From: Bacteroidales bacterium
Lineage (GTDB): Bacteria > Bacteroidota > Bacteroidia > Bacteroidales > UBA932
Assembly (NCBI GenBank): GCA_017471965.1
Contig: JAFURF010000073.1
Coordinates: forward strand, 1 to 39,431
Length of the DNA: 39,431 nt
Direction of reading: 5' to 3'
Shown: one piece after another, positions 1 through 39,431 of the stretch
Layout of the letters: each line of letters starts with the position of its first letter
Numbering within the stretch: the first letter of the stretch is position 1
Made by a program: the position numbers and the translations under genes
The notes under the pieces: generated by a model
Told to the model about the DNA's origin: nothing
The model's database searches: none
Seen by the model: only the letters and a program-made list of their open reading frames with translations

Positions 1-1
1 G

Positions 2-298
2 ATCCACCTCGACACAGAGCTCGTGGACAACGCTGACCTCATGAAGGAAGGACAGCATGTAGAGATGATGTTCCTCGCTGACGAGGAGCGCTGCCTCACT
101 TGCGAACTCCCTACTTATGTAGAACTCGAAGTGACCTACACAGAGCCTGCAGTTAAGGGTGATACAGCATCTACCAACGCTCAGAAGGAGGTAACCCTCG
201 AGACTGGTGCAATCATCATGGCCCCTCTCTTCATCAACATAGGAGAAAGGATCCGCGTGAACACCACTGACCGTTCATACGGCGAGCGCGTGAAGTAA
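2..298 (+). CDS. efp: Elongation factor P, C-terminal part (5' end outside window)
   Basis: EF-P binds the ribosome between the P and E sites and relieves stalling at polyproline stretches. About 98 codons are present. The frame is already open at the left edge, so the true start and the N-terminal KOW-like domain with its modified residue are missing. The visible part covers the second and third OB-like domains: a CELPTYVELEVTYTEP stretch, then VKGDTAS, then LETGAIIMAPLFINIGERIRV and the terminal YGERVK, which match the conserved EF-P C-terminus. A GTG at 23 is an internal valine codon. The gene ends 19 bp before a structured repeat and converges on the transposase gene. Identification is firm. 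Confidence 0.95.
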   Translation: MHLDTELVDNADLMKEGQHVEMMFLADEERCLTCELPTYVELEVTYTEPAVKGDTASTNAQKEVTLETGAIIMAPLFINIGERIRVNTTDRSYGERVK

Positions 299-317
299 TT
301 CCGCTACTCAAAGACAG

Positions 318-417
318 ATACAGCGAAGGCTGTTTATTCCGACAACCCTCCCCGCTTGCGGGTCCCCTCCCTTTTCGGGAGCGAATGTCGTCTGAATAAA
401 CAGCCTTCGCTGTGTAT
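318..417 (+). repeat. Structured palindromic element, copy A (three-helix, variable arms)
   Basis: Long arms at 320-339 and 394-413 are perfectly complementary over 20 bp, with outer ATAC/GTAT ends. An inner helix pairs CGACA (340-344) with TGTCG (386-390). The enclosed core holds two small hairpins, CCCGC-TT-GCGGG and CTCCC-TTTTC-GGGAG. Copies at 4037-4139 and 38095-38197 share the core but have different arms. The element lies between the convergent efp and transposase genes, so a terminator role is possible, but there is no clear U-tract after the stem. Confidence 0.85.
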
Positions 418-515
418 GCATCTGGCAATCTTTCCACTGCTTTGCTCCTCCGATGCAACTCAGCCATTCAAAGGACTAACTGGTTTTCTATTTATCGACG
501 ATTTCGGTTTTTAAT

Positions 516-622
516 GCGACCCGGAAAATTTGAGCGTTTTTTCTGTTTCGGCGGCTATCTAACGGCCCTTTTGTTTAAAATACGGCCATGTCACGAAAAA
601 AACGCACTATTCTTCCGGGACA
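516..622. repeat. Long inverted REP pair (REPIN-like) at the 3' end of the transposase gene
   Basis: GCGACCCGGAAAATTTGAGCG at the left and an inverted, diverged copy ending CACTATTCTTCCGGGACA at 605-622 form imperfect arms (about 516-542 and 595-622) around a loop of about 50 nt. The right arm sequence recurs exactly at 3960-3977. The transposase stop codon (591-593) lies inside this element, so the last residues of the protein are encoded by the repeat. REP pairs next to RAYT genes are the known arrangement for this transposase family. Confidence 0.7.
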
Positions 623-1544
623 AGCCAGGAAAGCACCGCAGAAGTTGCGACTTCGGGAGAGAGTACTTGATATGCAGATGCCGCATAATGCTTTGAACAG
701 ACTCTGTCGGCAAGTCATAAACAGACCTGCATCCAGGACAATGCTCCGATATATAGTCATCAATCATTTGACATGTCGTAATATCAGAGACAGCATTATA
801 ATCCGCCTTGCCATGTTCAGCGACAAGCATTTCCTGAATCGTCTGCACATTGACTCCTTTTTCTATATCGTCGAGAGTCACGGGAATAGTCTCAGAAGAA
901 TCCTTCCGCTGCTCCTCCTCCCATTGCTTTCCGGAAAGACGATTCATATAATACAGGAAGGATCTTGGGGTTGCAAACAGATGTTCGACTTCCGAAACAT
1001 CTATGATATCGTCAGGGAACAGCATGCCTTTCACATCCATCCTATATCCAGACGGGATTTCACCACATGGTTCCGGAAGATAACGATACATATTTTTCCT
1101 CTCCAATGCCAACGGCAAAGTCTTGCCGAGAACCTTACGGAATATAGCATTCGCTGAAGTATAAGCATAGCCGAACGGGGTAGCCGATATACCATGGTGA
1201 AGAGGATTACGGAGCACATAAGCAATTGCAGTCAATATATGATGCAATCCCTCCAGTTCCAGGACAAAATAATTTCTTTCACCCAGACGGCCTCGACGAT
1301 GATATTTGGAATTAAAGTATCGGGTATACATGTATCGCAGAGTCTTCATGTATTTCTCCTGATCGTATGACCTGACGCATAGATGAATATGATTGGCCAT
1401 GACTGCAAATGCCAACACTATGGTTTCCGTCCTTAAGGCGGCGATACATATACAATTCACCATCCTAACATAATCTTCTTCTCTTCTGCACAACAGTCCA
1501 TGATTTCCTGCAGATAAACATAAGTGATACGTCTTTCTCATCAT
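591..1544 (-). CDS. REP-associated tyrosine transposase (RAYT, Y1/HUH family)
   Basis: This is a single-strand DNA transposase-like protein of the IS200/IS605-related Y1 superfamily (317 aa). The HUH metal-binding pair is visible as MANHIHLCV (His52, His54). The likely nucleophile is Tyr109 in AIAYVLRNPLHHG, where the family usually has Y-x-x-x-N-P. Residues 1-130 form the transposase domain. The rest, about 185 residues, is a C-terminal extension whose last 90 residues look helical and end in a possible helix-turn-helix (SLPKSQLLRCFPG). No second transposase gene or target duplication is visible, so it is probably a domesticated single-copy RAYT rather than an IS. REP-like repeats overlap its 3' end and recur elsewhere in the window. 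A second ATG lies at codon 2. It is more AT-rich than the housekeeping genes. Confidence 0.85.
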   Translation of the reverse strand: MMRKTYHLCLSAGNHGLLCRREEDYVRMVNCICIAALRTETIVLAFAVMANHIHLCVRSYDQEKYMKTLRYMYTRYFNSKYHRRGRLGERNYFVLELEGLHHILTAIAYVLRNPLHHGISATPFGYAYTSANAIFRKVLGKTLPLALERKNMYRYLPEPCGEIPSGYRMDVKGMLFPDDIIDVSEVEHLFATPRSFLYYMNRLSGKQWEEEQRKDSSETIPVTLDDIEKGVNVQTIQEMLVAEHGKADYNAVSDITTCQMIDDYISEHCPGCRSVYDLPTESVQSIMRHLHIKYSLPKSQLLRCFPGLSRKNSAFFS

Positions 1545-1723
1545 CTTTTTTTTGCATCCAATTTAAGGTCGCATTCCGAAAAACATGATAAGAAAAAGAA
1601 AAATGTGACGAAACACGCATTTATAGTGACCAGATTCCGGATGAAAAATAAATTTTAGCCAGACAAAAATAAATCTTTGCCCATCATTGGTCATAAAAAT
1701 GACAAAACATGGGGAATTTTAAG

Positions 1724-1731
1724 TATGTTTG
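1724..1731 (+). promoter_or_regulatory. Bacteroidota -7 box TATGTTTG
   Basis: This is an exact TAnnTTTG match. No good -33 TTTG is seen at the usual 19-21 nt upstream. A start a few bases downstream would produce the structured RNA at about 1738-1922. Confidence 0.55.
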
Positions 1732-1737
1732 CATAAG

Positions 1738-1922
1738 AAAATACATATTTTGGGCTTCGGGCTCTTATTCTCTCAACTGAAAACCGCCAATTTGAAGAGT
1801 ACGAGAATAAGTCGCGAGGGTTCATACCTGTCTATGGGTGTGAACTATTCGTGCTTATCTGTACTCATGGCGCTTGGCGGTGCCTCAGTTGAGGATAACT
1901 AACGAATAGTTCCATCCTTTTT
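1738..1922 (+). ncRNA. Rod-like structured RNA candidate (6S-like in shape, or a leader of the HTH gene)
   Basis: No coding sequence explains 1545-1923. Nested complementary segments form one long rod: 1772-1780 with 1885-1893, 1783-1790 with 1874-1881, 1797-1802 with 1861-1866, 1804-1811 with 1854-1860 (one bulge), and 1820-1828 with 1837-1845. It has a -7 box upstream and a run of six T at 1917-1922, giving about 185 nt, which is close to 6S RNA in size and shape. In an alternative fold, 1842-1851 pairs perfectly with 1903-1912 (10 bp), which would dismantle the terminal hairpin. The next ATG follows the T run directly, so it could instead be a regulatory leader. I see nothing else in 1545-1723. 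Confidence 0.5.
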
Positions 1923-1923
1923 T

Positions 1924-2163
1924 ATGGTACACATAGGAAGAATCATCAAGGAAGTACTGGAAAGACAGGAAAGGACACCAGCCTGGCTTGCAAGAAAGAT
2001 CAACTGCGAACGTCCTAACATATATTATATATTTCAGCAGAAATCAATCAATACAGATCTTCTGATGAGAATTTCCTGTGCTTTGGAGCATGATTTTTTC
2101 AAGTATTATTCAGAAAAGGTATCTCATTCAAAAAGCGTAAAAAATCCTGACGGAACAGTATAA
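1924..2163 (+). CDS. Small Cro/C1-type HTH protein
   Basis: A 79-aa protein. Residues 4-60 look like a compact helix-turn-helix: RIIKEVLERQERTPAWLARK, then the recognition-helix region ERPNIYYIFQQKSIN, then LLMRISCALEHDFF. Short proteins with this plan are common in Bacteroidales. Presumably it binds DNA, but the target is unknown. No Shine-Dalgarno is visible. The ATG sits immediately after a run of six T that ends a highly structured region, so expression may depend on read-through of that structure, or the true start may be a later codon. The C-terminal 15 residues are polar and probably disordered. Confidence 0.6.
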   Translation: MVHIGRIIKEVLERQERTPAWLARKINCERPNIYYIFQQKSINTDLLMRISCALEHDFFKYYSEKVSHSKSVKNPDGTV

Positions 2164-2205
2164 TCTTTATTCGCCACTAAGAGACACGATCATGCGGTTA
2201 ATCAA

Positions 2206-2213
2206 TACCTTTG
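2206..2213 (+). promoter_or_regulatory. Bacteroidota -7 box TACCTTTG
   Basis: This is a TAnnTTTG match 37 bp before the lipoprotein start at 2250. No convincing -33 element is visible. It probably drives both tandem paralogues. Confidence 0.45.
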
Positions 2214-2249
2214 TTTTCTGAAATTCAGATTAACCATTTCATAAACGCC

Positions 2250-3041
2250 ATGAAGAAAATATTATTATTTACATCTATGATGCTTCTTGCGTCATGCGCA
2301 ACTTTGTTTACTGGCAGTAAGTCGAAAGTACAACTGGATGGAAACACAAACAGGACACCTGTCGACATCACTATTGACGGGCAACGTTACGAACAGGTCA
2401 TTCTACCTACAAAAGTAAAAGTAAAAAAAGGTTTCAAAGAAAGTAACCTTAAAGCCACAGCGCTTGGATATGAACCATATGAGACTACTATAGGCAAAAA
2501 GTTCAATGCTATTTCTATACTGAACCTTGGTAATCCTGTTGCATGGGGAATCGATGCAGCAACCGGAGCCATGATGACAACTGACAGTAAATATTATTAT
2601 CTGGAGATGGTCAGATTAGGAGAAGAAAACAATAGCAGCAGTCATAATGTAAAGAACTACGTAGAAGACCCGACTATTCCTCAAGGGGCCGCAGAAGATA
2701 GAGTCACAAGAGACAATCCCGGAGAAAGCGAACTTGAACGTACCATCATCAGATGGTATTTTGACTCTGCGCCAAGAGGAGCCAGGGTATTCTGGAGAGT
2801 CATTTCGAGCATTCCAGCCGAAGTAAAGAACACCAACGAACTCTATCTCGGTCCGACACCGTTTGAAGAGACAAGGTCGTTCAATATCCTCGGTCTGACT
2901 TATGCAAACTCACGCGACGTGCAGATCGAGATCAAGGTAACAAAGAACGGCTACATGGATCAGGTGAAGAGGTTCAATGTACGCCAGGCCATCGATCAGC
3001 AGGAAATCAGTTCTTTCTTTGAACTCGTACCTGAAGAATAA
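2250..3041 (+). CDS. PEGA-like lipoprotein, first of two tandem paralogues
   Basis: A 263-aa predicted lipoprotein. The signal peptide MKKILLFTSMMLLAS is followed by lipobox Cys16. I chose the ATG at 2250 because it starts the signal peptide; a frame extension to 2211 has no sensible start. The mature N-terminus (CATLFTGSKSKVQLDG, then TPVDITIDG) resembles the PEGA-type small beta domains of Bacteroidota envelope proteins. A short hydrophobic stretch, about residues 90-115 (LNLGNPVAWGIDAATGAMM), follows. Residues from about 138 to the end form a second domain that is almost identical to the C-terminal half of the next gene. Function is unknown. The following gene starts 7 bp downstream, so the two are probably co-transcribed. 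Confidence 0.75.
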   Translation: MKKILLFTSMMLLASCATLFTGSKSKVQLDGNTNRTPVDITIDGQRYEQVILPTKVKVKKGFKESNLKATALGYEPYETTIGKKFNAISILNLGNPVAWGIDAATGAMMTTDSKYYYLEMVRLGEENNSSSHNVKNYVEDPTIPQGAAEDRVTRDNPGESELERTIIRWYFDSAPRGARVFWRVISSIPAEVKNTNELYLGPTPFEETRSFNILGLTYANSRDVQIEIKVTKNGYMDQVKRFNVRQAIDQQEISSFFELVPEE

Positions 3042-3048
3042 CTAAATC

Positions 3049-3852
3049 ATGAAACAGTCATTTATAATACTATGCATCGCATGCTTATTTCTTTCATCTG
3101 CAAATGTTCATGCAAGAAAAAGCGGCAACGAACCAACGAAATCTGTAGAAATACAATTGAATTCTCACCCGACCGGTGCTTCTGTCTATTATAAAGGTCA
3201 GTTGATATGTACATCAACGCCTGCCATTGTAAAAATACCTGTTGAATATAAAATAGCGAGGTTAGGCGGCATAGAGGTTGACCCTATGGTATTTACATTT
3301 GTCCTGGACGGGTATGAAATGGCAGAAGAAACTATCAGCGGCGAATTCATACCTGTACCATACAAAGTTGACTATAGTGAATATGGTTACCGCTATAAGA
3401 TGAGAGCCATATATTCTGTAGATAAAAATGTAATGCATTTCTTTAAACAGGGTAATGACAAAAACGTCCATTCAAAAGACCCGACTATTCCTCAAGAAGC
3501 CGCAGAAGATAGGGTCACAAGAGACAATCCCGGAGAAAGCGAACTTGAACGTACCATCATCAGATGGTATTTTGACTCTGCCCCTCGCGGATCTCGCGTA
3601 TTCTGGAGAGTGATCTCAAGTGTACCGGCAGAGGTCAAAAACACCAATGAATCATATCTCGGTCCGACACCGTTTGAAGAGACAAGGTCGTTCAACATTC
3701 TCGGGCTGACTTATGCAAACTCGCGCGACGTGCAGATCGAGATCAAGGTAACAAAGAACGGCTACATGGATCAGGTGAAGAGGTTCAATGTACGCCAGGC
3801 CATCGATCAGCAGGAAATCAGTTCTTTCTTCGAACTCGTACCGGCAGAATAA
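3049..3852 (+). CDS. Secreted PEGA-like protein, second tandem paralogue
   Basis: A 267-aa protein with a signal peptide ending near SSANVHA-RK. Unlike its neighbour it has no lipobox Cys, so it is probably periplasmic. Residues about 30-115 contain a PEGA-like segment (VEIQLNSHPTGASVYYKGQ) that differs from the neighbour's N-terminal domain. From about residue 143 (KDPTIPQEAAEDRVTRDNPG) to the end it matches the upstream gene with only scattered changes. DNA identity is very high at both ends of this shared block and clearly lower in the middle (about 3580-3660), a mosaic pattern. Function is unknown. A shared domain on one lipidated and one soluble protein suggests paired envelope roles, which is inference. 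Confidence 0.75.
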   Translation: MKQSFIILCIACLFLSSANVHARKSGNEPTKSVEIQLNSHPTGASVYYKGQLICTSTPAIVKIPVEYKIARLGGIEVDPMVFTFVLDGYEMAEETISGEFIPVPYKVDYSEYGYRYKMRAIYSVDKNVMHFFKQGNDKNVHSKDPTIPQEAAEDRVTRDNPGESELERTIIRWYFDSAPRGSRVFWRVISSVPAEVKNTNESYLGPTPFEETRSFNILGLTYANSRDVQIEIKVTKNGYMDQVKRFNVRQAIDQQEISSFFELVPAE

Positions 3853-3868
3853 CATAATAACACGTCTG

Positions 3869-3977
3869 ACGCGACCCGGAAGAATCGCACTGATTTTCCG
3901 GGTCGCGTTATCATTTTACGGCTTTTGATGTGATTCGGCACTGCGACCCGGAAAAAATACACTATTCTTCCGGGACA
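3869..3977. repeat. REP doublet: perfect hairpin plus imperfect hairpin, 72-bp spacing
   Basis: The first unit pairs 3869-3881 with 3896-3908 (13 bp, extended inside by AATC/GATT). The second unit runs 3943-3977, starts with the same GCGACCCGG and ends CTTCCGGGACA. The starts of the two units are exactly 72 bp apart. The spacer contains TTACGGCTTTTG. A doublet with the same 72-bp spacing and a similar spacer word occurs, inverted, at 22262-22370. It lies in a convergent gap and could also terminate transcription on both strands. Confidence 0.8.
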
Positions 3978-4036
3978 GTTGGATTGCCAATCTGATAGAT
4001 GGCAGAGGCTTCCTGATTAGGCAATCCCAGACACCG

Positions 4037-4139
4037 ATACAGACAGCGGCCTGCTGATTATGAACGACATTGGCTCCCGAAAAGGGAGGGGACCCGTAAG
4101 CGGGGAGGATCGTCGGAATCAGCAGGCCGTTGTCTGTAT
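4037..4139 (-). repeat. Structured palindromic element, copy B
   Basis: Arms 4037-4059 and 4117-4139 pair over 23 bp with one G-T pair. The inner core, read on minus, carries the CCTCCCC, CGCTTACG and GGGTCCCCTCCC blocks and the CTCCC-TTTTC-GGGAG hairpin found in copy A. The arms are otherwise unlike those of copies A and C except for the outer ATACA/TGTAT. It lies between convergent genes and ends 8 bp from the lptB stop codon. Confidence 0.85.
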
Positions 4140-4147
4140 TACTCTAC

Positions 4148-4978
4148 CTATTCTTCAGGAGAGGATGCCGCGGCATCATGCTCAGCCTGAGTGTTGATGC
4201 GCTGAGGACCTCCGGCTTCTGCGCGCTTGAAGGCTGCAGAACGCTTCAGGACGAAGTTGGATCCCAGATACTTGGTACGTACCTCATCGTCTGCCGCCAA
4301 GGCCTCCGGAGTACCGCTCTGTAGGATGGATCCTTCATAGAGAAGGTAGGCACGGTCGATGATGGCAAGTGTCTCACCTACATTATGATCGGTGATGATC
4401 ACACCGATATTCTTGTACTTGAGTTTCGCTATGATGTACTGGATATCCTCGACAGCGATAGGGTCGACTCCGGCAAAAGGTTCGTCAAGAAGAATGAACT
4501 TAGGGTCGATGGCAAGCGCGCGGGCTATCTCGCAACGGCGACGCTCTCCTCCTGAAAGCTGGATACCCTTGCTCTTGCGTACCTTGTGGAGGTTGAACTC
4601 GTCAAGAAGGTCTTCCAGACGCTGCTTCCTCTCCTCCTTTGTAAACTGCTTGGACATCTCCATGACTGACATGATGTTGTCCTCAACGGTCATATGCCTG
4701 AACACAGATGCCTCCTGGGCAAGATATCCGACACCTTTCTGGGCCCTCTTGAACATAGGGAGCCCCGTAATCTCCTCATCATCCAGAAAGATCCTGCCTG
4801 CATTCGGAACAATCAGACCTGTGATCATATAGAAACTTGTAGTCTTTCCGGCACCGTTCGGACCGAGAAAGCCGACAATCTCTCCCTGGCTCACTTCCAT
4901 TGACACTCCCTTGACCACAGTCCTCGGGCCGTATTTCTTAACGAGATTTTCGCAGCGTAACTTCATCTTTGTATTCAT
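4148..4978 (-). CDS. lptB: LPS export ABC transporter ATP-binding protein LptB
   Basis: LptB is the cytoplasmic ATPase that, with LptF and LptG, extracts lipopolysaccharide from the inner membrane and drives it along the Lpt bridge. In this 276-aa protein the Walker A GPNGAGKTT is near residue 39, followed by the Q-loop, the signature LSGGERRR (about 142-149), Walker B FILLDEPFAG and the switch His in ITDHNVGE. The core matches the family's usual 240 residues. About 35 extra C-terminal residues (KRSAAFKRAEAGG, then an acidic end) form a charged tail. An ATG four codons later (MKLRC) is an alternative start. It lies 24 bp after dnaX on the same strand, with a short CCGGC-TCT-GCCGG hairpin at 4983-4995 in the gap. 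LptF and LptG are not in the window. Confidence 0.92.
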   Translation of the reverse strand: MNTKMKLRCENLVKKYGPRTVVKGVSMEVSQGEIVGFLGPNGAGKTTSFYMITGLIVPNAGRIFLDDEEITGLPMFKRAQKGVGYLAQEASVFRHMTVEDNIMSVMEMSKQFTKEERKQRLEDLLDEFNLHKVRKSKGIQLSGGERRRCEIARALAIDPKFILLDEPFAGVDPIAVEDIQYIIAKLKYKNIGVIITDHNVGETLAIIDRAYLLYEGSILQSGTPEALAADDEVRTKYLGSNFVLKRSAAFKRAEAGGPQRINTQAEHDAAASSPEE

Positions 4979-5002
4979 TGCACCGGCTCTGCCGGCTGAT
5001 TT

Positions 5003-6712
5003 CTATTTAATGTCCAGTTCGAGGGCCTTGACAAGTTCCCTCACCTCTTCCTTTTCCTTCATAAGGACTTCCGCCTGATCTCCCGGCATATATATCTTCG
5101 GTTGCGACGGAGTGTCATCCGGCTGGACTGCAACCCTCAGGTAGATCTTCATCGAACCTGCGGCCTTACGATAGTTGCCTTCCAGTTCATGCAGGAGTTT
5201 TGACTCCACCCAGTCCTTCTGGGCATCGTTGACAACTCGGAATGTCACAGTCTTGAATCCGTCTGCCTCCGTTATGTCCAGAGTCGTAGTGGACAGCATG
5301 GAAGCAAGACGAGGCTTGTCACCATACATCTTGGCCAGTTCCGGCCACTTTTCTCTGAGGACATCATCGGACGGTGCGGTATCTTCCGCTGCCTGCACAG
5401 GGGCTGCAGCCTTTGGCTCTTCCATCATCGACTTCAGAGACATCGATGCACGTGCCGCGCGCGTACGGCGCTCGCGGGATGCCTCAGACACCTGTTGAGT
5501 CTCAGAAACGGGCTGCACTGACTGTGCAACTGGCTGTGACACAGGAGTCTCTGTCCTGGAAACAGGTGCAGGAGTCTGCCTGGCAACTGGCGCCGGCTTC
5601 TGGATATGAACCTCGGAAGTTCCGTTGATGAAACTGAGTTTCATAAGGGCGAACTCTATATGCAGACGTGGATTGACACTGGCCCTGTAACCTGATTCGC
5701 ACTGGGTTGTTATGGCGAGAGCGTCATACAGGAACTGAAGGCCACATTTCTGAGCCTGTTCCTGATATCTTACCTTCAACGACTGCGGCAGTTCAAGAAG
5801 AGCCTCCAGTCCGCCGCTCTTGCACACCACCAGGTCACGAAGGTGTGAAGAAAGGGCCGCCACAAAATGCAAGGCGTTGAAACCTTTTGTCAGCACCTCG
5901 TCAAAGGTCAGCATGGCAGAGGAGTAGTCTCCTGCAAGGAAATTGTCCACCAGAGAGAAACTGTACTCATAATCAAGGACATTCAGATTGCGCAGAACAT
6001 CCTGATACTGAACATCCGTACCGCAGAACGCCACGGTCTGGTCAAAGATGGTCAGGGCATCACGCATCGCTCCGTCAGCCTTGTGTGCGATCACATGAAG
6101 GGATTCATCATCAATCGTGACCCCTTCGCTGGATGCAACCATTCGCAGGTTCTTCACGATGTTCTCTACCGTAATTCGGTTGAAGTCATATGTCTGACAC
6201 CTTGAAAGGATGGTCGGAAGTATCTTATGCTTTTCAGTAGTAGCGAGGATGAAGATGGCATGTGCTGGCGGTTCCTCAAGAGTCTTCAGGAAAGCGTTGA
6301 ATGCAGACTGCGACAGCATATGCACCTCATCTATGATATATACGCTGTATCTTCCCACCTGAGGCGGCACACGCACCTGATCCATCAGGGTCTTGATGTC
6401 CTCGACACCGTTGTTCGACGCCGCATCAAGTTCATGGATGCAGTATGAACGGCCTTCGGCAAACGACTGGCAAGACTCACACTTTCCGCATGGCTCCATA
6501 TCCTCGGAAGGATTGGAGCAGTTGATCATCTTCGCGAAGATCCTGGCTGTCGTGGTCTTGCCGACACCGCGAGGTCCGCAGAAAAGATATGCATGTGCCA
6601 ACTGACCCCTGAGAATTGAGTTCTTAAGGGTCTGTGCGATATTGTCCTGACCTATCAGGGTGCCGAACGAGTCCGGCCTGTACTTTCTTGCTGATACTAT
6701 ATACTGACTCAT
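5003..6712 (-). CDS. dnaX: DNA polymerase III subunit gamma/tau
   Basis: This is the clamp-loader ATPase of the replicative polymerase (569 aa). Visible motifs are Walker A GPRGVGKTTTAR (about residue 46), four zinc-binding cysteines (C-NPSEDMEP-CGKC-ESC), the Walker B region VYIIDEVHMLS, sensor 1 ATTEKHKILPTILSRCQ, and the collar domain to about residue 370. A Pro/Val/Gln-rich linker, about 375-450, joins a C-terminal domain of about 110 residues, probably the polymerase- or helicase-contacting part. I see no A-rich slippery heptamer for a programmed gamma frameshift. A minus-strand -7 box lies 22 bp upstream. The downstream neighbour is lptB. Confidence 0.95.
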   Translation of the reverse strand: MSQYIVSARKYRPDSFGTLIGQDNIAQTLKNSILRGQLAHAYLFCGPRGVGKTTTARIFAKMINCSNPSEDMEPCGKCESCQSFAEGRSYCIHELDAASNNGVEDIKTLMDQVRVPPQVGRYSVYIIDEVHMLSQSAFNAFLKTLEEPPAHAIFILATTEKHKILPTILSRCQTYDFNRITVENIVKNLRMVASSEGVTIDDESLHVIAHKADGAMRDALTIFDQTVAFCGTDVQYQDVLRNLNVLDYEYSFSLVDNFLAGDYSSAMLTFDEVLTKGFNALHFVAALSSHLRDLVVCKSGGLEALLELPQSLKVRYQEQAQKCGLQFLYDALAITTQCESGYRASVNPRLHIEFALMKLSFINGTSEVHIQKPAPVARQTPAPVSRTETPVSQPVAQSVQPVSETQQVSEASRERRTRAARASMSLKSMMEEPKAAAPVQAAEDTAPSDDVLREKWPELAKMYGDKPRLASMLSTTTLDITEADGFKTVTFRVVNDAQKDWVESKLLHELEGNYRKAAGSMKIYLRVAVQPDDTPSQPKIYMPGDQAEVLMKEKEEVRELVKALELDIK

Positions 6713-6733
6713 AAACGTTCTTTGGTCAACTTA

Positions 6734-6741
6734 CAAATATA
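6734..6741 (-). promoter_or_regulatory. Bacteroidota -7 box TATATTTG for dnaX
   Basis: This is an exact TAnnTTTG match on minus, 22 bp before the dnaX start, giving a short leader. It is divergent from the box at 6755-6762. Confidence 0.6.
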
Positions 6742-6754
6742 GCATCTTTTTTGT

Positions 6755-6762
6755 TAACTTTG
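6755..6762 (+). promoter_or_regulatory. Bacteroidota -7 box TAACTTTG
   Basis: This exact TAnnTTTG match, 31 bp before the start at 6793, probably opens the 6793-9547 operon. Confidence 0.6.
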
Positions 6763-6792
6763 CACCCGATTCGGATTATTGAACCATCAACC

Positions 6793-7644
6793 ATGAAAAA
6801 AGCCATCATCATCATCATATCCTGCCTGCTGCCGGTATTGACCTGGGGTCAGGCTCAGATCAACACAAAGAAGGTAAAGATAAGCGACTTCACCCAGAAG
6901 GTGACCAAGGTCGTCCTTTCTGGGAACGACCTTATAGACGGCATCCTTCAGGACGAAATCACGATAAGATGGCGTGTATCGCCATACGAATTCTGCAGCG
7001 TGGAGGATTTTGAAAAACTGAAGAACAGCGACGAATACTACTTCCTCATCACTGCATCGGGACAGTTCAGCAAGGAAAACGAACCGTCACTCCTGTTCCT
7101 CACTCTCGTCAAGGGAGGAAGCGGATCAGAAAAAGGAATCGACGGCATGTTGGAAGTGGTGTCTATCCCTATTGCATCCGCTGTCTTCCCTACCGGAAGG
7201 GAACAGATATTCTTCCCGGCCTTTCTGGACATCATCCAGAACCACGCGCTTGAGGCCATGAAAAAGGACCGGAATGCATACGGAGGACTGGCAAACAACA
7301 CTGCCAACATAAGCAAGGCCAACAACATGACCATAGTATTCTCGGAAGACGATCTGAGCGAAAGCGTCAGAGAGATGGTCAAGGACCAGTTCTTCGATGA
7401 AAGCATCATTGTCACTGACGAGGACACGGCGGACGGATATCTGATGGATAATGCAGAGAACACGCTCGTGAGTTATACAGTGGCACCGTTTGAGGCAGAA
7501 CCGGGCAGTTACTGCTACAAGATGCTCATAGATGCACAGAGCCACAAGGTATATTACTACAAGAGACACAGGATCACAAAGAAGACAGGACCAGGATTCC
7601 TCAGAGACGACATACTGAGGATCACAGCAGGAAGAGCAAGATAG
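6793..7644 (+). CDS. Secreted or periplasmic protein of unknown function
   Basis: A 283-aa protein with a clear signal peptide (MKKAIIIIISCLLPVLTWGQA, cleavage probably after GQA). I chose the ATG at 6793 because the signal peptide begins there. I recognise no domain with certainty. The mature protein is mixed alpha/beta and rather acidic and has no membrane segment. Its last 60 residues (YTVAPFEAEPGSYCYKMLIDAQ and a following KVYYYKRHRI strand pair) look like a beta-rich end. It is the first gene of a run with an M16 peptidase starting 3 bp after its stop codon, so an envelope stress or proteolysis role is possible, but nothing in the sequence shows this. Confidence 0.7.
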   Translation: MKKAIIIIISCLLPVLTWGQAQINTKKVKISDFTQKVTKVVLSGNDLIDGILQDEITIRWRVSPYEFCSVEDFEKLKNSDEYYFLITASGQFSKENEPSLLFLTLVKGGSGSEKGIDGMLEVVSIPIASAVFPTGREQIFFPAFLDIIQNHALEAMKKDRNAYGGLANNTANISKANNMTIVFSEDDLSESVREMVKDQFFDESIIVTDEDTADGYLMDNAENTLVSYTVAPFEAEPGSYCYKMLIDAQSHKVYYYKRHRITKKTGPGFLRDDILRITAGRAR

Positions 7645-7647
7645 AAG

Positions 7648-8901
7648 ATGATCAGCGGAAAAGCGGACTGCGGCCTCCATTATGCCGTAAAGAAGAGCGG
7701 ATCGGCCGTCGGATACTGCGCACTTAGCGTCAGATGCGGTACCAGAGACGAAGCAGGCTACCATAATGGAATAGCCCATTTCACCGAACATACGATATTC
7801 AAGGGAACCGAGCACAGGAGTGCTTCGGTCATCAACGGATACCTCGACAGACTTGGCGGGGAACTCAATGCATTCACCACCAAGGAAGAGATCGTCTTCC
7901 ATGCTACAGTCCTCAAGGAAGACCTTCCCAAGGCTGCTTCCCTGCTGTTTGAACTCGTGACATGCCCCACTTTCCCGGAGCATGAAGTGAATACCGAAAA
8001 GGGTGTGGTGATCGACGAAATCCATTCCTACAAGGACACACCTTCGGAAGACATCTATGACAAGTTCGAGGAGATGCTCTTTGACGGACATCCCCTCAGC
8101 GGGCAGATCCTGGGCACTGCGGCATCGGTCAAGAAAATCACCTCGGAAGAACTCCTGAAGTTCGTCAGAGAAAAATTCGTCCCATGCAGAATGGCCTTCA
8201 CCGTCGTGGCAGACATTGATGAGAAGAAGATGGAGCGCGACGCATTGAAACTCGCAGCAAAGTATTTCCCTGGAACCATCGCACAGGGATGTCTTCCTGA
8301 ATGCGCATATCCATGCTCCCGCGGCAACCACGCCATTCCGGCAGCCATTCCGTTCGACCTCACCCTCAGCAAGAGGAACCACCAGGCGAACTGCGTCATA
8401 GGAGGTCTGGCACCGTCCCTCTATCAGGAACGGGAGCGTCTGGCCACAGTGCTTCTGTGCAACATCCTGGGAGGTCCTGCCACAAACTCCATCCTCAACT
8501 CGATTCTGCGCGAGAAGAACGGATGGGTCTACGGAGTGGAATGCGGATACACACAGTTCTCGGACACAGGAATGGTGACGATAAGTCTCGGCTGCGACAA
8601 GCACAACCTTGAGAAGTGTCTGATCGCCATAGACAAGGAAATCCGGAAACTGCAGACCGTCAGGTTTTCAGACAGGAAACTGAAGGCCGCAAAGAAGCAG
8701 ATGCTCGGACAACTGGCCATCAGCGGAGACAACGGCGAGACACAATGCCTCTCCATGGGAAAAAGCCTTCTTGCTTACGGAAAGATCACCGGCGGCAAGG
8801 AGACAAAGGCACTCATCGAAGCCATCACCGCAGAAGACCTGATCGAGATGGCGCAGAAGATATTCGACAAGGAAAGACTCTCGAGACTTATTTACATCTG
8901 A
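7648..8901 (+). CDS. M16 family zinc metallopeptidase
   Basis: A 417-aa single-chain peptidase of the pitrilysin/processing-peptidase family. The inverted zinc motif HxxEH is HFTEH (His44, Glu47, His48), and the downstream ligand is Glu124 in EKGVVIDEI, so the protein should be catalytically competent. Residues about 1-200 form the catalytic M16 domain and about 230-400 the inactive partner domain, with GxP-type residues around ILGGPATN and a REKNGWVYGV loop. It has no signal peptide, so it is predicted cytoplasmic. Such proteins clear small peptides. It lies 3 bp after the upstream secreted-protein gene and 4 bp before the methyltransferase gene, within one apparent operon. Confidence 0.9.
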   Translation: MISGKADCGLHYAVKKSGSAVGYCALSVRCGTRDEAGYHNGIAHFTEHTIFKGTEHRSASVINGYLDRLGGELNAFTTKEEIVFHATVLKEDLPKAASLLFELVTCPTFPEHEVNTEKGVVIDEIHSYKDTPSEDIYDKFEEMLFDGHPLSGQILGTAASVKKITSEELLKFVREKFVPCRMAFTVVADIDEKKMERDALKLAAKYFPGTIAQGCLPECAYPCSRGNHAIPAAIPFDLTLSKRNHQANCVIGGLAPSLYQERERLATVLLCNILGGPATNSILNSILREKNGWVYGVECGYTQFSDTGMVTISLGCDKHNLEKCLIAIDKEIRKLQTVRFSDRKLKAAKKQMLGQLAISGDNGETQCLSMGKSLLAYGKITGGKETKALIEAITAEDLIEMAQKIFDKERLSRLIYI

Positions 8902-8905
8902 TCAT

Positions 8906-9547
8906 ATGGAAAAGATCTATCAGTACATAAAGGACCACGCAACGACACCGTCTGAGGCCCTGGAATGGGTGGAAAAGCAGACCCATATAAGGACGAACCA
9001 TCCGAGAATGCTTTCAGGGGCAGTTCAAGGACAGGTGATGAGGATGATCGCACAGATCAGCGGAGCAAGGAACATCCTGGAACTGGGAACCTTCACCGGA
9101 TACTCAGCCATATGCCTCGCTTCAGCCCTTCCGGAAGACGGGCACCTTGACACCCTCGAGATAAATGACGAACTGGAAGACCTCATCATGGAAGGTTTCG
9201 ACCGTGCAGGACTCGCTCACAAGATCGACATCCATATCGGAGACTGCAAGGAAACTCTGCAAAGGTTCCGCGAGGAAGGCCGTACATATGACCTTGTATA
9301 CATCGATGCCAACAAACGCGAATACTGCGAATACTATGAACTGATATTCGACATGGTGCGTCCGGGAGGCATAATCCTCGCTGACAACGTGATATGGGAC
9401 GGAAAGGTCTGCATGGACCCTCTCCCTCAGGACAAGCAGACCCTCGGAATCGCCGCCTTCAACGACATGGTATCGAAAGACCCTCGTGTGGAGTCTGTGA
9501 TCATCCCTCTACGCGACGGGCTCAACATGATACGCCGTAAGGCATAG
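8906..9547 (+). CDS. SAM-dependent O-methyltransferase (caffeoyl-CoA OMT-like)
   Basis: A 213-aa class I methyltransferase of the bacterial catechol/caffeoyl-CoA OMT type. The SAM-binding glycine motif is LELGTFTGYSAICLA (about residues 58-72). The acidic SAM ribose ligand is in DTLEIND, the metal-site region is YDLVYIDANKREYCEYYE, and ADNVIWDGKV follows. These are the diagnostic family segments, and the length is typical. The substrate cannot be read from the sequence. It is the last gene of the plus-strand run and ends 4 bp before the convergent gene at 9552-10091, with no room for a classical terminator between them. Confidence 0.85.
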   Translation: MEKIYQYIKDHATTPSEALEWVEKQTHIRTNHPRMLSGAVQGQVMRMIAQISGARNILELGTFTGYSAICLASALPEDGHLDTLEINDELEDLIMEGFDRAGLAHKIDIHIGDCKETLQRFREEGRTYDLVYIDANKREYCEYYELIFDMVRPGGIILADNVIWDGKVCMDPLPQDKQTLGIAAFNDMVSKDPRVESVIIPLRDGLNMIRRKA

Positions 9548-9551
9548 TCCG

Positions 9552-10091
9552 TCATCGGACACTGAAGCCGGAACCGAAATCTTCTATGATCACCTTCAGT
9601 GCTTCTACCGCTTCGATCATCTTGTCCATGTCGTCATAGATCCTGCTGTAGCACACATGGAACCGCGCAGTCTTCCTTTTGTCCAGGCTCACATACACAG
9701 ACGCCTTGTAGGTCATCATGCTGACGGAATAATTCAGGCCTGACGCCTTAAGATACATGTTGATGACACTCTCGGCATTCTGGGCATTGATACGGCGTGT
9801 CATGAGCCTCTTCCTTACCTTGAGCGGCAGTCCGGCCATACGCTCTTCCAGTTCCGGATTAATTCTGGTCATGAGTTCGTCAAACCTGCTTCTGGCCTCC
9901 GGGGTCATCCTCTGGACAAGATATTCTCCCTGTCGGAATCCGTGTTCGGTTTCGAAAGCCTCCTGAATCCACTCCTTTGCCCAGGCCATGCCTTCCGAGA
10001 AAGAGGCATGTTCCCCTCTTTCCTCCAGCCTCAACATCGCATTGCCGACCTTGTTGATACCCGTTGCAATATATTCCCTGTCTGTCTTCAT
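9552..10091 (-). CDS. Conserved protein of unknown function in the MoxR-VWA set
   Basis: A 179-aa soluble, mostly helical protein. I recognise no domain. Visible features are a charged N-terminal helix (MKTDREYIATGINKVGNAML), a basic patch LPLKVRKRLMTRR (about 88-100) and a beta-containing end (VSMMTYKASVYVSLDKRKTA). It starts 4 bp after the VWA gene stop codon, so it is the third gene of the MoxR-VWA operon and probably its dedicated partner. The role is inferred from position only. Confidence 0.6.
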   Translation of the reverse strand: MKTDREYIATGINKVGNAMLRLEERGEHASFSEGMAWAKEWIQEAFETEHGFRQGEYLVQRMTPEARSRFDELMTRINPELEERMAGLPLKVRKRLMTRRINAQNAESVINMYLKASGLNYSVSMMTYKASVYVSLDKRKTARFHVCYSRIYDDMDKMIEAVEALKVIIEDFGSGFSVR

Positions 10092-10095
10092 ATCA

Positions 10096-11289
10096 TCATA
10101 TCTGAATTACACATACTCGTCCGATTCCTGCCATCCACTCCCGATGCTCTTCATAGGCATTGCAGTCGACACATGCCCACAAGATCTTCGTCCTCATACC
10201 CAATGGGACCTCGGGCTTCTGCGCACAGCCATCCGTAAGGATGACAAGTCCCTCATATCCATGCTCATGAGCATAATCCACAGGCTCCTGAAACGAAGTG
10301 CCGCCACGTCCCTGGACAGCAACCTTCTTCATAGCATTGTTCAGACTCATCACCCCCTGGATGCCATCATCGAACTGAAGCACATCGACGGACTCGAAGC
10401 CATATCTGAAAGCACTGTTCACCACTCCGAAGAAGTTGGACAACGACGCATCACTTATAGACCCGGACACATCCACGGCGATCAGAAGCCTGGTATTGAA
10501 CTTCCTGACACTTCCCATTGCTGCAAAACCTGTCCTTCTGTTGGGTCTCATCCTGGTCAGTTTCCTATGGGACGACAGGACGCTGGCCCTGAATCCGGCC
10601 AGTACGTTCCTCCAGTTTATCCTCGCCTTGAGGGAAGCCTTCAGGATCTGTTTCAGACTTCCCGGCAGACTGCCCCATTCCCTGACAGATTCGATCACAT
10701 GGTTTATCTGACTCACCATGAACTCGTCTTCTTCCCACAATTCCGCCAGACTCATCAATTCCTCACCGCGCTTGTCAGCATGCCTTTCATCAGACGGCAT
10801 TGCGTCCGTATCATTGTCAGCACCATCGTCATCGGCCTCCGCTGACTGACCGTCTGTGCCGCTTTCAGTATCTTCCATGTCCTTCTTCGGCAAGAGTTCC
10901 TGAATCTTCATCGCATACCATTCATAATACTGCTCCGGAGGGAGTCTGAAATCCGCGGGCTTCTCCATCGGAATATTATGGAAAGCATAATTGTCCGATA
11001 TGGTAACATTGCTTCCGAGTGCCGCCGCAAGCATGCAGCAATGATCAGGGACCCTGTCATACGGATGCTTCAGGAGCATTCTTATCGCCTCCGCCTTCAC
11101 CGCCTCCTCCAACTGCGCATCCGTCATGGATGCTACCAACGCAGGATTGTACTCCAGCCTTCTCCTGCCGCATCGCAGGGCACATTTCATCTGCGTTTCC
11201 TCGCATAGTTCGTGAAGGCACAGGACCTGAAAAAGAGGCGGTTCCATTATGAACCACCTTTCATACATCTTTTCTATCCTGTCCTTCAT
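10096..11289 (-). CDS. VWA-like domain protein (DUF2201 / putative metallopeptidase type)
   Basis: A 397-aa cytoplasmic protein. The N-terminal 140 residues resemble the metallopeptidase-like region paired with MoxR ATPases (ALRCGRRRLEYNP, then EAIRMLLKHPYDRVPDHC). A highly acidic linker follows (about 150-185). The C-terminal VWA domain has a MIDAS: DVSGSIS, then GRGGTSF, then ILTDGCA, all metal-contacting positions kept. I chose the ATG at 11289. A GTG at 11295 would overlap the moxR stop codon and is an alternative. In MoxR-VWA systems the ATPase is thought to remodel or activate targets through the VWA partner. The target here is unknown. Confidence 0.8.
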   Translation of the reverse strand: MKDRIEKMYERWFIMEPPLFQVLCLHELCEETQMKCALRCGRRRLEYNPALVASMTDAQLEEAVKAEAIRMLLKHPYDRVPDHCCMLAAALGSNVTISDNYAFHNIPMEKPADFRLPPEQYYEWYAMKIQELLPKKDMEDTESGTDGQSAEADDDGADNDTDAMPSDERHADKRGEELMSLAELWEEDEFMVSQINHVIESVREWGSLPGSLKQILKASLKARINWRNVLAGFRASVLSSHRKLTRMRPNRRTGFAAMGSVRKFNTRLLIAVDVSGSISDASLSNFFGVVNSAFRYGFESVDVLQFDDGIQGVMSLNNAMKKVAVQGRGGTSFQEPVDYAHEHGYEGLVILTDGCAQKPEVPLGMRTKILWACVDCNAYEEHREWMAGIGRVCVIQI

Positions 11290-11291
11290 GA

Positions 11292-12377
11292 TCACTTGAT
11301 GTTCTTTATATAATCAACCATCAGGGTCGTCATCCTACGGCTCTCTCTTGCGATGAAATAGATTGCCTTAGGATAGGTCTGCTGTATATATATGTTCGCG
11401 AAATGCGCTGCGGCCTCCTTCTTTTCCTTCGTCAGAAAACGGAAATACGCCTCCAGATTAAGGCTCACCGTAGGAATTGACGACAAGGGGATGTTGCCGA
11501 CCTCAAGATATCTGTACACATCCTCATTTACAGATGACAACTGATGGAGTTGGTATGACTTCAGTTCATTCTGCACCTTCTGGTCTGCAAAACGCTGAAG
11601 CACATCTTCTCCTGAAAGAATCTTCTTTGATGAAATGCTGGCAAGGAACATTGAGGCAGCCTTTCCTCCCACAATGCTCGCTATGGCCTTGCCGTCAGAC
11701 GCAGTAAGTTTATGGGACCTTGCAATCACGTCGGACACTCTCTTCCAAGCCCTGCGGTCAGGAGTCTTGTCAAGACCGGTATCTTCTCCTGCCTTTGCAT
11801 CAGGATCCTTGTCAAGCCAGAGTCTGTTGGCACTGATGAAGTCTATCACACGCTGGTCAATACCCTCCTTCTGAGCCCACAGAAGCCACTCAGCCACAGT
11901 CGGCTTGAAGTTCACGATATTGAATCTGGACACAAGCGCCGGGTCAAGATCGGTCAACTGGTACTGGTCTCCCTGATTCACAGCCGCTATGATACGGCTT
12001 CCTTCCGGAAGCCTCCTTCCGGCAAGTTTGCGGTTGAGAGCAAGATCCATGACCGTCTGAAGTATCTCGGGACGGGCACGGTTCAGTTCGTCGAGGAAAA
12101 GGACGATAGGCTTCCCGTCTGTAGGGAACCAGTAAGGAGGCATGAACACGGTCTTTCCTGTTGCCTCATCCTTGGAAGGAAGGCCTATTATATCGCCCGG
12201 GTCACTCATCTGACCAAGGAAAAGAGCCGTTACAGGCAGGCCTTTGTCAGAAAAGAAAGATGTCAGTATCTCGGACTTTCCGATACCGTGATTACCCACC
12301 AGCATGATGTTATGAGAGGCCGGTGTGACATCAAGAAGATGTCTGAGTTCAGTGATGTTGACAGAAATATTTCCCAT
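11292..12377 (-). CDS. MoxR-family AAA+ ATPase
   Basis: A 361-aa ATPase. Walker A is GNHGIGKS (residues 29-35 region), Walker B LFLDELNRA (Asp96, Glu97), sensor 1 is in IAAVNQGDQYQLTDLDPALVSRF with the arginine finger region, and a helical lid follows to about 215. The C-terminal 140 residues are family-variable. Chaperone-like role: it is the first gene of a three-gene set with the VWA protein and the small protein at 9552-10091. Its start codon lies inside an inverted repeat that pairs with the 5' leader (12362-12426), suggesting control of translation initiation. Confidence 0.88.
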   Translation of the reverse strand: MGNISVNITELRHLLDVTPASHNIMLVGNHGIGKSEILTSFFSDKGLPVTALFLGQMSDPGDIIGLPSKDEATGKTVFMPPYWFPTDGKPIVLFLDELNRARPEILQTVMDLALNRKLAGRRLPEGSRIIAAVNQGDQYQLTDLDPALVSRFNIVNFKPTVAEWLLWAQKEGIDQRVIDFISANRLWLDKDPDAKAGEDTGLDKTPDRRAWKRVSDVIARSHKLTASDGKAIASIVGGKAASMFLASISSKKILSGEDVLQRFADQKVQNELKSYQLHQLSSVNEDVYRYLEVGNIPLSSIPTVSLNLEAYFRFLTKEKKEAAAHFANIYIQQTYPKAIYFIARESRRMTTLMVDYIKNIK

Positions 12378-12426
12378 GATTGCATTCTATAAGTCCTGTA
12401 AAGAGCGCAGTCATGGGAAATTTCTA
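12362..12426 (-). promoter_or_regulatory. Stem-loop burying the moxR start codon
   Basis: 12369-12379 and 12411-12421 are perfectly complementary (11 bp), and the helix extends to about 15 bp with a small bulge. In the minus-strand mRNA the ATG at 12377-12375 lies in the 3' arm and a leader copy of the complementary sequence forms the 5' arm. The loop is about 31 nt. Confidence 0.6.
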
Positions 12427-12440
12427 TCAGTAGTATGTGA

Positions 12441-13754
12441 TTATTGTCTTGTTATTTTTGCACCGAGGGCGTTGAGACGTATGTCGATATCCTCATATCC
12501 GCGGTCTATCTGCTCGATATTGCTTATCACGCTCGTGCCTTTTGCCGACATGGCTGCGATAAGCAGAGCGATACCTGCACGGATATCCGGAGAGGCCATA
12601 TTTCCTGCACGCAACTGATATCTGTGATCATGACCTATGACTACAGCCCTGTGAGGATCACAAAGAATGATCTGGGCCCCCATGTCAATGAGTTTGTCCA
12701 CAAAGAAGAGGCGGCTTTCGAACATCTTCTGATGAATCAGCACGCTGCCCCTGCACTGGGTGGCAGTCACAAGCATCACACTCAGAAGGTCAGGAGAAAG
12801 TCCCGGCCATGGAGCATCCGCCACATGCAGTATGGATCCGTCAAGGAATGAGTCTATCACATAACTTTCCTGCTCAGGAATGAAGATGTCATCCCCTCTG
12901 CGTTCAAGATTGATGCCTAATCTGCGGAAAGCGTCCGGAATCATTCCCAGTTCATCGTAGGCCACATCCTTGATGGTTATCGAACTGCGGTTCATCGCTG
13001 CCAGCGCTATGAATGATCCGATCTCGATCATATCCGGAAGAATCGTATGCTCCGTGCCTGAGAGAGCCCCTACTCCTGTAATCTTCAGAAGGTTCGAGCC
13101 GATGCCTTCTATCCTTGCCCCCATCCTTACCAGCATACGGCAGAGTTGCTGGAGATATGGCTCACATGCAGCATTGTAGATAGTCGTCTCTCCTTTTGCC
13201 AGACATGCTGCCATCACAATGTTAGCGGTTCCTGTCACGGACGCCTCATCAAGAAGCATGTACTTTCCTTCTAGAGTCCTTCCTTCAGGAACATGCAGAT
13301 AGAAAGCCTTTCTGTTGGTATCATATTCCTGCTCTGCACCGAGATTCATGAATCCGAGAATATGCGTATCTACCCTGCGGCGGCCGATCTGATCTCCGCC
13401 CGGCTTTGGGAAATATGCCTTTCCGAAACGTGCCAGAAGAGGTCCCACCACCATCACGGAACCACGGAGTTTGGCACATTTAGCCACGAAATCAGCACTC
13501 ATGATATAGTTTTCATCGATCTCGTCAGCCTTGAACGTATAGACTCCCTTGTCATGACGTGTCACTTTCACACCCATCCCTTCCAGAAGAAGTATGAGGT
13601 TCTTGATGTCCAGGATCTCCGGAATATTGGAAATCCTGACTTCCTCCTTCGTCAGAAGCACCGCACTGATGATCTGCAGCGCCTCATTCTTGGCCCCCTG
13701 TGGCCTTATCGTTCCGCTGAGCCTATGCCCGCCCTCTACTATAAATGAACTCAT
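12441..13754 (-). CDS. murA: UDP-N-acetylglucosamine 1-carboxyvinyltransferase, Asp-type active site
   Basis: MurA adds enolpyruvate from PEP to UDP-GlcNAc, the first committed step of peptidoglycan synthesis, in the cytoplasm. The length (437 aa) is normal. The N-terminal RPQGAKNEALQ carries the substrate-binding Lys22-Asn23 pair. The active-site loop reads PKPGGDQIGRRRVDTH, with Asp121 at the position of E. coli Cys115, the residue alkylated by fosfomycin. An Asp here is active but fosfomycin-insensitive in other bacteria. A minus-strand -7 box lies 24 bp upstream. The gene is separated from moxR by 63 bp and is probably its own unit. Confidence 0.95.
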   Translation of the reverse strand: MSSFIVEGGHRLSGTIRPQGAKNEALQIISAVLLTKEEVRISNIPEILDIKNLILLLEGMGVKVTRHDKGVYTFKADEIDENYIMSADFVAKCAKLRGSVMVVGPLLARFGKAYFPKPGGDQIGRRRVDTHILGFMNLGAEQEYDTNRKAFYLHVPEGRTLEGKYMLLDEASVTGTANIVMAACLAKGETTIYNAACEPYLQQLCRMLVRMGARIEGIGSNLLKITGVGALSGTEHTILPDMIEIGSFIALAAMNRSSITIKDVAYDELGMIPDAFRRLGINLERRGDDIFIPEQESYVIDSFLDGSILHVADAPWPGLSPDLLSVMLVTATQCRGSVLIHQKMFESRLFFVDKLIDMGAQIILCDPHRAVVIGHDHRYQLRAGNMASPDIRAGIALLIAAMSAKGTSVISNIEQIDRGYEDIDIRLNALGAKITRQ

Positions 13755-13777
13755 ATATTCTTGTTTCGTTTATCTTG

Positions 13778-13785
13778 CAAATTTA
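13778..13785 (-). promoter_or_regulatory. Bacteroidota -7 box TAAATTTG for murA
   Basis: This is an exact TAnnTTTG match on minus, 24 bp before the murA start. No -33 match is obvious. Confidence 0.55.
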
Positions 13786-13823
13786 GGATTTTCCAGAATG
13801 TCATATATCTTCTGAAGGAAGAA

Positions 13824-14669
13824 CTAAAGACAGAGACGAAGACCGAGGGTGCCGTAGCGGTAGTCCGGAGACAAGTCGAAACGGAAGGAGACACGGCAGT
13901 ACCCCGCCAGGCTACCCCAACTGCCGCCACGGAGGACGCGAAGGGACCCGCTGTCCGGACCTTTCGGATTGGTTTGAGCAGAAGAGATATATTCCCCATA
14001 CCAGTCACTGCACCATTCCCATACATTACCGCTCATATCATAGATTCCAAGTTCATTGGGTGACTTTGTGCCGACATTGTGTGTAGTATAACCGCTATTG
14101 TCATCGTACCATGCCACATCATCGATTGCGCGGCTGCCACTGTACTTATAGCCACTGCTGTTGCCTCCCCTGGCAGCGAACTCCCATTCCGCCTCTGTCG
14201 GAAGACGGAAGTTCTGTCCGGTCAGTGAGTTCAACTTACGGATGAACTCCTGACAGTCGTCCCATGAAACATCATCCACCGGCCTGCGCGCTCCCGTGAA
14301 ATTGCTCGGGTTGCTGCCCATCACTGCCTCCCAAAGATCCTGGGTCACTTCATACTTTCCTATATGGTAACTGCTCAAGGTAACCTGATGAACAGGTTCC
14401 TCATTCGACGACGCATCACTGCCCTGCTCCGAAGTGGCTCCCATATCGAAAGTGCCACCCTCAACAAATACCATAGGATACTCGACCCCCTTGATATTCA
14501 GAACAAAGTCTTTTCCGTCAGTCTGGCAGTCCGGCTTTCCTATCAGTTTACAGACATAATCATAAAGGGCATCAAACCATCTGACCTTGTGCTGCTCCAG
14601 ATAGGCACACATCGCCTCAACGACCTTCTGGTCCTTGCTCGAATAACTTATGAATACGTTGCATTTCAT
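13824..14669 (-). CDS. TIR-remnant / formylglycine-generating-enzyme-like (SUMF1, CLec fold) protein
   Basis: A 281-aa protein. Residues 1-30 (MKCNVFISYSSKDQ, then VVEAMCAYLEQHK) match the start of a TIR domain, but the sequence passes directly into the second domain near residue 45, so the TIR fold and its catalytic Glu region are missing. Residues about 60-281 form an FGE-sulfatase domain: VFVEGGTFDMGA, then YHIGKYEVTQDLWEAVMG, then FRLPTEAEWEFAARGG, then YDMSGNVWEWCSDWYG, then RVLRGGSW. The final 25 residues (CRVSFRFDLSPDYRYGTLG, LRL) sit where diversity-generating retroelement targets vary, and several codons there end in C. No reverse transcriptase is in the window. The start at 14669 is chosen because it begins the TIR-like strand. 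A 9-bp hairpin lies in the leader. Confidence 0.75.
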   Translation of the reverse strand: MKCNVFISYSSKDQKVVEAMCAYLEQHKVRWFDALYDYVCKLIGKPDCQTDGKDFVLNIKGVEYPMVFVEGGTFDMGATSEQGSDASSNEEPVHQVTLSSYHIGKYEVTQDLWEAVMGSNPSNFTGARRPVDDVSWDDCQEFIRKLNSLTGQNFRLPTEAEWEFAARGGNSSGYKYSGSRAIDDVAWYDDNSGYTTHNVGTKSPNELGIYDMSGNVWEWCSDWYGEYISSAQTNPKGPDSGSLRVLRGGSWGSLAGYCRVSFRFDLSPDYRYGTLGLRLCL

Positions 14670-14689
14670 ATAGCAACCCATCGTTTTCG

Positions 14690-14713
14690 TGATACACAAA
14701 ACCCTGTGTATCA
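14690..14713 (-). promoter_or_regulatory. Short perfect hairpin in the leader of the TIR/FGE gene
   Basis: TGATACACA (14690-14698) pairs with TGTGTATCA (14705-14713) around a 6-nt loop, 20 bp before the start codon. It could be an operator half-site pair or an RNA hairpin. No T-run follows on minus. Confidence 0.4.
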
Positions 14714-14800
14714 ACACATTATATTACTTACCCTGCCTTCCTCGACATGCAGGACAATCAATCATCTTATTAACAGTCAGTAAGTTACGCATCATGCAAA

Positions 14801-16216
14801 CTAGACATGTTCCACTTCAGGATGCAGTTCGACATCGAACTTCGACTTGACGGAGGCAATGATACGCTTCTCAAGGCCGACGATCTCTTCAGGATAGGCC
14901 TCGCCGGTATAATTGACGATAACCAGCGGCTGTTTCTCCCACACCGCAGCCCCTCCGCTCCTGCGCCCCTTCCATCCGCACTGCTCTATCATCCACGCCG
15001 CCGGTACCTTGACGCTATAATCTCCCCGACCGGCAGATGTGTCATTTGTGTGGAGGAGACATTTTCCCACCCCCGGGTAGGGGGAGGGGCCCACAGAGTG
15101 GGAGGGGGTCTCCGGAACACATTGGCACTCTGGCATAATAATATAATGCGGCACATTGTAATCTGCGCCATGCTCCGCCTTCGCAGCAGCCTCTATACGG
15201 GCAAAATGCTCGGCAGACACCACCGGATTCTTGAAGAAACTTCCTGCACTTCCCACAACAGACGGCTCCGGAAGCTTCTCCTTCCTGATCCTGATTATCA
15301 CCTTCCTGATCAACGCCGGCGTGATAGATTTCTCCACTCGCTGAGTTCGGTCGAAATTACAGTCAGAAGACGTGTCAGAATGGGTAGGAGTGCCCTCTAT
15401 CGTCGGCTTTACCTGCTGAGCGGCATCAGCGGAAACCGTGGCCGACCGTGGCCTCATGAACGGGAGGGGCCCATCGCCCCGCGATGGGAGGGATTCAGTT
15501 TCCGTGATGCTGTCAGCAGGCAAAGCCGACAAGACCGCATCACGAAGATGCCCGTAATCAAGCCGTGGCCTCGGCTCACGCGACAGTGCAAACACCACAT
15601 GAGTCACGACATACCTGCCCTTGACCTCCGGATTCTTGAATATCGAATCACGATAGCCGTATCCGCACTCCTCGACACTGAAACTCACAAACTCTTCCTC
15701 AACAGTATCGTAGCAATAAACCCTATGGATCACATCCTTGACCTCAACGCCATAGGCACCGATATTCTGCACAGCAGAAGCACCCACCTCTCCAGGAATA
15801 TACGAAAGGTTCTCCACACCCCACAGTCCTTCCTTCGCCGCCCAGTCGCAGAAATCATCGAAGACCACTCCCGCACCTACTGACACCAGCACAACCTCCG
15901 GTGCGTTTTCATGTCCTGAATCCGAAGAATCGACATCTTCGGACGACGTGCCATTTGTGCGGAAGTGGCATTTACTATGGCACTCGTCCAATATTTCAAT
16001 GAAGTTGATCTTCGAATGCAGGACAGTACCCTTGAAATCATCGGTAAACAGAAGATTGCTTCCCCCGCCGATATGAAGCACCGGACGGGCCAGTTCTGCA
16101 AACTCGATATCCACAAGATCCGCCACGGAATCATACTCCATGAAACACCTCGCCTTCACCTTCATTCCGAAGGTGTTCATCTTCGTCAGATCCTTATAGT
16201 ACTCCGTCTTTATCAT
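14801..16216 (-). CDS. murB: UDP-N-acetylenolpyruvoylglucosamine reductase with three in-frame insertions
   Basis: MurB is the flavoenzyme that reduces the MurA product to UDP-MurNAc. The FAD domain is visible (MNTFGMKVKA, then LHIGGGSNLLF, then LSYIPGEVGASAVQNIGAYGVEVK), with substrate residues YGYRDS (Arg189), the catalytic Ser326 in GSAGSFFKNP, and a C-terminal Glu467 in HPEVEHV. At 471 aa it is about 130 residues longer than usual Bacteroidales MurB. The excess lies in three blocks of low-complexity, Ser/Pro/Thr-rich sequence: about residues 78-106, 231-298 and 361-400. Each block coincides with palindromic repeat DNA, while all catalytic motifs remain in frame. The blocks fall between conserved elements, probably in surface loops. 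The reading frame is intact, so the enzyme is likely functional. Confidence 0.9.
   Translation of the reverse strand: MIKTEYYKDLTKMNTFGMKVKARCFMEYDSVADLVDIEFAELARPVLHIGGGSNLLFTDDFKGTVLHSKINFIEILDECHSKCHFRTNGTSSEDVDSSDSGHENAPEVVLVSVGAGVVFDDFCDWAAKEGLWGVENLSYIPGEVGASAVQNIGAYGVEVKDVIHRVYCYDTVEEEFVSFSVEECGYGYRDSIFKNPEVKGRYVVTHVVFALSREPRPRLDYGHLRDAVLSALPADSITETESLPSRGDGPLPFMRPRSATVSADAAQQVKPTIEGTPTHSDTSSDCNFDRTQRVEKSITPALIRKVIIRIRKEKLPEPSVVGSAGSFFKNPVVSAEHFARIEAAAKAEHGADYNVPHYIIMPECQCVPETPSHSVGPSPYPGVGKCLLHTNDTSAGRGDYSVKVPAAWMIEQCGWKGRRSGGAAVWEKQPLVIVNYTGEAYPEEIVGLEKRIIASVKSKFDVELHPEVEHV
15031..15134 (-). repeat. Structured palindromic element inside murB, copy E
   Basis: Read on minus, the core has the CCCTCCC-ACTCTGT-GGGCCCCTCCC plan of intergenic copy C, followed by a CCCCC...GGGGG hairpin. 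Imperfect inverted arms lie at about 15032-15060 and 15108-15134. It encodes murB residues about 361-396. The left arm (15039-15067) also resembles 15947-15975 in the same gene. Confidence 0.7.
15412..15520 (-). repeat. Structured palindromic element inside murB, copy D
   Basis: Inverted arms 15412-15437 and 15497-15520 share CCTGCTGA, GCATCA and GGAAAC blocks in complement. The enclosed core on minus reads CCCTCCC, then an 8-bp helix CCCATCGC/GCGATGGG, then CCCCTCCC, the same plan as copies A-C. The size (109 bp) is close to the intergenic copies. It encodes murB residues about 233-269. Confidence 0.75.
15921..15989 (-). repeat. Double hairpin insertion inside murB (third insertion)
   Basis: TCCGAAGA/TCTTCGGA (15921-15943) is followed by a 13-bp stem with one bulge, 15941-15954 with 15977-15989. 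The stem contains GTGCCAT/ATGGCAC, which is related to the hairpin at 16230-16267. It encodes murB residues about 78-99. Confidence 0.6.
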
Positions 16217-16229
16217 AACTATACTAATA

Positions 16230-16267
16230 CCACTGTGTCATGTTTCTCCTGTATTATGGCACAGTGG
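16230..16267. repeat. CCACTGTGYCAT palindrome upstream of murB
   Basis: 16230-16241 pairs with 16256-16267 (12 bp, one wobble). The GTGTCAT/ATGGCAC heart matches the murB insertion at 15948-15983. It lies in the murB-metG gap (16217-16424), which holds no gene. Confidence 0.55.
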
Positions 16268-16305
16268 TCGCCAATTTAGCCAGATTTAACCCTTTCACCA
16301 CACCA

Positions 16306-16337
16306 CCGTGTCACTTTTTACGTAAAAAATGTCACAG
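16306..16337. repeat. GTGTCAC...GTCACAG palindrome in the murB-metG gap
   Basis: This hairpin is centred on the palindrome TTTTTACGTAAAAA, with imperfect outer GTGTCA/TGTCAC arms. It is probably another member of the GTGYCA repeat family. It may also terminate metG transcription. Confidence 0.45.
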
Positions 16338-16424
16338 TTGTTCTTTAACCAGCACACAAGTGAAGCCGCATGAGATTTCACTATTCAACACAAGATTATT
16401 GGTAATGAAGCGGCCGGAAATATG

Positions 16425-18659
16425 CTATCCTATCTCGGCACCGTTGCAGAGAGTCTCCGCAGGCGTAACGAAACGCATCTTGCCGTCGTTCTGACGCGCC
16501 ATAAGTATCATACCCTTCGACTCGATGCCACGGATCTTGCGCGGAGCAAGGTTGGCCAGAATGCATATCTGCTTGCCCACCATCTCCTCAGGAGAATACT
16601 GCTCGGCAATGCCTGACACAATGACACGTTTATCGATACCTGTATCGATGGTCAGTTTCAGGAGTTTGTCTGTCTTCGGCACACGCTCAGCCTCAAGAAC
16701 GGTAGCAGTACGGATATCCATCTTTCCGAAATCATCGAAAGTACACTCTTCCTTCTGCGGAGCGGGAGGTAACAAGTCGCTTTGCGACCCGGACGAGTAG
16801 TCCGGAGATCCCCCTACAGGGGGTGCAGGGGGTTGAGACTCAGAGGCTGAGGCTTTAGCCGCAGCCTCACGCTCAGCACGGATAGCCTCAAGACGCGCGA
16901 TCTGAGCATCCACGACCTCATCCTCGATCTTCGCAAAAAGAAGGGTCGGCTGATTAAGGACATGACCGGCAGGAAGGATCGAAGCCTTGCCGAGATCGTC
17001 CCATGAGAGGGTAAGGCCGTCGTATGCAATGCCGGTATGAAGGGCAGCGCCCTCACCTGCTGCATAGATGTTTTCACTGACAGCACCCTCCTCGCCTGCA
17101 CGATGGTCTGCGCCGGCAGCGATTCCGACGTTCAGGATACTGCGGAGTTTCTCTGAAGAGAACGGCAGGAACGGCTCGAAAGCGATCGCCAGAGAAGCAC
17201 AGATCTGAAGTGACACATTAAGAATAGACGCAGTCCTGTCCATATCTGTCTTGGCAACCTTCCAAGGCTCTGTATCTGTAAGATATTTGTTTCCAAGACG
17301 CGCGATGTTCATAGCCTCCTTGAGGGCCTCGCGGAACTTGTAACTGTCAAGATATCTCTGCATCTCCTCCTTGAGAGGCTGGATCTGAGCAAGAGTCTCG
17401 GCATCTATCGCCTCAGGCTTGAGGTCTGCAGGCACACGGCCCTCGAAATACTTATGGGTCAGCACCACTGCACGATTCACGAAGTTACCGAGGATGGCAA
17501 CAAGTTCACTGTTGTTGCGTGCCTGAAAATCCTTCCAAGAAAAATCGTTGTCCTTTGTCTCAGGAGCATTTGCAGTAAGCACATAACGGAGCACATCCTC
17601 CTGGCCAGGGAACTGCTCAAGATACTCATGGAGCCATACAGCCCAGCCGCGTGATGTCGATATCTTGTCTCCTTCGAGGTTCAGGAACTCATTTGCAGGC
17701 ACATTGTCTGGAAGAATATAACTTCCGTCCGCCTTGAGCATTGAAGGGAACACTATGCAGTGGAAGACGATGTTGTCCTTTCCGATGAAATGAACAAGTT
17801 TCGTATCCTCGCTCTTCCACCATTTCTCCCATGACTGAGGGAGAAGTTCCTGAGTGTTTGAAATATATCCTATCGGGGCATCGAACCACACATAAAGAAC
17901 CTTGCCATCAGCGCCTTCTACCGGTACCGGCACACCCCAATTAAGGTCACGGCTCACGGCACGAGGCTGAAGGCCGCCGTCAATCCAACTCTTGCACTGT
18001 CCGTAAACATTGCTGCGCCATTCCTTATGACCCTCAAGAATCCACTGAGAAAGCCATCCTTCATACTGATCCAGAGGCAGATACCAGTGCCTGGTCTCCT
18101 TCTTCACGAGTTCGCCACCACTGAGGGCTGACTTAGGGTTGATCAGTTCATCCGGACTGAGAGTCGCACCACATTTCTCGCACTGGTCTCCGTATGCACC
18201 CTCTGCGCCGCAACGCGGGCATGTTCCGGTGATGTAACGGTCAGCAAGGAAAGTCTTGGTCTCCTCGTCGTAATACTGCTCACTCACCTTCTCGATGAAC
18301 TTGCCCTCATCATAAAGTTTCCTGAAATAGTCGGAAGCGTTCTTATGATGCGTCTTTGACGAAGTCCTCGAATAGATGTCGAAGTTGATGCCAAGTCCGG
18401 TAAAGGAATTCTTGATGATCTTGTGATATCTGTCCACGATATCCTGCGGAGTACAGCCTTCCTTCTGTGCCTTGATGGTGATAGGCACTCCGTGCTCATC
18501 CGATCCGCAGACATAGAGAACATCCTCTCCCCTCATCCTCAGGTACCTCACATAGATGTCTGCAGGCACATATACACCGGCCAGATGGCCGATATGAACA
18601 GGACCGTTCGCATAAGGTAGCGCACAGGTCACAAGCGTTCTGTTGAATTTCTTTTCCAT
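16425..18659 (-). CDS. metG: Methionyl-tRNA synthetase with a repeat-derived linker
   Basis: A class I synthetase that charges tRNA-Met (744 aa). The HIGH motif is in [13 protein letters not shown] (about residue 15). The zinc-knuckle region is [18 protein letters not shown], the KMSKS loop is [12 protein letters not shown], the anticodon-binding helical domain runs about 385-560, and a C-terminal Trbp111-type tRNA-binding domain starts near [18 protein letters not shown] (about 640-744). Between these, residues about 601-636 form a Pro/Ser-rich linker ([18 protein letters not shown]) encoded by a cluster of palindromes at 16776-16823. It lies 31 bp after dnaG, on the same strand. Confidence 0.95.
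16776..16823 (-). repeat. Cluster of three hairpins inside the metG linker
   Basis: GTCGC-TTT-GCGAC (16776-16788), CCGGAC-GAGTA-GTCCGG (16789-16805) and CCCCC-TACA-GGGGG (16810-16823) are packed in 48 bp of coding DNA. The string GCGACCCGGA is shared with the REP family at 3871 and 22334. Confidence 0.65.
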
Positions 18660-18690
18660 ATATTATTCTATTTTAACATTTTATCGTAAA

Positions 18691-20724
18691 TCAGACCCTT
18701 CCGAGTTCGTTGTTCAGGCGGGTGCGGAGACGGTTATACTCGCCAAGTCGTGCGATGATCTCCATCTGCCGGTCAACATCGCCTGTCTGCGCAAGTTCAT
18801 CCGTAAGTCTGCGTGACTCCAGTTCCACCTTCTTGCACTGATAGGTCAGAAGCGTCTTAGGAACATACATCACAAGACGGGTCGCTGTCGCTGTCAGGGA
18901 CAGTTCATAATTCTTTACGGTCAACTGATGCTTCTCGATAAGAAGATCCTTTGCCACAGCCGCAATTTCAGGATCAGCATGATCCAGAAGCCTCCGTCGC
19001 ATCTGATCCTGCTCAAGTCCTTCATCATACATCCTGAAATATTCGTCGTATACCTTCCGGTATGAAGGATTTACAAAATCAGCCTCATCATCTGCAAGTA
19101 TTCCGTCAATGAATTCGGCTACATTTATCTTCTCCCCTTCGATATAGAATCTGGAATCCCTGTCGAAATCCAGATCCGTACAGCCCTCCTCCAGGATGAA
19201 ACCCAGAAGTTCCTTCTCACATGGAGCAAGGTACGGCTCCGTCACGACAATTCCTTCGACAGGCAGATCCGGCATCCCCGCAGGCACAAACGGCACAGAC
19301 TCCGGATCATCATACGGAACATAGTCATCAGGAATCTGCGGTGGCGGCACGTCGTCATATGGACGGCTCGAAACCGCCTCCCGCTCGCGAGCGCGGTCGC
19401 GTTCCTTCTTGTCAGCAATCAGCATATCCGTACGCGAACGGCTCACACGATCGGTCAGTATCTGTTCGTCTATATCGAACTTGACAGAACATGTCTGGAT
19501 ATAGACAGCGCGCTTGATGGCATCAGGAATCAGCGCTATCGTATCCGCGACGTCATTGATCAGAGTCGCGCGCTTGAGCGGATCGCTGCCAGCCTCATCA
19601 AGAAGCAGATCGGTCTTGAAGCCGATGAAGTCCTGTTCGTTGCGTGCAATATGGTCCTGGACCTCCTCCAATGTATGTCTTCGTGCGAAATCATCCGGAT
19701 CCTGACCTTCAGGCAGAAGCACCACCTTGACATTCAGACCCTCCTTCAGCACCAGACCTATTCCTCTCAGGGCTGCCTTTATTCCGGCATTGTCACCGTC
19801 ATATATTATCGTCACGTTGTCCGTGAACTTGCGTATCAGACGTATCTGATCCACTGTCAATGATGTACCACTGGATGCCACCACATTGCGTATTCCGAGC
19901 TGATGCATCGACAGCACATCAAGATAGCCCTCCACAAGGATACATTTATCCTGACGGGAAATTTCGTTCTTGGCAAAATAGATTCCGTACAGAGACTTGC
20001 TCTTCACATAGATCTCAGTCTCCTTGGAATTCACATATTTCGGGATGGTCTTGTCGGTCTTGAGGGTACGTCCTCCGAACGCTATGATACGTCCGCTCAC
20101 GGAATGTATCGGGAACATCACCCTGTCATGGAAGGTATCGACAACCCTTCCGTCATCGTATTTCTTGCAAAGACCGGTATCCAGAAGATACTCTTCCTTA
20201 TAACCTGCAGCACGGGCAGTCTCAGTGAACGTCGTCCTCATCACCGGGGCCCATCCCAGGCCATATTTCCTTATGGTCTCGTCTTCCAGGCCGCGACTCT
20301 TGAAATACTGCCACCCGATAGTCTGGCCTTCCTGGGTCTTAAGGCTTTCCTGGAAGAACTTTCCTGCAAACTCGGACACCAGAAGCAGACTCTCGTTCCT
20401 CTGCCTCTGCATGATGTCTTCGGCCGTCTCCTCCGTCTCCACCACCTCCACATTATACTTCTTGGCAAGGTATTTCAAGGCCTCGACATATGACATGCTC
20501 TCATGCTCCATGACGAAACCTACGGCTGTACCGGACTTTCCGCAACCGAAGCATTTGAATATGCCTTTCGACGGAGATACGACAAAAGACGGCGTCTTCT
20601 CGTTGTGGAAAGGACAACAGGCCTTATAGGTCGATCCTGCCCTCTTCAAGGTCACGAAATCGCCTACTACATCCTCGATCTGCGCCAGATCAAGTATCCT
20701 GTTTACCGTTTCCTGGGGAATCAT
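18691..20724 (-). CDS. dnaG: DNA primase
   Basis: DnaG makes RNA primers for DNA replication at the fork. In this 677-aa protein the CHC2 zinc finger uses Cys37, His40, Cys58 and Cys61 (CCPFHNEKTPSF, then KCFGCGKSG). The catalytic core has the DnaG signature region EIYVKSKSLYGIYFAKNEI, the TOPRIM acidic motif CILVEGYLDVLSMHQ and the metal motif YDGDNAG. The last 200 residues are the helicase-interacting domain, with a Pro/Asp-rich linker near 455-490 (PYDDVPPPQIPDDYVPYDDP). Length is slightly above average. It begins 3 bp after the HdeD-like gene stop codon, so the two are probably co-transcribed. Confidence 0.95.
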   Translation of the reverse strand: MIPQETVNRILDLAQIEDVVGDFVTLKRAGSTYKACCPFHNEKTPSFVVSPSKGIFKCFGCGKSGTAVGFVMEHESMSYVEALKYLAKKYNVEVVETEETAEDIMQRQRNESLLLVSEFAGKFFQESLKTQEGQTIGWQYFKSRGLEDETIRKYGLGWAPVMRTTFTETARAAGYKEEYLLDTGLCKKYDDGRVVDTFHDRVMFPIHSVSGRIIAFGGRTLKTDKTIPKYVNSKETEIYVKSKSLYGIYFAKNEISRQDKCILVEGYLDVLSMHQLGIRNVVASSGTSLTVDQIRLIRKFTDNVTIIYDGDNAGIKAALRGIGLVLKEGLNVKVVLLPEGQDPDDFARRHTLEEVQDHIARNEQDFIGFKTDLLLDEAGSDPLKRATLINDVADTIALIPDAIKRAVYIQTCSVKFDIDEQILTDRVSRSRTDMLIADKKERDRAREREAVSSRPYDDVPPPQIPDDYVPYDDPESVPFVPAGMPDLPVEGIVVTEPYLAPCEKELLGFILEEGCTDLDFDRDSRFYIEGEKINVAEFIDGILADDEADFVNPSYRKVYDEYFRMYDEGLEQDQMRRRLLDHADPEIAAVAKDLLIEKHQLTVKNYELSLTATATRLVMYVPKTLLTYQCKKVELESRRLTDELAQTGDVDRQMEIIARLGEYNRLRTRLNNELGRV

Positions 20725-20727
20725 ATG

Positions 20728-21327
20728 CTACTGCTCGTCAACCTTCTCGTAATCGACATCCTTCACTACCGGAGGCTCCCCGGCACTCCCGTATTCGTCC
20801 ATCGCCTTCTTCATCTTCCATGAAGACAGCAGTTCCGATGCGCCATATACTATCAGAGCAGCACCCGCGACAATACCTATCGCCTCACCCACAAAAGAAG
20901 GGTTGAAGACAAGGAACACACCTGAAGCGAGCACCAGAGACGGGAAAAGAAAAGACCATGCTCCGACTTTCATGACACGGTTTGCACTGAGAAGGGACAT
21001 CAGTTGCATAGCCCCGAAAACAATCAAAATGAAACCGATAAGATATATCAGGAGTCCGGCGACAAAACCAGGGAACATGAAAAGGGCAAAACCCAGAATC
21101 AGGTCCACTATGGCATTGACGCTCATCAGTCCCATGGCACCATTAGCCCTGTTCCTGTATCCGACGATAAGAGAAACAAGGCCCGAAGCAAAAATGAAGG
21201 CTGCTATTATACGCACCGCGAGTTCAAGTGCATTGGTCTTGCTAAGCACCATCACCACACCTATGGCAATGGCAGTCAGAGCCCTGATAGGGCCATTGAA
21301 CTTATTTCTATAACCGAATGTTATCAT
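20728..21327 (-). CDS. HdeD/DUF308 family integral membrane protein
   Basis: About 199 aa with six likely transmembrane helices, e.g. ALTAIAIGVVMVLSKTNALE, IIAAFIFASGLVSLIVGY, LILGFALFMFPGFVAGLLIY, LIGFILIVFGAMQLMSLL, SFLFPSLVLASGVFLVF and IGIVAGAALIVYGASELL, then a charged cytoplasmic tail. This is the plan of HdeD-like acid-resistance membrane proteins, whose exact role is not established outside enterobacteria. I chose the ATG at 21327 (MITFGYRN). An earlier in-frame start at 21354 would put extra residues close to the promoter. It lies upstream of dnaG in one unit, driven by a minus-strand -7 box at 21380-21387. Confidence 0.8.
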   Translation of the reverse strand: MITFGYRNKFNGPIRALTAIAIGVVMVLSKTNALELAVRIIAAFIFASGLVSLIVGYRNRANGAMGLMSVNAIVDLILGFALFMFPGFVAGLLIYLIGFILIVFGAMQLMSLLSANRVMKVGAWSFLFPSLVLASGVFLVFNPSFVGEAIGIVAGAALIVYGASELLSSWKMKKAMDEYGSAGEPPVVKDVDYEKVDEQ

Positions 21328-21378
21328 CTTTCTATCAATTAGATATGGTATCAATATATCGCCATTAAGGCATAATCT

Positions 21379-21409
21379 GCAAAAATAGCAAAAAATTTGC
21401 TATTTTTGC
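21379..21409. promoter_or_regulatory. Divergent promoter built on a perfect 14-bp inverted repeat
   Basis: 21379-21392 and 21396-21409 are perfect inverted repeats separated by AAA. Each arm contains a TATTTTTG -7 box, on minus at 21380-21387 (HdeD-dnaG) and on plus at 21401-21408 (PHP phosphatase). The symmetry places both -7 boxes in one palindrome, so a single dimeric regulator or mutual polymerase exclusion could control both directions. Confidence 0.6.
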
Positions 21410-21430
21410 GGCCGTTTTCGCATTATCCCC

Positions 21431-22255
21431 ATGGTTTTGTTCGACAATCATAATCACAGTGAGTTTTCTTTCGACGGGAAAAGGACATCCGTCGAGAAAA
21501 GTGCCCGGGCCGCTGCCGCAGTTGGCATCGGAGGCATTGCGTTCACCGACCATTGCGACTATTTCGTTCCGGAAATGAAAGCATCATTTGAAAACCTCAT
21601 TCCGGAAACCTTTGACATAGAGGCGCAGCAGTCGGAAATAGACCGCGTTCAGAAAACCGTTGCTTCCGTAAAGATATTGAAAGGCATAGAGATAGGCATG
21701 CACGAAGACTGCCATGAGCAGATAAGGAAGACCTTGACGGAAAACTCTTTCGACCAGGTCATAGCGTCGGTCCATTACCTCGACGGCATAGATCCGTTCT
21801 ACGGAGGATATTACGAAGACAAAGACTGGAAAGAAGCATACGGACACTACCTTGAAACCATATTCAAAGAGATGACATGGCTCAAGGACTTCGACATCAT
21901 GGGACATTTCGACTATGTCGTAAGATACGCCCCCTATCCTCAGTGCTGCCTCCGGTACCGCGACTTCAGCGATATCCTCGACGAGATGTTCCGTTATCTG
22001 ATACAGGAAGGCAAAGCATTGGAAATCAACACCAAGAGTTACCAGAACTACCACGGACGCGAAGTAAGCATCGATAAGGATGTGCTGGCGAGATACAGAG
22101 AGATGGGCGGAGAGATCATAAGCCTCGGTTCCGACTCGCACGACCCTGAAAGAGTCGGTCACAATTTCATAAGTTCCGCATCCATGCTGAAGTCCTTGGG
22201 TTTCCGATGGACATCGCATTACGAAAGCCGCAGACTAGTCCAACTGCCTATATGA
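21431..22255 (+). CDS. PHP-domain phosphatase (HisJ-like histidinol-phosphatase family)
   Basis: A 274-aa metal-dependent phosphoesterase of the PHP superfamily. The first metal motif is DNHNHSEFSFDG (HxH). FTDHCDYF, EIGMHEDC, VIASVHYLDG, MGHFDYVVRY and SDSHDPERVG carry the remaining His/Asp/Glu ligands, so all PHP motifs are present. The histidinol-phosphatase assignment rests on family resemblance alone, since no his genes are nearby, and another phosphate ester is possible. It starts 23 bp after its -7 box. It is convergent with the DUF3127 gene, with a REP doublet in between. Confidence 0.85.
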   Translation: MVLFDNHNHSEFSFDGKRTSVEKSARAAAAVGIGGIAFTDHCDYFVPEMKASFENLIPETFDIEAQQSEIDRVQKTVASVKILKGIEIGMHEDCHEQIRKTLTENSFDQVIASVHYLDGIDPFYGGYYEDKDWKEAYGHYLETIFKEMTWLKDFDIMGHFDYVVRYAPYPQCCLRYRDFSDILDEMFRYLIQEGKALEINTKSYQNYHGREVSIDKDVLARYREMGGEIISLGSDSHDPERVGHNFISSASMLKSLGFRWTSHYESRRLVQLPI

Positions 22256-22261
22256 TCTGTC

Positions 22262-22370
22262 GCGAACCGGAAAGATTCTATCATTCTTCCGACTCACAAC
22301 AGGTTTTCTTACAGACAACAGCCGTAACAACAAGCGACCCGGAAAAATCTCACGATTTTTCCGGGTCGCT
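22262..22370. repeat. REP doublet: degenerate unit plus perfect 17-bp hairpin, 72-bp spacing
   Basis: 22333-22349 pairs perfectly with 22354-22370 around the loop TCAC. A degenerate unit with GCGAACCGGAA...TTCTTCCG starts at 22262, exactly 72 bp before the second unit. In the inverted direction the order (perfect then imperfect) and the spacer word TTACGGCT match the doublet at 3869-3977. It lies between convergent genes and probably acts as a terminator in both directions. Confidence 0.8.
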
Positions 22371-22391
22371 GTTATCCTAGTCTTGAATCGA

Positions 22392-22817
22392 TCAGAACGG
22401 AAGATCGTCTTCAAGCGGAGCGGCATAACTTCCGGCAGAAGCGGCATAGTCGTATTCAGGTGCCGGAGCAGGAGCAGCAGTTCCGACATATCCGGCGCCG
22501 CCGGCCACTGCACCTGCAGCATAATCCTGCTGCTGAGCCGCAACGGGCTCTATTCTCCATGCCCTCACATCCGTATACCAACGTCCGTTATATTCACGGC
22601 TGCTGAGGTTGAAGGAAACCTTCACCTTATCGCCTATCTGATACTTCTCGAGATCCTTGACCTTATCCTCGCCCCAGACATTCATGCATACCTGAGAGGG
22701 ATAACTGCCTTCCTGATACTCGAAAATGAATTCCTGTTTTGCCCAGGCACCTCTTGCAGAGGTCCCTGTCTGGACACTGAGTTTACGGACAATCCTGCCC
22801 TCTAGTTCCATTGCCAT
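22392..22817 (-). CDS. DUF3127 protein with an SSB-like acidic tip
   Basis: A 141-aa protein. Residues 1-85 match the Bacteroidota DUF3127 domain, a small beta domain thought to be OB-like (MELEGRIVRKLSVQTGTS, then KQEFIFEYQEGSYPSQVC, then GDKVKVSFNLSSREYNGRWY). A Gly/Ala/Tyr-rich disordered linker follows, and the protein ends EDDLPF, closely resembling the DDxPF tip by which single-stranded DNA-binding protein recruits repair proteins. I infer a ssDNA-binding or genome-maintenance role. Its ATG overlaps the FKBP stop codon by one base (TAATG), so translation is probably coupled. Confidence 0.8.
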   Translation of the reverse strand: MAMELEGRIVRKLSVQTGTSARGAWAKQEFIFEYQEGSYPSQVCMNVWGEDKVKDLEKYQIGDKVKVSFNLSSREYNGRWYTDVRAWRIEPVAAQQQDYAAGAVAGGAGYVGTAAPAPAPEYDYAASAGSYAAPLEDDLPF

Positions 22818-23566
22818 TATTTATCCTCCTTAGGAACGAACTTGCCGACCTTGAGAACCTCTACATCGAAGATAAGGGTAGAGTTAGGCTCGATACTGCG
22901 GTTTCCTCTCACACCGTATGCAAGGTCTGAAGGAATGTAGAGAGTAGCCTTTCCACCCTCGCCGAGGAGGCCGAGACCCTCTGTCCAACCTTTGATCACA
23001 CGGTTGGCGATGAACTGGGTAGAATCGTTTTCGTCGAATACAGTACCGTCAAGGAGAGTACCCTTGTAGTTAACCCATACTGTATCCTGAGGAGCCACCT
23101 TATAGTCAGCACCTGCAGCAACGATTGTGTACTGGAGACCGCTTGCTGTTGTATCCACATTCTCAAGTTTAGCGTTCTTGGCAAGGAAAGCCTTCTCCTC
23201 AGCAAGGTTTACGGCTGCCTTGTAATTCTGCTTCTTTGTGATGTATCCGTTAAGGATCTGACCCATCTTGTTCGGATCCACCTTGAACTGAGCGCCGAAA
23301 TCAGCATCATATGGAGAACCCTCAGCCTTGAGGAAGTCCTGCATACCCTTCTTGAGTTCAGCCATGTTGAGTTCCGAAAGGTCCTCAGCGAAATTGTTGC
23401 CCTTGAGGAATGAACCGAAGTTCACACCGATGAGGTAACTTACTGAATCAACTTCTGCAGATGTAGGGAGTTCTGCATCCACTGCTACATTACTCTTTGT
23501 TCCTGTTGTGCATGACAGCGCAAATGTTGCTACAAGCGCAGCTGCGAAAATTTTGATTGCTTTCAT
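22817..23566 (-). CDS. FKBP-type peptidyl-prolyl isomerase, lipoprotein
   Basis: A 249-aa lipoprotein with signal peptide MKAIKIFAAALVATFALS and lipobox Cys19. I chose the start at 23566 because the signal peptide begins there; the frame is open further upstream. Residues about 35-140 form the helical FKBP N-terminal dimerisation domain (SYLIGVNFGSFLKGN, then KKGMQDFLKA). Residues about 155-245 form the FKBP catalytic domain: VWVNYKGTLLDGTVFDEND, IKGWTEGLGLLGEGGKATLYIP, LAYGVRGNRSIEPNSTLIFDVEVL. It should catalyse proline isomerisation and act as a chaperone in the periplasm or outer membrane. A -7 box lies 43 bp upstream. Confidence 0.92.
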   Translation of the reverse strand: MKAIKIFAAALVATFALSCTTGTKSNVAVDAELPTSAEVDSVSYLIGVNFGSFLKGNNFAEDLSELNMAELKKGMQDFLKAEGSPYDADFGAQFKVDPNKMGQILNGYITKKQNYKAAVNLAEEKAFLAKNAKLENVDTTASGLQYTIVAAGADYKVAPQDTVWVNYKGTLLDGTVFDENDSTQFIANRVIKGWTEGLGLLGEGGKATLYIPSDLAYGVRGNRSIEPNSTLIFDVEVLKVGKFVPKEDK

Positions 23567-23608
23567 GTAATAAAAATATTTAATGTTAATAATTGTCAAT
23601 ACAATCTG

Positions 23609-23616
23609 CAAATATA
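23609..23616 (-). promoter_or_regulatory. Bacteroidota -7 box TATATTTG for the FKBP gene
   Basis: This is an exact TAnnTTTG match on minus, 43 bp before the FKBP start. A TTG lies 17 bp further upstream. Confidence 0.55.
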
Positions 23617-23674
23617 CAGTTTTTTTCGATACGCAATGTTTTTTCATTTGACTTGGATAATATTGTCGAAAAAT

Positions 23675-23706
23675 TTTGAGGAGTCGGAAAAAATCTGTTA
23701 ACTTAG
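23675..23706 (+). promoter_or_regulatory. Two-box promoter for recQ
   Basis: A -33 TTTG at 23675-23678 is followed after exactly 20 nt by TAACTTAG (23699-23706), one mismatch from TAnnTTTG. This is the best-spaced promoter I see in the window. It favours the ATG at 23726 over the one at 23708 as the recQ start. Confidence 0.55.
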
Positions 23707-23725
23707 TATGCAAATTTATCCGGCT

Positions 23726-25930
23726 ATGCAGACAGACTCCGCCATCCTACATGCCAAACTGAAGGAATTCTTCGGCTTCGACTCATTCAAGGCCGATCAG
23801 GAACGCATAATAACCCACCTTGTCAACGGAGGCAACGCCTTTGTGCTGATGCCTACAGGCGGCGGAAAATCCTTATGCTATCAGTTGCCTGCGCTCGTGA
23901 TGGAGGGAACGGCGATCGTGATATCCCCTCTCATAGCCCTGATGAAGAACCAGGTGGATGCCATCCGCGGATTCGTGGCCGGAAACGACGGCATCGCGCA
24001 TTTCCTCAACTCTTCCCTGAGCAAGGCTCAGATTGCGGAGGTCCGCAACGACCTTATGTCGGGGGCCACAAAACTTCTGTACGTGGCGCCGGAGTCTCTT
24101 ACCAAGGCCGAAAACGTCGCCATGCTGAAGGAAATAAAGATATCCTTCTACGCTGTAGACGAAGCCCACTGCATCTCGGAATGGGGCCATGACTTCCGTC
24201 CTGAATACAGAAGGATACGCAACATCATCGAAGAGATCGGAGTATCACCGATAATAGCGTTGACCGCAACTGCAACCCCGAAGGTTCAGAGCGATATCAT
24301 AAAGAATCTGGGGATGACAGACGCCACCGTATTCAAGTCATCCTTCAACCGTCCTAACCTATATTACGAAATAAGGGACAAGTCCGACCCTAAGAGAGAC
24401 ATCATAAGATATATAAAGCAGAATCCCGGCAAGTCCGGCATCATCTACTGTCTGAGCAGGAAGAAGGTGGAGGAACTGGCGGAACTCCTGAACATCAACG
24501 GCATCAAGGCAGCACCTTACCATGCCGGTCTCGACGCCAGGACCAGAGCGGAGAATCAGGACAGGTTCCTGATGGAGGAAATAGACGTGATTGTCGCCAC
24601 CATTGCGTTCGGTATGGGAATCGACAAGCCTGACGTAAGGTTCGTCATACATTACGACATACCAAAAAGCATCGAAGGATACTATCAGGAGACCGGAAGA
24701 GCCGGACGCGACGGTCAGGAAGGCCAATGCATCACCTTCTACAGTTACAAGGACATCCAGAAACTCGAAAAGTTCATGCAGGGCAAGCCAGTGGCGGAAC
24801 AGGAGATCGGCAAGCAGCTCCTCATGGAGACCGTCGCATATGCCGAATCCAACTCCTGCCGCCGGAAACTGCTCCTGAATTATTTCGGGGAGACCTTCAC
24901 ACAGGAAAACTGCGGTGCCTGCGACAACTGCCTGCATCCTAAGAAGCAGTTTGACGGACGTGACGAGATGTCGACAGTCATCGAACTGATCCAAAGTCTT
25001 CCGGAAAGATTCAAGATGGAGTACCTTGCCAACATTCTGGCAGGAGAGATGAATTCACTGATCAAGTCATACAAACATGACAGACTCGAACTCTACGGAG
25101 CGGGAAAAGACCATTCCGTAAGGTTCTGGAACGCCGTCATACATCAGGGAATGATTCTTCATTTCCTCTACAAGGACATAGAATCGTATGGCCTGATTTC
25201 CGTGACAGACGAAGGAAAGGCCTTTTATGAAAAGCCGTATGAGATCATGCTTACGGAAGACCGCGAATTTGCTGAAGGAGAGGATGATGACGACGACATA
25301 GCGGCTTCAGCGGCGGCGGCACGCGGCGGTGGCGGAGGCGACACCCAACTGCTGTCAATGCTCAAGGACCTGCGCAGGGATGTTGCAAAGAAGCAGAAAC
25401 TCCAGCCATGGGTCATCTTCGGAGACCCTTCACTGGAAGACATGTCCATCATGTATCCGATGACCATCGACGAACTCAAGAACTGCCAGGGCGTCGGAGA
25501 AGGTAAGGCCCGCAAGTTCGGAAAGCCTTTCCTCGAACTGATATCACGTTACGTGGAAGAAAACGAGATCGTCCGTCCTGACGACTTCGTCATGAAGTCC
25601 ATGGTGAACAAGTCTGTCAACAAGGTGTACATAATACAAAGCGTCGACAGGAAACTTCCTCTTGAAGACATTGCTGACGCAAAGGGAATGGACATGGAGG
25701 AACTGCTCGATGAAATTGAAGCCATCGTATTCTCCGGAACCAGACTCAATCTTGACTACTACATAGAGCAGACTCTGGATGAAGACGTGGTGGACGAAAT
25801 CTTCGACTATTTCAAGGAAGAAGCCGAATCCGACTCTCTTGAAGCGGCGATGGAAGACCTCGGAAACGACTACGACGAGCAGGAAGTGCGCCTCGTCCGC
25901 ATCAAGTTCCTCTGCGACGTCGCCAACTGA
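23726..25930 (+). CDS. recQ: ATP-dependent DNA helicase RecQ
   Basis: RecQ is a 3'-5' helicase of recombination repair. In this 734-aa protein Walker A is MPTGGGKSLCYQLPA (about residue 42), followed by motif Ia SPLIALM, DExH motif AVDEAHCISEWGHDFRPEY, motif III ALTATATP, motif V ATIAFGMGIDKPDVRFVIHYD and motif VI YYQETGRAGRDG. The RQC zinc site is C-RRKLLLNYFGE, then CGACDNC. A winged-helix domain follows, then an acidic/Ala/Gly linker (about 510-540), an HRDC domain (about 550-630) and an extra acidic tail of about 100 residues common in Bacteroidota RecQ. It converges on the PorV-like gene with a 14-bp gap. Confidence 0.95.
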   Translation: MQTDSAILHAKLKEFFGFDSFKADQERIITHLVNGGNAFVLMPTGGGKSLCYQLPALVMEGTAIVISPLIALMKNQVDAIRGFVAGNDGIAHFLNSSLSKAQIAEVRNDLMSGATKLLYVAPESLTKAENVAMLKEIKISFYAVDEAHCISEWGHDFRPEYRRIRNIIEEIGVSPIIALTATATPKVQSDIIKNLGMTDATVFKSSFNRPNLYYEIRDKSDPKRDIIRYIKQNPGKSGIIYCLSRKKVEELAELLNINGIKAAPYHAGLDARTRAENQDRFLMEEIDVIVATIAFGMGIDKPDVRFVIHYDIPKSIEGYYQETGRAGRDGQEGQCITFYSYKDIQKLEKFMQGKPVAEQEIGKQLLMETVAYAESNSCRRKLLLNYFGETFTQENCGACDNCLHPKKQFDGRDEMSTVIELIQSLPERFKMEYLANILAGEMNSLIKSYKHDRLELYGAGKDHSVRFWNAVIHQGMILHFLYKDIESYGLISVTDEGKAFYEKPYEIMLTEDREFAEGEDDDDDIAASAAAARGGGGGDTQLLSMLKDLRRDVAKKQKLQPWVIFGDPSLEDMSIMYPMTIDELKNCQGVGEGKARKFGKPFLELISRYVEENEIVRPDDFVMKSMVNKSVNKVYIIQSVDRKLPLEDIADAKGMDMEELLDEIEAIVFSGTRLNLDYYIEQTLDEDVVDEIFDYFKEEAESDSLEAAMEDLGNDYDEQEVRLVRIKFLCDVAN

Positions 25931-25944
25931 CAATTACCGGTCTG

Positions 25945-26862
25945 TCAGATCATATACACGATAGAGACACATACAGTGTTTGACAAGGCAGTGCCTTGTA
26001 CAGGAAGTATATAGGCAAGATTGAACTCGACAGGTTTCAGGGTCACTCCGCATCCTACAGACATCATTGACGGGACTTTTCCAAATCCGATCCGGCCTCC
26101 GGTTCTCAGTGAAATGAAATTTCTGTATGAGTACGACGCTCCTAATGAGGTAGACATCGCATCAGCACCCATAAAATCATATTGGGCATATACCCCGACC
26201 CCATGACTGTCATGGAATGATTTTCCATATGAAGCGCCTGCTGAAACAGCAAACGGCAAATTATCCAGCATCGTTCCGGAATCAGTCCATGCAACACCGA
26301 GATTTCTTGCTCCGACAACAATCTTGAAATCATGAACAGATGACATGACAAACAGGTCTGCCAGAAAAGCCATGTTTGCATATTCTGGTGCCATGATGTT
26401 ATCAACAAAACCAACATTCATTCCGAACGACAGATATGGCAATAACTTACAGGAGGCCCCAACCTTGAAATGTAAGTTCAAGGGAGTGAACTTACCGATG
26501 AATTCAGCATCCTTACCATACATGTCATAAGAACATCCGACTCCATTTGCAAGTCCTGCAGCAACAGCCCATCTGTCATTGACCTTATATGATCCTGATA
26601 AAAATGACCGGTGCTCTTTAATGGCATCAGGTTGCCAATAGCAATAGGAGCCAGCCGCAGCCACTTTAAAATCAGAAAATGACATCGCTGCAGGATTGCC
26701 GAACACAGCACTTTCCATATTATCAGAAACAATGTCTGCAAATCCGATAGAAACGGTTTTAGGATCGGTATCGATATTGACAACCGGAAGTGCCTGCCCA
26801 AAAGCAAAAGAAACATGGAACACCAGCACTGTCACACAAATCAATTTTCCTGTAATATTCAT
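25945..26862 (-). CDS. PorV/PorQ-family outer-membrane beta-barrel
   Basis: A 305-aa protein with a signal peptide (MNITGKLICVTVLVFHVSFAFGQA). The mature start (VVNIDTDPKTVSIGFADIV, then ESAVFGNPAAMSF) has the plan of FadL-like PorV/PorQ proteins of the type IX secretion system. Alternating beta strands continue to a C-terminal aromatic/hydrophobic strand (VCVSIVYMI). It directly follows the subtilisin gene with a TAATG one-base overlap, so the two are co-translated. Because that protease carries a T9SS sorting domain, a role as its secretion or attachment partner is likely. That is inference: PorV is normally encoded elsewhere and this may be a cargo-dedicated paralogue. It is more AT-rich than recQ. 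Confidence 0.75.
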   Translation of the reverse strand: MNITGKLICVTVLVFHVSFAFGQALPVVNIDTDPKTVSIGFADIVSDNMESAVFGNPAAMSFSDFKVAAAGSYCYWQPDAIKEHRSFLSGSYKVNDRWAVAAGLANGVGCSYDMYGKDAEFIGKFTPLNLHFKVGASCKLLPYLSFGMNVGFVDNIMAPEYANMAFLADLFVMSSVHDFKIVVGARNLGVAWTDSGTMLDNLPFAVSAGASYGKSFHDSHGVGVYAQYDFMGADAMSTSLGASYSYRNFISLRTGGRIGFGKVPSMMSVGCGVTLKPVEFNLAYILPVQGTALSNTVCVSIVYMI

Positions 26863-29450
26863 TATAGTTTTATCAATTGCTTTTCTATTGACATTCCATC
26901 ACCCACCACTGACAAGTAATATATTCCTGCAGGAAATCCTCGCATATCGATCTTTATATTCTTGAACGGATCCAAAGCCAGGATTCTTTCGTACTCCAGA
27001 TTTCCAGAATGGGAAGTAAGCATAACTTTTGCCGAAACAGCATCATGAACACTTATATTCAGAAAATCCGAAACAGGATTAGGATACACCAGCACTCCTG
27101 AGCCGTTTCTTACCGCTACCTTAAACCGCATTTCCGCATACGCTCCATATGAATCAGAAGCAGTCACTGCCACTTCCGTCATTCCATAATTGACAGGAAC
27201 CAGAGACACAACATCACCGTTACGTGACACCATCATGATCGCCGGATCTGACAAATGGACTTCATAATCCAGAACACCTCCATCCGGATCTATAAAACAA
27301 TCTGTAAAATCGAGCATGATTGACTCGCTCATTGAAGACAGGATAGAGTCCCCCATACTATGATTCAAGACAGGCCGCATATTTGGAAGCAGTTCATAAT
27401 GTATCTGAAACTCGGATTTGGCCCCTAATTCATCTGAAACAGAAAGAATAGCGACATACTCACCAGAAAGATTAGAATTACCTTTCACAGTCATAGAATA
27501 CACACCTGGATCTTTTTCGATCAAGCCACTGAAGGCTGTCGCATCCTTTAACATGACGTCAAATTCATGATTATCCGGATCCGTGATTTCAAAAACAAGT
27601 TCCAGCAAGTCATGCGCCCCGACTTTAATGGATTGAGGCATATCCTGCAAAGGGACAATGACTGGAGGCCTGTTATCCGGTAATCTGACTGTCACGATAT
27701 CAGACAGTGGCGACACATTATCATCCCTGTCAAAGGCAACAGCCGCAAGATAATATGTATGGCCCAACTGACCTTTTGAATACTCTGCCGACAACTTATC
27801 TCCCACTTTACTTCTCTTATGAATCACTTCAACACGGTCAACGCCCAATGGAACCTCTGAGGCAACATCCTGAAGATCAGAAATTCGTTTAGCAACAAAT
27901 ATTCTGTAGCCGTAAGCAACAATTTCATCCGGATCAACTGTAGCACTCCATTCAAAATGCAATCTTCCATTCTTAACGGCGACCTCCATATCAGTGACAG
28001 GGTCCGGAGCGATTTTATTGCCATAGACCATTGAACTTAAAGCATCCACGACAGGTCCGACCGTTCTTATATCAGGATAACTATCATCAGCACCGGAAAG
28101 CAACCTTTCCTTCAGTTCGTCAGCAGTAAAGTCAAGACCTCCATAATAAGACACCAGCAAAGCAGCGACACCTGAGACATGCGGACATGCCATGGATGTG
28201 CCTTGAAATCCTCCATACTGATTATCGGGCAACGTACTATATACCATACCATCCTGGCACTGCACATCTCCACCAGGAGCCGATATGTCTACCCAACTTC
28301 CATAGTTCGAATATCTTGTCTTGGTGCCATCAGGGCCTATTGCACCTACCGAAACGACTGGGTAATAAAGTCCTATAGGATCGGTATCCCATCCAGAATT
28401 GCCTGCAGCAAATATCACGACACCTCCTTTCATCGGACCTGTCTGATTACCGTTTTCATCCATGCCGGCATATTTGATGAAATAATCTATGGCCTCTTTA
28501 AGGAACTGAGGAATCTCTGTCTCTTTTGCATCACGATACGAATCAAACTTATAGCCCCAACTGTTCTGAGCAATTACAGCCCCATTGTCTGCAGCCCATT
28601 TTATAGCAAGAGAGCCATCAACAGAATCATCTACCTCGCCCCCTGTTTGCTGGAATATCTGACAAGACAGAAGCCTGACACCAGGATTCATTGATTTATG
28701 ATTTCCTCCGGCTATTCCAGCCACACCTATACCGTTGTTATTGATGGCTCCTATTGTACCTGCCACATGGGTACCATGATCATGAGGTGTCAGCACCGGC
28801 GAATCGCTGACGAAATTATATCCCCCTATACAGTTTGCCGCCAGATCTTCGTGATTCTGATCGATACCGCCATCTATCACGGCAACGACGACATCCTCAC
28901 ATCCCGTGGTATAACGCTCCCATACAGGGACGACATTGATATCCGCCCCTTTCTGATGTTCAGGAGACAGGCTTCCATCGTTGTAATAATGCCATTGACG
29001 ATTCATCCACGGATCATCAAAACAATCTGACATGACAACGGGACGAAACGGTTCCACGACTTCAATTCCTTTGAAAGTCATGAAATCTCCAGAGGCCTTC
29101 GTATATGGGACAGTGGCCTTATAATTCACTATATACCATCTATGCAGACCTTCAGCCCTTGTTCGGGCCTCATACTTTCCGGCATGAGGGAACATTCTTT
29201 TCAATGAAACGACTCCCAACATCTGCTGCAGATCGTTAAACTCCGAAGACTTCGTGACGACTCCCCCTGCCATAAAGTCACTTTCGACCTCAGACAAAAA
29301 ATCTTCATCAAACTTCACTACAGCGACTCCGCTGACTGCAGATTCCGTATTCTGACAATTTTCCTGCTCTTCGTTCCAAACGGAATCAAGACAATCATGC
29401 GAACACGAAATGACCAGTAAACTTATTATATAAAATGAAATGCGTTTCAT
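26862..29450 (-). CDS. Subtilisin-family (S8) serine protease with T9SS sorting domain
   Basis: An 862-aa secreted protease. The N-terminus has a lipobox-like end (MKRISFYIISLLVISC, Cys16). A propeptide-like region runs about 40-150. The S8 domain follows with the complete triad: Asp193 in AVIDGGIDQNHEDL, His225 in HDHGTHVAGTIGA, Ser419 in FQGTSMACPHVSG, and oxyanion Asn351 in AAGNSG. A fibronectin-like region (about 480-590) and cadherin-like repeats (about 595-780) follow. The last 75 residues are a type A T9SS sorting domain: VYPNPVSDFLNISV, then MRGFPAGIYYLSVVG, then EKQLIKL. A combined lipobox and T9SS signal is unusual. I chose the start at 29450 because it begins the signal peptide. 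It lies after an intrinsic terminator and before the PorV-like gene. Confidence 0.92.
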   Translation of the reverse strand: MKRISFYIISLLVISCSHDCLDSVWNEEQENCQNTESAVSGVAVVKFDEDFLSEVESDFMAGGVVTKSSEFNDLQQMLGVVSLKRMFPHAGKYEARTRAEGLHRWYIVNYKATVPYTKASGDFMTFKGIEVVEPFRPVVMSDCFDDPWMNRQWHYYNDGSLSPEHQKGADINVVPVWERYTTGCEDVVVAVIDGGIDQNHEDLAANCIGGYNFVSDSPVLTPHDHGTHVAGTIGAINNNGIGVAGIAGGNHKSMNPGVRLLSCQIFQQTGGEVDDSVDGSLAIKWAADNGAVIAQNSWGYKFDSYRDAKETEIPQFLKEAIDYFIKYAGMDENGNQTGPMKGGVVIFAAGNSGWDTDPIGLYYPVVSVGAIGPDGTKTRYSNYGSWVDISAPGGDVQCQDGMVYSTLPDNQYGGFQGTSMACPHVSGVAALLVSYYGGLDFTADELKERLLSGADDSYPDIRTVGPVVDALSSMVYGNKIAPDPVTDMEVAVKNGRLHFEWSATVDPDEIVAYGYRIFVAKRISDLQDVASEVPLGVDRVEVIHKRSKVGDKLSAEYSKGQLGHTYYLAAVAFDRDDNVSPLSDIVTVRLPDNRPPVIVPLQDMPQSIKVGAHDLLELVFEITDPDNHEFDVMLKDATAFSGLIEKDPGVYSMTVKGNSNLSGEYVAILSVSDELGAKSEFQIHYELLPNMRPVLNHSMGDSILSSMSESIMLDFTDCFIDPDGGVLDYEVHLSDPAIMMVSRNGDVVSLVPVNYGMTEVAVTASDSYGAYAEMRFKVAVRNGSGVLVYPNPVSDFLNISVHDAVSAKVMLTSHSGNLEYERILALDPFKNIKIDMRGFPAGIYYLSVVGDGMSIEKQLIKL

Positions 29451-29463
29451 TATCTTTTGACTG

Positions 29464-29492
29464 AAAAACATCCCCGGCTTTCGCCAGGGATG
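29464..29492 (-). terminator. Intrinsic terminator after the BACON lipoprotein gene
   Basis: On minus, CATCCC-T-GGC-GAAA-GCC-G-GGGATG (29492-29469) forms a stem capped by a GNRA-type tetraloop, followed by five T. It separates 29502-30833 from the protease gene, which starts 14 bp beyond it, so the protease is transcribed by read-through or from a promoter I cannot see. Confidence 0.7.
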
Positions 29493-29501
29493 ACAAATGC
29501 T

Positions 29502-30833
29502 TTAGTATATTCTTACCAGATCCTTCATCAGTTCCTTATATTCGTCGTAAGAAACAGACGTCTTTTCGTCCATAGAATCATCCTCCAACTCGCCTCTGAA
29601 TCTTTCTATATAACCGCCTAATTCTCCATCTGAAGACACGCCCCACGTCACGATGTGAATCATATCACCTGTACGCTCCATGGTCCAATCTCCGTCCTGA
29701 AGAATCTTCGGGAAATCATCCGGATACGATTGGATGTATGATTTCATAAGATATGCGACGAGAGCATCTGTAATATAATAATAGTTATATGACTGAGATG
29801 CCCACATGTAGTATGCTGACGCATATGGCCCGATAAATGTATTCCAATACCAAGTTGTAGAAGAATAGGACACATCATCAATAAGAGCATATGGCTGGTT
29901 TGAGGAAGACTTGGTTCTAAATGTCTGCTTATAGAGGTCACCCTGAACGCCATCCTTATCATAAGCCACAGTATAAAGCACATAATCTGTTGTAGAATAC
30001 AAGTAGTTCACACTGCTGATGTAATTGTCTCCAGGAGTACATCTGTTGCCACCTTCAACAATATACTCGACAATCTCCATTGTGGTCATTCTATCCGCTT
30101 CGGTCTGTTCGATCGAGCCATAATAATAATACGCCACATTATCTGAAAGTTCCCACTCAAAAGCCGCAGAGTCATAAATAACGGCCATATTGATAGGCTT
30201 TGCAACGCAATTGCTGAGCCATGCAGCCTTCTGATGAATCGTCAACCTGACTGATTTGGTAGAAGATGACACGGTTATGTCTGCAGATCTGTCAGAAGCG
30301 GAATAATTCGTAGTCAACGATTTTGCTGTAACCGTCACATCACCGGTACCGCTTAAAGTAGACAATTCAATCCAATCAGGACAACCGCTGATCTTCCAAG
30401 TATCATTACTCATTATATTGAAACTTGAAGCAGAACCGGCAGCAGATGACACTATAAGATTATCCACACTTACAGACAACTCCTCGGCAGTCTGAGACTG
30501 AATAACCTTTACATTATGCGACACCGTACCGTCATCTGTAGAGACAACAAGAGTACACTCTCTAGGCGCCAATGCGCTGTTTTCTGTAACAGACAATACA
30601 ACCACCTTGTTTCCTTCTCCGGTCGATGGATTTACAGTCAGCCATGCCTTGCCGCCTGTGATTGTCCACGAAGTGTTTGAAGATATTGTCAAAGACTGTG
30701 AACCACCTTCTTCTGAGATGCTGATTTCAACACTTGACACAGATAAAGAAGACACTACAGGTTCTTCTTCCTTACAAGATGCAAGAACAGCCAATGAGGC
30801 TACGCTCAAGCAAAAAAAGATTAAACGTTTCAT
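29502..30833 (-). CDS. Two-BACON-domain lipoprotein
   Basis: A 443-aa lipoprotein (MKRLIFFCLSVASLAVLAS, lipobox Cys20). Two BACON beta-sandwich domains follow, about residues 30-112 (SEEGGSQSLTISSNTSWTIT, then KAWLTVNPSTGEG) and about 118-202 (SASSFNIMSNDTWKISGCPD, then WIELSTLSGTGDVTV). BACON domains in Bacteroidales surface proteins bind glycans or spread the functional domain from the membrane. The last 240 residues are aromatic-rich with many Tyr (AYYYYGSIEQ, YYMWASQSYNYYYI), and I do not recognise them. It is the first gene of the module with the T9SS protease and the PorV-like barrel, and it has a long structured leader region upstream. Confidence 0.8.
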   Translation of the reverse strand: MKRLIFFCLSVASLAVLASCKEEEPVVSSLSVSSVEISISEEGGSQSLTISSNTSWTITGGKAWLTVNPSTGEGNKVVVLSVTENSALAPRECTLVVSTDDGTVSHNVKVIQSQTAEELSVSVDNLIVSSAAGSASSFNIMSNDTWKISGCPDWIELSTLSGTGDVTVTAKSLTTNYSASDRSADITVSSSTKSVRLTIHQKAAWLSNCVAKPINMAVIYDSAAFEWELSDNVAYYYYGSIEQTEADRMTTMEIVEYIVEGGNRCTPGDNYISSVNYLYSTTDYVLYTVAYDKDGVQGDLYKQTFRTKSSSNQPYALIDDVSYSSTTWYWNTFIGPYASAYYMWASQSYNYYYITDALVAYLMKSYIQSYPDDFPKILQDGDWTMERTGDMIHIVTWGVSSDGELGGYIERFRGELEDDSMDEKTSVSYDEYKELMKDLVRIY

Positions 30834-30876
30834 AGATATTGTAATTAATTTGAATGTGTTCCTGAATTATAAAGAC

Positions 30877-30903
30877 AAAAAAAACGCGAGCATTTCTTGC
30901 TCG
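30877..30903 (-). terminator. Intrinsic terminator with eight-T tract
   Basis: CGAGCA (30887-30892) pairs with TGCTCG (30898-30903). On minus the stem is followed by CG and then eight T. Three bases (30901-30903) are shared with the outer stem of the upstream structure, so the two helices compete at their junction. Confidence 0.75.
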
Positions 30904-31067
30904 TGTTGCGGTCCTAGGAAAACCGGAATGTATGGCAAGTCACGCTCGCGCTATAGCACGAACGTTCACGACTTGTCCATATACATTCATCATGAAATTT
31001 CCTAGGTTTCAACACGAATGAGACAAATAGCAAACGCTTTTGAATATGTCTTGTCGGATATTTTCCG
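30877..31067 (-). ncRNA. Rod-like small RNA candidate with intrinsic terminator (or leader of the BACON gene)
   Basis: This fills the 310-bp gap 30834-31143. Reading minus, stems pair 31010-31017 with 30901-30908, 30998-31006 with 30913-30921 (CCTAGGAAA), 30970-30988 with 30926-30944 (small bulges) and a terminal 9-bp helix with G-U pairs around TATA. A -7 box lies at 31074-31081 and the transcript would end at the terminator 30877-30903. Either an independent sRNA of about 190 nt or an attenuator leader, since the BACON start codon is 44 bp beyond. A second small hairpin GTCGGA/TCCGAC lies at 31053-31069. Confidence 0.6.
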
Positions 31068-31073
31068 ACTGTG

Positions 31074-31081
31074 CAAATATA
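31074..31081 (-). promoter_or_regulatory. Bacteroidota -7 box TATATTTG
   Basis: This is an exact TAnnTTTG match on minus, with a TTTG 23 nt further upstream (slightly over the usual spacing). It would drive the structured RNA and, by read-through, the BACON lipoprotein. Confidence 0.6.
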
Positions 31082-31143
31082 GCAATTATTTTCGTCTGCT
31101 ACTCCAAACGAAAAATTTTTCATTACACTTGTTAGAAGGCCAA

Positions 31144-32058
31144 CTAAATTTCCATCCACCTGATGGACTTGTCGCGGCCCCAATAGGAAAGTTGCCTTTT
31201 GGCATATCTGCGGGTATTGCGCTGTATGAGTTCTATTGCGCGCTCCAATGATGTGACAGGGCCGTCGCCCGGAGTGGTCGGTCCCCAGCCGTCAGGAGAG
31301 ACCTTCCCATCCTGATAATCGAACCAGTCAAATATTTCCTTATATCCGACGGTCTGCAGGGCCGCCAGATTACGATATTCCGTCAACGAACGCACTTCCT
31401 CGACAAGTCCCTCGTCTATCATCTGAAGGACTCTGCGATTTATCCTGTCGTAAAGAACCTCGCGAGGACGCATGAGGCCGATCTTCTCTATTTCAAAGTC
31501 CCTTTTCTTGGCCTGTGACGTCTTGAACGAAGAGAACGGCTTTCCTGTCATCAGGCATACTTCCAGAGCACGGACGACCCTCTGACCGTTGGCGATGTCG
31601 ATTGTAGCGTAACTTTCAGGATCAAGGAGACGGAGTTCCTGACGAAGGGATTCCACACCTTCTTCATGCAGACGGGCGGTAAGTTCTTCCCGCAACTGCA
31701 GGTCAGCAGATGGGAAATCGTCCAGACCGTTTACCAGGGCATCGATATAGAATCCTGATCCACCGGCCATGACCAGGGTCTCATGCCCTTCTTCGAAAAG
31801 ACGGTTTATGAGTTCGAGAGCCTCCAGTTCGTATTTTCCTGCCGTATAAAGTTCCTTTACCGTATGGGAATGGATAAAATAATGCTGAACAGCAGACAAC
31901 TGTTCAGCAGAAGGCACTGCCGTGCCTATGGTCATCTCCTTATAGATCTGACGCGAGTCGCATGAAATTATCGGGGAGCCGTATCTGAGTGCAGCCTCTA
32001 TGCTGTAGTCAGTCTTGCCTACAGCGGTCGGGCCCAATATTATCAGCAATCTCTTCAT
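31144..32058 (-). CDS. miaA: tRNA dimethylallyltransferase
   Basis: MiaA transfers a dimethylallyl group to A37 of tRNAs that read UNN codons. In this 304-aa protein the P-loop is LGPTAVGKTDYS (about residue 8). The substrate and metal region is SCDSRQIYKEMTIGTA, followed by VPHY-equivalent AVQHYFIHSH and the GGSGFYIDALVNG motif. NGQRVVRALEVCLMTGKPFS and the late QTVGYKEIFDW and RYAKRQLSYW motifs complete the family. Length is normal. It stands alone on minus, 35 bp after a gene for an acidic-tailed protein. Confidence 0.95.
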   Translation of the reverse strand: MKRLLIILGPTAVGKTDYSIEAALRYGSPIISCDSRQIYKEMTIGTAVPSAEQLSAVQHYFIHSHTVKELYTAGKYELEALELINRLFEEGHETLVMAGGSGFYIDALVNGLDDFPSADLQLREELTARLHEEGVESLRQELRLLDPESYATIDIANGQRVVRALEVCLMTGKPFSSFKTSQAKKRDFEIEKIGLMRPREVLYDRINRRVLQMIDEGLVEEVRSLTEYRNLAALQTVGYKEIFDWFDYQDGKVSPDGWGPTTPGDGPVTSLERAIELIQRNTRRYAKRQLSYWGRDKSIRWMEI

Positions 32059-32061
32059 TTC

Positions 32062-32092
32062 AGGAAAGATCCTTCGCGTCGCTCAGAATGAC
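32062..32092. repeat. Fragment of a common interspersed repeat (GATCCTTCGCG...CTCAGAATGACG)
   Basis: The string GATCCTTCGCGTCGCTCAG with the following AATGACG resembles a short repeat I recall as frequent in many bacterial genomes. Only one copy is visible in this window, so this is recollection rather than proof. Confidence 0.4.
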
Positions 32093-32093
32093 G

Positions 32094-32633
32094 TCATTCA
32101 TCATCATCCTCACCGTAGATCTCCTCAGTCTCGTCATCCTGCTCCTCGTCAGCATCATCGTCATCGAAATCGTCGAAGTCATCGTCATCCGGATCCTTCT
32201 TCTTCTCTTCCGGAAGATCCTCGAACGCCACATAGCCGTTCTCGAATTCTATAGGATTCGGCCCTTTTGTCTCAACCAGCAGAGGATATATGGCATTCCT
32301 GCGTTCTTCTCCTTCACCATCAAAGGTCACAATGACACTCTTGACATTGGTCGTATCATAGAAATATATGAATTTGTCCTCTCCTCTCTTATGGCATTGT
32401 CCTGCAGTCACATCGTCTATGGTGCCGAATCCGAAATCGGTAAACACGCTGTAACGGGCAGCAACATTCCCTGCCTGATCGAACGCCTTGAAAAGTACTA
32501 CCTGATCCTGCGGAAAGTCCATGTCTGCCCTCATCTGCTTGTGCAGACTATATAAAGAAGCGGTGTCCTTCACCTCATAAACTCTTGCAAATCCCTTGAT
32601 GCCGGGAAGAGAAACTCTATATCTCAGTATCAT
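32094..32633 (-). CDS. Conserved protein with acidic tail (pRiA4b ORF-3-like)
   Basis: A 179-aa protein. Residues 1-140 resemble the plasmid pRiA4b ORF-3-like family (MILRYRVSLPGIKGFARVYE, then LYSLHKQMRADMDFPQDQVV, then DKFIYFYDTTNVKSVIVTFDG). The match is by eye and only moderate. The last 35 residues are almost all Asp and Glu (KKKDPDDDDFDDFDDDD and beyond), giving an extreme acidic tail. No signal peptide or membrane segment. Function is unknown. The tail could mimic nucleic acid or bind basic partners. It lies just upstream of miaA on the same strand. Confidence 0.6.
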   Translation of the reverse strand: MILRYRVSLPGIKGFARVYEVKDTASLYSLHKQMRADMDFPQDQVVLFKAFDQAGNVAARYSVFTDFGFGTIDDVTAGQCHKRGEDKFIYFYDTTNVKSVIVTFDGEGEERRNAIYPLLVETKGPNPIEFENGYVAFEDLPEEKKKDPDDDDFDDFDDDDADEEQDDETEEIYGEDDDE

Positions 32634-32772
32634 AAACAGTTAGAATAGTTCTTTGGTTAAAAATGGCTCCCAGGGGTACTGGAAGCGATTTCAAAGGTAA
32701 TAATTTTTTGCCGTTCGTCAATCATGCCACAGAAATAAACACAAATAAATTCATATTTTAAATAAATTTCAT

Positions 32773-32780
32773 TAATTTTG
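32773..32780 (+). promoter_or_regulatory. Bacteroidota -7 box TAATTTTG
   Basis: This exact TAnnTTTG match ends 9 bp before the ATG at 32790, which predicts an mRNA with almost no 5' leader. Confidence 0.55.
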
Positions 32781-32789
32781 GTTTTCGGT

Positions 32790-33404
32790 ATGGAGACTGT
32801 TCAGATCCAAGATTCATATAAGACCATCGCAGCCCCGTCAAAGGGTCTGTTCAAGGACAATGGAAGCCGTTTCATTGCCCATGCATATCCCGTTGAAACA
32901 GAAGATGAAGTAAAGGAAATCGTTGCATCCCTGAAAAAGGAATACTACGATGCAAGACATCATGTATACGCATATCGTCTTGGATATAAAGGAGATAAAT
33001 TCCGTGCAAACGATGACGGAGAGCCATCGGGTTCTTCTGGAAGGCCCGTACTGGGTCAGATTGATTCGAACGGTCTGAGTGATATCCTCGTTGTGGTGGT
33101 CAGGTATTTCGGAGGCATCAAGTTAGGCATACCCGGCCTGATCAGGGCATACAAGACTTCGACGGCCGATGCGATAGAGAACGCACAGATAGTAGAAAAG
33201 ATCGCATCCAGAATGTATCGGGTACATTTCGGATACATGAGCATGAACAGCGTGATGAAGGTATTCAAGGACATGGGCCTGGAGCAGAAGAACCAGAGGT
33301 TCGACATGGAGTGCAGCATGGACACAAGCGTGCGGCTTTCGCTTGTCGACACTTTCCTGGAAAAGATGGCAGACGTGGAAGGTTGCCGCACAGAAGAATT
33401 ATAG
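32790..33404 (+). CDS. IMPACT/YigZ family protein
   Basis: A 204-aa protein. The N-terminal domain carries the family signature: [19 protein letters not shown], then [12 protein letters not shown], then [17 protein letters not shown], then [23 protein letters not shown]-terminal ferredoxin-like domain of about 65 residues ([20 protein letters not shown]) follows. Bacterial members are linked to translation or nucleotide-related roles but have no settled activity. I chose the ATG at 32790. It is the first gene of the pyrBI run and lies 16 bp before pyrB. Confidence 0.9.
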
Positions 33405-33420
33405 GAACAACGTTAGCAAT

Positions 33421-34329
33421 ATGAACAACAAAAGTTTGATTTCGATTTGGGATTTCAGCAAGGAAGAAATCCTGCATGTTCTGGAAACAGCCAAGGAGTT
33501 CGAGCAGAACAGAGTCCAGAACTTCCTGGAAGGCAAGGTAATAGCGAGCCTTTTCTTTGAACCCTCCACCAGGACCAGGCTCAGTTTCGAGACTGCAGTC
33601 AATCGTCTTGGTGCGAAAGTCATCGGATTCTCGGATGCCACCAACACCAGTCAGAGCAAGGGCGAGACACTGAAAGACACCATCAAGATGGTCAACAACT
33701 ACGTAGACATGATCATCATGAGGCATCCTCTCGAAGGCAGTTCGCGATATGCATCAGAAGTAGCAACGGTGCCGGTGGTCAATGCAGGAGACGGAGCGAA
33801 CCAGCATCCCTCGCAGACCCTTCTGGACCTATATTCCATACTGCAGACTCAAGGCACACTGGAAGGCCTGACCATCAACATGGTAGGAGACCTGAAGTAC
33901 GGACGTACGACCCACTCGCTGCTTCAGGCCATGTCCCATTTCCATCCCAAGTTCATATTTACTGCACCAAAGGAACTGGCAATGCCGCAGGAATACAAGA
34001 GTTTCCTCGACAACAAGGGCATAGAATACATAGAGACGACCTCCCTCGAAGAACATCTCAACGACTGCGACATCCTCTACATGACCCGTGTCCAGCAGGA
34101 AAGGTTCACTGACCCTATGGAATATGAAAGAGTCAAGGATGTCTATACTCTTGACGCATCGATGCTCGGCGGAGTTCGGCAGAACATGAAGATACTGCAC
34201 CCTCTCCCTCGCGTCACCGAGATCAATCAGGACGTTGACGAGACCCCGTATGCATATTATTTCAAACAGGCCGAGAACGGCCTCTATGTCCGTATGGCCA
34301 TTATTTCTTACCTCTTAGGATACAGATAA
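33421..34329 (+). CDS. pyrB: Aspartate carbamoyltransferase, catalytic subunit
   Basis: ATCase condenses carbamoyl phosphate and aspartate in pyrimidine synthesis. The subunit (302 aa) has the carbamoyl-phosphate site [12 protein letters not shown], then [14 protein letters not shown], then [12 protein letters not shown], and the aspartate-site segments [22 protein letters not shown] and [11 protein letters not shown]. All catalytic positions are kept. I chose the ATG at 33421, which gives the family's usual N-terminus. pyrI follows 2 bp later, so this is the holoenzyme type regulated by nucleotides. No pyrimidine-sensing attenuator is visible upstream. Confidence 0.96.
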
Positions 34330-34331
34330 TC

Positions 34332-34784
34332 ATGAACAGAAAAGAATTGGTAGTCAGCGCATTGGAGAATGGTACCGTGCTGGACCATATACCCGCTGAA
34401 AATGTATATAAAGCACTGGACATCCTTAATCTCAAAGGAATCGAGAGTCAGATCACCATCGGCATCAACCTCGCCAGCAAACTGTATGGCAAAAAGGGAA
34501 TAATAAAGATCGCCGACAAGTTCTTCGAGGATGACGAACTGAACAAACTTGCTTTGATCGCTCCTAAGGCCACAGTCAATGTGATCCGTGATTTCAAGGT
34601 CGTTGAAAAGAAGACTCTTGTCATGCCTAAGGAAGTCATCGGAATTGCAAAATGCAGAAATCCTAAGTGCGTTACCAATCACCAGCCGATCACAACAAGG
34701 TTCGCCACAATCGACAACGGTAACGAAATATCACTTTTATGCCACTTTTGCGAAAAAATCACAAAGACAAAACACGTCTTTTAA
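34332..34784 (+). CDS. pyrI: Aspartate carbamoyltransferase, regulatory subunit
   Basis: PyrI binds ATP, CTP and UTP and transmits allosteric control to PyrB. In this 150-aa protein the nucleotide-binding domain covers about residues 1-98 (ENGTVLDHIPAENVYKALDI, then ITIGINLASKLYGKKGIIK). The zinc domain at the end holds the four cysteines CRNPKC and CHFC, which contact PyrB. It starts 2 bp after pyrB, so the two are co-translated. Confidence 0.95.
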   Translation: MNRKELVVSALENGTVLDHIPAENVYKALDILNLKGIESQITIGINLASKLYGKKGIIKIADKFFEDDELNKLALIAPKATVNVIRDFKVVEKKTLVMPKEVIGIAKCRNPKCVTNHQPITTRFATIDNGNEISLLCHFCEKITKTKHVF

Positions 34785-34794
34785 AATAAATCAT

Positions 34795-34802
34795 TATCTT
34801 TA
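34795..34802 (+). promoter_or_regulatory. Probable -7 box TATCTTTA for serC
   Basis: TAnnTTTG with the final G replaced by A, 41 bp before the serC start. It suggests that serC-serA-DUF1015 is transcribed separately from pyrBI. Confidence 0.35.
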
Positions 34803-34843
34803 ACCCCTATAAAGATTATAAATTTAAATAACACTATACCAAT

Positions 34844-35917
34844 ATGAAAACAGTTCACAACTTCAATGCAGGTCCATGCGCCCTGCCACAGCAGGCAGTC
34901 GACAGAGCGATCGACGCACTCAAGGATTTCGCCGGAACAGGTATGCCGGTCATTTGCGTATCCCACAGAAGCAAGGAGTGGAGCGCAGTCATGGACGAAT
35001 GCCGTGCTCTCTGGAAGGAACTTCTCAACATTCCTGACACTCATGAAGTGCTCTTCCTCGGTGGCGGTGCAAGCATGGGATTCCTCTACACTGCAATGAA
35101 CTTCCTTGAGAACAAGGCAGGATATCTCGAAACAGGCGTATGGGCAAAGAAAGCCCTGAAAGAGGCCAAGGGCCTTGGAAACGCCTATGCCGTAGCATCA
35201 TCTGCAGAAACTACATTCAATTATATACCAAAGGGTTACGAAATCCCTGCAGACCTCGACTATTTCCACATCACCACCAACAACACCATCTACGGTACTG
35301 AGATTCACGAGGACATCGACTGTCCGGTTCCACTCATCGCTGACATGTCGTCAGACATCATGAGCCGACCTGTAGACGTAAGCAAATATGCAATGATCTA
35401 TGGTGGTGCGCAGAAGAATGTTGGTCCTGCAGGTGTGACTTTCTTCATCGTGAAGAAGGATCTTCTCGGCAAGGTGAGCCGTTACATCCCGACAATGCTC
35501 AACCTCCAGACACATATCGACGGCGGTTCGATGTTCAACACACCTCCTGTATTCCCGATCTTCGTGATGACCGAAACCCTCAGATGGGTAAAGGAACTCG
35601 GCGGAGTGGAGGCAATCTACAAGATCAACAAGGAGAAGGCAGCCCTTCTTTATGACGAAATCGACCGCAACTCCCTCTTCGTAGGAACAGCAGCCAAGGA
35701 AGACCGTTCCATCATGAACGTATGCTTCGTCATGGCTCCAGGCTACGAGGCTCTTCAGGATGAGTTCATGGCTTTCGCAAAGGAGCGCGGCATGGTCGGC
35801 ATCAAGGGACATAGGTCTGTAGGAGGATTCCGTGCTTCCATCTACAACGCTTGCCCTGTTGAAAGCGTTCAGGCACTCGTTGACTGCATGAAGGAATTTG
35901 AAGCATTGAAGAAATAA
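34844..35917 (+). CDS. serC: Phosphoserine aminotransferase
   Basis: SerC transaminates 3-phosphohydroxypyruvate with glutamate, the second step of serine synthesis, and also acts in PLP synthesis. Length is 357 aa. The N-terminus [12 protein letters not shown] is diagnostic. [13 protein letters not shown] and [11 protein letters not shown] are phosphate and PLP contacts. The PLP lysine lies in [13 protein letters not shown], and [17 protein letters not shown] and [15 protein letters not shown] close the active site. It starts a serine operon: serA begins 11 bp later. Confidence 0.96.
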
Positions 35918-35928
35918 CCGCATTGAAC

Positions 35929-36840
35929 ATGAAAATACTCGTCGCAACCGAAAAACCGTTTGCAGGAGCAGCTGTAAACGGTATAAGAGAAATCGTCGAA
36001 GGTGCAGGACACGAACTTGCCCTTCTCGAGAAATACACTGAAAAAGAGCAGTTGCTCGCTGCCGTGGCAGACGCTGACGCCCTTATCGTACGCTCTGACA
36101 AGGTCACTGCAGAGGTTGTGGAGGCTGCAAAGCAACTCAAGATCGTCGTACGTGCCGGTGCAGGTTACGACAATGTCGACCTTAATGCATGCACAGCAAA
36201 ACATGTAGTGGTCGAAAATACTCCGGGCCAGAACTCAAATGCTGTTGCAGAACTCGCCATCGGACTGATGATATACATGTCACGCAATCAGTTCACGCCT
36301 GGAACAGGCTGCGAACTCAGCGACAAGACCATCGGTATCCAGGGCTTCGGAAACATCGGACAACTCGTAGCGAAGAAGGCTGTCGCCCTTGGCATGAATG
36401 TACTCATCTTCACAAACGAGATCAAGGAAAAGCATAACAGATGGAACACGACTTTCTCTCTCCAGAAACTATACAGCACCTGTGACTTCATTTCCGTAAA
36501 CATCCCTGCGACTCCTTTCACAAAGAACAGCGTGAATTACGACCTCATCTCGGCAATGCCTAAGGGAGGATGTATCATCAACACAGCGCGAAAGGAGATC
36601 ATCTGCGAGGACGGACTTGAACAGGCACTCGCAGAAAGGCCGGACCTCAAGTATGCCACGGACATAGCACCGGTCAGATACGCAGAAATGAAAGAGAAGT
36701 TCGGCAAGCAGATCTACGCTACCCCTAAGAAACAGGGCGCAGAGACAGCCGAGGCAAACATGAATGCAGGCCTCGCTGCTGCTAATCAGATCGTCAATTA
36801 TTTCGCTACCGGCTGCACTAAATTCCAGGTCAACAAATAG
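35929..36840 (+). CDS. serA: D-3-phosphoglycerate dehydrogenase (short form, catalytic His replaced)
   Basis: SerA oxidises 3-phosphoglycerate, the first step of serine synthesis. In this 303-aa short form with no ACT domain, the NAD motif is GFGNIG (139-144), VRAGAGYDNVDL and NTPGQNSNAVAEL are substrate-side motifs, and Arg221 in INTARKE is kept. Where the family usually has TPHxG with the catalytic His, this protein has TPKKQGAETAEA (Lys267). I recall the same substitution in other Bacteroidales SerA proteins, so it is probably a lineage form and not a defect. It lies between serC and a DUF1015 gene 4 bp downstream. Confidence 0.9.
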   Translation: MKILVATEKPFAGAAVNGIREIVEGAGHELALLEKYTEKEQLLAAVADADALIVRSDKVTAEVVEAAKQLKIVVRAGAGYDNVDLNACTAKHVVVENTPGQNSNAVAELAIGLMIYMSRNQFTPGTGCELSDKTIGIQGFGNIGQLVAKKAVALGMNVLIFTNEIKEKHNRWNTTFSLQKLYSTCDFISVNIPATPFTKNSVNYDLISAMPKGGCIINTARKEIICEDGLEQALAERPDLKYATDIAPVRYAEMKEKFGKQIYATPKKQGAETAEANMNAGLAAANQIVNYFATGCTKFQVNK

Positions 36841-36844
36841 TATT

Positions 36845-38083
36845 ATGGTAAGAATCAAACCGTTCGCGGCAGTAAGACCGCCAAAAGCATATGTAGAGGA
36901 AGTCGCAGCAAGGCCTTATGACGTCCTCAATTCAGCAGAAGCAAAGGCAGAGGCAGGCGAAAAATCACTCCTGCACATCACAAAGCCTGAAATCGATTTC
37001 GACCCGATAATCGACGAGCATACTCAGCCTGCCTACGATAAGGCAGTCGAGAACTTCAAGGCATGGCAGCAGAAGGGATGGCTCGTTCAGGATGAGAAGC
37101 CATACTACTACGTATATGCCCAGACCATGGATGGACGTACCCAGTACGGACTCGTAGTCTGCGCACATACCGACGACTATGCTGAAGGAAAGATCAAGAA
37201 GCACGAACTCACCCGCAAGGACAAGGAAGAGGACCGCATGATACATGTACGCATCCAGAACGCAAACATCGAACCTGTATTCTTCTCTTATCCTGACCAT
37301 GAGGAAATAAACGCCATCGTTGCACGATACATAGCGCAGGAGCCTGAATACGATTTCGTTGCAGAAGACGGCTTCGGCCACCATTTCTGGGTGATTTCAG
37401 AGCAGGCGGACATCGACCGCATCACTGAGATCTTCGCAGAGATTCCTGCATTCTATGTTGCTGACGGACACCACCGTACAGCAGCCGCAGCCCTCGTGGG
37501 AGCGGAAAAGAGAAGTCAGAATCCGAATCACACAGGCGAAGAGGAATACAACTGGTTCATGACTGTAGCCTTCCCTGACAGCCAACTGAAGATCATCGAC
37601 TACAACCGCGTAGTTAAGGATCTCAACGGTCTGACAGAGGAACAGTTACTTGAGGCTCTGGCAGAGGACTTCGATGTGAAGGAGGAAGGAACTGAAATAT
37701 ACAAGCCCGGAAGACTCCACGAGTTCTCCATGTATCTTGCAGGCAAGTGGTATTCACTCGTTGCAAAAGAAGGCCGTTACGACGACAATGACCCTATCGG
37801 TGTGCTCGACGTGACGATCCTCTCGAACCTCGTTCTTGACAAGATTCTTGACATAAAGGACCTCCGCACATCAAAGCGCATCGACTTCGTGGGCGGAATC
37901 CGTGGTCTTGGAGAACTTTCGCGCAGAGTTGACAGCGGCGAGATGAAGGTTGCATTCGCCTTGTATCCTGTTTCGATGAAGCAGCTGGTGGACATTGCAG
38001 ACTCCGGCAACATCATGCCTCCTAAGACAACATGGTTCGAGCCGAAACTCCGTAGCGGACTTGCTATCCATAAACTGAGTTAA
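36845..38083 (+). CDS. DUF1015 family protein of the serine operon
   Basis: A 412-aa cytoplasmic protein. Family motifs visible: IKPFAAVRPP and ARPYDVL at the N-terminus, RTQYGLVVCAHTDDY, then FYVADGHHRTAAAALVG, then FMTVAFPDSQLKIIDYNRVV. The GHHRTAAA motif could bind phosphate or a nucleotide. The family has no settled activity, but the serC-serA-DUF1015 order recurs in Bacteroidota, so a role in serine or phosphoserine metabolism is a reasonable inference. No serB phosphatase is in the window. I chose the ATG at 36845; the frame is open further upstream inside serA. It is followed by structured repeat copy C. Confidence 0.85.
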   Translation: MVRIKPFAAVRPPKAYVEEVAARPYDVLNSAEAKAEAGEKSLLHITKPEIDFDPIIDEHTQPAYDKAVENFKAWQQKGWLVQDEKPYYYVYAQTMDGRTQYGLVVCAHTDDYAEGKIKKHELTRKDKEEDRMIHVRIQNANIEPVFFSYPDHEEINAIVARYIAQEPEYDFVAEDGFGHHFWVISEQADIDRITEIFAEIPAFYVADGHHRTAAAALVGAEKRSQNPNHTGEEEYNWFMTVAFPDSQLKIIDYNRVVKDLNGLTEEQLLEALAEDFDVKEEGTEIYKPGRLHEFSMYLAGKWYSLVAKEGRYDDNDPIGVLDVTILSNLVLDKILDIKDLRTSKRIDFVGGIRGLGELSRRVDSGEMKVAFALYPVSMKQLVDIADSGNIMPPKTTWFEPKLRSGLAIHKLS

Positions 38084-38094
38084 CTTTTGTCAAT

Positions 38095-38197
38095 ATACAT
38101 TCCGGTGGCTATTATCACCGGCGGTCCTTCCCACTACGTGGGCCCCTTCCCTTTTCGGGAGCCAATGCCGCCTATGATAATAGCCACCGGAATGTAT
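38095..38197 (+). repeat. Structured palindromic element, copy C
   Basis: Arms 38095-38117 and 38175-38197 are perfectly complementary over 23 bp. An inner GGCGG/CCGCC helix and the hairpins CCCAC-TAC-GTGGG and TTCCC-TTTTC-GGGAG form the core. Compared with copy A, the helices keep pairing while bases change. It lies between convergent genes, 11 bp after the DUF1015 stop codon. Confidence 0.85.
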
Positions 38198-38246
38198 CTG
38201 CGCCCCGAGAAACCCTGCAGGTCATTCCATCTATCGGGTTTTAAGA

Positions 38247-38777
38247 TCAGAGATTGAGGGACTGGTCCACCCAGATCAGCCGGCCGGTATCATACCCTCT
38301 GCTGTCTGCCTCCTCAAGAATATCTCCAAGAACTTCATCACTCACCTGCGGAGTACGAGCCAATATCCAAAGATACTTAGGACTCTTACTGCCAACCAGG
38401 GCGACCTGATAATCCTTGTCGAGCATCAGAATATTGTAATCACTATAGAAGAAAAGGAAGAATGACACTTCAAGGTGTGCTGGATCGCTAAGAGGTTCCG
38501 GCTGCCTGGCCTTGCCGTTTGCTACTTTGTACTTCCCATCTTTCCAACCGGAATTCACGACATCAACCTTACCGTCATCCCTCAGAAGATATTCAGCGGT
38601 TACATTCTGCATTCCGCGCTCAAAGGAATGGTCCAATCTTGCTATCTCATACCATGTACCCAGATACTTGGAAAGATTGAACTCAGATATAGTGGAGTTG
38701 TCATACTGTACGTCCTGCGCAGACGAGAGACATGGGAAAAATGAAATGGCCATGACGAAATAAATAAGACGTTTCAT
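38247..38777 (-). CDS. Bacterial lipocalin (Blc-like)
   Basis: A 176-aa protein with a signal peptide (MKRLIYFVMAISFFPCLSSAQ). The first lipocalin motif is KYLGTWYEIARLDHSFERG (GxW) and the second is near LVGSKSPKYLWILART. These small beta-barrels bind lipids or hydrophobic ligands in the envelope. There is no lipobox Cys at the cleavage site, so it is probably periplasmic rather than lipid-anchored, unlike E. coli Blc. It follows the DoxX gene by 8 bp in one minus-strand unit. Confidence 0.9.
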   Translation of the reverse strand: MKRLIYFVMAISFFPCLSSAQDVQYDNSTISEFNLSKYLGTWYEIARLDHSFERGMQNVTAEYLLRDDGKVDVVNSGWKDGKYKVANGKARQPEPLSDPAHLEVSFFLFFYSDYNILMLDKDYQVALVGSKSPKYLWILARTPQVSDEVLGDILEEADSRGYDTGRLIWVDQSLNL

Positions 38778-38785
38778 AATAAAAT

Positions 38786-39238
38786 TTATTTTAGGCTCTC
38801 GGTTTTCCTCTCCTTCTGAATTTTTGTATCAATCAAATAATCGAGAGAGAAACGGCCAGGGCCGGTGAAATAAAGGATGAGGAAAGTGATCATGTAGATA
38901 AGTGAAAGTTCTCCATCCGGAAACAACGCATCGTGGACATCGAAAAAGGCTACGGCCATGGCCGCAATCATCGGCAGAAGCATTATACGCACAAGAAGAC
39001 CGCAAATAAGGAACAGAGAACAGCAGAACTCACAGAATATGGTCACCATCAAGGTCATGTAACTTCCAAGGCCAAAGACACTTGGATAGGTTTCAGACAA
39101 ATACTGGAAGTTCATCATCTTATCGAGTCCGTGGATGAAGAACAATATTCCGAAAAAGACTCTGACAACCAGAAGGAGAAGAGAGACGCCCTTTCCTCTG
39201 AGATACTGGGGAAACAAGAAATTGTAAAACATAAGCAT
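38786..39238 (-). CDS. DoxX-family membrane protein
   Basis: About 150 aa with four likely transmembrane helices: SLLLLVVRVFFGILFFIHGL, MTLMVTIFCEFCCSLFLICG, IMLLPMIAAMAVAFF and LSLIYMITFLILYFTGPG. The second arginine and the HGLDKM and GPGRFSLD motifs match DoxX proteins. Its function is unclear; some members are linked to redox or thiol defence. I chose the ATG at 39238 (MLMFYNFLF). Upstream in-frame starts would give an unlikely N-terminus and run into the rRNA terminator region. Confidence 0.8.
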   Translation of the reverse strand: MLMFYNFLFPQYLRGKGVSLLLLVVRVFFGILFFIHGLDKMMNFQYLSETYPSVFGLGSYMTLMVTIFCEFCCSLFLICGLLVRIMLLPMIAAMAVAFFDVHDALFPDGELSLIYMITFLILYFTGPGRFSLDYLIDTKIQKERKTESLK

Positions 39239-39287
39239 TTGTTTTATTCGTTTCACCTCACATTTCAAATATTCAGCCAAACCGCAA

Positions 39288-39326
39288 TAAAACAAAACAC
39301 CCCGTCATCGGATGATGACAGGGTGT
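39288..39326 (-). terminator. Intrinsic terminator of the rRNA operon
   Basis: On minus, ACACCC-T-GTCATC pairs with GATGAC-G-GGGTGT (39326-39297, one mismatch). A T-rich tract TTTTGTTTT follows. It lies about 10 bp beyond the 5S rRNA end. Confidence 0.85.
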
Positions 39327-39336
39327 CGTATAAGAA

Positions 39337-39431
<95 letters not shown>

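Follow-up and report, generated by a model that had tools for sequence, protein, structure and literature searches.

Palindromic elements of about 100 nt, found here in gut and rumen Bacteroidales, probably spread as whole units, arms together with core; we hold this reading, which derives from sequence comparison, with moderate confidence. The conserved core is a three-way junction with covarying pairs. The arms around it are conserved chiefly as pairing: they are common to many recent duplicates and later diverge yet stay paired. The core is able to invert between its arms, and copies persist in two settings, between convergent genes and in frame within genes.

Palindromes of the window and their core

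Three class I palindromes lie between convergent genes in the window (the whole analysed stretch, 39,431 nt), as the first-pass annotation had described. Element A (~315-418, plus strand; core P2-P3-P4 at 341-392, arms at ~315-340 and ~393-418) stands between the C-terminal part of EF-P (2-298, plus) and a RAYT-type Y1 transposase gene (591-1544, minus; 317 aa, motif NHIHL). Element B (4037-4139, minus; core 4063-4114) is flanked by an ORF with a weak PEGA match under the Pfam cut-off (3049-3852, plus) and an ABC transporter ATPase gene (4148-4978, minus), and element C (38095-38197, plus; core 38120-38172) by the genes of a DUF1015 protein (36764-38083, plus) and a Lipocalin_2 protein (38247-38777, minus). 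The common three-helix core was confirmed at these positions, as was the change on both sides of the small helix P3 (CCCGC/GCGGG in A, CCCAC/GTGGG in C). The folding of A, B and C beats 200 dinucleotide shuffles each (z -8.3, -7.9 and -8.7), and the predicted minimum-energy fold of element A pairs GGGAG with the other CTCCC, not with its P4 partner.

The core comprises P2 (6 bp), P3 and P4 (YTCCC-TTTTC-GGGAG) around the junction. In a core alignment that had been fitted to the model, 98.4% of cells were paired (86.5% in shuffles), double-changed cells in the core helices numbered 173 (46.9 in shuffles), and the covariation score was 0.372 against 0.144, a value reached by 0/500 shuffles; the measure of further pair types showed no excess over shuffles (205/500). 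Complementary arms were detected in 83/93 class I copies at a score of at least 20, which is the 99th percentile of cross-copy pairing (median 21 bp; 43/83 mismatch-free). Both results uphold the earlier claim that pairing is maintained while sequence changes. A strand preference of the fold is weakened, its sole support being two core pair positions biased in the wobble strand test (U.G in 74 and 23 cores, no C.A); the other 14 core pairs showed no bias (10 G.T, 12 A.C), and in the arms A.C (26) exceeded G.T (12).

The family suggested by the three copies proved large: the source genome holds 21 core matches in at least four classes, and of 398 genomes sampled from the source's family, mostly draft assemblies with assembly error possible at some palindromes, 73 gave core-model matches. 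Local GC skew gave no replication-strand bias (79 copies, p 0.46). Rfam returned no relevant family, either for the window at gathering scores or for element A with E values allowed up to 5, in agreement with the earlier statement that no named family is known to have this architecture. No earlier description of the palindromes was found in a literature search of partial coverage, which also missed the efar repeats of Enterococcus.

A RAYT-type gene directly adjoins element A, and Bacteroidetes subclass 2.6 RAYT genes are reportedly flanked by atypical secondary structures (PMC6006769). Both points favor the explanation that the elements are non-autonomous and REP-like, mobilised by a RAYT/Y1 HUH transposase, which we consider very unlikely. 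The window Y1 gene scored 30 bits against NCBIfam REP_Tyr_transpos, under the cut-off of 80, and comes with a REP-like hairpin distinct from the palindromes. By hand count, Y1 matches occurred in 36/73 element-bearing genomes and in 190/398 sampled genomes, at an E threshold of 1e-5 that the window's own gene misses (6e-5). A convincing core was found near 0/20 RAYT-type loci, only 12 of them from genomes with core matches, and the one match had E 0.63. These limited tests gave no association, leaving RAYT/Y1 unsupported as a general mobiliser, and no mobiliser was found by the genome counts or at the RAYT-type loci.

Gene ends and in-frame copies

A convergent location was detected for 45/82 copies. 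The intergenic slots were 45 convergent, 20 tandem and 0 divergent, compared with 13/80/31 background pairs (Fisher p 1.6e-16), bearing out for the intergenic copies the preference for convergent gene ends seen with A, B and C. Arms at convergent sites often span the whole stop-to-stop gap. Core orientation relative to tandem genes was random (9 same, 11 opposite), and T-tracts were weak: only 4/38 convergent copies had four or more consecutive T at each exit.

The murB gene of the window (FAD_binding_4 and MurB_C; 14801-16216, minus) encodes, compared with a solved MurB, inserts of about 26 aa (after residue 67), 62 aa (after residue 227) and 44 aa (after residue 344). A class II palindrome sits in frame in the insert of about 44 aa (~15031-15135, minus, ends set by eye; core 15055-15113). 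This fourth window copy, like in-frame copies generally, had been missed by the first-pass annotation. The insert of about 62 aa includes a core-like stretch, CCCTCCCATCGCGGGGCGATGGGCCCCTCCC (15460-15494, minus), read directly and possibly a divergent further copy.

Elsewhere, in-frame copies were detected in miaA, hutI, aroE, truB, RluA-type and SpoU-type genes. The 48-aa insertion in MiaA contains both arms, and the inserted stretch in AroE is long enough for both. In-gene cores are read in differing frames and in either orientation, and hence encode no conserved peptide. In hutI, the core is 92.7% identical, while four-fold sites are only 39% identical; neutral divergence there is saturated, so the unrelated hutI arms need no special mechanism. 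The MurB, MiaA and HutI homologues of these draft genomes include inserts that are not protein domains.

Arms, orthologous sites and the mode of spread

Outer arms of 20-23 bp, complementary within each copy and mostly unrelated between copies, had been described at first pass; this holds for A, B and C, but elsewhere duplicates have common arms. Similar arms were detected in 15/26 same-genome pairs with near-identical cores, some of the 15 being neighbouring copies, and were lacking in the other 11/26. The corresponding counts were 5/124 for same-genome pairs with dissimilar cores, 12/4169 for between-genome pairs and 3/4000 for shuffled pairs. Arms are heritable, since duplicates in several genomes have them in common. 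By eye, the differences between paralogues L207 and L209 are compensated pairs; among orthologous arm changes, also judged by eye, few are two-sided and one-sided ones are commoner, in numbers too low to split selection from template switching.

Two class IV copies of one genome (L025 and L027) have identical cores and unrelated near-perfect arms, and genome G000 showed 0 common arms among 15 class I pairs. These cases favor the proposal that insertion itself creates the arms: the core would land beside any sequence X, and repair or replication would then copy X inverted (X-core-X'). Template switching reportedly can generate perfect hairpins (PMC8794818). At the L277:2102 site, G409 retains the left arm and lacks the core and right arm, which suits such inverted copying, but a deletion between CGGG repeats is equally compatible with this allele. 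The common arms of duplicates, the MiaA insertion with both arms and the saturated divergence at hutI argue against the proposal as well. We regard it as quite unlikely: raised at first pass as a copying of flanking sequence, it keeps its fit to the G409 site and is otherwise mostly unsupported.

The other mechanism raised at first pass, a core entering the loops of pre-existing terminator hairpins, draws on relatives that often have simple long hairpins in the same places. Core-free orthologous sites formed stems of at least 10 bp in 26/34 cases (9/60 control segments) and of at least 14 bp in 13/34 (0/60 control segments). However, an arm common with the element was found at 1/34 of these sites, namely the G409 half-palindrome, and the inserted stretch holds both arms in MiaA and could in AroE. 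Loop entry is largely refuted and, in our judgment, scarcely credible.

The core was inverted between near-unchanged arms at two loci of related genomes, with flanks aligning on both sides (L204/L280 versus L254/L279, and L260 versus L259). L035/L036 was considered as a third inversion and is weaker, because the flank is common on one side only. A clean empty site was detected between G029 and G386 (flank identity 95.7 and 96.2%), and this one site showed no clear target-site duplication.

These sites also bear on the explanation that the palindromes are a structured RNA and not mobile. They would then act at 3' ends in both directions, as terminators or as stabilisers of mRNA; the conserved core would bind a ligand or protein, the P1 stem would be neutral, descent would be mostly vertical and the in-gene copies would be domesticated relics. 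The convergent-gene location, the simple hairpins of relatives in the same slots and the contrast between core and four-fold sites in hutI are consistent with this explanation, and a conserved core with a variable closing stem resembles ordinary structured RNAs. It is opposed by the random orientation at tandem genes, the core inversions, the arm-sharing duplicates together with an empty site, and the several in-gene copies in either orientation. We consider this explanation a real contender, although an unlikely one.

Whole palindromes may be spread by an agent that acts in trans, presumably on the core folded as a single strand. The arms could be kept perfect by selection for the hairpin combined with template switching during replication, one arm being copied onto the other. 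Intergenic copies may be retained because they take over the role of the hairpin they displaced, forming transcript ends in both directions, and in-gene copies may be tolerated in loops and linkers, by analogy with what has been proposed for Rickettsia palindromes and REP genes.

Comparison with known systems

Dispersed extragenic palindromes with in-frame occurrences are also known as REP, BIME and RAYT-REPINs. REPs are reported to measure 20-40 bp (PMC3733652) and to lie in frame within genes as well (PMC6006769). REPs have a GT[AG]G foot, whereas here the arms vary by copy, the limited tests gave no RAYT association and the foot shows no enrichment (present no more than 6 nt from the arm end at 5/166 ends, compared with 21/413 background stretches). 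Bidirectional intrinsic terminators, for which compensatory stem changes and common use by convergent genes are reported (PMC5381666), resemble the elements in two-sided stem changes and a long stem between convergent genes. The elements differ in the conserved junction core of 50-60 nt, duplicates, inversion, in-gene copies and weak T-tracts.

The defining features of MITEs are terminal inverted repeats and target duplications, while here the palindrome ends are the variable part and conserved terminal inverted repeats were not found. SPRITE, BOX, ERIC and other MITE-like repeats, described as small, non-autonomous and in some cases terminator-like (PMC10969869), resemble the elements in these general traits.

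In Azospirillum, Reyranella and Microbacterium, repeats that carry a CCTCCCRCTTCGYGGGTCCC(C)TCCC-like motif have the same hairpin-and-spacer motif, and Azospirillum and its kin show the same two coupled spacer states. Locus-specific arms of ~18-20 bp were seen in 4/5 Microbacterium copies read, while the Azospirillum arms appear more uniform. Viral contigs contained one Azospirillum-like motif match and no exact class I or class IV core; a plasmid search with the Azospirillum repeat returned 35 Azospirillum records, and one with element A returned no match. The likeness may reflect common origin, transfer or convergence.

A broader proposal, possible although not probable, is that these are cross-phylum mobile "three-way palindromes". 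An unnamed enzyme working on folded single-stranded DNA would recognise the junction motif (CCTCCC - hairpin - CCCCTCCC - hairpin), in which three spacer positions are coupled. Whole palindromes would be moved; they would act as gene-end hairpins and, within genes, as in-frame inserts of the protein, with essential genes among the hosts. The element would be untraceable outside its core because template switching keeps renewing the arms.

The palindrome family offers a natural setting for testing how perfect long hairpins originate and are kept up, by selection or by template switching, since across relatives the same site may be found filled, empty, inverted or fitted with different arms.

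Among known systems, the elements come closest to the protein-coding palindromes of Rickettsia (RPE), whose original descriptions are said to be the Ogata papers of 2000 and 2002. The likeness lies in dispersed small palindromes of several families (~100-150 bp for RPE membership) and in in-frame insertion into unrelated protein genes, both found here. RPE reportedly form several families and also occur in frame within unrelated genes (PMC10969869). The present elements differ in their variable arms, their conserved three-way-junction core and the lack of a conserved peptide. Protein-coding palindromes, best known from Rickettsia, are found here in housekeeping genes of gut and rumen Bacteroidales (murB, miaA, truB and aroE), with the junction alone conserved.

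Core structure and classes of the palindromic elements

The palindromic family recognized in the first-pass annotation was confirmed overall, and its three copies, element A (about 315-418, plus strand), B (4037-4139, minus) and C (38095-38197, plus), are real, with folding that far exceeds that of shuffled sequence. The core comprises a 6-bp helix (P2), two hairpins (P3 and P4) and three short joints, two of them C-rich and one CCAAT-like; for copy A the top predicted fold is an alternative in which GGGAG is paired with the first CTCCC. An exact 13-mer search detected six copies in the window's own genome, which score 67-80 bits with R1, the covariance model of the class I core. R1 additionally detected 15 weaker matches there (18-35 bits, E up to 0.26). 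Noise is ruled out since these form classes with a common layout and their own cores: class II (nine matches, including a partial duplicate), class III (three) and class IV (two), with one match unclassified.

A covariance-model search of related genomes, proposed in the same annotation, yielded further copies. Among relatives, 13 of 61 genomes had R1 matches (E up to 0.01); all 13 belong to the same genus, and one reached only E 0.003. In the same-family sample, which we take to be the Cryptobacteroides group, matches at E up to 1e-4 were found in 73 of 398 genomes and 7 of 25 genera, some of the 73 matching at about 1e-5 only and possibly carrying classes other than I.

Covariation was analyzed for 85 distinct cores from 95 matches aligned to R1, an alignment that favours the R1 structure. 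Standard pairs occupied 98.4% of core pair cells (86.5% in shuffles), the covariation score was 0.372 versus 0.144, and two-sided change occurred in some copies at 8 of 16 core pairs (173 cells versus 46.9 shuffled); the number of pair types showed no excess over shuffles. P2 and P4 close with a U.G wobble on the CCTCCC strand in 74 and 23 cores, respectively, and with C.A in none, while G.T (10) and A.C (12) are about equal at the remaining 14 pairs. As the bias is confined to the two closing pairs, a strand preference of the folded core is possible but not strong.

Inheritance of the arms and comparison of orthologous sites

The arms extend 20-23 bp outside P2 in elements A, B and C. Significant complementarity was detected in 83 of 93 class I copies (median 21 bp), without any mismatch in 43 of the 83. 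The earlier claim that pairing outlasts sequence change is supported. The claim that arms are mostly unrelated between copies holds in the window's genome (shared arms in 0/15 class I pairs) but not always for same-genome pairs with near-identical cores, 15 of 26 of which have like arms, some of these 15 being neighbouring copies and possibly segmental duplicates. Arms were alike in 5/124 same-genome pairs with dissimilar cores and in 12/4169 between-genome pairs (3/4000 shuffled). In 56 pairs with similar inner arms, a selection that inflates inner identity and includes some chance or orthologous pairs, identity reaches background at about 22 nt and pairing lasts to about 20-22 nt. The shared arms and this profile indicate that copies can inherit their arms, which afterwards diverge but remain paired. 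Tandem cores 119 bp apart were observed at L227/L228 (genomes G178 and G353), the second copy having no complementary arms.

The core of G026 is inverted relative to G432 and G461, whose flanks are the same and whose arms differ little, and so is that of G249 relative to G243; a third, weaker case (L035/L036) has one flank only in common. Site L277:2102 is filled in G029 and cleanly empty in G386 (flank identity 95.7 and 96.2%), and G409 retains the left arm alone. At the L241 site, an element with different arms and a variant core is present in the neighbour G249; at the L244 site, G409 has a palindrome of another class.

Orthologous slots were surveyed at 36 sites for 15 elements, each located by its left-hand neighbour gene; at some of them the right-hand gene is a different one. 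L254 sites keeping just one neighbour gene were inspected but left out of the count. A script test found a core-like motif at two sites. The 34 core-free sites contained stems of at least 10 bp in 26 cases and at least 14 bp in 13, compared with 9/60 and 0/60 control segments, which were mostly coding; an arm in common with the element was found at one of the 34. Locus L336 (G465), the slot of element L245, has a different palindrome with GGTCCTCCCTTTAAGGGATCAGATACC inside GC-rich arms, which escaped the script's test, and is counted as core-free. Extra flank matches of L240 (G359 C26, query 1343-1440) belong to a different repeat, which G359 carries in many copies.

Placement between and within genes

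Eleven rows were dropped, namely nine orthologous duplicates and two partial copies; the remaining 82 copies comprised 45 between convergent genes, 20 tandem, 0 divergent, 12 inside ORFs (700 nt or longer) and 5 at edges. Background gene pairs at the same loci, called by a simple longest-ORF method, were 13 convergent, 80 tandem and 31 divergent (Fisher p 1.6e-16). At convergent copies the core-to-stop distance has a median of 38 nt on either side, and it is at most 60 nt on both sides in 19/45, so that the arms fill the intergenic gap there. T-tracts are weak at these copies, which is evidence against ordinary intrinsic termination. Core orientation at tandem sites was the same in 9 and opposite in 11. 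A 5S rRNA gene lies at the contig end (39336-39431, minus).

The class II copy of the window sits within murB (14801-16216, minus). Compared with solved MurB, its product is longer by about 26 residues after residue 67, 62 after 227 and 44 after 344, the last insert containing the palindrome. Another insert of the same gene contains a further core-like stretch (15460-15494, minus), whose P3 is longer, and the neighbouring gene (13824-14717, minus) encodes a formylglycine-generating-type (FGE-sulfatase) protein. The window's genome also has class IV copies within miaA and hutI; MiaA is 48 aa longer at a point where the solved protein has zero residues between the flanking matches, the first matching piece being short and weak by itself. 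At the loci examined, all five class IV copies are inside ORFs of at least 299 aa: miaA, hutI (twice), aroE (about +48 aa) and a PP-loop protein gene (copy ahead of the domain). Class I hosts are truB (about +63 aa), an RluA-type gene (about +88 aa relative to a solved protein, and longer than the G249 orthologue by about 84 aa), spoU (about +80 aa), trmB (copy in a C-terminal extension), and Fe-S, CitG, NamZ and NTP-transferase genes; two more tested ORFs had no Pfam match. The inserts often exceed the palindrome in length.

The hutI copies of two species are at the same position in opposite orientation with unrelated arms. Core identity is 92.7% over 55 nt, and 69/178 four-fold sites (39%) are identical outside the insert. 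Because the core is read in opposite directions in the two species, its conservation is that of nucleic acid, not peptide. Two independent insertions at one site are an alternative origin of this pair.

Candidate mobilization and relation to known elements

We favour the reading that these palindromes are mobile and would be moved in trans by way of a folded single strand, while selection for the hairpin, together with template switching, would keep the arms perfect. The proposed arm maintenance draws on two papers, one describing template switching that can create and repair perfect stems (PMC8794818) and the other reporting compensatory change in bacterial terminators (PMC5381666). Limited tests detected no association with Y1/RAYT genes, such as the RAYT-type gene to the right of element A (591-1544, minus): Y1 was present in 190/398 genomes overall and 36/73 element-bearing genomes (hand count), and a convincing core was found near 0/20 RAYT-type loci, of which 12 come from element-bearing genomes. 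Copies of another, REP-like hairpin family, GCGACCCGGAA..TTCCGGGTCGC, lie around the window's RAYT-type gene and elsewhere in the window (518, 3873-3904, 3945-3974, 22336-22367); this family is possibly the cognate REP of that gene.

Among the matches listed, the P3 hairpin with C-rich spacers was also found in dispersed repeats of Azospirillum, Reyranella and Microbacterium (motif-bearing contigs of named genomes are L055-L134). Three spacer positions have two coupled states, C-T-C or T-C-T, in 46/48 of a title-chosen set outside Bacteroidales plus one viral contig, in 27/28 loci not chosen by title, and in 108/117 of a mostly Bacteroidales set including those 28. The Azospirillum and Reyranella repeats share the coupled spacer states with the Bacteroidales elements, and the Microbacterium repeats share locus-specific arms (4/5 loci read). 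The Bacteroidales palindromes are a novel form of palindromic element, closest to the Rickettsia elements in behaviour, a likeness of behaviour rather than demonstrated kinship.
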